64,000 bases of DNA from Lineus longissimus. Taxonomy: Eukaryota > Nemertea > Pilidiophora > Heteronemertea > Lineidae. The notes beneath the pieces are model-generated. The model did not search any database. It was not told the origin of the DNA and saw only the letters and a list, made by a program, of their open reading frames with translations. Location: NCBI RefSeq assembly GCF_910592395.1, contig NC_088317.1, forward strand, positions 1,116,001-1,180,000, read 5' to 3'. Each line of letters starts with the position of its first letter. The stretch's first letter is position 1. The position numbers and the translations under genes were made by a program. Of this stretch, positions 1-64,000 are shown one piece after another.

Positions 1-2407
1 TATGTTATTTAGTTCTGTTAGATAAAGTACAACATTCTGTTGATTTTTCAAAGCATTTGTTTTTCTTTAAGTGAAGTTTACCTGTTTATTATGAAGTCAA
101 GTGCAGCGTGTACACTGTAAGTTCAGCAAGACGCCTGGCTGATCTTTATATGGAATTGGAAATCAGTGATCAGGAATGTACACTTGTACTGGTTAATATA
201 CATGTAAGAGACTTATTTGAGGGGAGAGGTCGCCCTGCCAATCTTGGTCTCATGTTGCCCACGTGTTGATTTCAGTCTAAACTTGCTGTTGCCCGCCAGG
301 TTATCTGTTTCACATCGTCCCAAGTTGCCCTTGCAACGAACCACCTTTAAGTTGCTTTCACATAATTATCATTTGTCAGACACAGAAGAAGCCCATTGCA
401 TCTGATGGAACAGTGAGTAATAGTTGATTGACTTCCGTAGAAGTTTGCATTTAAGTTGCAAGCACTAACAATTGGGTTGCTATGGGTTCTGCAGGTGCTG
501 CAATGTATGGAGACAATTTTTCAACTGGAACAAATTAGAATTTTATTTAGTTGGGTTTGAAAATGCTAATTTTAATGTAGTGACACTGGCTAGAGTACTG
601 CTTATTCAGTGGGTGCTGGTAAAATCTGATTGTTTTGGCTGTAAAATGGGTATGCTTGCCTTAGTACTAGTACTACTATTCATTGCTAGTAGCAAGGGAG
701 AAATTTGAATTGTGCTGAGCTTAGTTCATCCTGCTTTTTCTATTGCTTTGAAATCTGGCTTAAACGCATACTAAATAACTCACGAGACCAGTGTTCCTCC
801 AGACATGGCAGAGAGATGGGGGAGGGGGACACAACCCCCCCTTAAAAAAGCCATAAGATTGTGAATTCAGTCACTGGCGTTGACCTTTCAACCCTCTCAT
901 GAAATGGTTTCTGGAGGAGAAACTGCAGACTTCTTATCATCTAATATGTCTTTCTGCTTTTGTTGCTGAACTTCAGTTTTTGCTCCCCCTTGCTTGCTAA
1001 AGTGAATGACATGATGCATGTTAACTGCTCTTTATTCTGCTCATTTTCTGTTGAGTTCATTTTGTAGTCTTGCTGGTATGATTGTGCCAATACCCAGTAT
1101 TACTAACAGTTTGTGGGGCCTCAAGTCGCACATGTCTGATATCTTCACAAAATAAAAAATACTCAGATTTTGCATGTAGGATTGCAATTGGTAATTTTTC
1201 GAGATTCGTGGGCCGTAGAGTCCATTTTCACTCTCCATTTGTGAAAAATTCAATATACTGCATGTCATTGGAGCAAATTATCTGCATGTCATGTCTGTAC
1301 TGCTGCTGCTACAAGGCCCTAATTCTGTTCTCGTTAAAACATCACTTGTACTGCATACTGTTTTACAAAGCAATCATGTTATTGTTAAATAAAACCACTG
1401 TAAATGGTCATCAACCCGTGCTCTAATCGAGTGGTGACATTACATGAATTACGAAGATTCACTCAAACTTTGACACAATTAGCGTGCAAGGGCCCAGAAA
1501 TAACTACAGTTCCAGACGCATGACCAATACTGGAGTAGGCCTGATCATTTTGAGACCAGAAGCCTTCAATACATGTGACTGAAGTGGCTACTTCAACAAG
1601 TTCAATGGAAATCTATTTCAGGTTAGATGGATGTATCATTGTCAACATGATTGACCAGTAAAACTGTTGTGACATTTGACCTTAAAATAAGAAGTCAAAA
1701 GATGGTGACGAATTGGACTGATCCTCTTTCCAAAAAAGGCTACGTCATTACGACATCACATCGATAGCTTTCCTTAAAAAGACAGGGTATCATAGCCGAT
1801 GGAGAAGTTGGTGAAGGAAGTCAAGCCAAAGTTCTTGGCTTCTTCCCAAATATTACATGTGTTTTATATGTCTGGTGTAATAATGACTACATAACATGTA
1901 TAAATGTCGGATCTTTGACTCTGTACTGGTGACAGGTACTCAGGTGTCACATGGAGTCATAAATCAGGAGACCTATATCGTGTGTGGCCCTAAAAATCTT
2001 ATGATCTGTTCAGATATTTCTGATAAGTCATGTTTCTGTCGTTCTGCGAGAAGTCACAATCCTTATCATCCGATTTCAACTTGTATTTGTCCTTGGGAAA
2101 AGTCAGTGAATTTGTGAACGGATTATGACCCACTATCAAACTTCAAGTGGGTCGACTGGATTATAGGTTATTTTGATATATTTGATTGCCCTCATAACTT
2201 GATCGTTCATTCTAATTTCGGCGAAATCAGGAGGACATTGAGTGAATCACGTTCACTTATTTGAAGACTTGCTCTGTTTTATTTGTCCTCCATGTGTGAC
2301 GATTTGGAACGAAAGTCAGGACTAGTGATCAACCTGCTCAACACTTTGAAAGTTGGACTCTGCTTCTCGTCCGAGTTTGGTTGTATTTGACAGAGATTTA
2401 GAAAAAG
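1..2407. other. No supportable coding exon (5' flank or intron of the TSC22-domain gene)
   Basis: I find no stretch here with both a convincing protein match and flanking splice sites. It is probably upstream intron, 5' UTR or promoter sequence of the TSC22-domain gene that follows. Short open frames are present but look random in composition and lack splice or start context. Confidence 0.5.
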
Positions 2408-2490
2408 ATGGCAGTTCAGGTCATGAATTATTATGGTTCCTACATTTGTGATGAAGATGGGCAGCAGGAGTACATCTTTGTGGATGAGAG
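2408..2490 (+). CDS. TSC22D: Candidate first coding exon of TSC22 gene, with a GC splice donor
   Basis: The ATG at 2408 opens 27 codons beginning [18 protein letters not shown] and ending in ...VDE plus two bases, at GAGAG|GCAAGT. This is the standard context of a GC-AG intron. The phase fits both 4731 and 5876. The peptide is acidic and aromatic and matches nothing I recognise, so the call rests on start, phase and donor. Confidence 0.5.
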
Positions 2491-5400
2491 GCAAGTATCT
2501 CTTAGACTAGAGAATTAAGTTCTGATTTCAGGACAGTGAGAGAAAATCTAAGGTGATTCCTTGACATTTGTGCGATTTGCCAAAAAATTAATGACATTTT
2601 CAACTTGTCAACTTTGGTTGTCTTGTAGAAGTGAAAAAGTCTACCAACTTTGTGTACTGAATTAGCTCTTCTGGCCCCTGGCATTGGCCCTTGGGCAGTA
2701 TTTAGCCTGTCTGGTCTGATACACTCAAGCGGTGACTGGGAACTCAACCGGTCGAAGCTAGATGCTGTAGATGTCAGCACAGTCCCGGCCCAATCAATAC
2801 ACGGCGATGTTCCAGCATTCTTGAGCCTCTTGGTCTAATCGTCTGAGTAAAAATTCCTGGTCAAATGGAGCGTCTGTTTCATTCCTATGGACATGCGGCA
2901 ACAAACGTCTGCGCCATGTTGAGATATATTCTGCATCACAACTTCGTACGGTAAGACTGGTCCGTTTTGTTGCCATTTCTAAATTTGGCCTCTGGGCTGA
3001 CTAGTAATTATGATGGTGTGTCATCGAATTTTTGAGAATGCAATGATCGATTGCAGCCAGCTTTCCCGCTGTCTGTCTGTCAATTCTGTCTCTGTCGGTT
3101 GAGTTTTTCTCTACTGAGTTAGGGCTTTTGGGTTCCTGTTCCCTGGGTATGTCATTCAGCTTCCAACATCAATATCATGCTGTTTGTCTTCATGTCAATG
3201 ATTCAGACATGTCTGAGCCATGGAAAGGCTTTGCTAGGACGTCAGGTGCGTGTATTGTTGTGTATGGTTCAAGAAATGAAATCAAATTTCATGCAGCTAA
3301 TGTGTGTACATGTGCATGTATCTGTGGTGTCACATTTTGGCTCATATTTATCATCCATTCTTCATGATTCACCTAGACCATGTAGACATACATATGAGAG
3401 CACTGCCAGTGCCTCCCCAACATGTGACAGGTGTGACTGTTTGGAAAAAAGCAATCACATCATCCCCTATGTTTTCAATTAGCTGATTTCCTCGTGGACA
3501 ATTGTTAGCATGTTGCATCTATAGGTCAGTGTCCTGGCCTGGGCCTAATCAGTATGGGATGGCGATAGCAGCTCCATGGCAACGTTCCGATCCTCTTGGT
3601 CGATCTTGCCTGGCTACATCAAGTCTATGTTGTGCAATATAAAAGTGTTAAGTTCTAAGGTTTATCATGGCCACACCGTTCATTAGATAGTCGATCATGC
3701 ATCGGTTTTTATCTGCTGGCCTAGATATGAGATGATATTAATAACTAGCAGAGAGTCCATCACTGTATTCGTAATAGATCCACTTCCTAACGTTCGCATG
3801 GTTATAATCAATAATTACGAAAATATGCTCAAAATTCGCAATGGATTATGACGAGAAGGATTCTAATAGTCTCTCGGACAAAGATAGGTAAATTTCAGCA
3901 AAGAAGGGTCCACACTGTCTGAGAAAGATGCAGCAGTGTTGCCCTCAGGCTTTGGTGTGTTTGAAGTCTCGGTTGAGTTCGTTTGGGGGTGGGGGCTGAA
4001 ATTGCCTGTAATCAATCAGTGTATTGACTGGTTCTATATGTCAAGCATGTTGCTGGTGTTGTGTATATCGCAATATGTTGGCGATCATGTACATATTGGT
4101 ACAGAGGGTTGGCGGTATAGAGGAATCTCCATTTTCTCTGTGATGCTATACAGACGTGGCTTTTGTCAAAATTGGGCACTCACTTCGAGGTTATCTAGAC
4201 AAGAAGTTTTCATTTGAGTGTAAGTTTAAGAGGGAAAGGAGTTTTAGAGGTTTCAAAGTTGCCTCTGAGGAAATGGCATCCGTTTTCTCTTATGGTGGCA
4301 TACTTCAAACCTTGTATATGCCCCCATGACTTGGTAATTCTTAATCACAGACCATGACCTTGAGCCAAGCCATAAACATGACCTTGAATGTAGCTGTGCT
4401 CTCTGACCATGAACAAAGCCACACTCCATGTCCCAAATGTTCTCTGAATAAAATCATTTCTTGTAGATCATTCCAGATTTTGCTTGAAGATCATTCATGT
4501 AGTTTGATATGTCATGACATTTACCTTTTTGTTTCAGCTCGATGCAGGTGGGAACAGATCATGATACGTGAAGTCATATCATATCATTTTGTAGTACCCT
4601 TATTGTGTTATGAAATTCATGACATTTTCATCATTGCCTTCCCAATAATAATTTCATAATTCATTCATTTTGTGCAACTTCTGGATTTTGACGTCGTCAT
4701 TATCATTATTTGCCTTTCTAATTGAAATAGGGATGGTGGAAGTGATTTGAATCTGGAATTAGATCTGGAATTGGATCCAGAGAGGTAAAACTTGAAGTAA
4801 CCTTTTGTATAACCTGTCCTAGCAGTATTGACCTGCGGCTGTCTTCTTCAGTTTACGGCTTAGTGGTGGGGTAATTGGTCTCCTCCTCTTTGATCATCAG
4901 TGGTGGTTAAGGTGATCTGGTTCTTTTCTTGCTTTTCAGTAATAAACGGTGGTTGACGAGATCGAAGACAGAATTTGTGTCTTCCTCCTTCCTCTTCTTC
5001 AATTATCACATCTAAAGTGCCCCTCAAGCAAGTGACATTTTATCACTGTGGCCTGTGACAATGATCATCGAGGCTAAATCTGGCCATCGCTGACGTTCAT
5101 GTTGATTGCAGGTCCAAAGTGATCACTTATTCTTGTCCGGACCAAATCTTTATGACCATTGCAAACAAAAGATTGTTGTCGCCTGTGATCATGATGACAG
5201 CTCACAATGATATAAATTCCTTGTTCGTGTGGCACTTTAATTCTTTACCATCTTTCTCAGTCTAAAGGCATCCAGTTAATGAAATATCATGGTGATGGGT
5301 GATACATGATGTCGCTGTCCAAAATTGGTAGAACTTTCCAACGCGGTTTGGGGTAACTGTTCTGTGGTGGTCTGGTTCTATTGGCAAGTTCTTTTGTTTG

Positions 5401-6643
5401 TACATTTTCATTGTGTCTGGTGTTGGAGCGCTGGTCCATATCAGTAAATATGTTCTACGCCAGCCCCCTTAATGAATCCATGACTGTCAAGCGTCTGAGC
5501 TCGGAGCAACTTGTCCCTAGGGACTTCATATATGGCTGCATCTTAAGCTGGCGAAATATTGATAAGAGACTCCTGGTGAAAAATCTTACTGCTAACCCTA
5601 TGAAGTTGCAGTCAGATTGAGGGAGATTAAATGTTTAACTGGTAGTGTCACTGTCAGAAAAATAGACCAAAAAGAACAGTAGCTAGAGATTGATGATGAA
5701 TAGACTTCATTTTTTGGAGCGAGACACTCGTCTTTGAATTCATCTTGTGCCGTTTCATTCATTGTAACTTGTCAGTTTCAATTTCAGGAAGCTGCACGTT
5801 GATAGTCTTATTCTTAAAGGGCTCTGCAGGGTTTTTCAACATCATTTAAAAGTACTCTACCGTTGTATTTTTCAGTGGGTCAAGTACGGTGGCCATCGAT
5901 AACAAGATTGAACAAGCTATGGTATGTATGTGTGCGTGTGTTGGCAGTGTAGAGTCTTGATACATGTACGAATTGATAATCAAAAGACAATAATGGCATT
6001 GGTTGTTCCCTTGCAGTGTCTTAAACTGAAGACTTTGTGGCTTGGTATGTTAGCTGCTTCTCATTAGCTGTGGCTAGTGTCCAAGATCCCAGCCCAGTTT
6101 GGCTCGTGTACAAGCCTATCTGTATTCCTGTGACTCAGCCAGACAAGCAGATTGATACATCTTCTTCATTTAGAATACTAATCACCCTAAAGGGCAACCC
6201 TTACCAACTTGCTTGCAATTACAATTGCTGATAATGTGCATCGAAAGGATGTCTTGTCTGTGGATAAAGCTGGTGGTAATCGTTGAGTTTTGTGTTGGAC
6301 TCGCAGGTGGTTGCAACCTGGGATGACCACCCCTAACAAGAGATTATTGTTGCATGCTATTTTAATCGCAAGTGGTAGCAATTCAAATGACTCGTTTGAC
6401 TCGTTGTGACTAAATGATGAGATTGACCTATTTGTCCACTTTCAGGATCTTGTGAAGAGCCACTTGATGTTTGCAGTACGAGAGGAAGTGGAGGTCCTCC
6501 GAGAACAAATCAAGGAGCTCCTGGAACAGAAAGCACAACTCGAATACGAGAATTCGGTCCTCAAATCAGCGGCGTTACCAGAAACACTACAAAAACTTTC
6601 AAACGGTCCTCCCCCTCAACCTCCGACCACGTCAGCATCCTAA
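2408..6643 (+). CDS. TSC22D: TSC22 domain family protein (leucine-zipper regulator), short isoforms
   Basis: TSC22-family proteins are small dimerising leucine-zipper regulators that act in transcription, growth control and osmotic stress. Two exons carry the diagnostic domain. Exon 5876-5921 encodes [15 protein letters not shown] and ends at ATG|GTATGT. Exon 6446-6643 encodes [18 protein letters not shown], then a zipper with leucines at heptad spacing, a Pro-rich tail and the stop at 6641-6643. The optional exon 4731-4784 (acidic, Leu-rich, 17 codons) has matching phase: it starts with one base and ends with two. Candidate first exons at 2408-2490 and 3841-3887 also end with two bases (AG), so both join in frame. 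The choices give proteins of 126, 114, 108 or 96 residues, in the range of short TSC22D isoforms. The zipper exons are secure; the 5' exon choice is inferred. Confidence 0.9.
3841..3887 (+). CDS. TSC22D: Candidate alternative first coding exon of TSC22 gene
   Basis: The ATG at 3841 opens [15 protein letters not shown] plus two bases and ends at GATAG|GTAAAT. The phase is the same as in the other candidate first exon. It is acidic and Ser-rich. Vertebrate TSC22D genes use alternative promoters that feed a shared zipper exon, so the arrangement is plausible, but no transcript evidence is available here. Confidence 0.4.
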
Positions 6644-7943
6644 CACATCACTCACGCCCTCTATCTAATGCATTTCTTACCACTTTGGTGCCTATCAATC
6701 GGTTCGTTTGCAATTTGTCACTCAACGTTGACACGCTCAATTTTATGGAGGTTTAGCACCACCTAGTGTAGTTCGTCATAACTGATGTCTGTAGAGATTT
6801 CATGAGTGATGCTTACGCTGTTGATCTGTTGCCATGGTTTAGTCGCCAAGCCGATATTTCTGTGATACGAGAAAATGTACAATATGCCACCAATGGGGAT
6901 CAGTTTAAATGTCCCTGGCAAGGATGGTCGCAATTTTTGTATTGAATGAATGTTGACTGTGTAATTGCGAGGCGATGTAACTTAAGTTTTCATAGTAACA
7001 GGAAATGTAGAAGGAATGAGCCATGCTGGTGTACATCCATTGAAACACTTTTAAGCATGGTGGATGCAACGTTTTATTTCAAAACTGGGAGAAGTCGGAA
7101 AGATTGTTGCCGGGATGGCCGAATGTGGATTGAGCACACGTGGGATACAGAATCTCGGATGTCTTTCTTTAGGGAGTATAGGTGTTGCCACTGTTGATCT
7201 AGTCGGTAATGGACACAATGTTTTCAGTTCAAGCTGCATGCCATTAGAGAGATGCATAAGTCACCTTAGGAAATTGTCAACATTTGTTTGACTTGAAGAA
7301 CCATGAGTTTGCTATGCCGGAGTTTGCCCTTGCATTTATCATCTATCCTAAAACACCATGGTTTCAATGTCTCATTCTCATCATGGAATATATACCGGTA
7401 TTAACCTCACTCTGACCACAGGCGTTTTGGTGAGACAAGCATAACTTCTTAGGTTGGAAAAGAATGTGTCGAAAGGACTCTCGGCAGATGACGCCTAAAA
7501 TGTACCAAGTTAGAAATTGATTCCTCGTTATTGGTATTGGTTGTGTCCCCAAAGACCGCTCGGGTGGAGGTTTCATTTCACCCCAAACCTCGGCTACTGC
7601 CTTTGTTTTGGCCTACATTTTAACATCCTTCGCAGTGTTTGGCGAGACAATCAACTCCTACAATGGGGTATCAATTCGTTTAATTATTCCAGCGTGTCTG
7701 AAGTCATCTATTGTTCAGCTGCTTGACATGTTATGCAATTTGTAACTTCAGTGTAAGACTACAATTCCAGTTGGCTGTTATCGCCAAAAATCTTTGTTTC
7801 AAAGTTTTAAGATCCTGTAGTATGAATACAATAATCACCTTGATCACCTGTGGTCCATGGTTGAGGCCAGTTATCATAATGCTTATCTTAATATAAAAAA
7901 ATGCCCTTGTAAATCTTTGCTAGAGTAATATAATACTAATAAA
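6644..7943 (+). other. TSC22D: Probable 3' UTR of TSC22 gene, ending near AATAAA
   Basis: The stretch follows the stop codon without a new gene and contains AATAAA at 7938-7943. Further AATAAA signals lie at 10345-10350 and near 10490. Longer 3' UTR forms reaching about 10.5 kb are therefore possible. Confidence 0.45.
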
Positions 7944-10900
7944 ATACTTATGCATTATTATGCAGTAACTTTGCTGTATTTTGAAGGATTTATTGTGTTT
8001 GATGAATGAATTGATGAAGTGCTTTGATGAAATTTTCAGAAAACTTACGATGAAGTTGTCTTAACTCTACTCTTGATGAATTCACTACTAGATTATGCTT
8101 TAGAATGCATAGATTTACTGCCACTGCCTATGTCGGACAATCACCTAGACTGATGCAGACTAGTCGCGTCATAACTGTCTCATTCCATGTTTGACAAACA
8201 GTTCATGTTGTTTCTTGTAACGGGCCACATTAGAACGAACAAGTCTTTCGTAAACCACAGGCTGCAAAGTGTTTCAGCCGGAGTTTTAGCTGCACGCTGC
8301 CTCTCCTCAATTTTCTCTTCTTGTCCTGTCGTTTTTCATCAGTGGTCAATGCATTTCCATTTGAAGCAGGGTGCTGCGCCTGCCCTTTCAGATTTCTTTC
8401 CGAAACACTACTGCATATGAGGCATATTTCAAACAACTTCTAATCACTGGGACCTTTGGCAAAATATAGAACAATTCTAAAAGAAATCACTGGTTGTACA
8501 GATTTATTGAAAAAGTCGAAAATACTGTAGTGTTTATAAAAATGACCAATCACAATACCTGTATAGCTTAAATGTTCCTAAATATAATAATATTATCAAG
8601 CCCGATAGTTAACATTTTTATAGATGAAATGGTGTATTCAATTGTATATAGATATTAAAATAACAAGTAAATTGAATATTTTTATCAGAGATTGATTGTG
8701 TTGAACACCCAAATGGTGGTGAAAGGTGTGTTGGCTGAGATTTTGGTGTAGAGGACATCTGGCCTAGCTTTGTGGTGTTCATCCCCAGCAGTGCTAAAGG
8801 GTAAAGTGCTAAATGAGAATGTGAAAGGGTCATCTCTGAATCATCCCTCTGTACTGGTCAGAGCCATGATGGTTCTCTGTCTTGGCCTCCATGCTTCCTT
8901 AGTGTTAGGATCCGATGCCATTACAGTGGGAAATCATCGCTGCTGGACTAGTAACTTACACCGGAATGAATCGATCACCTTTGGAAGCCGAGGTCATGGA
9001 AACTAAACTTACATGGTAGGTTTGTAGTAAGCAAGGTATCAACTGTGTCTAAGTGTTTCGTTACTCATCGCCCGTAGTTTGCCAAGTTGGTGGGACATTC
9101 CAGGTGCTGTTCAGTCATGGTTCACTTGATTGAAAAGCTGGTTCATAACAAAAGCTCTTCGAGGTGTGTCATTATCTGTGTCAAGTAAGCCACAGCTGAA
9201 CAGCATGGGCATGCTGTCAAATTGTTCAGTTGAATGTTGGTGCTGATGTAGCATCTTGGTTATCACTGATAGATTAAGCATTTCTAGAAGGCTCTTCATC
9301 TGTAACGTGATGATTTTGTAATGATCTTTTCCAAAGTCAAACTACTGTTCTGCTTTCTATCCGTCTTCAGTCCAGCATGTACGCTAGGTTGACTAGCACC
9401 TGAACTATACCGGCTTACAGGGAAATCGTCCATATTTTATATGAACGAATGATATTGGAAGTATCGTCATGGTGTGTGGTTGTCAAATGCATTTATGAAT
9501 CTTTACTGTGTCTCAAGTTAGAAAAAGGGCGCCTTGATACCCTGGGAGGGGGGGGGGTCAAACTCTGTCACTGAACGTACTAAAAAACCATACTTGGGAG
9601 AATTTGAAGCACACACGAACAAGCTACACACTCGATTTTGACGTCATCCATGGTATGACAGGTGGCACCTCTGGTGGTGACTTGAGACATGGTATACTTA
9701 ATGATAAGAGTCTGACTGGTATGTATGATGCAAGTACTAGTAGCTGGAGGAACTTCATTTCTGAACAATGTAAATAGACATAAAATACTGTGGTTAGCTG
9801 ATAAGTGTTCTAATTTTGATGGCTTCTCTCCTCGTTGTATTCCAGAAATTACTCATTTTGGCACCGATTGATAAAATATTGATTTTTACTAATTGTTCAA
9901 GAAACACTTTTACCCATTGCCCCAGCTTGCTTTGTTGTTGTGTAGTACTTCATGATGTTCCCAGGTGGCACCACAACACAGATTTAAATTCAATTCATCT
10001 GTCATGCTTCTCATAACTAGACTTGTGTTCATATAGGCATTGGGTTCCTGAACAGTGAAACAGAGAGGACTTGTTCTATTTTGTTTGTAATCAGTATACC
10101 GTGAAGCTTTTTCTGGTGACATTTGATAGATTCCTGACTCGCTCTTTTGACGTAAAATTTTCTCCTGCAGAGCCAACTTCAACCCCATTGGAGGGGATTT
10201 AACTCTCATCCCTAAGAGGTTACTGGTTCTGTTATAAGTGTACACTGGCTCCCCTGGTGATGAAGAATTCCTTGTCTTTTGCTAAAGCTGCTGGTATTTT
10301 GCTGGACATTGCGTCTTGAATGTACATGTATAGACAATTTTGTAAATAAAAAATATTAGAAAATAACTTTGTGAGGTCTTTAGTCTTTTTAAAATTGAGT
10401 TGCAAATGTAACTTGTAAGAAGAATGGATATTAAATGGATGATCAACAATGTCATATTGAGTTTTCAGATACTGGATACAATAAATATATGAGTTCAGGG
10501 CCCCATTAGCCTTGGCAGGAGTCTTTTATCCAAGAAATTTTCGAGGGATGAGATGACAGACACCTCTTCCTATCCTTTCAGTCCTGTTCCTGGCAATACT
10601 AGCAACATAAGCATACCCAGGTCTGATTTTTAGCCAAATGTGGACAAATTGTTTGAGTTATCACCAAGCCCAAACAAGCAATTTCCTTCCCGAGAGAACC
10701 TCCATATGTTTTATTTCAACTGCGCAATTACAATACAAATTTACAATAAGTCGAATTATTGATTATTGATACCGGTAATGATAAAATACTCGCAGTGTTT
10801 AGATAAGATAAATACATGTGTGCTTGCGCAGGTGTACCTGCTCCTAGGCCTAAGCGCTTGGCAAGGCCTGTGTGATGATGGTTGGTGGCTTACATCAAAG

Positions 10901-12430
10901 ATGGTGCAGTCTTGACTAACACAGTCGTTTTGGTCTAATTTTACTGAGAAACCACAAAAAGTAACCAGTTGGATTTTTGACAATGAAGACGGATCAATCA
11001 GGTACTTGTCCTTGATGAAAAAGTGGTGACAAAGTGTCTTCAAGATTGGTCATTGTCCGATATTCATGATTGTAGCAGTCAGCACTAGGTTCAAACATCC
11101 CTGAAGCATGGGCATCTTCACTTGTAACCTTATTAGGTTAGATTTCCTCGCAGGGAGGTTAGAGTTGTTATCAGTCCTTGGAAGTGTCAATATCAGACCA
11201 ACATGCCACATCCGAGTCAAATCATACTCATGTCATATGTTGATTTGAATCCACTCTATATCAGCTGCTGGTCTCTTGTTCAACAAATCAGCTATTCATT
11301 TGTCGCATTCACTGCTTTACAAACTGGAGTGGGATTGCAGTTAATGGATATAGGAAATGCACCAGTGCTTCTGGCTTGGATTAGATTGATCTGGATGGAT
11401 GGACATTTCCAGAACTCCCAACCAGCCATCTTTGACTGAGTTATGTGGTTGAGTGCTACATTACAACTTACAGGACACAAAAGGCCTTGAACCATCCAAA
11501 GGTCTGTTCTCTTGTCACTAACAACAAGGCAGGGAACACTGAGAAAATGGGACACTTTTAAGAATCAGGTCATGGAACAGCTACCTTTTCTCCACCAGTA
11601 GGACCTGTGACCCTCTTTCTTCACTGGTTGGTTATCACACATCCCACATCCTGAAGCTCAGACCAACACTCGGCACTCTCGACCGGGCTTACCGTGTGCT
11701 AGGGGAGGAGGATATGACTGACTCTGGATTTTCAAGGATGAACCTCCCAGGGTCATGTCACCTGGTAACAATGCATCATTATGCAATACTAGTTGTACTT
11801 AATTCTTTCTCAATTCAACAGCTGCAGGGAGATTATTGCACCAAATTTAAAAATGGACACCTGTTCAAAGCTATTATACATATGCTTATATATTGAGGTT
11901 TCATTCAGGTTATAAACTACTATTCTATACGAGACAAGACATATCAAATGCAGTTGAATTTGTCAAATGGGCAAACAGCTGGACTATACAGGTAGTTATA
12001 CATAATACCAGAATCATAGACCTGCACAAGGTTTATTGGGCACTGGTGAACGTCCATAAACCGACCTATGGTTTATGGACAAATTGCCTTCATCAATTCA
12101 TCAAAAGCCCAAAACAAGGATGGAAATTCACTTGGCATTCTTCATCGGATGTCTTTACAGGATGGTTTCCTCCAGGTTGAGGGTAAATTTTTTGGAGGGA
12201 CAGGGGGATAATTGTTCTAGAACCAATGAGCAAAAATATGACATTTGCTCATTCCTTCAGGGTACAAGTTATCCATACCCTCAATTTAGTTAAATACATA
12301 GCCTCCGACGGACAGCCTACTTGGGAATTCAAAGTGTGGCCATCCCGGTCATGTAGGGCTTGCCTTACAAGCCTGGTTGTCTCTTTCTATACCAGACAAT
12401 GAAAACACTCAACAGGAAATTATGACAATT
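7944..12430. other. Intergenic / possible extended 3' UTR, no gene seen
   Basis: I see no exon with both protein similarity and splice sites on either strand. Frames here are short and unsupported. Two further + strand AATAAA signals, near 10345 and 10490, are the only punctuation I can point to. Confidence 0.5.
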
Positions 12431-12441
12431 AAAATTTTCAT

Positions 12442-12447
12442 TTTATT
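12442..12447 (-). other. Polyadenylation signal for SERP/RAMP4
   Basis: TTTATT on the + strand reads AATAAA on the - strand. It lies about 1 kb downstream of the SERP stop codon, giving a 3' UTR of about 1 kb. The assignment is by position only. Confidence 0.45.
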
Positions 12448-13434
12448 TTGGAATAATTATATAGATTTGTACATGAATGTATTTAAATACCAATGTTTTC
12501 ATGCAGTTCGCCCAGCACCTAGCTTGGTGTAGAGGATGCATACAATTAACATTCATTGCATGAAGGGACAAGGCCCTCCCTTGGCTGGTATCTGCTTTGA
12601 ATAGAAATTCAAATCAGATGCAAGGATACTGATATTCAACCTTCGAAGAACAGACACAGACTTTTAAAATAACTCAAACTAAAACATAATTGGAGTGTTA
12701 ATCCACTCAGTGGTGTACTACAAAACAAAAAATATTTTATGGCCTTTGAATATATTTCCAGTCACAATGATACAATACAACAGGTTTTTTACTATCAAAC
12801 TAAAATGAGACCTAAATGATAATTTAAACTCAAGCACAGATTTTGACAAATTATTCTGTTCTTCAAAGGTCAAGTTTATATACAGAGTTAAGACATGGTA
12901 GAAGATTTATTCAATGGGAGCTCAAAATTGAACATAGTCGAGGAAGTTCATCAGACTCATTTTTATTTTCAGTACCTGTAGTCCTTCAAATAGTAATGCT
13001 TAGATAATTCTGGTGACCTGCCGAAACTGAGTGGACGACACACTAAAATGAGCTCAAACATTTTCTGATCTTTTAGACACGGACTCCATGTCAAAGTCCG
13101 TGCCATACATTTGATAAAAGAGATTATTAAGTAAGAGAATTGGACCGCCTGAGCGAGTTGGTCCTTGTGATCCCTATGGTCACCCCTGTGGAGCGATAGG
13201 ACGCCACATTCATTCTGCGAGTACTACTCAAAACTGAGCAGTGCCTCTCAAAATGAATATGAGCTCAATATGAGCGAGGAGGAATAGTCCAAAGGAGGCA
13301 ATGATGAAGATGATCAGTTTTGATGTTCATGAACTCGCCTCAATTGTCCAGCAAAAAAACTGGCACTTTCACCATTTCTTGACAAGTAACATAGTCCATG
13401 TTTGCTGATTGTAAAGTCAGTTGGTCCGAGTTGA

Positions 13435-14285
<851 letters not shown>

Positions 14286-14665
14286 TGTCGATGTCGAAGT
14301 TTTAACCTAGGTGAACCAGGCGAATAAGTAGAAACTAGAAGTTTATTTCTCAACTCTGAAGCAAACTTATCAACATTTACGTCAACTTCCTAAAGACCGA
14401 ACAACGCAGATCCGTGGCGAAATACAATCACTCAAACGTAGTGCAAAAAGATGTAATAGTCTGTCGAGTTAATACACAATGAACTATATTTTTTTAATTT
14501 ATTTAAAAGATATCTGACAATTAAGACTATTTTTTCTGTGAAAGACTTTGTATAAGTATCACTAGTTTAATAGTTTGGATTTCGCACGCGTATGAATTAC
14601 AAAGGTTAGGACTACTTTGCGTACGTGTCGGAAGTCTCGTTTCGAGCGAGAATCCAGCGAGAAAT
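14286..14665. promoter_or_regulatory. Shared bidirectional promoter region, SERP (-) and eIF2A (+)
   Basis: Only 380 bp separate the two divergent start codons, so both 5' UTRs and the core promoters must lie here or overlap the first exons. No clear TATA box is placed correctly for either gene. The region is AT-rich near 14490-14560 and has more CpG close to the eIF2A start. Confidence 0.7.
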
Positions 14666-17600
14666 ATGGCTGCGCCCATGTCCCCATGCTTCGCCCGTAA
14701 AATATTTTTTAAACCTGTTTAAAACGTTCCTTCTGACATAAAAATGTTTTAGTTTAGTGCATCACAGGTTTATCTAACTTTAAATTGCAATATACATTCC
14801 AAACTTCATGTCAATTGATTACCCCGCGGGAAAAACTGCAGTTTTATTATGTAGCCCATGTCTCGTGTACATAAATTTACATGTATAGCGGCTATAGCCA
14901 TAACTAAGGATTAGGATAGGCCTATCCCTGGCTCTGCATGCAATGACTGAGTCGGTCTTTTGATTGCTACTGGATTGTTGTGGCTCTCGTTCATGCTCAG
15001 CAGCTATGTTTAGGTGTGAATGTTGATCCCAGTGGCAGTGGCATTGCCCTATCCTTCTTATTTTACTGTCCTCCTGTCTAGGACACTTGCTTTCCTCTTC
15101 AAAGATTTATGATGTTTCTCTTCACTACTTCAGTGCGAGGAAGTGAAGGTCTATGGCTGCGAGATGGACCGCCATCAAATCGGGCTCGTGATGCCTTTCA
15201 TAGGTAGGTGAATCAGTTCTTCAGGTTAAACTTGTCTCATCGGTAATCATGGTTGACTTTGTGTTCTTTTCTACGAGAGAAAGTGGAAATCACATTGGGA
15301 CTGAGAAAACAAATCTCTGCAATAGAAAGGTGTCCTGATTAGAAGACAGATTGAATAGAAATGACCACTCCTGCACTTAAGTTTATCTTGTTTATAATGT
15401 TTAATATAATATTTTATTTCAGGGACAAAAGTCGAGCATGTAAGGTGATGACATTCTCAGGTGATGGAGCTCTCTTTGCCTGGTGTAATGGACTGTGGTA
15501 AGATCCCAAAGAAGTTGCAACATAAGTGTGTGTTTTGTTATTACCGGTAGCTGCATTTTGCAATTCCTCTAATTTCTTCTGATGTCTGAATTAAAAACTG
15601 AATTTAAAAACGTCTCCTTTTAGCATCCAGGTTGCAGACGTTTCGACTAACAAGGTGCTATTTACCCTCCAGAAGAGGAAGACATCAAAGATGCAGTTCT
15701 CTCCTAAAGGAACGTACCTGATGACCTGGGAGACATACATTGTTAGTAAGTATGGCCAATTGTTGCTTAACCAGATTCTCCACTGCGTGTAACAACGTTT
15801 GAATTGGTGTTTTTATTTCCTTCATTGATGGAGACTTTCGTCTTGATTTTGCAGCCGAGAAAGGTCAGCAGGGAAACCCCAACCTGGAAATCTGGAATGC
15901 CAGGACTGGTGAACTGGTAAGAAGCTTCATACAGAAGAAGCATCAGAATTGGTAAGTTGCACTGGAGAACATGAGGTGTGCGCTCCTTTTTAGTTAGAGA
16001 GAGAAACAATTTTGCTGGGGACCTCTTCCTAAGTAGCAAAATGGTACTTTGAGTTTAAGCTCTTAGATGCCTGGAACACTTATTTATTACTTGAATTAAG
16101 AAAGTTTGGTGCCCTTCCAAGCCTGAGTTCTGCATCCATCACAGCAGATGAGGCATTTTATTGTGAAAGTATAAATAGCAAAAGTGAAATGTGTTGAAAT
16201 CATGATTCAGTTCCTGAGTTGAAATGAAGGATATTGGGTAACCTGGCCGATGAAAACGGAACTTGAATATTGTGGAATAATACTTTGTGATCTGATAGAT
16301 TTTCTGTAATTTGCTTCCACTTCAGGGCACCACAGTTCTCCCATGATGATACGTTATGTGCTAGAAATGTCACAAACGAAGTACAATTCTTTGAGAACGG
16401 CTTCGAGACCATCATCGACAAGCTCCACCTCGACAAGTTGACACACTTTAGTATGTCTCCATGGGGACCACCATACTTGGTGGCGGCGTACGTTACAGGA
16501 AGCAAGGGCTCACCATCTTCCGTCAAACTCTACCGACGGCCGAATTTCACGACTGTGATTGGAAATAATAGTTTCTATCGAGCAGATGACGTTGCGCTGT
16601 TGTGGAACCCAAAAGGCAAAGCTGTCTTACTGCTGCTTTCAATGGAATCGACAAGCGATTCTTATTATGGTGAACAATCGTTACAGTTTATGGGCGCTGA
16701 TGGCGTTAGCTGTCGGGTGCCTCTAGGTAAGTTGACTAACTCACATCGACACATTTATTGCACAGGTTTATTGTCAATTTTGTCTGCTGTCTTCAGTTGT
16801 AAGATCGTGTCGGTGATTCAGTAATCTATTTTGACCTGAAGCTTGAAACTTGGTGTGTGGGTACCTCTAGTGATCTCGCCTTGCAAGCCTAAAAGCCAGA
16901 ATTGCTTTCTGCCTTACAATCTCAAATGTTGTCAATATGATTACTGCTTATTCTAAAATGACTTGTGTCTTCTTTGCAGGGAAAAATGGTCCAGTGTACA
17001 ATGCTGAATGGAATCCCAAGATGCCTGAATTCTGTGTTGTGTACGGATGTATCCTTCTGTCATAAGTAGGTTTGAAGGGTCTGGACACCACTTTCACATC
17101 TTACTATGAAAAGAGGAAACTACTGTGTTTTTCTGTTAGTTTTGTTCTTTTTGTTGTGTTCCTTAACACCAGCCAAGTTATGCCAGCAAAGATTACACTC
17201 TACAACCTGAAATGTGACCCAGTCTTCGACTTTGGAACTGGTGCTTGGAACTCCATATTCTACAACCCACACGGAAATAATATCCTTTTTGAAAATGAAT
17301 ATCGGCTTAACTGGAAGAGTCTGCATCTAAGTTAATGTACGGAATTTACATGTTGCTGCACCTGAGAAATGTATCTCTTGAAGTTTTTTCGTTCGGCACA
17401 GCGAATGCGACAACCACGATGACTGCATCCATTATCTCTCTTTAAAGTTCCTTAACTGTGATTACTCCTATGTCTGGCTGGTTTTGGCAACATCCGTGGC
17501 AACACAGAATTCTGGGACTTGAAGCAGAAGAAGCAGATCATCAAGAGTGATGCGTCTGACATCACGGCGTTTGAGTGGTGTCCGGACGGGGAGCACATCC

Positions 17601-18968
17601 TCTTGGCAACGACAGCTCCACGGCTACGCGTAGGAAACTGGTGAGTTTTTTAGTGTCTCCTCTGTCTCTGTTCTAATTTTCGAGTTCCCTAACTCTAGAT
17701 CACTGGCTCAAATATCTTTCTCTTATTCAGTTTTAAAGTGGTCCATTACACTGGGACACTTGTCTGTGAAGAGGCAACACCTGTGAATGAGGAACTATGG
17801 GAAGTAAAATGGCAGTCCGTCCCAGAGGGCACGTTTCCTGTCAAACCTATCCAGTATAAACGAGTTGATTCGTCAGTCCCTCAGGCCCCACTGCCAAAGA
17901 AGGTAGAAGCCTATCGGCCACCCCAGGCCCGGGGTCACGCGTCAACGTTTAAACTCCATGAGAACGAACTGCCATCAAATGCCAAAAAGGATGGTAAGTC
18001 AGTTTGTCAAAAGATCTATACTTCTCTCTTTTGCAATTTGGAAATTGTAAACCTGGGCGTTTGTTTATTGAGCATTAAAGCCAACTGCTTTGTTATATGT
18101 ACTCAGAGGAGACGTCTCCACATTGGGTACAGTCCCTGGAGGACGTTACTTAGGCCTGCGGTTATTTTGGTAACGTTAAGACTCTTCCCATTTCAGAAAA
18201 TCTATCAAAACAGGCTCTGAAGAATAAGAAGAAAAGAGAAGCTAAGAAAGCCAAACAGGATCAGGCCCAGGTAACCTTTACTTTTATAATATTCTGCACT
18301 CAAATTTGTTGACACCCTTGCTATATAACTTCCCACCAGTACTAAAAAATGAAGTTTCATAAAGTGGCTTTTATATTCGCATAAGTTATATTCATTCAAT
18401 GTGTTCTCATTTTCTTTCAGTCTGACCCAATGTCTCCTGCAACAAGCCAACCATCTCAACAAGCAACTGGCGGTCAACCCTCCAGGCCCCAGAGCAGTGG
18501 TCAGCCTGCCAGGGCCCCAGCAGGCAGTAGCTCACATGGCCAGTCGGCAAGAATGGGATGCACCGGTGACCCAGAAAAAGATAAGAAGATACGCAATCTA
18601 TCGAAGGTAAACTTGTTGTCTATTTATTTCTGTGAAGAGTCAGTTGCAATTGCTTTTTACACCCATGGCACAATGACTGGATCATGCCGTTTCATAACTA
18701 CCGAGGCAGTTGAGGAGTGTCTACGCGACAAAGTTATCTCTTCTGAGAAGCAAGCAGTACATGTAGATTGGACTCGGCCAAATCATATATTTCTCATTCA
18801 CAGTTTGTCTGATATAATATCACCTATGATTGTTTTCAGAAACTGGAACAGATTGAGAAACTGAAGCAGCAGCAAGCAGAGGGGAAACAACTCGAGCTCA
18901 ACCAGCTTGAAAAGATCAAGACTGTTGATCAGATTAGACAAGAAATTGAGCAGATACGACTTGCATAG
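14666..18968 (+). CDS. EIF2A: Eukaryotic translation initiation factor 2A (eIF2A), 13 exons
   Basis: eIF2A is a WD-repeat (beta-propeller) factor that can deliver initiator tRNA independently of eIF2. Exons: 14666-14696, 15134-15203, 15423-15497, 15624-15745, 15855-15951, 16326-16726, 16980-17048, 17178-17279, 17466-17640, 17731-17993, 18197-18270, 18421-18606, 18840-18968. They sum to 1,794 nt (597 aa; human is about 585) and stay in frame. Diagnostic stretches are RGSEGLWLRDGPP, SFIQKKHQNW, KLHLDKL, GSKGSPSSVKLYR, YGFMPAKITLYNLKCDPVFD, AGFGNIRGNTEFWDL, WCPDGEHILLATTAPRLRV and AYRPPQARG. The C terminus is a Lys/Gln-rich coiled coil ending IEQIRLA. Exons 7/8 and 8/9 join only if two U12-type introns are used, which restores the conserved YGFMPAK and HGNILCLAGFG. 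The start at 14666 is the first ATG in frame with RGSEG. Confidence 0.97.
17049..17177 (+). other. U12-type GT-AG intron in eIF2A
   Basis: The donor is GTATCCTTCT, the U12 consensus, at 17049. The branch-point motif TTCCTTAAC lies at 17159-17167. The acceptor ...CCAAG ends at 17177, about 11 nt after the branch adenosine. Splicing here gives the conserved Y-G-F-M-P-A-K; the AG six bases earlier would shift the frame. Confidence 0.92.
17280..17465 (+). other. U12-type AT-AC intron in eIF2A
   Basis: The donor is ATATCCTTTT at 17280. The branch-point motif TTCCTTAAC lies at 17448-17456. The acceptor ...GATTAC ends at 17465, 10 nt after the branch adenosine. The joined codon A|TC gives Ile in HGNILCLAGFG, matching the animal eIF2A family. 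No GT-AG alternative restores this frame. Confidence 0.92.
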
Positions 18969-19401
18969 GGGCTTCTTTATATCGGTCAGAATGGTTGTAT
19001 TTACTGGATAACAGATGGCTATGACAAGAAGACAAAACAAAGACGTCCCTACTAATTGGACTGAGACATATTTAGGATGGGGTCGGCACACACACTGTTG
19101 CCCGTCAACATGTCACATCCTCTTGGAGACGGTCACAAGAGACGCAACTTTGTAGCAGCTTGTCACACTCACCCTGGAGGGTCTCTACAAATGCCCTCCT
19201 GTTGGGTTCTGGGTTCTGCCTTCATGAAGGTCGACTAGGTTTGGGAGAGATAACTGTAATCTGGGGGTCTGTAATGCAGTAGATATGAGCATTTGGCTCC
19301 TTGTAAATTGTATGTGTACATAAATCATCTTCTAAAAAGTATTTCATATAGTAATTTTAAACCCATCTTTTGTGCTCTGTAATTATTTTAGAGTGGAAAA
19401 G

Positions 19402-19407
19402 AATAAA
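19402..19407 (+). other. Polyadenylation signal for eIF2A
   Basis: AATAAA about 430 nt after the eIF2A stop, in an AT-rich stretch. It is the first clear signal downstream. Confidence 0.65.
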
Positions 19408-19928
19408 AAAATTAGTTGAAAGAGTGTATTTCCTTGGAGCAACTACTTATGCAGAGCTGAGTGGTCCATCAATCAATGTTAAGAAGTCTGTGTGACCTTA
19501 CCCGTGTCCTGGCGTGGTGACACAATTACGCATCAAAATTTGATTTTGTAATCAAAATATTGGGCATACAAAGTTGTCTATGTGTTAACACTTTAAAGGG
19601 TCCCTTCCCATTCAATAACAAATATTCACCAAAAGTAATTTAAACTATTATAATTTCTCTTCATCCCAAATTGTTGTTTTGAGGACAGAGTCACAATCAG
19701 AATGCAGGGATGCATTCACTTTGAACTGGGACTCGACAAGTGTAAAACCAGACAGATTGTTAAACTATGTTTAGTTATCTTGAGATTAAATTATCAGGAA
19801 GTAACTTCTTGCATTGTTTTTCTTTGCCCAATGGTCACTGAAACTCCCATATCCTTTCATCACTTTGTCAGGGACAGCTTGCTGAAACCAATCTTAGTTC
19901 TTGTACCTACATTCTGTACCTACATTCA

Positions 19929-20215
19929 GTCACAACCAGACCGAATGGAGCCTTTCTATCTGTCCGAACGTCTTGCCAGCACATTGAGAAAGTTGAGACA
20001 GTCACCATCAGACAGAATGAAGCCTTCCTGCCACCACGGTGAGAGAGTTTAGACTGTCACAACCGGACCGAATGGAGCGTTTCTATCTGTCCGAACGTCT
20101 TGCCAGCACAGTGAGAAAGCTGATACAGTCACCATCAGACAGCATGAAGGCTTCCTGCCACCACGGTGAGAGAGTTTAGACTGTCACAACCAGACCGAAT
20201 GGAGAACGTCTGGCA
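19929..20215. repeat. 127-bp tandem repeat, about 2.3 copies
   Basis: The phrase GTCACAACCAGACCGAATGG recurs at 19929, 20056 (one mismatch) and 20183, a period of 127 bp. Each unit carries a TCTGTCCGAACGTCTTGCCA segment and a GTGAGAGAGTTTAGACTGTC segment. The last partial unit ends in an inverted AACGTCT/AGACGTT. No coding potential is supported. Confidence 0.85.
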
Positions 20216-21533
20216 AGACGTTCAGAAATCCGATGTCTTTGAACAGGGTGACAAGTGCATGTACTACAGTGTGGCCCAGAATTATTTTCACTCACACAAT
20301 GGATACACAATAGAGTTCTATTGCGCAAGGGAAAACCTTTCTGAGCCACCCTGTAGAGTTTCGTGAGTTTCCTCCTCCGCGTCAGGTGGCCAATGATTTT
20401 GACATGACCCCCAGCTGGCGCCATCTGAGCTACAAAACTGGAACTACTCGATTACTTAAAATTAAAATTACCCCGTCGTTGGTGGAAATTTCGCCCCCTT
20501 GTCGGGGACGAAACTGGGGACGAGTTATTCCATGAATCCCAATCATGGTGCTACCGACCGTTGCCGATCACAGCTTATTACCAAATTCTCGCGGCATTAC
20601 TCATGTGTGGACGTTTCATGTGCGTACCATGGTAGTATGAATGGCCAACGGCAGGGGAGCCAGGAGCGGACTCGGGATACAAGGGTGTGTTTAAATTCTG
20701 ATACATACATTTTCGTGATTAAAAAAAAAACAATGCTGGGAGTTTCATCAATTGTTGCAGAAGTGTAGTCCTATATCTTGTCAATGTCATAAGTGAATTT
20801 GAAAAAGTTCCAATGATTCTAAGTTATCTTATTAGCGGACCCTGATCCCTTTTCAAGTTCATGAGTTTGCTTGGTTTGTTTTGGTGGTTGTTGCCCATCT
20901 CTGGAAAAAATACTCAATGACTGGCCGCACGGATCCCGTCGTGTAGACCTGCTTTAGTATCCTTCCGTTGCGCGCCAGCTGGTTCCCGCAAGCTTCTTCC
21001 TCATCCGGGCTGGTCGCTTGATCTACCGCTCTCCGACCTTGATTTTATAACATAGGACAGCTCAACATGTTACACCAAGTTGCACAGATCGAGGCGACAT
21101 CTGCATTACAAGCGGAACTAAACGTCTGAAGACAGATTGTGATTGTCTTCATCATTAAGGACAGTCTTAGATCATCATACATGTGGTGTCGCTGTGTTTC
21201 CGTTACTGAATGTTCCCCTCATTTTATAGGAAACGCTCAGGAACGTGGATAACTCTGCTCTCCGTGTTCCCCTATTGAAATGGTCTCTCTAGCTGTTAAT
21301 CAGCAGAAAGTGAGAGATAGGGAACATTAGAAACATCACACCAGAGTAGCAAGCATTCCAGGTAAACAGGCGAAATGGCACCTGGCCGGTTTAACATTAT
21401 TACACCTGTAAACAAGGCTCTGTCCCACACCCGTAGAACATTGTGAACAGTTAATGAGAAAGAAACTAATGATACAAAAAATAACCAAGAAAAACTCAAA
21501 TGTTATGAACACATTCTTCTCTCGAAGTCAGAC
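20216..21533. other. Intergenic spacer between convergent eIF2A and the giant gene
   Basis: I see no gene on either strand. eIF2A transcribes toward this spacer from the left and the giant - strand gene transcribes toward it from the right. Confidence 0.55.
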
Positions 21534-21539
21534 TTTATT
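21534..21539 (-). other. Polyadenylation signal of the giant module gene
   Basis: TTTATT on + reads AATAAA on -, 92 nt beyond the stop codon at 21631-21633. This sets the 3' end of the - strand gene near 21.5 kb. Confidence 0.75.
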
Positions 21540-21630
21540 ATGTGAAAATGAAGAGGGAAACACATGTGAGCAGAAACAGGGAGTAGGCTTGGCTATCAGG
21601 GAGTAGCCACGACAGGCCAGTCACGTTCGT

Positions 21631-22055
21631 TTACTCCTCCTTCTCCTTTTTACTTTTCTCATCGGCCTTTTTGGCTTTCTTTTTTCCCTTTGCTTTCTTC
21701 TTGTCCTTTTTCTCTTTTTTACTTTTCTTGGCAGCCTTTTTCCCCTTTTTCCCTTTCTTTCCCTTTTTTGCAACTTTCTTTCCTTTCTTTTCCCCCTTCT
21801 TAGCCTTCTTTTTCCCTTTCTTGGCGACCTTCTTTCCTTTCTTTTTCCCCTTCTTAGCCTTCTTTTTCCCTTTCTTGGCGACCTTCTTTCCTTTCTTTTT
21901 TCCCTTCTTAGCCTTCTTTTTCCCTTTCTTTGCGACCTTCTTTCCTTTCTTTTTCCCCTTCTTGGCCTTCTTGGCCTTCTTTCCCTTCTTCATGGCTTTC
22001 TTTCCTTTCTTTGCAGCCCTTCCTTTTCCTTTCTTGGCGACGATGTCAGACGATG
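21631..22055 (-). CDS. Terminal exon: polylysine-like C-terminal tail
   Basis: The acceptor TTTTGCAG lies just right of 22055 and the reading opens S-S-D-I-V-A-K-K-G-K. The exon then runs almost entirely as Lys, Gly and Ala, with four copies of an 18-residue unit around VAKKGKKKAKKG, and ends KSKKEKEE and TAA at 21633-21631. The phase matches the upstream module exons. Such a polycation could bind acidic polymers or mineral, or be enzymatically crosslinked; that is inference. The length is 140 residues plus stop. Confidence 0.85.
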
Positions 22056-25000
22056 CTGCAAAATGAAAAAGGGGTATATGTTGAATATTTGATCTTCGAT
22101 GATATGGCGACAGACAAATGTATAAGATATGATGCTGTTACCGATGAGATATATGAGATATACGATATGATGCAACACCATGCCAAACTAGATATCCAAG
22201 CTGAGGGTTTACACAACTCATTATAACTAGCAACTAGCATAGAGGAATCTATGCACGTTAGCAAGTAAAGTCATAGATTTCTACAATCTAGTGTTACTGG
22301 GTCACAGGGGAGGGACTAGGCCGCGCCATTGCTGCATCTGGATTATTTAAAAACAGATGCAACCACTTACGTTGACAGCTCATGCCATCTTCTGCTGAGT
22401 AACCTTTGGGACAGTATATCTCTGAAAGAAGTCAACAGACTAAAACATGGTATCAAAACGATCTGAAAATAATGAACGGCTTCACTGGAGTATTCCATGA
22501 CTGATTGTTCCGGTGAGCTCCAAAGCTGGGAGCAGACAGAGGTAAGTGGGGACCGCAGCGGTGTTTAAAATCTTATATCAAAGTAAAAAGAACGCCTTTT
22601 AAAAAAAACTCTTTTTGATGGTGTGTCTGTTAATTGGGAAAAAGGTTCTGAACTTACTGATGCATCTTCCCTTGTGCACTTTGTATCCCTTTGGACATTT
22701 GTTCACTGAAAATATTAAATAAACAAAACTGGTTGATTTTGTAAGAGGAAATAACTGAACGCATGCAGGAACGGGGAATGAAAGACGGCAGAACATTATC
22801 GAACAACATTGAGGAACTGTCTATAAGAACCTCAGAGGCCGTTTTGTGTGTTCCATCAAGTAAGAATGTGCCTCAATTAGCTGAGTGTTACTTACAATAG
22901 CAGTTTCCTTTCTTGTACTTGTAACCATCAGGGCAGGTGAGACCTGAAGGAGAAGGATTGGTATTGTTTGACAGTACTCCCCGACAGCATACAGGATAAG
23001 CTGTTCTCCGTCGTGAGACAAGGTGTCCTGAGTATCAGCAACAAATGATGCAAAACCTTAAGTGTTGTTGTCAAAAAGATTAAATGCATGACCCAGTGAA
23101 TCATCTCAATGATAGCCTCATATTCTTCAGACAAACCATTGCTTCTGACAAGCATCGAAAATCGACGGCAACATCAACAACTACACGTTGAGTTCTGCCT
23201 GAAATACTACTTGTGAGAAATACTCACGGACACAGCGTCCCTTCTTGATCTTGTAGCCCTTTGGACATTTCTTTACTGGAAGGAAAAAGACATATAAAGT
23301 GAAATCATTTGTTACTGACGAGAAGTAATAGGACATAGCATTTCTTTGAAGGTCTGATTTAAAAGGTTGGACGTTGGTGCATCAAACATGCTCTCTCATG
23401 AATTTGTCAAATGAACGTTAAAAACAGGATGCTATAATTCAGTCAAGTTCTGAGAAATTGACACAAACACTTACAGACGCAGAGCATTTTCTTGTTCAGA
23501 GCATAACCCTTTGGACAGCTGACCTCTGTAATAAAAAAGATGGCAAAGTAGAGCATAATTCTGGCCATTCTCCAATAAGAACCAGCGTTAGTGACCAGGA
23601 CGAATTGAGGCAGATGACAGCTTTTGTCACCAGAACAGGACTATCCATCTGAGATTGAGAAAGCAGAAGAAGAAGAAGATCATAGATCGACCCACATATT
23701 CAAATGATCCTATGAAATGGCATTTTACATCTTTCTTAGATTCATAAATACCATTCACTGCAGTAACCTTCTCAGGAATGTGTTCTCATCGTTACAATGG
23801 AAATCCTCATCCACTGAGGCGTGTTCTCATTAGGCCTACTTACTGACGCAGTGGTCATCTTTCTTGATCCAGCCTTTGGGGCAGGACTTGGCTGAAATCG
23901 ATAAAGGATGAAATAGTGTAAGAAGATAACAAAGCATTCGTATTAAGACTCCAGTGTGCGTATACAAACTATTACACATGTGACTTGGTGATTGTGTCAC
24001 GAAATTTGTGATTTTATGACAATCTATCTTACCAAGTAACATGGTTACAACACTTCTGTGTGGAAATAGGCGTTGAGTAGGTTTTATATCACTGAATTGT
24101 CACTCCTAACCTCACAGGAATGGCGACTTACCGATGCACGTCTTCCCCTTCTTCACATATCCGTGAGGGCAGTGAGTTGCTGAAAATGTTATCGAGATCA
24201 GATTCTGTTTGATCTTGTCGATTCCGTCAGGAAATGAACGGGATGAATGAAAAGGATGTATCGTAGTGAAAAGACAAGATTGCGTTCTGAGAAAGAGGTG
24301 AAGAAGCAAACGTGGGTAGAGAAGGATGAATAAGAAGGTAACATGTATGGAAAAGGAAGAGTGAAAAGAGGTACGATACCGTACCAATTTAGATATACAT
24401 GTAGATCAGCGAAAGGAAGGAATAGTGTACTGAGAAACAGAAGTATACGACGCAGATGTTTATGGTGAAGGATGAGTAAAAAGAAGGGAACGTGTATGGA
24501 GAAGGATGTCACGTAACATTTAGACTACATGTATATAGCCTCAGCCTTTTGATCGATCAAAGAATATTTCAGATAAGTCATCGCGAATTCCTGCTGACTC
24601 TTTGTATGAGTTGGATAGGGCGAGCTGATGGTTTGAGAACTTTAGGTCCAGGTGACTCCTGCTGACTCTTTGTATGAGTTGGATAGGGCGAGCTGATGGT
24701 TTGAGAACTTTAGGTCCAGGTGACTGGCATGATACTTACGAACACATTTTCCTTTGACTTTCTTGAAGTTGGTGGGGCACTTGTGCACTGCAATCATAGA
24801 GCATTAAGTTCGCAGAAGTACATTTTCTTGAAACATCGTGACAGGGTGAAAGGTATTTACCAATTTACCAAAACCTACATGTTCCGTTCACGTTACCTAG
24901 CTTCTAAACATACCTTCTTAAAGCTTATTTGCTCTGGCCATGGTTGCATTAACTACAAACCTCTCTATCCAAGGCTTTGCGGAACAAAACCAACATATTC

Positions 25001-28000
25001 CATTTTTGATACTGTGCATTACCACCTGAACGTAAGGCATAAGTCAAAACCTCGCGGAGTTTTCTACCAGGGCGAGCACAAATTCGAACGAAGGTTAATC
25101 GATGCGGTTTTAAGTTATGCTTAACGGAACTGCTTGTAATACTTACGATGGCAGTGGCCGGACTTTGTCAGAACGTAACCCTTGGGGCATTCCACCTCTG
25201 AAATGAAGATAGTCATGTTTACAGAGGAAACCCCATATAAAACAGGTAGGTCATGTCTGGAGCCGTTTGAATGTGGCGATACGTACCGGGAACCACGTAC
25301 TGTGGCGTCGATCCGTTCATTTCGTATTTCATAGCTAAATACATACCGTTATCATGATAGTTAACATGATACTTGAATAATCTGACCTTGGGAAATGCAT
25401 TCTTTAAATTTGACCTAGACCTCAACAAATCTTGCTGACCTTGACCTGACCTTTACTTACTGTAGCATTTGTTGTCGTACTTCTTAAATCCAGGTGGACA
25501 TTTTTCAAGGATGCATTTGCCTTTTGTAAACTTGTAACCTGTGGGGCACTTGATCTCTGCAAGACAAATAACCATTCATATAGACTGCGTTGGGGAAGGT
25601 AGGGGAACAGAAGATTCATACATAGGCTTATAACCTCAGACCTGTCTTCTCTATAGCCACACATCTTAATCCATCATCGACCAATACATAGAGACGAGTT
25701 CTCAAAGGGAGACTTGATTCACTCCGCAGGGCCTATGTTGGAGCCAGAAAACCCAAGTGTAAGCAAGACAATGAACCCCTGCCGAAAGCAAGGCCAGAGT
25801 TCCCTGACTCTGTTGTGATTGTCAGAGGCACTTACTCAGGCATCTGTTTCCGTCCATCGTGGTTCCCTTGGGGCAGCTCTTCACTGAAAGGAAACGGGCA
25901 GACGCTACAGAGATACCCAGTCACAGAAATTGAGGTCGAATAAACTTTCACCTGATATGTTACCTCGAAGTGAAGAAGGATTCACCAAATATCTGTGGCA
26001 AAACACCAACTCTTTTGATATTTATCACAGACAGAATGAACCCCATCTCTAATCTTAGCACTTAGAGTACGATACGATGACAGACTTTCGTAATGAACCC
26101 CAGAACCCCGAGCTTCATAATTGAATCATCATGCTTTGTATTCTCCTCCTTAATTCGTATATCTACGACATCTGAACCAGATAGAGAAGACAAGTATACG
26201 TGTCATTATTTAGAGTTGGGACGTTTCTCAATGTGTTTATGTTCAAACCTGTTGTGAAGCCGATTTATTTAACGGTTAACAACTTACTTAAGCATTTGCC
26301 ATCCTTCAGTTGCGCATTCTTGGGGCACATGATCTCCTCTAAAAATTAATCGAGAGATTTGCCATTTGTAACATAGCACTTACAGTTTACACCCAAGACA
26401 TAATTTGTTTTTACTAACGCTCGAAATCAATAAATTGTTACAAATTCTGACCTGAAAGTCTCGTCTCTTTGATACCGTGTTACATTTTACGGTGATTGAA
26501 AATGTTCCAATCCTATCATTAACTCCCCCGTCCCCATCCCCCATACACTTGTCTGCAATGTGCCCATGATAATTATGTGAAACTAGAGGCAATTGACTTA
26601 CCATGGCATTTCTTCTTATCACATTTCTCTGAAGTATCAGAGGAGGGAATTATATACTAACCTAAATTACTCAAATCAACTTACAAATCACTTTATTGCA
26701 GTAAAGAGTAGTAATACGTGCCATTCCTGGCATCTTTGCACTGAGTGACCCCTGATGACCTCATGAGTTTCGTCATCAGGGTAAATTATTCAGTGCAGCA
26801 TAGGGCCATTACAAACGCCACATAGTAAACTAGCACGAAAATTCGGTAAAATTACTCAGTTCAACTTACTAACGCAAGTGTCGTCTTTCTTATCACTTCC
26901 AGACGGACATTTCTTCACTGCAAAATATAAAAGTTCGCATGTTTTCATTGTGTATGATAGTTATTGAGAATACAACCTTACTCGATACCACATGTGCTTT
27001 AATAGAATTCAACACATTTTATATCCTACCTTGGCAAGTCCCCTTCTTTTCCTTAAATCCTGGTCCGCACTGCACCTCTGAAAATTGTGTTGGGGATTTT
27101 AGAATTGAGATGAATGCGCCGCCGATCCCAAAACAAACCGGAAATGGGCTCTGTATTTATGTTATCCTCTGGCACAAAGCCAAATCTTAAGCTCGGAAGT
27201 CTATGATTTTCCCCAAAAAGCTAAAAGTACATGTAGACATGTATAGGGACAAGTCAATGTAGTTATCAATTGAACTGAGGTCATTCTAGAATTCCTTTAT
27301 TTTCCATTTGTATTGAGCCAAAGTAAAAAGCAGTACGATATTAAATTCACTTACTGGCACATTCATTTTTGTGCTTTGAGTATCCATTTGGACATTTATC
27401 AACTGAAAATAAAGAAACAAATGATATCATACCATTAAGATCATTCAACAATCACGAGATATAGTAGAGAGACCTATGTGACTGGCGACGGCTTAACGTC
27501 ACCATTTAGCCTATTTGTCAACTAGCTTACCATGAAACATGAGTTAACAGATGGGAACGTGTATGGAGAAAGATGTCTGCATTACATTTTTGGAAGTGAC
27601 TACTTGGCAAGCCCGGCTTACCAAACAGCGACTTTTTCTTGTCCTGAATGGAGAGCCGAACTCATTAATATTAAAGTAAAGTCTCCAGCTCGCCAAACAG
27701 GGTAGATTTTTTACCTGTTTGGCAAGCCCGGCTGGCCGAACAGGGTGGCTTTTTAGTGCTGTTTGGCAAGCGGCTCTCCAAACAGGACAAAAAAATATGC
27801 CTGTTCGGCGAGCGGCTTGCCAAATAGACCCGGCCTACATTTTTTGCACATGATTTATTTCTCGGACATCTCAATTCTGCAAAATAACACTGAGCATCGA
27901 TTGATGTTTTCCTTCATTTGATTTGATAGCACGTATTAAAGATGTTTATTGTACATTTAGCCAACCTTTGCACGAATCTTTGAAAGCATTGTAGTTTTCT

Positions 28001-31000
28001 GGGCATTCCAAAACTGAAAGAACAGAAGGTTTGAGAAGAATTATTTAGAGAAAGGTGACCTCATAAAAGGCACTGTCGACTGTTCTGCCAGATGTTAAGA
28101 ATGTTAATGTTCAGTGACACACCAGCCTTAAATGTTCGGTGATACAAATTTACAAGCTTATCTATAGTGTGATGTCCTACCATGGCCAGTGATTCCTTTC
28201 GGCATAACCTTCTATCAATCTTATACTTACTGACACAACGACCTTTGTGGAACTTGAAACCAATGGGACACCTGGTCACTGAAATAAAAAACCCATAAAA
28301 TATAGTCAAACAATAGTGATGATTTGGATCCTGGCGTTCCGATCCACTTAAAATCAATTGCAGCCTGCAGCCTTTTCTTGAACTCTTCTTTCTTTTCAGC
28401 TCTCCGCTACCCCCATCATAGAGTTTCACAGTAACTTCTTGATACTTACAAACACATTTCATCTTCTGAAGGGTGTAGCCCTTTGGACACCTGATTCCTA
28501 AAAATGAAATCGTCATATATCAATTTGACATCAAGTTTGAAATAGAGTTACAAAGTTTGTATCACAACTAATTAAATTCGGTAATTCAATTACGGAGTTG
28601 TTGATATCACTAATCAATTCCAAAGTAGTGTTTGTAATGGTATTTAACAAAAATATCTGATATTTCTCTTCTTATTTTTGAGCTGACTTACTGATGCATC
28701 GTTGCTGGTGAAGGAAGTAAGGTTTTGGACATCGGTATCCTTAAAAAGAGATCAACAATCAATTAATCAATGTATCATTTCAGAAAAAAATAATCAAATA
28801 TGAAAACTCCTAAGTGGAAGTGATAACATAAAAAAGTAATTCATATAACAGAATCAGAGCAACTCACTATGACATTTCCATCCGACTAGTTTGAAATCCG
28901 CAGGGCAGCTCAGTTCTGGAAGGACAGAAAATACATGGCGCTTGGAGGTCATAAAATATATGACAAAACATAGTTTATTTCTAATATTGATGACAAAGTG
29001 ATTAACAAAATGGATTACAGGACTTATTGTCCCAATAAGGATCCTTCTTCAAAACATTCCACTGTTACAGAGTGTGGACTTTGACTTGGGTTCAGTCACT
29101 TACGATAGCATTTATCCTTGATTTTCTTTGTCTTTGGTGGGCACTTCCTCACTGAAATATCATCCATGGCATAATACTGAGTTTTGGGCAGCTTTAAAGT
29201 ACATACGTATCAAATTTAAAGATAGACTCCACCTACTGCCCGTGTTCAGATGAGCCTTTTGTAATCTTTCCCATCAAACAACTTCTATATTGACCAAAAT
29301 GTATAAAGCACTTGTTAAGTTGTTGGCAAGGTTCATGAAAGCTTCAATGGAAAGTATAGAAATATGAAATATTATTGATAATACTATCATAATCAAAGAC
29401 GTTTTCGTCAAGAGGTACTTACAGACACAATGGCCTTTGACCATCTCATGGGAAGCAGGACAAGCAGTCTCTGAAAATAGAATGAGAAAATGTTTAATTT
29501 ACCAAAATTGGTTTTGATAATTCATAATTTTTCAGACAGTGTCTTTGTCCTCATTGATGGCTAACCTGAGTCATGATATTTTGATATAATAGGATGGGAT
29601 TGTAAGAATTCTGCTTTTAAATCTAGTTTATTAAGAAAGTTGTAAATCGATATATCTGTTGACTTACTGATACACTTCTTGCCTATCTTCTTATAGCCTG
29701 GTGGACAACTGACGACTAGAAAAGAAACAGCATAAATTTATAATCACACAGAAACCTACTTGGTAAAAGACGTGTAACAACTGATTTCCTCTCATTACAT
29801 AACAACTTTAGTTGATACTTACGTTTGCATTTCATTCCAGAGAGCTTGTATCCCTTCGGACAACTTATTCCTGAAACAGAAATGTTGAAAGTAACACAAC
29901 GGCAAACTTAATCTAGGAACTGGAAGAAGAGGGAGCGTGCTCTGCAATTCTTATCAAAATTCCTGGACAGGTGTGTTCCAAAATTTCATGAGTGGTCAAT
30001 TAAAAAAACAACTCAGACTGATGCATATCAGCTAATTCGTCAACTCTTGTCAAAAATCGAGACACCTTTTTGGGGCATTTTGATATACTTACGTATGCAT
30101 TTTCCATGGTACTTGATGAAGCCGACTGGGCAGTTCACCACTGTAACAGAAACATGTTATTTAGGGAATTGTACACTCTAGGATCTCATAATGATTTCAT
30201 CCAAGAGTCAAAAGGGGCAAAGACTCTCTCACATCGTAATGCACCAACGAAGCCACGCAGAGTAAATTTGAGAGATTTTGTTGGATGTCTTTGCTATTTC
30301 CTACATGAATTGGAACTTACATATGCAGTGGCCATCTCCAGTAAGTTTGTATCCCTCAGGGCATCGATAGCCTTGAAAAGAAGAAGAATGACACTTCTCA
30401 AGAACATTATCATGTGTAAAATACGTCACGAACTGAATTATACAAGTACACAGAACATTCTCCTTACACTTTCCATTCTTTTTGCTCATCTTTCTTCCCT
30501 GTTTTACTCGTTCAAGCTTACTTATTTCTCTCCATATATGTTCCATTATTTCCACACCTCTTTCTCTTCACGCAGTCCCTTCAAGTATTCATCGTTCGCA
30601 TCACAGTTCATTCACTCAAAGATTGAGGTAGACACTGTGTGAAGCATGATATCTTAAAGAACTTACGGACACATCTCTCATCAACCTTCTTGAAGCCCAC
30701 AGGACACTTGACCACTGGAAGAAAGTGACTCAGTTTATAAACAGCATTGATTAGTGATAGAATTTAGCAACAAGACTTACTTCATAGAATTAGCTCATAT
30801 CAATACGATGTCATCAGTACCTTTGTGTGAGACATTTTGATCGCATTACCAATGACACAAATATTATATGCATCAACAAATGTTAGATAAGAAGACTTAA
30901 CATGTTGATAACTTAGTTTTAAGTTTGTGACCTTACATATGCATTTATGATTCTTAAGCTTGTATCCCTCTGGACATCGGATTCCTGAAAATGAAAAATG

Positions 31001-34000
31001 GACCTCAGTTGGGTACAAAAAAACTTTAAAATGAAAGTGGCCAATGGTAAAAGATGCCTATACTATAGGTATGTTGAAGAATGGATAGATATATGTTTCG
31101 GTTTTTGGTTGAAGTGGATAAGTCAGTTAGCTTCGCGAAAAGGAAAATATGTAATGACTTACTGATGCAACTTCCATCTGCTTTCTCAAAGCCTTTCGGG
31201 CAGGTTTTCACTGAAAGTAAAATATTGGTGATAAAGCAAACCTTGGGAGGGCCCGTCAGGATCTACGTTCTCATTAACCTTAATATTAAAAATGTTTGCA
31301 AATCTTACTGGAAAGTAATGCTGGGGATCATGACCAACTGGAAATTCAAGCATACATGTCATTATCAGATAAGCAACATCAGGACAAGGGATTTTAGATC
31401 TTCATCCCGGGCAGATACTTACAGATGCAAGTTCCGTCTTTGTTAAGGCCATATCCAGGAGGACAGATGTAGCGAATGCAGGTATTGCCTACCTTCTGGT
31501 AGTTTGACGGGCATTTATCAACTGTAAAAAGAGAAGTTGAATTGAAAATACACGTTTCAGTGATAATAGTTATTTTGTGGAGATTTCATTCAAATGACTG
31601 GGATTGCCCAACAAGAGTTTCGTCCAAGAAAACTTCGTTGATCGAATTTGATATTTGATGTACTTACGGACACATTTCCCTTTGACCAGTTTGTAACCGT
31701 AGGCACACACCATACGGAAGCAAGTCTGTCCGATTCTCTTGAAGCCAGCTGGGCATTTCACCACTGGAAAAGAGAGGCAATTTAGTTCAAAAATAACATA
31801 TTTTCATTTATAGAATACAATTCCGATTCAATATCATTAAGTTATTTAAGAAGTACGTCATCATATCACATTATTCTCAACCAAGTCGAACATTTTGTCA
31901 AGAATTTGCTAAGAATCTTTTACAGGCCAATGGGTCGGTCAAACTTACCCAAACAGGCAGTAATCTTGTCCAACGGGCATTTGGTTTCTGTAATAAAGAT
32001 ATATGAAATGAGATTATTTACTGCAGGGGGGCTACTTGAAACAGCTACGATTTGCCAGAACTGGGACCAGTAGCTCAATCCGCGTTATCAGTATTGCTGG
32101 TGATAAGACCTAACACCAACTACTCGTATTCAGATTCAGAAAGATATAACGCTAAGTCGAGCTAATGCTGATGTTTGTCTCCAGCGCCAATTGATCAACC
32201 ATGCCCTGTGTCTGTAACCTTTTTAAAGAAACCTTTTAAAAATGCTACAGTCTTCTGCGTTTATTGCAGAGGGGCAACCGGTCATGGAACTCACGTGCAC
32301 ACTTGATGCCCTTCTTCTTGAAGCCTGGGGTACACTTCACCTCTGGAAAAAGATATTTTCAGAACTTGGTAATTAAATCATGAACTGTGTAATTGATTAA
32401 GAATTATTAAGTAAGGTAATATAATTACAAAGCTAGTAATTTTATAAAATAACGAAAATTTCTTCTTTATGTAATTTAATTGCCTTTGGTAATAGAATTA
32501 CATGGATTTTTAAAAATATACCTCATACAATCACTCTATTTAAAGTAAAACATTGGCAATTACGGCATGGATTGTCATTTTAGGTAGAAGGAAACCAGAG
32601 GTCTGGTGCCAGTTGGAACCACTATACTTGCCCATGCATCTGTCTTTACCCACGTTCATCCCACCTCCAGGACACTTTGGCTTCAAAGCTGAAATAAAAT
32701 GAACACGAGTACTTTTCATGCATTCAACAGTATCCCTGCTTATGAAACCAAGCCTTTCTTTCTCTTATCATAACCTGTTTACAATATAAGTCATGCCGTA
32801 TCATAAAAAGATTGGCCTTACAGGATTGACTTACAATATAAGTCATGCCGTATTATAAAAATATTGGCCTTACAGGATTAACTTACAATATAAGTCATGC
32901 CGTATTATAAAAAGATTGGCCTTACCAACTTTCTTCGCCTTTGGTGGTTTCTTTGTTGGCTTGTCTGTTTCTTTAGGTTGTGGTTTGGGTGTGGTTATCT
33001 TTGGTTTTTTAGTTGTCGGCTCTTCCTTCTTTGGAGTAGGTTTCTCCTTAGGTTTACGTGTGGGGTCTATTATTCGGCGCTTCCCATTCACTTAAAGAAG
33101 CAATATGTGGTGAAAGTTACAGAAAGTTGTATTTCATCAAGATGAACGTTATACAATATAAGACGAGTGGCCGATAGCCGATGTTTTGTTCAATGTTTTT
33201 GGGGATCGACCCAGTATGTAAACACTACTAGTTTGACAGACTTCTTACCAAGTATAATATGTAGAACCCTTTTTCATGCTGACCTGAAAATCGCCAAAGT
33301 TGATTTCGAAGATCGGACTAATTCAGAAGGCGAAATGATATTAGCTACTTACTCTTGACGCACAGGAAGGAAAGGGGCTTGTAGCCGGGTGGGCAGTGGT
33401 TGGCTGAAAGGCAGACATTCATACTACGATAATTTGTCAGGTTATGAACTTGCTTTGTAAGGCACATGGTCACACTTTGGAAGTGTTGGCTTCAGATCAC
33501 ATTTGATTTTAGACAAAGGAGGTTCCACGGTGGAACTAAAAATTCGAGTTATTCCCCATCGTGGAACCTCCTTTGGATTCTAGAGATATCATCATCATAT
33601 TGAAAAAAAGATATAATTTTACTCACGTTTGTCGCGAATACATTTTCCTTTTTTGTCCAAGTGGCCACCAGGACAATTATGTTTGTCTGAAACGAAGGGA
33701 TGAACTTTGAAAATGATAAGGGAGTTGTTTACTCAGGTATCAATGCACTTCCTAGGTCACCAGGGAGCACTCTGTCTTCATTTGTCATTCAAATCTAAAG
33801 GGAAAGTTTTTGTCTTTCGATCATGTCTCGAGAAATAGATGCTGAAACTTACCGTTTACGCATCTGTTGTGGAGCAAATGCTGGCCAGATGGGCATTTCT
33901 CTGAAATTATATATGAGTTGAACTTATGTTTGTAATGGAATTCACATGAGTTGTAAATTGATACAAATCAAATTTCCATGATCAAACTTTGCGCGATTAG

Positions 34001-37000
34001 CTTGATTAGACTACTTGAGATACGACTTATCTTTTGCCAGCAACATATCCTTGTGCAGGGACGAGGAACACTTACTTTTGACTCTGACGCATCGGTGTGA
34101 GATCCGAATGAAATGTGGAGGGCACTTTTTATCTGAAAACAATAGACATATGAGCTATAAATGATTGTTCGTAACAATTACAATAACCAATAGCCAATAT
34201 GAAAGTCTTGTTTTTTTCGGCTCAAAATGAAGCAACATCATCAGTCCCAAAACATGTACGACTTTGAAAATTTTTCAGAATTTTGAACTTATGAAAGGGT
34301 TAGGGTTGGAAAAAATTTCTAAGTCCAAATATTTTTTTCACTTTTTTTTTCATCACACTTGGTTCCGATATCCACTTGAGGAAGCTTCATTGATGGTAAT
34401 ACAATGATGTGAACAAAATACCTACGATGTGCCTTGGTGATTTTGTGCGGGTGAATAGGTTCATCTGAAAGATGTGAAAATGGATTTTAAAGATTATCGT
34501 TAAACTTTTTTTGACGTTGAAGGTTACTTATCTAGTCAAACACTTGCAGTGTCTTCATAGACTTGTAACTTGGAGAGATAAGTGGCACAGCGTATTTTGG
34601 ATAGCTCGGTCGAGAAGGACAAACTTAGTAATCACAACTGCATGCCCTCAGGATGTCAGAGCATCGATGCCTTCCTTAAGGCTTTCATATGCCTCATATC
34701 AAAGTGCAGAATCACCAACTAAACCACCAGAAATGATTGAATCGTTACAAACCTATTTCATTTAAACTTGACGACCCTGGCTTCGTCACCGGTTTAACTG
34801 TTTTCTTTGCAGCCGCCATCTTTGGTTTAGAAGCGGCTTTCTTGGGTTTATCAGCCGCCATCTTTGGTTTAGAAGCAGCTTTCTTGGGTTTATCAGCCGC
34901 CATCTTTGGTTTAGAAGCAGCTTTCTTGGGTTTATCAGCCGCCATCTTTGGTTTAGAAGCAGCTTTCTTGGGTTTATCAGCAGCCTTCTTTGGTTTAGAA
35001 GCAGCTTTCTTTGGTTTTGCAGCAAACAGTTTTGGTTTAACATCAGCCTTCTTTGGTTTAGAAGCAGCTTTCTTGGGTTTTGCAGCAAACAATTTTGGTT
35101 TAACATCAGCCTTCTTTGGTTTAGAAGCAGCTTTCTTTGGTTTAACAGAAACCTTTGGTTTCACGGGAACCTTTTTGGGGTTTGCGGCAGGTTTTTTCTC
35201 AGCCGTATCTGGTGCAGCTGACCCATGTTTGTTGGGATGTTTGTGGCGAATCTTTTGTAATTTGGCGACCAGTTTCTTGATGTCGACTGAAAACAAACAC
35301 AAGAGAAGATTGTATTGAGCTCTGGTGTTATCAATGATGTTGATTACCATCCGAAGAAATGGTGAACATAACACAAGAACAGAAATCAGTTAAAAGTAAT
35401 AAGTTCAACCAAATAAAGAAAGAAAACGAATAGTCATGAAAAATATATATCATAATGTAGCTACCATCCTGATGTATGCCTCTCTTTCCTGAAAGAAATG
35501 AGAAAAACAATTTGATATAGGTTGTTTCCCTAATACTAAGAGGAATTTAAATAAAACAACACCTTTTAAAACTTTGTTGGCAATAAACGAAAATAAGGAA
35601 GTAAAGGAGCATATGAGACGCACAAGCACAATCACTATGATGTAGACAGCCGCAAGTAATTACTAAATGAATTGCAATGTGCAGATTAATATCATCTGGA
35701 AATGTTCGTACGGGAACTAGTGAATTCCACAACACATGAGGCACATTTGTAAGTTTTGAGTTCGTGACCAAGTACTAGCTCATGTTTATAACAATTAGAC
35801 TCAGTTAGAATCTCGTAAATGTATGACATTGGGGATATAGAGTTTGAAATCTTCATTCATATTTCACATCTATTGGTTTTATAGTCCTACTCACTTCTTC
35901 TTAGGCTTTTAACGCAATTGCCCTCCTTGTCTTTCTGGAAACCTTTTGCGCACTTGCCAGCATTTGGTTTCACTTTCTTTGCTAGATTGAGAAAGAATGG
36001 GAATATGAACTTCGAAATAATCTGGAAATTTCTTATAACAGAGAATTAAATGATGCATATGGATAACGTTCTGACTATGAAAGGAAGACTATACAAGAAA
36101 CATCCAAGATTATCAACATTTTCAAAAGAGTTCGAGTACAAAAAGTTTGCTAGGGGAGGGAGCTAGTGACAAATTTACACTTTTAAACTTTGCCCTGCAG
36201 CCATTGTGACCCTGACCTTGTGCTCACTTACCAAGGGCATTACTTGTTGCTTTAGAGAACGGGTTCTGCGCCTGTATGTTGTTAATTTTCACTCCCTTAA
36301 GCACCATCATTTTGGCACAGTTGCCTTTGATTAGCTTCTCGCCCTTTTTACATTTCTTCTTGGGGGCCAGGGCTGCAAAAGATTTAAACATGTAAATTAG
36401 TGATGACAGTGTAAGGAAGGAGCACTCTGATTTGCTAGCATTTAAAAGCCTTTGGCTAATTGGATGTCACGCCCTTCACTGGGCCTGTCAGTGTTGATGT
36501 GCTTTTACGTCTAAGAAAAAGCGTATTATTTTTAGTCCAGATGATTTTCTTTTTGAATACCCATGTCCTTTTTATCCCCATAACAAATTAATCAGGTTCC
36601 AATGCTTTTATAACCATATGGCATTTTTGCATGACAACCCAGTGTTGGAGAACGTTCCGCTTAAATCAAGGCTTCAACTAAATTCTCTATTAATTTTTTT
36701 CCAAAATACTGACTCCTTACTCACTGACGTCATCACAAAATTACATGAATAAACCTTTGCCAAAATGGGGCACAACACATCAACATGATAAACCGGTATA
36801 AAGCAAAGGGCAAGATTTCCAATTAGCCAAGATATACAGGGATTGATAGAGTGCAGCAGTATGCAAAGCTGGGGTCGATAAGTGGACACGGTCTTTAAAA
36901 GTGTCCTGAAGGAGGGTCATCTGCAAGAGCCAGTCATCTTACCCGCTTTCTTTGCAGGGGCTGCTTTGGCTGGGACTACTTGCGGGGCTACTTTCGGAGC

Positions 37001-40000
37001 TGGTTTTGCGCCTGAAGATTGGCCGTCTGGGTGCAAGAGCCAGTCAATCTTACCCGCTTTCTTTGCAGGGGCTTCTTTGGCTGGGACTACTTTCGGGGCA
37101 GCTTTCGGAGCTGCTTTCGGAGCTGCTTTCGGAGCTGGTTTTGCGGCTGCCTTACCTGAGAAGGTTTAAAACAGATTCGTTATCAAGAGTCACAAGGATA
37201 CTGAATTGAAGTTGATAGCAAATTGACAGAACATCCGAATTTCAACAAAAAAATAATCTAGCGTTTGTGTATCGGTATCTGTTTCTCTTTGAAAAAAGCT
37301 GCAAGAACGAAACCAAGAATGTTGGATACAGGTATCAATTCATATTCAGAATACTTACTCTTACATAACTGTGACACCTTGTGGAAGTGTGGTTGGCAGG
37401 CATGACCTGAAAGTATGCATTGAACGAACGTCATGATTGTACATGTACTTTCAAGTGAAATGAACATTTTTGATTTGTGTAAAGTTGAGCTTCATTGATC
37501 TTATATATCGAGAAAGAAGAGAGCAGTCTTGTCTGCTCAGATTTATGGAAATATAGAAAGAGACGATGGTCAAATAAGACTCACCTTTCTCAATGCACTC
37601 ATGTCCTTTCTGTTCATATTTGTCTGGGCATGCATGCACTGAAATAAAATCAACAAATGATTATGAAGTAAATGAAGAGAAAAAAATGTTGTGGATTCAC
37701 GGAGAGTCGAACCCGTGACCACCAGATCGAAAGTCCAGCGTTCTAACTGAGATTTTCTTCGCCTGTAACAGCCAAGCTATGGCGATATGAACCTTGTGCC
37801 ACTTGTTCTAGATCATGAAATATTTAGACTTAAACTGTCGTTTGAATGATCAACAATGATACATCATCTTATGAGGCATGCGCTATTGAACATAATACAT
37901 GTAATCTCAACTCACATTCCGACAGGCAGAGATCCCTGGTCCTCACATAGTGAAAACCATCGTCACATTTCCCTGGAATTGAACAAATCAGTAAGAATCA
38001 GATCAATATCAAAATGGCGAGAGGCGTATTCGCATCTTTCCCGAGATCAAATGTTTTGTGTAATTTAACAATACAATTACCTTATAGAATTACAAAATAT
38101 CGTAATTCAAATTTCAACATATTTGTATTAAACTTGGTAATTAAAATAACCAACTTTATTTTCAGCGAATCACGAGTTTTTTTTCAAAACTGATAGTGAG
38201 TTCGAGATTCCATTTCCTCAGATCTGTAACTCAACTTAATAGGATGATTAAGTCAAAATCAAACCGAGGCGAATTTCAGTAACTTCAATAATAATGATAC
38301 TCATGTTCTGGTCAAAAGTTTGAGTACCCAGACGAAAAGGTTATATGCGATCAATCTAAACTTACTTTTTCCTCTGTAGCAGAGTTCAGCCTTTGGTACG
38401 TAACCGGGTGGACATTTGCCTGCAGAATAAGTTAGTAATAAAAGGAAGGATGCAAAAACTGGTGAGGTCAGCAAAACTTCTGGTGATCTGTGGCTAATGT
38501 TCTTACTGAAACAGAAGCTTAAAATGAGTGAACTCTTGCTAAATCCGATGATCAAAATCGAACTAGACATCATTATAAACTGTAGCCACATTCCACCTTC
38601 TCCTGATCCTCATTGCACTTTTCACCTACCGTGATCCTTCTTGACTACTGCTTTCAGAGGTGTCATATAGATTGAAGACTTTTCTGCATTTGTTTCTTTT
38701 GCAGCTGGTTCAGGCACAACAGGCTTAGGTGCGGCCTTCGTTGGTTCAGCTTTTTTTGGTGCACCTGGTTCAGGTGTAGCAGGCTTAGCTGCGGCTTTCT
38801 TTGGTTCAGCTGGTTTTGCAGCATCTTCCTTTGGCGCAGCTGGCTTGGGTGCCGCTGGTTTAGGTGCCTCTTTTTTCGGTGCTGCGAGTTCAGCAGCTTT
38901 CTTTGGAGCAGCTGGTTTTGGAGCAGCTGGTTTTGGAGCAGCTGGCTTAGGTGCAGCTTCCTTCAGTGCAGCTGGCTTAGGTGCAGCTTTCTTGGGTTGA
39001 GCTTCCTTTGTTACACTTGACTTCTTTTTACATCGAAGTGAAAGCTTGTGGAAGTGTGGACTGCATTCATGATCTGCATATACACAAGTTGAGTAAAAGG
39101 AAACAAGTTAAAAGACATAAAACCAGTCATTTCAAGTGGTAAGCAACAATGTTCCCATTTGACAATATGTTCCTACTACAATTTAGAGTCAGAGACGAAT
39201 CTAAAGATCGTCTGAAGGTCATATTAAACTCACCTTTCTCTACGCATTCATGTCCTTTCTGATCGTATTTCTCTGGGCAGGAATGCACTGGAACAGAAAT
39301 CAGGAAAATGTTCACGATTTTTCCCAGAGGACCGTTTCTTTAGAAATCGAGGATTGAGTAGTCTTTGGCAAGAGCAATAGTATGATAAGTTGCAGATATC
39401 TGATAAAAGTATGATGTGGATTGTGTGATCTCAACTTACGTTCGGAGAGGCAGAGGTCCCTTGACTTGACGTAGTGGAAGCCTTTGTCACATTTCGCTAG
39501 AATAGAACAGACGCAAGTAAATAAAACAACTACTTATATTGCATATCAATAAATAAAGCCAGTAATCATTCAGAAATGTGGGAGGTGGTTAGGTGTTGTA
39601 TCATCAACATACATGAAATGTACCATCAACACGCAAATAACAACGGAAAAAGCGCACAACGCACTTTTAAATTGAGTAATAAGAAGGGAACGTCTATGGA
39701 AAAGTTCGTTAAAACAAGTTAAAATGTTAAACGATTGTGCCTGTTTCAAGTTAATCTGCACCTGAGCTTACGTACCTTTTCCTCTGTAGCAGAGCTTTGC
39801 CTTTGGAATGTAACCTGGTGGACATTTGCCTGCGGAAGAATGGAAAATATTTGGTGAAAATAGTCAGTACGAGCTGGTTTCGACCATTCTGGTAAAAGCT
39901 TGTCCAAAGTCTAGGGCTATCCCTGTGGCTCAAAATACGTTGCAACTCCCCAGGTTTGTTACAGTATATGATTTCGTGAAAGTATAACTTCATTCAAGAA

Positions 40001-43000
40001 AGACTTGTATCACTTACCATGGTCCTTCTTGACAAATGCTTTCATTGGTGACATGTAAACTGAGAACTTCCCTGTTCCCTTTTTGGGTGCAGCATCTGGT
40101 GCAGCCTTCTTTTCAGCAGCTTTCTTTGGTTCAGCCTTTTCAGCAGCAGCTTTCTCTGGTGCAGCTTTCTCTGGTGCAGCCTTCTTGGCAGCTGGTTTCT
40201 TGGCTGCGGGCTTCTTGGCTGCTGCCCCTTTTATATTCTTCTTCCATTTGAGAAACTCTGCCAAGTCCTTCTTTGACATGGTGATCTTACCACTCTTTTT
40301 GGCCGCGGGTTTTACCTTTGCTGCAACAGGTTTTGCTTTTGGTGTGGCCTTTTTCTTTGGTGCGGTAGCCTTTGCTTTTAGTGCATCTGTCTTCTTGGCA
40401 ACCAATTTGAGAACACCTTGTTTCATTGGCTTCCCTGCCGGTGGTGCTGGTTTCATCAGTGGTGATTTCTTTGTGCCAGGCAGTGCTGCCTTTGTGACCT
40501 TAACCTTGGGACCTTGGCGGGCCAGATGAACTGGTTTGGCATTTTTGATCAATTTGGCATCAACTTCCTCTGCAAGGAAAGATAAGATATGATTTGACGT
40601 ACTATAATGAGCAATTCTTCTTTATATGCCTAGCGTGGTTTCTACTACTAGTGCTATCCCAAGATCGTGAATAAACGAAATCAAATCTTCTTCTTAATGC
40701 AGTGTTTTATCACACAATAAAGCATTGTTGGTTAGAGGTTTCATTCTTTATACTTACTTCTTAAGCACATATTGCTGGCCTTATCCAGTTTGGTACCAGG
40801 CTGACAGCGGGCAGTAACTGAAGTAATGAAATGAAGAGTTAGTTTGTACACGATAAGGACGAAGGTGGACGAAATATGGCTCAAGATTCGATTTGATAAA
40901 GATGGACTTACGTGATGGACATTTGCCGTGTCGTCTCTCCTCCCCATTGGGACATTTGCCTGCAAAGAGACACAGTGGTGTTTAGAAATGATCACTATTG
41001 AATGTGAGCGATGAAGCCGAGAGCATTTAGATTGTTGAGAGAGATGCCGTGAGTTCGAATCGCTTCCAAGATATTTACTTCTTTCCCATTAGAGGACGAA
41101 GGTCGTTATGGAAAGCTATATTATTCGTTGTTTTAAGACAGGCCATTCCCAAGCTGTAACTGTACATGCCCATGTTATAATGAAAGATAGCGTACCATGA
41201 TGATGGATCCTCTCACACTTGTGGATGCCTTTCTTGAAACCGTCTGGGCATTTTTCTGAAAGATAACTCGGGGAATAAGGTAAAGATATGTTGGTGGCAG
41301 TGAACCTTGTGTTCACGTTGGGAAATTGACGAATCAATAAAAGATAGTTTTGGTACTAGTAACTCGATGTTTTGAAAATGTACACATACCATCACGGTCA
41401 ACACATTTTCCTTCAAGCCAATACTGGTTTGCAGTACACCCGTGGCCGTTTCCGAGATCTGAAAAATAAACATGAGAAAAGGTTGACCAGAATACAAGGA
41501 ATCATAAGTTTCATAAGTTTATTTTGAAAATGCTTGATTGAAAATTATATCAATTTAGCTAGCATGATTACGATCAAGAATACACAAAGATGAGTTTAAT
41601 CAATAAGTTCATAAAGTAATTTGACTTACTTTTAAGACAGACGCCTCCACTCGGATGCGTTCCTTTCGGACACTTGGCACCTAGATCAACATTTAACAAG
41701 AAAGTGAGCGAGATCTCCTGGACACCAATCTCACCAAATATGGGCCAACCTTTGCCCCACCTTCACCTATTGCAGATACACGCGGCCTGACAACGCCAAT
41801 ACAACAGTATTTCGAACTTAGCTCGACCACATTTCTAGCAGACGTAAGAAATGGACTATGAAGCAGAGTGTCAGACACCCAAGAACCAACGTGAAAGGAT
41901 GACAATGACAAACGCTTTCTTTGAAAGTGAATGAAACGCCGTACGCCATCATTTGAATAGGGAACCGACATTCATCACTACAACTCTGTTACTTACTAGC
42001 ATTTCTGAGACATTGGCCAGTAGCGACAGACTTGGCATAACCTGGGGGACACACATCTGCGGAGGAGAGTGTTGGCGTTACTACAACTTTGACCATCTTA
42101 AGAAAGGAAGATTCTGGCCATGCATATGGGTATTTCGGTCACCAAGGACGTTATTCAGTTACAAACGATGAGAGGACGTTGCATAATCGCCTGGATAGTA
42201 TACGAATCACAGAGCAAGTCATCATTTACGAACGGTAACCGATGGAGATGACTGGAGACAGGAATTCAACATACAGATTCGTCTGTCGCACATTTTCTAA
42301 GAAACAAAAGAACATTTTCGTGAAAAATGCCAGTTTACCTCCACTTTTAACACATTTTCCCTTGACGTTCTGCTTTCCTGCTGGACAGATAACCGCTTTC
42401 CCCATCCCTGAACGTAAATAATCAAATTAGAGATAAAAGGCAAAATGGAGATAAAACTGAAATAACACAGAAATGGAGACGACAGAAATCAAACGTGTTG
42501 CCCGCACTTGCATGGATCTGCAATAAGTTCGGATGAGGTGGTGTTCGAGATCAAATGATGATCATGTGGTCGGTGTTCAGGTATCAACCTGAAATGAAAG
42601 GTTACCCACTCTGTCCTGAATATAAAAATCTGAAATTATTATTGCTGTACGCGTTCTTGATTGCGAGTAAGCTATGCGGATTGATGCAAGCAGTCTTCAC
42701 TTTGTTAAGCTCCATGCAAAAGCGGGATATCAGCAGGCATTGATGAAAAATCATGATTCATTGAGGCTTCGAATCCTCCAGGTTCGACCATTTTGGCCGG
42801 TTTGCCTCATTCTGCGTCATTTCCTGAACATCTTATCCGGTGTTTTGGCATCATATCCGGCTCCTCTCTTACCCCCGGTTGGCACCTTGGGTTTCTTTAC
42901 CACTTCTTTGGGCTTCCGTCCCTTTATATGTGGAGCTACGTCCGCTGAAGTAGAACATGTAGACAATTTAGTTACTGTCTCTATCTCCGCTTTGAAAGAG

Positions 43001-46000
43001 TAGGCCTACTTTAATATACATGGCGGATAAAGTTAGTAGCTACAGCTAGCTAAAGAAACGTCAGACACGGTTGAAAAATAAGTTTTTCTTACTTTTGATA
43101 CATTTCTTTCCGAACGCTTTCATTCCCTTTGGACACGACTTTTGACAAGTCCCGTTCTTTAACGCGTAGCCTTTCGGACACTTAGGCACACAGACGTCCT
43201 TCTTCCTCTCTGTCCCTTTCGGGCACCTCACCTTAGGGATTATCTTCTTCGTGGGTTTGAGCACCTTCGCCCCTGTGGGTTGAGGCAAAGAGTGTTAGAA
43301 ACCTCAATGTCAATCAATATTTTGTTGTTGGGAGTATTCGATTTTTCATTACACGGTACCGTAGTCATTTATAGCTTGACTTGGTGGGAGGTTCAGCGAT
43401 TGCTATTACAAAACATAGCCATACGATTTAGGTTTAAGGTTTTACTTGTATTTAACCTGTCAGTTACTGCTGATACAGTGGAACCTACGTTTCTTCTAAC
43501 AAGAAGAAACAAATATTCTAAACAGTATCTAAGTCATACCTGAGACACACCCCATCGTCTTCCTGTCCCAGCGATCTCCCTTTTGACATTTAGGGGCCTC
43601 TAAAAATAAATAAATAAAATTTATTTATTTTCAGTACCGGTAATGTAAGTCGTTATAAAGCACTATATAGCGTTATATAGCGTTTTATACTATGAAACAG
43701 TCGCGAAGTTCTTTATATCTATTCCCCAGCCTAATCCAGAAACCATTTAGTATGGACAAAGAACGATGGTCATAGAGTGGACGATTTTCCGTTGTATATA
43801 AGCGAGGCGGTGGGTAGGAGGCAGAATGGGGCCCGTGAAGCACGAAAATGACACTGAGCCTTTTGAAGGAACTCGTTTTCAATATATATCTCTGATTCAT
43901 TTTTTTCCATACACGTCTCCTTCTTATTGCTCGGTAAGAAGATCGACAGTATAATGGTGCGTTTCAGAATTACTAACAAAAGGCTTTGCCGACATGAAAA
44001 TAAAAACCTCTTTACTTATGCATTTGCGTTTCCACAGGTAGTATCCCGGCATGCACCCTGAAAGGAAGTCAAATAAAAAGCCTCAAGCAGCAGAAAGAGT
44101 GAAAAAGAGATCGAACTTGTGTGGCGTTTTACATGTCTGTTATGATAACCTAAATAATCAGTTGCTTGATCCATCTTGTCATGAATTGTTAAGTTAAGGC
44201 AATTCCAAGGAAATTCTATCTTGTGATCGATGGATCGATCAATTTCGAATGAGTTTTTCTGTCTACTCTTCATTCCCGAATACCTCGTGTTATAAAGCTA
44301 TGTCCAAATCGTGAAGCCACCTATCTCCAACGACTTACCAGGCTGCTTCACTGCAAGGAATATTTTGTTGGTAACATGATCGACGACCCATTTAGCATTG
44401 AGTTTCATGGAATGCCACATGTACACTTGCGGGATGACAGTACGCCAAAAGTTCAGTTGCTTCTTCTTTCCAACGGCCAAGTAGAATACATAGACCTGGT
44501 GCATGATGACTTTAGTGATGACGGACTTGACCAAAGCTTCCGAAGGTTTTGGTGTTGAGAAACTGCCGATCATCAGGACGGCACGGTGCACGTTCTTACG
44601 GTAGAAAGTTCTGCCAGCTACGAGCACGTGCAAGGCTTTCATCATGCTGCAATGCAATTATTGCAATCTGTACCAATGTAACCATGATTTGCACAAGCAT
44701 AGCATGAGTAACTAGCAATCTCTCATCGAATTATGTAAGGATGCAAACGAGCTCGTCCATCTGTAATGTACTGGTCAGAACGGTTTACTGCCATCAAATC
44801 TGGCACCCTGGATAGCCATGTGTAGTCACAATACCAACACTTACGACAATGTCCTGCCTGGCCCTCCAATAAACTTGAGCTCCTGTATCTGATTGGAGTA
44901 TTTCTCTACAACTGCCTGATTCATAGCGCCAAACATGTTAAACTGAATGATCTTGGACTTTTTAAATGTCACCACAACGACGCGCAGGTGTTTGGGAGAG
45001 ATGAAGAAGGAGTTGAGGAGAAGGAGGACGAGGTCCTTGGTTTGGAAGAATTCCTTCATTCCGGTCATGTCCGAAGGGTCAAGCATCACAATGAGGTCGA
45101 GTACGATGTGTTTCTTGGCGCTGGGAACTGGAAAGGAAAGGTCGGGTCCTGGAGTCAGGGTTTCTGGTCAGCAAATCCAGATACTTCTTATTTCCACCAA
45201 CTTTTTGTCATGGTAGATGTTGTGGGCATGTAATGACTACTAAATCTCGGGTTGGCAATTTTGTTTGTCAAGGATAGTGTGAACTTTACTTTACTTAAAG
45301 ATTGAACTATATTTCAAGTTGGAGAATGATGTGTTGTGTGTGTTGCAAAGTGTTACACTGATATTCATATCAGTGGTGTCAATATGAAGAACATTTCATA
45401 CTTCGTATCCTCAGCTGAGAAACATCCAAATCGACCAACCTTGCATGCAACTGCTCCTCAGCTCCAGCCTTCCTTGCGGACACAGCTTCATGCATTCGTT
45501 CCCTCGTTTCACGAACCCCTTCTGGCAAGTCAGGACACACTTCTTTCCCTTCGCAACGAAGCCTTTCTTGCACATCTTGACGCACACCTTGCCTTTGAAT
45601 GTGAACCCTGGTTTGCAATTCATGACGCAGGCCATCCCTTTCCTGACGAGGCCCTTGGCACACTCCTTCAGACACTTTCCCTTGATCTTCTTCATGCCCA
45701 TCGGACAGCCCTTTGACGCTGTAGAGGTAAAGGGCGCAAGTATCATACTTGGAAGACAACGGAGTCACCGGTGTCGTATTGCGGAATTGCAGAAGCACTC
45801 TGGCCTCATCCAATTCACCATAAGCTGAGCCATCAGCGTGTTTCTTTCAAAAACGGTAGGTACATCTGTGGATATCCTCGCAAAATCCACAGTTCTCTGT
45901 CCGTTTGCTATTCTGCCATTTACGAAGGAAGTACTAAACATCTGTTGAAGTCGATATCACCCTTCGATATTAGCATGGCAAACAACAAGGTTATCCATTG

Positions 46001-49000
46001 TACTGTATTGTCACACATACCAATGAAACATGCAAATTGAAAAATCAAAGCAAAATGCATATAAAAGCATGGACTGCAAAAGAAGGAGAATTAAAGTCTG
46101 GCTGTGAAGTCTTCCCAATGATTGATGAATCTCAGAAGTATTTTCAAATATAAACAAACACAAATTCAACGAAATCTACCAGTATACCCCCAACTCAGCC
46201 AAACTTCGCACATCCATAATAGCAAAATTAAGTGTCCTACTTTTGTTGCCTTTGATGCAAATCTGTTTTTTCTTGTCCCAAGTTTCATTTTTGTCGCAAA
46301 TCGGGGCACCTGAATGAAAGGAAAAAAGAAGGAATACATGAGAATACATGAGGAAATGAGAACGTATGGTTTACCAATACCCCAGGGCCGCTGATAAATG
46401 GCTAGCCTTCTCCTTCTCCATACACGTCCTATTCTTCTTTGTCATCTAGAAAAGATTCTAATTGTTGACAGATTCACCTTATTACTTTATCATTGAAAGC
46501 TGGAGGTTAGTCGCTGAGAAGCACATGCGAAGTCTACAATAAAAAATGCTATTGTGAACTTAGGGCTTGAGGTTGCTGTTCTAATACTTACGATTGCAGA
46601 TGTTCTTGAACAGATAGTAACCAGGCATACACCCGGGCTGTTTGACCTCATGGACAATATGCGAGACCTTCTTCTGCAGCCAGCCACCAGACGGCACTAT
46701 CTTCCTGATTATGAAAGTCCTCGGCAAGATGGCTTCCCAGAACTTGTTGTCCTTTGCGGTGCCCACAGCGAAATAATAAACGAATGACCTCAGAGCGATT
46801 ACCTCCAAGATAGTTTTCCTGACTAGTATACGCTGTTTCTTCTCTGGCTTCAAGCCTCCAAATAAAAGCACAGCACGATGGACCCATTTTCGTTTGAACC
46901 CCTTGCCTACCATGACCGTCTTCACTTTCTTAAACATATCCGTCATAGGGAACATCTTTCCCTCATATTTGAGCCCGTTTACTTGTTTGATGTATTTCTT
47001 CTTCTGTGCAGCCAGCTTATTTGGCCCGAACAGTTTCAGTTCGCTTATTTTGCCACTTTTGACATAGAGGATGTATAATCTGACAAAGTCTTTTCCCAGT
47101 CTCACTTTCTCGATGAGGAATATTATGAATTTCTTGGTGTTCTCGAAGGCTGCTTTTCCCATGGCCTTGGAGGGGTCAAGGACGAGTAGGAGATCGAGTT
47201 CGATCTCAAGTTCACCCTTCTTGATGCATTTGCCGGCGACCTTCACCTTCCCTGGTCGACATTCAGGCACTGGAATAACGATATGACCGGGTAAAGTACA
47301 CATGGCAGTGATGACAAGAAAGAAATTACCGCTCTTATGTTTCTATAATAAAAATAAACCAAGCCTTATGAAAGACACGTCGATTTGACAAAAAATGGTT
47401 GTCCCAGGAAAGCCTGCAAAGTTTTAGTCAGCATCGCACTTGCAAAATGTACAATGAAGGAATTGACCTTACCTGTCTTGGTGACCTTCATGACAACGTG
47501 GTACATCCAGTGCACGTACTTCAGGCCATCCGATTTCCCAATCACAAGCGAGTGGCCAGGCTTGGCCACACGCTTCATCATCTTCTTATCCGGCTTCTCC
47601 GCGATCGAAACCATGAAGATATCCGATGCAGCCTTGGTTCGGAGTTTCGTGGCGGATGCATAAGCATCTTTTGGCTTCTGGGTCCGGCCGCTTCCGAGCA
47701 CAACAACGATACGAGGTACCTTCTTCGCTGTCCTACCACCCTTGGGCTTCGCGAATGCATTTGAGAATATGTATTTCAAACCTTCACCTAACAGTCCGGG
47801 TTTGTTTTTCGCTTTTCCTCCGGTGTATTTGATCTTTTTGATGTCGGCCAAGTACAGGCTTCCTTTCTTGTGGCTGTTCAGCCATGAGAGTGGAACAACC
47901 TTGGTGTCAAATGAAAAGATTGCCACTCGAATTTCCGTCTTTTTGATTGGTAATCTGACAATGATATTGTGAAGGAACGCCTTGGCTGCGTTCATTAGCT
48001 TGAGGCCCATGGCTGAGGAGGTCTCGACCAGGAACACCAAGTCAACCTTCGGGTGGAAATTCTTGGGGAGAGGAACTGCAAGGAATGATACGTTATCAGT
48101 TCAGTTGAGACTAACTTTACCACAATAAGACATATTTCCTCCTTCTGTGGGTTCTTATTTGTAATTGTAAGCCTATTTGATTCGATCAGAAGTATTTTTT
48201 CATCATTTCCGCAAATGACGTTCCAGAAAGAATCAACAACACAAAAATGATCAATAATCAACATTCATTTTTTTCCATACCTGTGCCCTTTTTGTTGCTC
48301 AGTTTAAATTTGCACTGTTCTGACTGCCTTGCTAATGTACGTCCCAGACAGCGCTGATTCAAAGGCCTCAATGAGTATAGTGCCATACTACTGCTGATTT
48401 GCCAGATGATGTTCTTTTACTGACTATACCTACCCATGATAATGTGCGTGCATTTCCCACCGAATAAGACCTTGCCCTTGCTGCACATTATGATATCAGT
48501 ATCTGAAGAAATGAAAAATATATATCAAATATAAATTTATCGTAATCCTAAGAGGGTAATTTCAAATAAGTCAAATATGTAGGTTGCTCCTTCAGGTACA
48601 TATCTGGCAGCTGTACTCACCATGCTCTGGTTGATGAGGGATGCACACGTTCCACTTCTTCATGAAGCCTGTCTCACACTTCTCACCTGAAGAGAAATCA
48701 TATCAATACTAGTATCACATGTACATGTAGATAGTTTTCTGATCAACACAGCAGTCTTAATCTGAAACACCAGGCTTTTTTTCAAATTGATCTCGACCGA
48801 GTCTTACTTTCCTGAGTAAGTCCCGCAAGTTCTTTAAACGACAACTGGATTTAACTTACCTTTCAGTCTGCATTTGTTCATCACAAACAAGAAGCCAGGT
48901 GGACAGGTCACAGATGTCTTGACACATTTCTTGCCATGGTGGACCTTCCCAGGTGGACAGATGTCTGAAATCGGATTATAAATTCAAATACAGACATAAT

Positions 49001-52000
49001 TTGCATCAAAGAGACCAACTGAAGGAAAGATTTCAAAACATTGAATCACAAAACAACCTGCGCCAGAGTATGTGTTTGGATGTCAACCACTACTCACCCA
49101 GTGCAGCTGGTTTCTTCTTCCCAATACACTTGCCCTTAACGATCTTCTCGCCCGGCTTACACTTTGGCTTCTTCACACATTTACCATTGGTAATAATCTC
49201 TCCCTTCTTGCACTTGACTTTCTTGACGCATTTGCCCTTCACGATGACCTCCCCCTTCTTACACTTCGGCTTGCAAGCTCCTTTCACAATGATTTCACCC
49301 TTTTTGCACTTGACTGCCTTGGTACATTTTCCCTTGACTAGTTTAAAACCTTTCTTGCATTTTTGTCCTTTTACACATTTTCCGTTCTTGTCCCATGCAA
49401 ATCCCTTCTTGCACACCTTTAGACACTTCTTCTTTTTGAACAACCCAAACCCCTTTTTGCATACCGGCAGACATGTGCCCAATTTGTCATGCTTCCAACC
49501 CTTCTTGCATTTCTTGGCTTTAATACATTTGCCCTTTTTATTCAGCACTTCTCCCTTCTTGCATTTTGTTGCTTTTACACATTTGCCCTTCTTTAAGACT
49601 TCTCCTTTCTTGCATTTTGGTGCTTTTACACATTTGCCCTTCTTTAAGACTTGTCCCTTCTTGCATTTTGGTGCTTTTACACATTTGCCCTTCTTCAAGA
49701 CTTCTCCCTTCTTGCATTTTGGTGCTTTTACACATTTGCCCTTCTTCAAGACTTCTCCCTTCTTGCATTTTGGTGCTTTTACACATTTGCCCTTCTTCAA
49801 GACTTGTCCCTTCTTGCATTTTGGTGCTTTTACACATTTGCCCTTCTTCAAGACTTGTCCCTTCTTGCATTTTGGTGCTTTTACACATTTGCCCTTCTTC
49901 AAGACTTGTCCCTTCTTGCACTTTGAACCCTTTACACACTTTCCTTTATCATCCCACTTCAGTCCCTTCTTGCACGCCTTTATACACTTCTTCTTTTTGA
50001 ACAAAGCAAACCCTTTTTTGCACACTGGTACACATTTTCCAGATTTGTCATGTGTCCAGCCCCATTTGCACTTCTCTGCCTTAACACATTTTCCCTTCTT
50101 CAAGACCTCTCCCTTCTTACACTTCTTCGGTTTCTTGGCTGCCTTAACACATTTTCCCTTCTTCAAGACCTCTCCCTTCTTACACTTCTTTGGTTTCTTG
50201 GCTGCTTTAACACATTTTCCCTTCTTCAAGACCTCTCCCTTTTTACATTTCTTTGGTTTCTTGGCTGCCTTAACACATTTTCCCTTCTTCAATACCTCTC
50301 CCTTTTTACACTTCTTTGGTTTCTTGGCTGCCTTAACACATTTTCCCTTCTTCAATACCTCTCCCTTCTTACACTTCTTTGGTTTCTTGGCTGCCTTAAC
50401 ACATTTTCCCTTCTTCAAGACCTCTCCCTTTTTACACTTCTTTGGTTTCTTGGCTGCCTTAACACATTTTCCCTTCTTCAAGACTTCTCCCTTCTTACAC
50501 TTAGGTTTCTTTGCACATTTCCCCTTCTTATTGCGCACCAGGCCCTTTTTACACTTCTTCTTACAACTCTTCTTGACATGTTCATATCCCTTCTGACACT
50601 TAGGAACACACTTCCCTGTCTTATCATGTTCGAACCCTTTCTTGCATTTCTTGTCTTTCTTGCATTCCCCATTCTCCATCATGATTTCTCCATGATCACA
50701 TTTCGCATAACATTTCGACCTGATCATTTTATATCCACCCGGGCATTTAGCTTTGGTCACATGGACAACGACCTTGAAGACCCAGTAGATATGCTTGAGC
50801 AGCCTCGATTCCGTCGCCAACAGGAAATGACCTTTGCCCGCCTTGGTGATAGCAACGATGGTCTTGCTATCAGGACCTGGCCCAACAGCAACGTAAAAAA
50901 TCCGAAATCCAGCACTACCAGTACTTTTTGCCTCCTTGATGGCATTCTTTGGTTTGTTTATTCGGCCAGACGACATGACAAAGATCACGTGGGGCGACTT
51001 CTTCCTACTCCCGTGCTTAAGTGTGAATGCTTTCGTCCTGGCGTACTTGAGAGCTTCAGCGAGATCTCCAAACTCGCCAATGTTGCTGATTTTCTGGACC
51101 TTCTTGTGGTAACCTTCTCGATTCTTGAACGAGTTGAACCAAGTTAGATCTTTGACTTTCTTCCCGAAGAGTGCAATGCCAATCCTTATTGAATCGGGGC
51201 TGACCGGGATCTTACGGAGGACGTTATGGAGATATGCCTTGATCTTATCCAACTGGGTCTTTGAAACCAGTTTGGATGCGTCAACGAGAAAGAGGACATC
51301 CGCCTTGGGGAAAAGGCTGATAACCTGTGACTTCAACTTGATGCACTTTTTGCCATCCCACATCGTTCCAACTTTACACACTTTCTTTATTTCTGTGGAT
51401 AATGAAAGAAAAGATCTTCTTGTAGATGTTCTTGGATGAATTCGATCTGTTTGTCGGCGTTTCGATTACAGAATGCAGGCATATCAAAACACGAAGACAT
51501 TAGAACAATTCGTCTTCAGATCGTTTCGCTGTATCTGCACGTACACAACCATACAGCTAGAGATACTTTTTTTCTTATAAATGTGCCATCAACAACAACA
51601 CCGTGCAGTGCAGCAACCACAGTAGTCATCAGCTAGTTTCAATGCTCCAAAAGTAGCCTGGTTTCGTCATCCTGTTAACCTATTGGGGGAGTGACGAGAC
51701 CAATACCAATGCAGGTTACTAGCTGCAGACACACCTTTTCACAAACCATATAAACTTCTTAACAGTGTAAAACAACGTTATCACACAATTACTGTTGTCT
51801 TCAACCAGTTTCCAGCTCACCTTTGCAGTTGCCCCACTTCTTGTCACTGTCATAGTTAGCAGTCGTGGAGCACCACGTTTTCACGCCATATTGGAGACAT
51901 CTGTAATGGTACGACCCCTTGTAACGGAAGGGGAATATGCAGTTGCCATCTTTGGCATTCCCGCCATGTGTTTTGATTGGCCCTGAAATCAAGTAAGGCG

Positions 52001-55000
52001 GTAGTTTGGTGAATGCATATGATAAGTATCAATGTTGAGGAATTACAAGAATCGCCAGAATCACAGAGTGAAACAAACTTGTATGAAATATTTCGCCACC
52101 TACCTATGCAGAATCCCCACTTCTTATCCTTCTCAAAGTTTTCAGTGGTGGCGCACCACGGTTTCTTCTGACCACTCATAATACATGTTGTGATCAGTTT
52201 GCTCTTGAACCTAAACGGCAAGTGACACTTCTCCCCCTTTCCTGTTCCACCAAACGTGGGGATTTTATCTGTGAAATAAAAACATGGATTTTAAGGTCTT
52301 GTAGTATCTTTCATTGCACAGATTAAAATTCACTTGAACTAACCATCATATTCCTTAACAACAATTTCGAAGATAATGTTCAATAATGGAACTAAAGCCT
52401 CCAGATTAAGCACAAGACACACAGTAGATGTAGTTGGCTTGAATACCCTTGGACCAGTGTTGATACTTCAAAGTGTGTTGAAATATAACAGTGTCAGAAT
52501 CGTGAACATTGTGACTCACATTTGTATATTGGTACGCATTGGTTTTCAACTTTTTTCGCGTTCGGGCCACAGGGGGCTGAAAAGAAGGAGCCACGCATTA
52601 ACAGTTGTTGTCAACAACCGAAAAAAAAAAAACAACCGAGGAAGCTCTGACGAGATCATTCCAGGAATCAAAAGCTTTACAACAATCATTTTGATACCAA
52701 TTAATAGTCCACTTCAAAGATGCAGCGAAGATACCTTAAATAGTCTTAACATATTTAAGTTTGGTTAGAAGGAGTTAAGATCACTCAAAAAGGAAATATG
52801 CATGTAAAGATATATCAGAAGTTATTTGTTTAGCTGAAAAAAACTAATTAGTATCAATTAAAACAAATACGTTGTACATGTATTACCTGCTCTCAACACG
52901 CACTTTGCCGACTCTCCTGAAAGCAGCTTAACACGGTTTACCAAGCTTCTGATCGACTTAAGATTGAAAATTTGCAGAAATAGACGGTGTTTTTTTTTTA
53001 TTAAAAAAAAAATAAAAAAAATAGACGGTGTTGATCGTAATTTTGATTTTGGTCTGTTATAACGGGAAAATTTGTTCGAATATTTTTGTCATATCGACGA
53101 AATGCCAAGATGGCAACAAGAGACAAGATAGAAACCGTGTTTTGAGGATTGCAGGAGATATTCTAGATTCAATCGTGCACCAAAAACAGTTGAACTCTTT
53201 TTGATAACACAAAATACAATCAAAAGCTATATGTGTAGTAGAGGGCTAAACGAAGAGAATTAGTTTAAAAGTAACGGAGGAAAACAAAGAGGGTCGTTTG
53301 GGGACCTCTCTTTAACAATGGTAGATGTGTTAAATTCAAGTTCATCATTCTCTCAAAGTGTATAGATGGTGAACAAGAGTTATACAATACAAAGGTTTGT
53401 AAAAAGACATTTCGGTCGTCCTTTCTTTAAGGTACTTATCCTTGTTTCTTCACGTCACACTGCCGGTGTCGAAACGCATCCATTTTTTCTCAATGCACAC
53501 CAACTAGCAGCTGGCTTTGCTAATACTCACGTGATACCTTGACGCATGCACTGTTGACGCGTTTCGTCCCCTTTGGGCATCGAACTGGAAGGAAGGGTAA
53601 AAGGGTTATATTGAATAAAGTTCTTAAGGTCATTCGGCAAAGCAACTAAAAGCAATTTAACTATATTGAGTCACCAATTGCAGAGTGAAAACAAATTCTT
53701 TTTCTCTGTATGGCTTGACATAACTATTTGGCCTCGTTTACTGCCATGCTTTATTATGGGTGTTGCTAATGTGAGAACTACACAAGATCTTTACTCACAT
53801 TTGCACAGGATACAGGTCTTCTCTGAAAAGAAAGGAAAAGTTGCAAATATTTTGAAAATGAGCCACATTTTTTACTCAATTTCACAATTTTACAGAATGT
53901 AGGCCAGCCAGAACATTGTGTTTTGTAGTTGAAGATGGAGAAGTTATTTGAATGATTTAAAATTGATACCTACCGCTACAGAACTGCCACTTCTTATCCT
54001 TATCGTAATCAAAGGTGTTAGCACACCATGTCTTGTCAGCCTTGCGGCCTTTCAGGCAGCTGTAGCGGAGCTTCCCTTTGAACTTGAATGGGAAAGAACA
54101 CCAAGTGTTCTTGATTGTCTTCCTAGGACCTGAAAAGAACAATGAATTGTCTGTAAGTTTAGCCTCTTCTTTGCTTCCACTTCCCCTTATCAAACCTCTG
54201 CTACAGGGACCTGTGGTCGCGGTTTGTTGGTTACAAGATGTGCCTGTTAAAATTTGGTGTGTACAATAATTTCAAATGAACGTGATAGATAACTTACCAA
54301 TACAGTATCCCCATTTCTTCTCCTTGTCATAGTTCTTGGTGAGAGAACACCACGGCGCCTTGCCATGCTGTGCAGTGCATGAGTAATAAATCTGCTTCTG
54401 GTAGATGAACGGGAACTCACACTGACCCTGTACCTTACCGTCTTTGGTTCGAGTTGGTACCGGCTCTGAAAAATATTGATGGATCAATGAGGTCTACTTA
54501 AATCTGGTACCGGCTCTGAAAAATATTGATGTACCGGTGAGTAATACTGTGTATAACACCAGCAGAAGTGGACAACCTTGTGAATTCAGTTGTGGGTATC
54601 TGATGAACAAGTGGAAGGGAACATGTACGGAAAACATTTAAAACTTTAAAAAAGGAACGTTCTCATCTGAGTATCTAAGCACATGGTTTATCACCAACAT
54701 TTTGATGAAAGAATTGTCCAATGATGAAAAATTTGTTTGTTCATCTCATTCTATCCACGAATGATTGGAGTAAGAGCACATTGTAAACTTACTATCATAA
54801 ACTGGGACACATATGCCCTCAAATTCTCGCTGTCCTGCTTTGCACTTGCCCTCTGAAATAGAAAAGCACCCGTCAGAAATTTTCAACGACTCGAAGAAAT
54901 GGTAAGTTGCCAGGCAAACTAGTTCTTGGCCAATCATTTGCTACAATCAGCAGGTCTCAGCGATGTACTAAGAAATATTAAGCCTATTTCAGAGCATCGA

Positions 55001-58000
55001 TTTGGTTTACTTACTTTTATAGCATTTCCCAGCCGATCTCACATGACCTTTGGGACAACCTGTAAAAGTCATATCAGTATCAAGCAATTAGTTATTTGTT
55101 AAGACTTAGATGTCCATCAAAAATTGTTGACTCAATTCTGTTTGCGGGGATTTTCCTCTTTTGAGAAGAGTTCACGCTGACCATGAGGAATGTCAACTCG
55201 GATCCCTATGGTAAGTGGCGGGTTTTTTATGATAGCATCCTATTATGAGCATTCATTTTATCCTTTGCGTGAATATTGCTGTTCAGATATCACACTTCTT
55301 GATTCAAGCTGCAATCGACGAAACTGCAAATAAGTCATTAATGACACCTAATTAATGGCAATAAACAACAAATTAATACATGTTTTACCTGCTCCGAACA
55401 CGCACTTTGCGCCGACTCTCCTGAAACCCAATTTACACGGTTTCATAGTTCCATTGCCACCTGAAAGAAGAAGACCATACGTCGAATCGAACCTGCGATT
55501 TCCAAATGGTGTAGATAGAACTATGATAACTTTTTATTTCAAACACATTGATACAACTCCAGGCCTAACCTTCTTGTCTTAAGAATGACTGATAGTAGTT
55601 AGAGGGATAGTGTGATTGTGGCAGCCTCAAAACCGAGGTAAGGATCTGAACAGTGCCTCTTCGGAGGCAAGAGGCCAGAAACCAGTATGCCTATGAAGTC
55701 AGGATATCAAATCTTGCAGGAAAATATGAAGCATTTTAGTTCATCCACTCCGGAGAACCTGAGCAAAGAGTGTGTGTTGATTCGACGTATTGTCTACGAT
55801 CGTAGCCGGAACAAAGAAACTGTGTCCCGAGGGTTTCATGAGATTTGTAAAGAGAGAATATAGGCAAGACCAAAATATGTCCGATAATCATCTTGGATTA
55901 TTGGATGACAAGTAAGAGATCCACTGTATGATACATGATTCATTTGCATAGTACGATCCTGCGGCCGTTTCACCAGTGGACGCCATCGTGTTGTTTCGGG
56001 GGTTGGGGGATTTTCAAAGAAGAAGTGACTTATCATGCCTATATTCTTCTTTAAGTGTCATTCATGTTACTCAAATGTTCATATCAAATACATGACATCA
56101 AAATAAACAGGTACGAGGCTCGCCAATATATAATATCATACAACATGAGGCAAATGGAGATAAAAGACTAATAACAATGAATGTTAAGTTGGTATACGCG
56201 CCACATGTCTTCCTTAATGTAACAACTGGTATATTCTAATAGACTCCGACGATGATTGATTGTTTTAGTGCTATTGGTGGTTTGAAGAAGCTGCGGTCGT
56301 TGAGGGTCTCCCTCCCGATGCGGCAAGTCACTACTAGGGATTCAAAGCCAGATTCCATGTTGATTCAAACTTGATTCCATCAGGTCTGGAGACTCTGCGC
56401 TGCAGTATTCGAGATATTACGGAGCACTGTTACATGGTAGCAGAGCGTGGTGCCGGCGTATTTCTGCTACCATGTAACTGTGCCCGGTATCCCGATGCGG
56501 CAAGTCACTACTAGGGATTCAAAGCCAGATTCCATGTTGATTCAAACTCGATTCCATCAGGTGCCTGTGCCTGTGCCTGTGTGCCATCAAGTGTTTCAGA
56601 GCTGCACTCTTGAGAGTATTCGAGATATTACGGAGCACTGTTACATGGTAGCAGAGCGTGGTGCCGACGTATTTCTGCTACCATGTAACCGTGCCCGGTA
56701 TCATTATGACATAGGAACATCGGCATATAAGTTATTTAATGATACATGTACTCAGCAAGACTATGATGACAGAGTGGATCCCTGTTATGTAAGTGCTTCA
56801 TACTTTCCGCACAAGATTTGATGATCTACCATTTTACACACTGAATTTCGGCCATCGAAAGACGATCTGGTAAGTTTATATTAACTGAAGAAAGGTGGAT
56901 ACAAATATTTTCCTTGCGATTGTACACCAACATTTTGCCTCCGTTGACCTCCCCGTCAGTGAGCGACCCCCCCCCCCCCCCCTCCCGTGTACACTGACCG
57001 GTATCCTTACCCAACAGAATAGCCTTGACAGTCCACGGAACCTCAGCATCAAGTTGCTTGTGTGTTAATACCTTGTGGTACAATGCAATGTGCTTAAGGA
57101 ACTTCATATCAGCCTTCGGACTCAGTGCAAAGAAATACACTGCCGTTTTGTCCCTGAGGGCATACGTTGCTTCCAACTGGGCAGCACGTTTGCTCTTGGA
57201 GCGTCCACTCCCTACGATGAACAGAACCTTCCTCGCGTCTGGCCTGTGGCCAGTCCGGGGCCTGAACGCATTGTGGGTAGTAAAGTAGATTCCGTAGGCA
57301 AGGTTGGTGATGCCGCCAACATACTTCATAGTTCGGATTCTCTTCAGGCAGTCTTTCTTAGATTTACATGAGTTGAGCCAGGCCCAGGATGTTGCCTGGT
57401 GATGGTAGGTGATCAGAGAGACCCGGATGGAGTTCTTTCCGACCGGAAGCCGAGCAATGACGCTCTTTATGAATAATAAAGATTTCTGGAAGCGAAGTTT
57501 GCCCATGTGACTTGATGCATCGATGAGGAAGACTACATCAACCTTGAACTCTGAAAAGGTCACCTGGACATTAATGACCTTGACCCCGGATAATAGAATG
57601 ACAACAATCATTACAACACGAACCGTCAACATAGTGGGATGCTAAAGAAACAAGAATTCTGTCTGTAATTTAGTCTTCGTTGACCACGAGGATGGAAGAG
57701 GATGTGTTTTCAAAAACATTAAGTTAGTGTGTTTAGTCCTGGTAAAGATACAACAAACACTTTTGCACTTTTGCCTTGACCGATGACTTTTGACCTACTT
57801 ACTCGCCATGTCAATACATTTCTGGTCTCTCTTGATCATTCCGGGAGGACACGCTGGGAGAAATAAATGGAACATGGCCTTGTTTTTGAAAATCGTCATA
57901 TTTTGCCTCGTGTACCCATCTAAACGATCGCTTATGCCATATCAGGACTTACAGGAATATTTCTACCTGGATTTTCAGAGACTACTGGCATTTCCTTATG

Positions 58001-61000
58001 CACTTGTGGAAATCAAATATCAATAAAAACACGCTTATCCAAAACGTCGCTTATCAAAGTTTTGATAGTTCCAAGTCATTTTATGTAATAGAGTTTGATA
58101 TCATCCAAATAAAGACCTCGCATTGGCGCCAGGACGATGTTTTGGTTGCCTGAGATAAGATATCCGAAATTTGACCTACCTGGCATGCCTTTTTCCTTGT
58201 TTTTACACTCTCCATTCACAATAGTCTCTCCCTTCTTACATTTTGGTGCTTTTACACATTTGGCGTTCTTCACGACTTGTCCCTTCTTGCATTTTGGTGT
58301 CTTCACACATTTTCCATTCGCGTCCCTTACGAGTCCTTTCCCGCATATCTTCAAACACTTTTTCTTTTGGAACAACTCAAAACCCTTTCGGCATATTGGA
58401 ACACATTTCCCTAATTCATCATGCTTCCAACCTTTATCACACTTCTTTGGTTGAACGCATTTTCCCGTTTTCTCCAGCACTTGCCCCTTTTTGCATTTCG
58501 GTGCTTTCACACATTTCCCATTCTTTAAGAACTGTCCCTTCTTGCACTTAATTCCTGGTTGACATATGCCATTTGCGTCCCAGACAAATCCCTTATCACA
58601 TTTCTTCATACACTTCTTCTTATGGAACAAGGCAAATCCCTTCTTGCATATTGGTACACACTTCCCCGATTCATCATGCTGCCAGCCCTTTTCGCACTTT
58701 TTGGGTTTAATACATTTACCATGTGCATCCGCGATTTGTCCCTTCTTGCATTTTGGTGCTTTGACACATTTCCCCTTCTTCAAGACTTGTCCCTTCTTGC
58801 ATTTTGGTGCTTTTACACATTTGCCCTTCTTCAAGACCTGCCCCTTCTTGCATTTTGGTGCTTTAACACATTTCCCCTTCTTCAAGACTTGTCCCTTCTT
58901 GCATTTTGGTGCTTTTACACATTTGCCCTTCTTCAAGACCTGTCCCTTCTTGCATTTTGGTGCTTTAACACATTTCCCCTTCTTCAAGACTTGTCCCTTC
59001 TTGCATTTTGGTGCTTTAACACATTTCCCCTTCTTCAAGTCTTCTCCCTTCTTGCATTTTGGTGCTTTTACACATTTGCCCTTCTTCAAGACTTGTCCCT
59101 TCTTGCATTTTGGTCCTTTTACACATTTATCCTTCTTCAGGATTTGTTCTTTCTCGCATTTCATATTTGGTTCCACGCACTGTCCATTGAACAAAGTCTC
59201 TCCTTTCTTACACTTTACACATTTCCCGTTCAAGAGACCCTTCCCTCCCGTGCATTTGGACTTTACACATTTTCCCTTCACGAATTTATGCGTCCTACCA
59301 CAGTATTTGACACATTTCCCGTAGATCAGAACACAGTCTTTCTTGCATATTGGAACACACTTGCCCATAACGAAAGCCTCTTCTTTCTTGCATTTTGGTT
59401 TCTTCTTGCATTTCCCGTTGACCATAGTCTCGCCCTTCTTACACTTCTTCTCGCATTTCCCTTTGACCATGGTCTCGCCCTTCTTACACTTCTTCTCGCA
59501 TTTCCCTTTGACCATAGTCTCCCCTTTCTTACACTTCTTCTCGCATTTCCCTTTGACCATAGTCTCTCCCTTCTTACACTTTTTCTCGCATTTCCCTTTG
59601 ACCATAGTCTCTCCCTTCTTACACTTCTTCTCGCATTTCCCTTTGACCATAGTCTCTCCCTTCTTACACTTCTTCTCGCATTTCCCTTTGACCATAGTCT
59701 CTCCCTTCTTACACTTCTTCTTGCATTTCCCTTTGACCATAGTCTCTCCCTTCTTACACTTCTTCTCGCATTTCCCTTTGACCATAGTCTCTCCCTTCTT
59801 ACACTTCTTCTCGCATTTCCCTTTGACCATAGTCTCCCCCTTCTTACACTTCTTCTTGCATTTCCCTTTGACCATGGTCTCTCCCTTCTTACACTTCTTC
59901 TCGCATTTCCCTTTGACCATAGTCTCTCCCTTCTTACACTTCTTCTCGCATTTCCCTTTGACCATAGTCTCTCCCTTCTTACACTTCTTCTCGCATTTCC
60001 CTTTGACTATAGTCTCCCCTTTCTTACACTTCTTCTTGCATTTCCCTTTGACCATAGTCTCTCCCTTCTTACACTTCTTCTCGCATTTCCCTTTGACCAT
60101 AGTCTCCCCCTTCTTACACTTCTTCTTGCATTTCCCTTTGACCATAGTCTCTCCCTTCTTACACTTCTTCTCGCATTTCCCTTTGACCATAACCTCTCCC
60201 TTCTTACACTTCTTCTCGCATTTCCCTTTGACCATAGTCTCCCCTTTCTTACACTTCTTCTCGCATTTCCCTTTGACTATAGTCTCTCCCTTCTTACACT
60301 TCTTCTCGCATTTCCCTTTGACCATAGTCTCTCCCTTCTTACACTTCTTCTTGCATTTCCCTTTGACCATAACCTCTCCCTTCTTACACTTCTTCTCGCA
60401 TTTCCCTTTGACCATAGTCTCCCCTTTCTTACACTTCTTCTCGCATTTCCCTTTGACTATAGTCTCTCCCTTCTTACACTTCTTCTTGCATTTCCCTTTG
60501 ACCATGGTCTCTCCCTTCTTACACTTCTTCTCACATTTCCCTTTGACCATAGTCTCTCCCTTCTTACACTTCTTCTCGCATTTCCCTTTGACCATAGTCT
60601 CTCCCTTCTTACACTTCTTCTTGCATTTCCCTTTGACCATGGTCTCTCCCTTCTTACACTTCTTCTCACATTTCCCTTTGACCATAGTCTCTCCCTTCTT
60701 ACACTTCTTCTCGCATTTCCCTTTGACCATAGTCTCTCCCTTCTTACACTTCTTCTCGCATTTCCCTTTGACCATAGTCTCTCCCTTCTTACACTTCTTC
60801 TCGCATTTTCCTTTGACCATAGTCTCTCCCTTCTTACACTTCTTCTCGCATTTTCCTTCGACCATAACCTCTCCTTTTTTACACTTCTGTAGCTTCTCGG
60901 TCTCCTTCACACATTTACCCTCCTTATGTTTGTACCCAACTTTGCATTTCTTGACACACTTTGCCCCCTGAAGTTCGAACCCTGGCGTGCACTTCTTCTT

Positions 61001-64000
61001 TTTTATACAAGTTTTACCATCGAAGACCATTCCTTCTTTGCACGCTGATGGCACTGAAAAGAAGAAGCAGAACACTGTGAAGTCTGCGATTGCGATAGTC
61101 TTCACAAGATAAAACCATACAGTCACTCTATGGTTAAACGAAATGTAAGAACAGGAACACATTGGCCTTTCCTTTTTACGAACACATTCACACATTGATC
61201 AAATATGTCATCCTATTCAGAAGTTTCCATGGCTCAATGACTAGCTCAGTTGGGTTCTCCATCACCAAGACCAATGATAGTTTTATGCAAAAGTACAATG
61301 TAGTATCCATAAATGCTCTGACTGAAAGATGTTCGAGATGATAAAATCAGGCCCCTGTATCCCTCTACGGGCTGACAAAACCCTTCATTGCCCAAACACC
61401 CCCCACAGCCCCTACCTTTGGTGTGGAGAATGCCTTGAATGCACCACTGCTGACTGAATGCAATCTCCTCGATGGTCATGGCGATGTTATAGACCGCCAC
61501 GAGGGCGATGTTGCCTTTGAAGCTGTTTTCTTGCTTCTTCACTTGGCGGAAGCCAAAGAACAGATTCCCTGTGGAAAAGAACATTATAAGTTATTTCATG
61601 GAAGCTACTCGTTGTGCTGTGCAAAGATCAACCATGCCACATTTGTTCCAGTACCTGGTACTCATCCCTTGTGTTTTCTACTGCTTGATCGTCTTACATC
61701 TTCAGAATCTATGATTGAATTAACCAAAATGGTCGTAGCTCCATGAATTCTCTCTCACTGTCCCACAGGGCCCCATTGGGCGGCAGCGGAACTACTTCGA
61801 TCATGGGCGTGGTTGCATCATTCAGCAACATATTTAACGCAAATTCCCAAACCTACACAATTGCCTAGAGGCTGTTTAATACTGTCAAACTTATGAGAAG
61901 AGGCAGAACATAAGTGACCCCTCTGACATGGTCATCAACTGAATATCAACTCTCTCGACTATAGCATGTTTAAGGTAGCAGACAGAGTCAGCTTCATTAA
62001 CAACGTACCAGACGAATCTGTCTGGAACTTTCCAACCTTCTTCGACTTGAAGATGGCATCAATCCAAATCGAGGCTATTCCTGTCTCGCAGTTATACCTC
62101 GCCCCCACCCAGTGCCATTTCTTAGCAGAGGGTGCAAAGGTGTGGAACAGCACGTGTTGTTTCTCGCTCGCCGGGTTCGTGACGAGGTTGAAGTAGAGCT
62201 TCTTTTTATAAATCCAAAGATGGACTCCTGGTTTGTGATTACTTGTTTTCCCTTGCCACTCTATGATTGGACCGTCAACTACTGCGTCTTGCCAGATGTA
62301 GGCAAACATCGTAAATGACCCTTTGACCTTGGTATTGATATCCTTCTCAGAGATGCGGACGTACGATGCCTTTCCATCGAAGGCAAATGCGGTTTTATTG
62401 CCCTTGGTTGGCCCGGTAATAAGCTTGATCTTATTCGTAGTGACCTTGGACTTCAGTTCATAGTTTAAGAACCAAACGCCAACCTTTTCTTTCGTTGGTA
62501 TTTCTGTGAGAGAGAAAGAACAGCATTATCAACAGGGTGAAAACTGTATGATTCTCAGTCACGCGTTAATGTCAAGAGTCACAGGAGAGAAATAGACCAA
62601 TTCATGTTGCTCTTCAAGCTTATTGCGTTCCCGCTCAACACACGTTTGATCATTGACCTTGCCAAGGAAGTGACACTATCAGAACCGTTGCAGCATAATC
62701 CTCTATCTGACGAGTATAACTTACCTATCTTGACACATTTTCCCTTCTTGAGCATAGTTCCCTTCTGACAGACAATTTTATCATACTGATTGTATTTCTT
62801 GTCACCCTTCCTTGAAGGCTTCGCGCAGGTTCTCTTCTTGAGGATGCACTTGGTGTGAAGCTTATTGAGCCTGGTGTGCTGAACAGACTTGCATTCGTCC
62901 AATGTGTCACACTCATGCAGACACTCGTTCTTTTGAAGGTCGTTCTTGGTCTTGATGTCGTGGCCAGGGCAGTTTCCAACTCGGTGACGGTATTTGTATT
63001 TCACTGCAAGAAAGTCAAGGTAAGATACAGGAATCAACGTCGAAACGATTGTCGTAATCTCTGCAATGAGAAAACAACGAACTATCGTCCTGATGATTTG
63101 ATTTGCCCAAACAGAACCTAAAATGCATTAGCAACCCTGCGAAAATTGGGTGAGTCCGGTTACATGAAGTTTACACATTCGCAAAAGGTAGATTTTCCAC
63201 CACATTCGCGAATGAACATGGCGAGCAGTTGGTGGCTCAAAGACTATCCATCAGGCATCAGCAACAAAGAGTCCCTTGTAACCCTTACTGTGGCAATGCA
63301 AGCATCGTGGAGATCATTCGAATCCAGGACCACCATTGCCGTGCTACTTACATTTGATGTTCGTCCTGACACAATTCTTTCCTTTCTTCTTGTAGCCCTG
63401 CTTGCAGGAGATGGTTCCCTTTATCTTGACACACTTGCCGGCCTTTTTGGCGAAACCAGTTGGGCAGTTGTTGATGGCTAAAATAATACAATTGATGATG
63501 ATTTTAGATTTCACACTGCGATTTTCCAGGACTCACTCTCTGTGCCACAACTCACTGGCTCTCCCAAAGATACTCTTTAAGCCGGTTTCGCCGACAGAGA
63601 AGTTAGTTCAGAGCTGCAGGTAGTTTAAAGGTCATGCCTTGAACTCCTATCAGTTGGTCAAATGCGATGAGACACTACTAAGTATTCATCAAAAGCCAAT
63701 TCCTGTCAATGTTTTAGCTGTTTCACCAAAACCATGTAGCCTGCAATAAGGTTTGCACAGAAGACTATGGGGGTTTTCATTCTCTGACGCTTGACAATCG
63801 TCGTCCGGCACGCGATCCAAACGTGGAACTAGGCTTATGGTACCTGATTTCAATCACGTGTCTGATTCCGATGGTCGGTGTATGAATCCGTCTTAACAGA
63901 CTCACCTCCAATGATGGCGTTCACTCCCCATGGCACATACGATATGAGTTTCTTATAATCGATGATCTTGTGGTAAGACTTGCCAGACGACACCTTAGCA
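21631..64000 (-). CDS. Giant multi-domain lysine-rich secreted-type protein (VWA, FN2, LamG, two-Cys modules), 5' partial
   Basis: About 97 exons can be chained in frame on the - strand, from a partial VWA exon at the window edge to a polylysine tail with stop and AATAAA. Coding total is about 16 kb (about 5,300 aa). Every intron is phase 1, except one phase-2 intron inside a VWA domain and one decayed exon. Order 5' to 3': VWA; modules; PAN-like; LamG; giant module exon; VWA; modules; FN2 pair; modules; FN2 pair; VWA plus giant module exon; modules; VWA; VWA; modules; split VWA; modules; two Ala/Lys/Pro-rich cassettes; a Lys/Ala/Pro exon; about 35 single-module exons; Lys-rich tail. The recurring unit is C-P-x-G-[YF]-x(6-7)-C, roughly 170 copies. 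I do not recognise the protein. Domain types imply secretion and matrix or adhesive use; composition implies a strong positive charge. It could be two genes (see the ATG at 57632). Confidence 0.8.
22371..27402 (-). CDS. Sixteen module exons, mostly one two-Cys module each
   Basis: Exons (+ coordinates): 22371-22421, 22658-22705, 22896-22943, 23228-23275, 23475-23525, 23844-23891, 24132-24179, 24740-24787, 25147-25197, 25461-25556 (double), 25836-25883, 26288-26338, 26602-26628, 26870-26917, 27030-27077, 27355-27402. Each starts with two bases, ends with one base, and is flanked by AG and usually GTAAGT. Peptides include NKCPKGYKVHKGRCI, LTCPDGYKYKKGNCY, KKCPKGYKIKKGRCV and THCPHGYVKKGKTCI. 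Lengths are 48 or 51 nt, with one 96-nt double and one 27-nt microexon (KCDKKKCH). Most are too short to stand out as open frames; splice sites and the C-P-x-G motif identify them. Confidence 0.85.
24589..24725. repeat. 68-bp direct tandem duplication in an intron
   Basis: The segment starting TCCTGCTGACTCTTTGTATG at 24589 is repeated at once from 24657, essentially without change. The second copy ends just before the splice donor of the 24740-24787 exon. Confidence 0.9.
27596..27835. repeat. Cluster of inverted CTGTTTGGC/GCCAAACAG repeats (foldback-like element)
   Basis: Variants of TGTTTGGCAAGC and its complement (CTCGCCAAACAG, CTCTCCAAACAG) alternate several times in about 240 bp, giving many possible hairpins. 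The cluster stops where a damaged module exon begins. It looks like a foldback or MITE-type insertion or a locally amplified palindrome. Confidence 0.65.
27836..27884 (-). pseudogene. Damaged module exon beside the foldback repeat
   Basis: After a good acceptor (TTTTGCAG) the sequence reads L-R-C-P-R-N-K-S-C-A-K-N. The only nearby donor (AAT|GTAGGC) leaves the wrong phase, unlike every neighbouring exon. The foldback repeats begin exactly where the normal donor should be. The exon is probably skipped; reading through gives a frame into the repeats. Confidence 0.5.
27966..32688 (-). CDS. Nineteen module exons (two doubles, one short, one with a GC donor)
   Basis: Exons: 27966-28013, 28231-28278, 28450-28497, 28692-28739, 28868-28915, 29104-29151, 29423-29470, 29668-29715, 29823-29870, 30093-30140, 30321-30371, 30667-30714, 30937-30984, 31163-31210, 31423-31521 (double), 31668-31763 (double), 31949-31987 (short, TKCPLDKITACL), 32295-32342, 32632-32688. 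All are phase 1-1. Typical peptides are TRCPIGFKFHKGRCV, IRCPKGYTLQKMKCV, VSCPPGYKKIGKKCI and KTCPKGFEKADGSCI. Exon 32632-32688 (PKCPGGGMNVGKDRCM) ends ATGG|GCAAGT, a GC donor; 27966-28013 uses the weaker donor GTTGGC. Confidence 0.85.
32779..32930. repeat. 52-bp tandem repeat, three copies, carrying decoy splice donors
   Basis: TTACAATATAAGTCATGCCG starts at 32779, 32831 and 32883. Each copy ends with GGCCTTAC, which on the - strand is the donor GTAAGGCC. Only the last copy abuts a coding exon (32926-33090), so two spare donors sit in the following intron. Confidence 0.88.
32926..33090 (-). CDS. Linker exon, Pro/Thr/Lys-rich
   Basis: This phase 1 exon of 165 nt has no cysteine. It reads NGKRRIIDPTRKPKEKPTPK and continues with PTTKKPK and TPKPQPKE. 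It looks like an extended, possibly O-glycosylated hinge. Its acceptor is TTCTTTAAG and its donor is GTAAGG. Confidence 0.82.
33353..34464 (-). CDS. Four module exons plus one short linker exon
   Basis: Exons: 33353-33403 (NHCPPGYKPLSFLCVK), 33627-33686 (KHNCPGGHLDKKGKCI), 33853-33900 (KCPSGQHLLHNRCVN), 34076-34132 (KKCPPHFIRISHRCVRVK), 34426-34464 (EPIHPHKITKAH, no Cys). All keep phase 1. Confidence 0.82.
33514..33575. repeat. Inverted repeat, arms about 20 bp, loop about 22 bp
   Basis: CAAAGGAGGTTCCACGGTGG is followed 22 bp later by its complement CCATCGTGGAACCTCCTTTG, with one mismatch. It is intronic and may be a foldback element. Confidence 0.85.
34753..35286 (-). CDS. Lys/Ala/Pro repeat exon, histone-H1-like
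   Basis: This 534-nt exon has phase 1 ends (donor GTTTGT). It opens DIKKLVAKLQKIRHKHPNKH and then becomes a tandem series of KPKKAAS-KPKKADV and, later, AADKPKKAASKPKMA, without cysteine. The DNA repeats at about 60 bp with TTTGGTTTAGAAGCAGCTTT on the + strand. Composition resembles H1 C-terminal tails, but the context is the extracellular-type gene, so a flexible polycationic spacer is more likely. Confidence 0.85.
35465..36372 (-). CDS. Microexon and two long-linker module exons
   Basis: Exons: 35465-35488 (24 nt, KRGIHQD), 35895-35981 (KCAKGFQKDKEGNCVKSLRR with a basic lead) and 36232-36372 (KKKCKKGEKLIKGNCAKMMV, then a cysteine-free tail). All are phase 1. The 24-nt microexon is the least certain; its donor is GTAGCT. 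Confidence 0.68.
36943..37155 (-). CDS. Tandemly duplicated Ala/Lys/Pro exon pair with a 42-nt intron
   Basis: Exon 37054-37155 (KAAAKPAPKAAPKAAPK...PAKKA) and exon 36943-37011 (AKPAPKVAPQVVPAKAAPAK) are near copies. Both end GCGG|GTAAGAT. The 42 nt between them begin GTAAGA and end CTTCAG, but they are also open in frame (KIDWLLHPDGQSSG), so the interval may be retained. The sequence after the second donor matches the short intron, so exon and intron were duplicated together. Confidence 0.75.
37359..39073 (-). CDS. Cassette B: four module exons and an Ala/Lys/Pro exon
   Basis: Exons in + order: 37359-37406 (HACQPHFHKVSQLCK), 37585-37638 (HACPDKYEQKGHECIEK), 37916-37972 (KCDDGFHYVRTRDLCLSE), 38366-38419 (KCPPGYVPKAELCYRGK) and 38630-39073. 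The last is 444 nt: HECSPHFHKLSLRCKKK, then long APKPAAPKP-type sequence, ending SIYMTPLKAVVKKDHG at donor GTAGGT. It has no internal ATG near its start and is easily missed. The set parallels the cassette at 39234-40569. Confidence 0.85.
37692..37753 (-). other. tRNA-like relic (tRNA pseudogene or tRNA-derived repeat)
   Basis: On the - strand the order is CTCAGTTAGAACGCTGGACT, an anticodon-stem-like region with loop CTTTCGA (apparent anticodon TTC), then GGTCACGGGTTCGACTCTCC resembling a B box, then GTGAATCCA. The 5' acceptor strand and D arm are not preserved and the T arm is irregular. I call it a relic, not a working tRNA. Confidence 0.5.
39234..40569 (-). CDS. Cassette A: three module exons and an Ala/Lys/Pro exon
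   Basis: Exons: 39234-39287 (HSCPEKYDQKGHECVEK), 39440-39496 (KCDKGFHYVKSRDLCLSE), 39776-39829 (KCPPGYIPKAKLCYRGK) and 40018-40569. The last is 552 nt: EVDAKLIKNAKPVHLARQGP, a middle segment ITMSKKDLAEFLKWKKNI, then AAKKPAAKK and PEKAA repeats, ending KFSVYMSPMKAFVKKDHG. It is homologous position by position to the neighbouring cassette at 37359-39073. Confidence 0.87.
40758..43599 (-). CDS. Ten module or linker exons of variable length
   Basis: Exons: 40758-40817 (TARCQPGTKLDKASNMCLR), 40912-40959 (KCPNGEERRHGKCPS), 41196-41255 (KCPDGFKKGIHKCERIHHH), 41390-41458 (CTANQYWLEGKCVDRD), 41630-41680 (AKCPKGTHPSGGVCLK), 41997-42056 (VCPPGYAKSVATGQCLRNA), 42339-42407 (VICPAGKQNVKGKCVKSG), 42873-42944 (linker DVAPHIKGRKPKEVVKKP, no Cys), 43093-43272 (three modules, CPKGTERKKDVCVPKCPKGY...) and 43540-43599 (CQKGDRWDRKTMGCVS). 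All are phase 1-1 and flanked by AG and GT. Confidence 0.83.
44016..45127 (-). CDS. Split VWA domain (three exons, one phase-2 intron)
   Basis: Exon 45127-44845 encodes HIVLDLIVMLDPSDMTG through ...FIGGPGRTLS. Exon 44646-44339 encodes MMKALHVLVAGRTFYRKNV through ...LAVKQP. Exon 44057-44016 encodes the module GCMPGYYLWKRKCI. The first junction is phase 2, the only such junction in the locus; 283+308 nt restores frame. Metal-site motif is D-P-S-D-M, so the third ligand of DxSxS is missing. Its closest relative is the VWA at 46592-47269, where the same content sits in one exon. Confidence 0.87.
45440..46309 (-). CDS. Six-module exon and a single-module exon
   Basis: Exon 45718-45440 has six modules in a row, CPMGMKKIKGKC to CPQGRLELRSSC, spaced by two or three residues; its donor is GTTGGT. 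Exon 46309-46241 reads APICDKNETWDKKKQICIKG. Both are phase 1. The six-in-a-row arrangement is intermediate between single-module exons and the giant arrays. Confidence 0.85.
46592..47269 (-). CDS. Module + VWA + module exon
   Basis: This 678-nt exon encodes PECRPGKVKVAGKCIKKG, then a full VWA fold (ELDLLLVLDPSKAMG at strand 1, RAVLLFGGLKP later, SFVYYFAVG near the end) and finally KQPGCMPGYYLFKNIC. The metal-site motif is D-P-S-K-A, lacking the third Ser. It is the intron-poor paralogue of the split VWA downstream. Confidence 0.9.
47473..48075 (-). CDS. VWA domain exon
   Basis: This 603-nt phase 1 exon is a single VWA fold: KVDLVFLVETSSAMG, AIFSFDTKVVPLSWLNSH, PRIVVVLGSGRTQKP, and a closing helix YVHWMYHVVMKV. 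The metal site reads E-T-S-S-A, so both the first Asp and the last Ser differ from DxSxS. The WLNSH stretch parallels WFNSF and WLNSC in the VWAs at 49098-51392 and 57011-57550, which groups these three. Confidence 0.9.
48434..48964 (-). CDS. Three module exons (one double)
   Basis: Exons 48434-48502 (IIMCSKGKVLFGGKCTHIIM), 48621-48686 (EKCETGFMKKWNVCIPHQ) and 48860-48964 (ICPPGKVHHGKKCVKTS then TCPPGFLFVMNKCRLK). All are phase 1. Confidence 0.83.
49098..51392 (-). CDS. Giant exon: module, VWA, then about 30 tandem modules
   Basis: The exon is 2,295 nt (765 codons) with acceptor TATCCACAG and donor GTGAGT. It opens VCKVGTMWDGKKCIK, then a VWA fold (ADVLFLVDASKLVS, IALFGKKVKDLTWFNSF, HVIFVMSSGRINKP), then module arrays. 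These are about seven copies of a 21-residue unit with AAKKPK linkers, a three-module cassette ending in a DxxGKC module, about seven copies of a 17-residue unit with KAP linkers, a second cassette, and diverged modules ending in GKKKPAAL. It is Lys-rich throughout. The metal site D-A-S-K-L lacks the third Ser. Confidence 0.92.
49568..49926. repeat. 51-bp coding tandem repeat, about 7 copies
   Basis: On the - strand each unit encodes KCKKG[QE]VLKKGKCVKAP. On + it reads TTTTACACATTTGCCCTTCT with 51-bp spacing. Copies are nearly identical, which suggests recent expansion or gene conversion. Confidence 0.93.
50079..50505. repeat. 63-bp coding tandem repeat, about 7 copies
   Basis: Each unit encodes the same C-x10-C module with an AAKKPKK linker, 21 residues. 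On + the marker TTGGCTGCCTTAACACATTT recurs every 63 bp. Confidence 0.93.
51821..52268 (-). CDS. Two fibronectin type II domains (one exon each)
   Basis: Exon 52268-52104: CHLPFRFKSKLITTC, then KKPWCATTENFEKDKKWGFC. Exon 51982-51821: CIFPFRYKGSYHYRC, then VKTWCSTTANYDSDKKWGNC. Both show the FN2 pattern: C, then PF-[RK]-[FY], C, WC, KKWG-x-C, four cysteines in all. FN2 domains commonly bind collagen-like or polysaccharide ligands; the ligand here is unknown. Both exons are phase 1. Confidence 0.93.
52520..52576 (-). CDS. Module exon (CGPNAKKVENQC)
   Basis: This 57-nt phase 1 exon lies between CCTTCTTTTCAG and GTGAGT and encodes PCGPNAKKVENQCVPIYK. It is short and lacks the C-P-x-G-Y core, so it is easy to overlook, but phase, spacing and splice sites match its neighbours. 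Confidence 0.75.
52888..52935 (-). pseudogene. Decayed duplicate of the 55389-55460 module exon
   Basis: The - strand sequence TCAGGAGAGTCGGC-AAAGTGCGTGTT, followed by GCAG|GTAATAC, matches the exon at 55389-55460. Two bases are missing (GGCGCAAAG against GGCAAAG), further changes lie before it, and no acceptor is in place. It cannot contribute an in-frame module. Confidence 0.75.
52979..53032. repeat. Poly-A tract flanked by 13-bp direct repeats
   Basis: AATAGACGGTGTT occurs on both sides of a T-then-A-rich tract. This is the layout of a target-site duplication around a retroposed tail, though the insert is only a few tens of bases. Confidence 0.5.
53531..53822 (-). CDS. Module exon and 24-nt two-Cys microexon
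   Basis: Exon 53531-53584 encodes RCPKGTKRVNSACVKVS. Exon 53799-53822 encodes only KTCILCK yet has AG and GTGAGT flanks and the usual phase. The microexon is plausible but less certain. Confidence 0.68.
53974..54465 (-). CDS. Two further fibronectin type II domains
   Basis: Exon 54465-54298: QCEFPFIYQKQIYYSC, then APWCSLTKNYDKEKKWGYC. Exon 54129-53974: WCSFPFKFKGKLRYSC, then KTWCANTFDYDKDKKWQFC. Each has the four FN2 cysteines and the KKW core. Phase 1 ends as elsewhere. A repeat of GGTACCGGCTCTGAAAAATA just upstream of 54465 duplicates its acceptor. Confidence 0.93.
54793..55460 (-). CDS. Three module exons
   Basis: Exons 54793-54852 (GKCKAGQREFEGICVPVYD), 55015-55059 (CPKGHVRSAGKCYK) and 55389-55460 (CKLGFRRVGAKCVFGA with a GNGTMKP lead). 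All are phase 1. The last is the intact parent of the decayed copy near 52.9 kb. Confidence 0.82.
55461..57010. other. Long intron without visible exons
   Basis: At about 1.55 kb this is one of the longest introns in the locus. I see no module exon with splice sites on the - strand. It holds the 177/211-bp direct repeat described separately and a C-run at about 56970. Confidence 0.6.
56314..56701. repeat. Direct repeat (about 177 and 211 bp) with an internal 15-bp hairpin in each copy
   Basis: CCCGATGCGGCAAGTCACTA starts at 56314 and again at 56491. Each copy contains TTACATGGTAGCAGA and, 18 bp later, its exact complement TCTGCTACCATGTAA (56430-56477 and 56641-56688). The second copy also holds a GTGCCT microsatellite. 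Confidence 0.92.
57011..57550 (-). CDS. VWA domain exon (possible alternative N-terminal exon)
   Basis: The exon is 540 nt from acceptor CCTTTTCAG to donor GTAAGG: FKVDVVFLIDASSHMG, WAWLNSCKSKKDC, KVLFIVGSGRSKSK, VYFFALSPKADMK, VPWTVKAILLG. The metal site D-A-S-S-H lacks the third Ser. If not spliced at 57550, the frame stays open upstream to an ATG at 57632 with a hydrophobic run (VVMIVVILLSG) that could be a signal peptide. The exon-to-exon phase favours splicing from 57803. Confidence 0.88.
57803..57853 (-). CDS. Single module exon
   Basis: This 51-nt phase 1 exon encodes CPPGMIKRDQKCIDMA. It bridges the giant exon upstream and the VWA downstream, which argues that both belong to the same transcript. 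Confidence 0.82.
58179..61052 (-). CDS. Giant exon of about 60 two-Cys modules (958 codons)
   Basis: The exon is 2,874 nt between acceptor CTTTTCAG and donor GTAGGT. Order 5' to 3': three diverged modules (CKEGMVFDGKTC, CTPGFELQGAKC, CKVGYKHKEGKC); 33 copies of a 15-residue unit CKKGETMVKGKCEKK; six diverged modules; seven copies of the KAP-linked 17-residue unit; then two copies of the W-x-HD / FALFxKKKC / DANG cassette mixed with single modules. It ends C-K-N-K-E-K-G-M-P. There is no other domain and almost no aromatic or acidic residue in the array. Cysteines are spaced C-x10-C throughout, so disulphide pairing within each module is likely. Confidence 0.92.
58756..59115. repeat. 51-bp coding tandem repeat, 7 copies
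   Basis: This is the same unit as in the 49098-51392 exon (KCKKGQVLKKGKCVKAP), one copy with EDL in place of QVL. Sharing this unit shows that the two giant exons are paralogous. Confidence 0.92.
59400..60885. repeat. 45-bp coding tandem repeat, 33 copies
   Basis: On + the phrase CATTTCCCTTTGACCATAGT recurs every 45 bp across about 1.49 kb. On - each unit encodes CKKGETMVKGKCEKK. Variants (I for M, V for T, K for E) recur in blocks, for instance a CKKK unit followed by a TIV unit, which suggests multi-unit duplication. Confidence 0.96.
61416..62503 (-). CDS. LamG-type domain (two exons)
   Basis: Exon 62503-62009: TAFAFDGKASYVRISEKD, SFTMFAYIWQD, GVHLWIYKKKLYFNLV, KKWHWVGARYN, ASIWIDAIFKSKKVGKF. 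Exon 61568-61416: NLFFGFRQVKKQENSFKGNI, then ALVAVYNIAMTIEEI. The order of strands (F-D-G, W-H-W-V-G, I-W-I-D, F-K-G-N-I, V-Y-N) is that of a laminin-G / concanavalin-type jelly roll. The junction is phase 1 with donor GTACGT. Confidence 0.9.
62725..63003 (-). CDS. PAN/Apple-like domain plus one module
   Basis: The exon reads KYKYRHRVGNCPGHDIKTK, then ECLHECDTLDECKSVQHTRL, then TKCILKKRTC, and ends with the module VCQKGTMLKKGKCVKI. The C-x3-C-x6-C core and flanking Cys fit the PAN/Apple fold, a protein- or carbohydrate-binding domain. The assignment is by cysteine pattern only. Confidence 0.72.
63352..63477 (-). CDS. Double module exon
   Basis: This 126-nt phase 1 exon encodes NNCPTGFAKKAGKCVKIKG, then SCKQGYKKKGKNCVRTN. 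Confidence 0.83.
63906..64000 (-). CDS. C-terminal end of a VWA domain, cut by the window edge
   Basis: The sequence reads AKVSSGKSYHKIIDYKKLIS, then YVPWGVNAIIG, ending at G|GTGAGT. VPW-[TG]-V-[KN]-A-I matches the last helix of the VWA at 57011-57550. The gene therefore continues beyond the window. Confidence 0.72.

Follow-up and report, generated by a model that had tools for sequence, protein, structure and literature searches.

A giant module-chain gene of the nemertean Lineus longissimus and its predicted polycationic product, a possible matrix or glue protein

The locus described here raises the question of whether a long series of mostly short exons on one strand forms a single gene and, if so, what kind of protein it would encode. 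It lies on the minus strand of Lineus longissimus chromosome 10, in a stretch of 64,000 nucleotides (bases 1,116,001-1,180,000, hereafter the window), where a chain of exons enters at the high edge and ends at a stop at position 21631. A preliminary description had proposed one giant gene of about 97 exons that mixes some 170 two-cysteine modules with VWA, FN2, LamG, PAN-like and Lys/Ala/Pro-rich parts, and had pointed to the Pif/BMSP shell-matrix class.

Scanning for phase 1-1 exons that contain a C..G..C motif identified 61 on the minus strand versus 2 on the opposite one. A spliced-exon decoder that favoured no phase produced 93 exons on the minus strand, 90 of them phase 1-1; on the plus strand, this region yielded nine weak exons, none phase 1-1. 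When a bonus was given for the motif, the minus strand from 22100 to 73000 (window numbers continued past the edge) was decoded as 110 exons, 108 of them phase 1-1, with a score of 3592. The controls were the plus strand (2 exons, score 13), the minus strand at 1-21500 (4 exons, score 4) and the minus strand at 75000-123000 (11 exons, score 46). These scores are biased toward the giant gene because the coding table was trained on that gene; Pfam domain matches served as the independent check on the decoder.

In the core model, two exons that the decoder had split (51392-49098 and 47269-46592) were rejoined and seven weak exons were excluded. The result is 103 exons, 18,930 nt and 6,309 amino acids, with 67 exons of 42-90 nt. 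Of its 102 introns, 101 are phase 1; 101 are GT-AG and one is GC-AG. Ninety-one core exons, or 97 with the weak ones, are wholly inside the window, in agreement with the exon count first proposed. The in-frame joins (no stop codon in any join of the core model) and the terminal stop with an AATAAA at 21534 were also borne out. The preliminary description had the gene cover the window from its edge. The chain does reach the edge, but the real 5' end is about 10 kb beyond 64000, where the translation start was placed on the basis of a typical signal sequence. The observed giant module-chain gene is confirmed as real, and its features are collected in Table 1.

The duplicated four-exon block (39829-38630 versus 38419-37359) has a dN/dS of 0.127. 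Array units compared with their own consensus gave 0.137, 0.098 and 0.00, and pairwise comparisons ranged from 0.058 to 0.264, the highest value coming from one set of 51-bp units. The samples are small, yet every value points to a maintained protein. The seven weak exons, one of which, judged by eye, looks like a degraded version of the exon at 55460, could suggest that several neighbouring genes or decayed copies were merged by exon chaining. Such a merger is improbable given the sole signal peptide at the 5' end with none seen internally, the phase 1 position of all but one of the 102 introns, the absence of stops in the joins and a dN/dS of about 0.13 in the duplicated block.

Several other features were observed around the gene. 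Past its 3' end, on the other strand, an eIF2A-like gene lies at 15595-18965 (+; Pfam eIF2A, 67 bits, one exon) and an exon of the TSC22 family at 6410-6640 (+; Pfam, 88.5 bits). A 127-bp tandem repeat (2.2 copies at 94%) is found at 19929-20204, and an exact 68-bp direct duplication lies within an intron at 24589-24725. Upstream, an open stretch at 82390-82757 (continued numbers) presumably belongs to a THAP zinc-finger protein.

Table 1. Features of the giant gene, 5' to 3'; coordinates above 64000 continue the window numbering upstream.
Feature	Position	Strand	Basis
Signal-peptide exon with start codon	73906-73828	-	exon decoding
PAN-like exon, upstream of window	72379-72128	-	
FN2 exon, upstream of window	66447-66229	-	
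FN2 exon, upstream of window	66089-65919	-	
Also upstream of window: module exons, one Gly/Ser-rich exon, one Lys/Glu-rich exon		-	
VWA domain 1 (whole exon 64460-63906), in-window part	63906..64000	-	decoding; Pfam VWA 78.2 bits
Exon with two 2-Cys modules	63352..63477	-	motif scan, decoding
PAN-like domain and one module	62725..63003	-	PAN_4 18.3 bits, below cut-off 27
LamG (Laminin_G_3), first exon	62009..62503	-	joined pair 35.3 bits, cut-off 27.6
LamG, second exon	61416..61568	-	decoding, Pfam
Array exon, 60 modules, 45-bp and 51-bp tandem units, Lys-rich	58180..61053	-	
Single-module exon	57803..57853	-	decoding
VWA domain 2	56999..57550	-	Pfam 98.7 bits
Three single-module exons (55460-55389, 55059-55015, 54852-54793)	54793..55460	-	decoding
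Fibronectin type II domain 3	54298..54465	-	Pfam fn2
Fibronectin type II domain 4	53974..54129	-	Pfam fn2
Single-module exons 53584-53531 and 52576-52520, plus weak non-core exon	52520..53584	-	
Fibronectin type II domain 5	52104..52268	-	Pfam fn2
Fibronectin type II domain 6	51821..51982	-	Pfam fn2
VWA domain 3, then array; 32 modules in exon, 51-bp and 63-bp units	49098..51392	-	Pfam VWA 89.4 bits, TIL 56.8 bits
Three module exons	48434..48964	-	decoding
VWA domain 4	47473..48075	-	Pfam; structure model
Module, VWA domain 5, module	46592..47269	-	Pfam VWA 34.6 bits
Single-module exon	46241..46309	-	decoding
Six-module exon	45440..45718	-	module count; structure model
VWA domain 6, first exon; phase-2 intron next	44845..45127	-	decoding, Pfam
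VWA domain 6, second exon	44339..44646	-	decoding, Pfam
Eleven core exons: 10 with modules, 1 short Lys/Pro-rich	40758..44057	-	
Lys/Ala/Pro-rich exon	40018..40569	-	decoding
Duplicated block, copy A: three module exons	39234..39829	-	
Module and Lys/Ala/Pro-rich exon, end of copy A	38630..39073	-	
Duplicated block, copy B: four module exons	37359..38419	-	
Two Lys/Ala/Pro-rich exons	36943..37155	-	decoding
Two module exons	35895..36372	-	decoding
Lys/Ala/Pro-rich exon, 42/63-bp tandem units	34753..35286	-	
Four single-module exons	33353..34132	-	decoding
Lys/Pro/Thr-rich exon	32926..33090	-	decoding
Chain of 34 core exons	22371..32688	-	28 of 34 exons are 48 or 51 nt
Terminal exon, Lys/Gly/Ala tail and stop	21631..22055	-	
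AATAAA signal	21534..21539	-	

One main component of the protein is the two-Cys module. A loose pattern matched 202 times in the whole protein and a strict one 193 times; the corresponding counts inside the window, 180 and 172, uphold the figure of about 170 given earlier. Since a few matches come from cysteine pairs within FN2 or PAN-like parts, the module total is put at about 190. The form C-x2-G-x7-C occurs 141 times, versus a mean of 2.7 and a maximum of 8 in the shuffled protein. The two array exons, with tandem units of 45, 51 and 63 bp, account for 92 of the roughly 200 pattern matches, and 63 of the 67 short exons carry exactly one module. In the 34-exon chain near the 3' end, 30 exons have one module by pattern, three have two and one has an off-pattern Cys pair.

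An AlphaFold2 model of the six-module piece (mean pLDDT = 77.6, pTM = 0.40) has hairpin strand pairs in five modules and no pair in the sixth, and a structural search with this model that included the PDB gave no significant match. Above their Pfam cut-offs, some module chains matched TIL in the array of exon 51392-49098 (cut-off 24.5; score in Table 1), C_tripleX (24.4 bits, cut-off 22.9) and DUF5874 (33.5 bits, cut-off 27.1). The cEGF profile, with a cut-off of 26.6, matched the N-terminal module chain at 30.6 bits and fell under the cut-off on the C-terminal chain at 22.4 bits.

An EGF domain has six cysteines paired 1-3, 2-4 and 5-6. The module of the giant gene has two cysteines and so lacks the six-Cys layout; it fits the C-x2-G-[YF]...C hairpin of calcium-binding EGF tails, which is the C5-C6 hairpin. 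We interpret the module as the last EGF hairpin standing alone, with TIL or EB as possible other parents in view of their matches. The EB match comes from a second locus of the genome, C17:7925448-7938780, a putative single gene as chained by the decoder. Here at least six calcium-binding EGF domains adjoin 12 counted two-Cys modules that match EB (31.9 bits, cut-off 24.3), and a Thr/Pro-rich stretch is also present. When the EGF tails of this locus were scored as modules, all seven were above the mean of their own shuffles, and 10 of 2,100 shuffles reached the observed score. The locus is a possible intermediate in the origin of the module.

Other parts of the protein are adhesion-type domains. 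Six VWA, six fn2 and one Laminin_G_3 domain are above the Pfam cut-off in the core model and two PAN-like stretches are sub-threshold. Every part listed in the preliminary description was recovered as part of one giant modular gene, the PAN-like parts below the Pfam cut-off. Before the second in-window FN2 pair, the weak exon 52887-52916 resembles exon 55389-55460 by eye and is perhaps a decayed module exon.

The metal-dependent adhesion site of VWA domains is a DxSxS motif that the fold itself does not need. In an alignment of the VWAs, the second Ser is absent in all six. The model of VWA domain 4 (mean pLDDT = 82.9, pTM = 0.85) superimposes on 4igi with a TM-score of 0.84, and the VWA fold is confirmed by Pfam and the model together. 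Its nearest folds are domains of collagen VI, VWF and integrins; among the matches listed, N5 of collagen VI alpha 3 is the closest and PTMP1 of the mussel byssus is also present. By sequence, VWA domain 3 matches collagen VI alpha 3 and PTMP1, so that both proteins share a VWA with the Lineus gene, domain 3 by sequence and domain 4 by fold. To our knowledge, neither has such module arrays or cationic tails.

Elsewhere in the genome, the VWAs nearest to those of the giant gene are at C10:17.77 Mb (30-32% identity). This locus (C10:17764000-17782300) has a signal-like start, several VWAs, two-Cys modules, VWD and a TIL match below the cut-off, and may be a distant paralog whose set of domains is nearer to that of the flatworm protein ap1. 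At C7:5692693-5714273, there are 12 near-identical VWA places about 1.9 kb apart, with one TAG inside each matched stretch.

The several VWAs (six above the cut-off) and the laminin G domain are what recall the Pif/BMSP shell-matrix family, and VWA proteins with chitin-binding domains are said to occur in nemerteans in the available part of PMC11291548. The same text includes a chitin-binding domain in the family layout and, as far as it extends, does not mention two-Cys arrays. No CBM_14 match was found at an E-value of up to 0.1 or 1 in any core exon longer than 40 codons; the scan took in all of these and about half of the short exons, which individually could not hold the domain. With no chitin-binding match, membership is unsupported, and a nemertean has no shell. 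The shell-matrix lead was accordingly given up, a place for the giant gene in this family being very improbable.

The predicted protein has a mass of 698 kDa and a pI of 10.0, with 1,508 Lys (23.9%), 435 Cys (6.9%) and a net charge (K+R-D-E) of +1,238. Its ten most hydrophobic 19-residue windows are all in the signal sequence, and a hydropathy analysis of the whole predicted protein identified no comparable segment elsewhere. From the signal peptide, assigned by inspection, and the hydropathy, the protein is predicted to be secreted, and it is probably structural or adhesive. The RGD motif is absent.

A protein database query with Lineus residues 480-1430 returned a single unnamed module chain of this type (P0001, source ena). 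Used as a query in turn, P0001 returned nine proteins: two Cryptosporidium oocyst wall protein 2 (COWP) entries, one hypothetical Cryptosporidium protein, five unnamed chains and P0008, a 'VWFA domain-containing protein' of the flatworm Macrostomum lignano (UniRef A0A1I8GCQ9). The last of these is the closest named relative found, with 34% identity to the Lineus N-terminal module chain over 333 columns (139 bits). Like the Lineus protein, P0008 joins a two-Cys module chain (10-residue loop in 18 of the 18 counted) to a VWA, is strongly basic (R 19.3%, K 8.7%) and has, by eye, a signal-like stretch near its start. It differs in its length of 1,023 aa in the record, in its preference for Arg over Lys and in its VWA, which belongs to the VWA_4 type and by eye carries a DxTxS motif; a domain scan for FN2, LamG and PAN in P0008 gave no match.

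The Cryptosporidium protein P0006 shares 27% identity (67 bits) with the Lineus N-terminal chain and has a C..G..C chain with a 10-residue loop in 22 of 39 cases. In contrast to the Lineus protein, it is about neutral (K 9.1%, net charge -8), belongs to a protist cyst wall and had no VWA match in the domain scan. The consulted part of PMC4514997 describes COWP type I and II repeats of six Cys each, and coccidian wall-forming Cys-rich proteins that are assumed to be locked by disulfides. The likeness of COWP to the Lineus modules may be convergent. Since Cys-patterned and compositionally biased sequence inflates alignment scores, common descent of the modules is not established.

The preliminary description knew of no named protein with this combination. 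This holds for the full layout, which was unmatched in the databases and literature searched, but not for a module chain joined to a VWA, which occurs in P0008. Among the matches listed, mostly open literature and including papers on nemertean toxins and mucus, there was no description of the Lineus giant protein. The kind of protein is a known one, a secreted modular adhesion or matrix protein; its mixture of parts, its charge and its hairpin bricks set it apart within that kind.

As an analogy, the flatworm adhesion proteins offer the best working comparison. According to the accessible text of PMC6410801, Mlig-ap1 has 5,407 aa with very basic Lys/Arg-rich ends and a vWD/C8/TIL/EGF middle; it is required for adhesion as judged by RNAi, and heparin inhibits attachment. 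Tmed-ap2 has 7,228 aa and 22.5% Lys in what was available of PMC9229212. Compared by these descriptions (PMC6410801, PMC9229212), Mlig-ap1/ap2 and Tmed-ap1/2/3 resemble the Lineus protein in being large or giant, secreted, Lys- and Cys-rich and repetitive. The domains reported for them in the same partial texts are vWD, C8, TIL, TSP1, cbEGF, vWC and C-type lectin, not VWA, FN2 or LamG. A Pfam scan of giant-gene exons for VWD, C8, C-type lectin and EGF_CA found none of these, and TIL matched.

On the precedents of the flatworm glues and the presumably disulfide-locked coccidian walls, we therefore propose that this single gene encodes a secreted polycation of about 0.7 MDa, stiffened by disulfides, that coheres with anionic polysaccharide and collagen as a matrix or glue protein. 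The probability of this reading is put at roughly 0.55. The VWA relatives in load-bearing proteins (collagen VI alpha 3 and PTMP1) support it. It is weakened by the different domains of the flatworm proteins in the texts consulted, by FN2 and LamG being equally usual in body matrix and in secretions, by the module model with its low pTM, unpaired sixth module and lack of a significant PDB match, and by the pairwise dN/dS of 0.264 in one 51-bp set.

The FN2, VWA and LamG domains above the Pfam cut-off, and the closeness in fold of VWA domain 4 to N5 of collagen VI alpha 3, would also suit an unreleased body-wall matrix protein (dermis, basement layer or rhynchocoel wall), bound to collagen through FN2 and VWA and providing strength or stretch for a very long soft body. 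We regard this as a distinctly less probable alternative because the extreme Lys content, the cationic tails and the amplification of the arrays bring the protein nearer to the flatworm glues, as far as PMC6410801 and PMC9229212 describe them in the parts seen. The absence of RGD also speaks against it, a weak point given the many matrix proteins that lack the motif.

As a cohesive matrix or glue protein, the product may work as follows. The predicted signal peptide would export it from the cell. Each two-Cys module is predicted to form a small beta-hairpin, resembling the last hairpin of EGF and presumably closed by its own disulfide, and about 190 of these in a chain would make a tough, lysine-studded string. 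The Lys load (about +1,240) and the Lys/Ala/Pro tails could then bind anionic polysaccharide, for example acidic mucus or glycosaminoglycan. From general knowledge of the families, FN2 would anchor the string to collagen; the VWAs, with part of the metal-site motif missing, may make metal-independent protein contacts; and LamG and the PAN-like parts may add glycan or protein contacts. A gland secretion, either mucus or adhesive, would be the likeliest site, with dermal matrix next.

A wider and tentative reading concerns the origin of the module. The last hairpin of the EGF domain may have been freed as a one-disulfide brick and, in spiralian worms (nemertean and flatworm), chained in large numbers, enriched in Lys or Arg and combined with VWA, giving rise to a family, as yet without a name, of polycationic proteins that serve as glue or matrix. 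Multiplication would have taken two routes, as tandem units within array exons and as single bricks on short phase-1 exons (63). Since the latter could be skipped without a break of frame, chain length could be tuned by splicing. On this reading, the similar neutral bricks of apicomplexan cyst walls would have been taken up in parallel or would reflect a very ancient use of the brick.

If true, these readings would place an extremely positive secreted protein (about +1,240, a value taken by itself rather than ranked among other proteins) in a phylum for which there seems to be little work on mucus and matrix proteins, and would open up to glue research another phylum of worms besides the flatworms. 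The brick of about 15 residues would be a ready-made repeat for materials work. The gene would also be a clear case of part of an EGF domain escaping and then multiplying, both within exons and as single exons.
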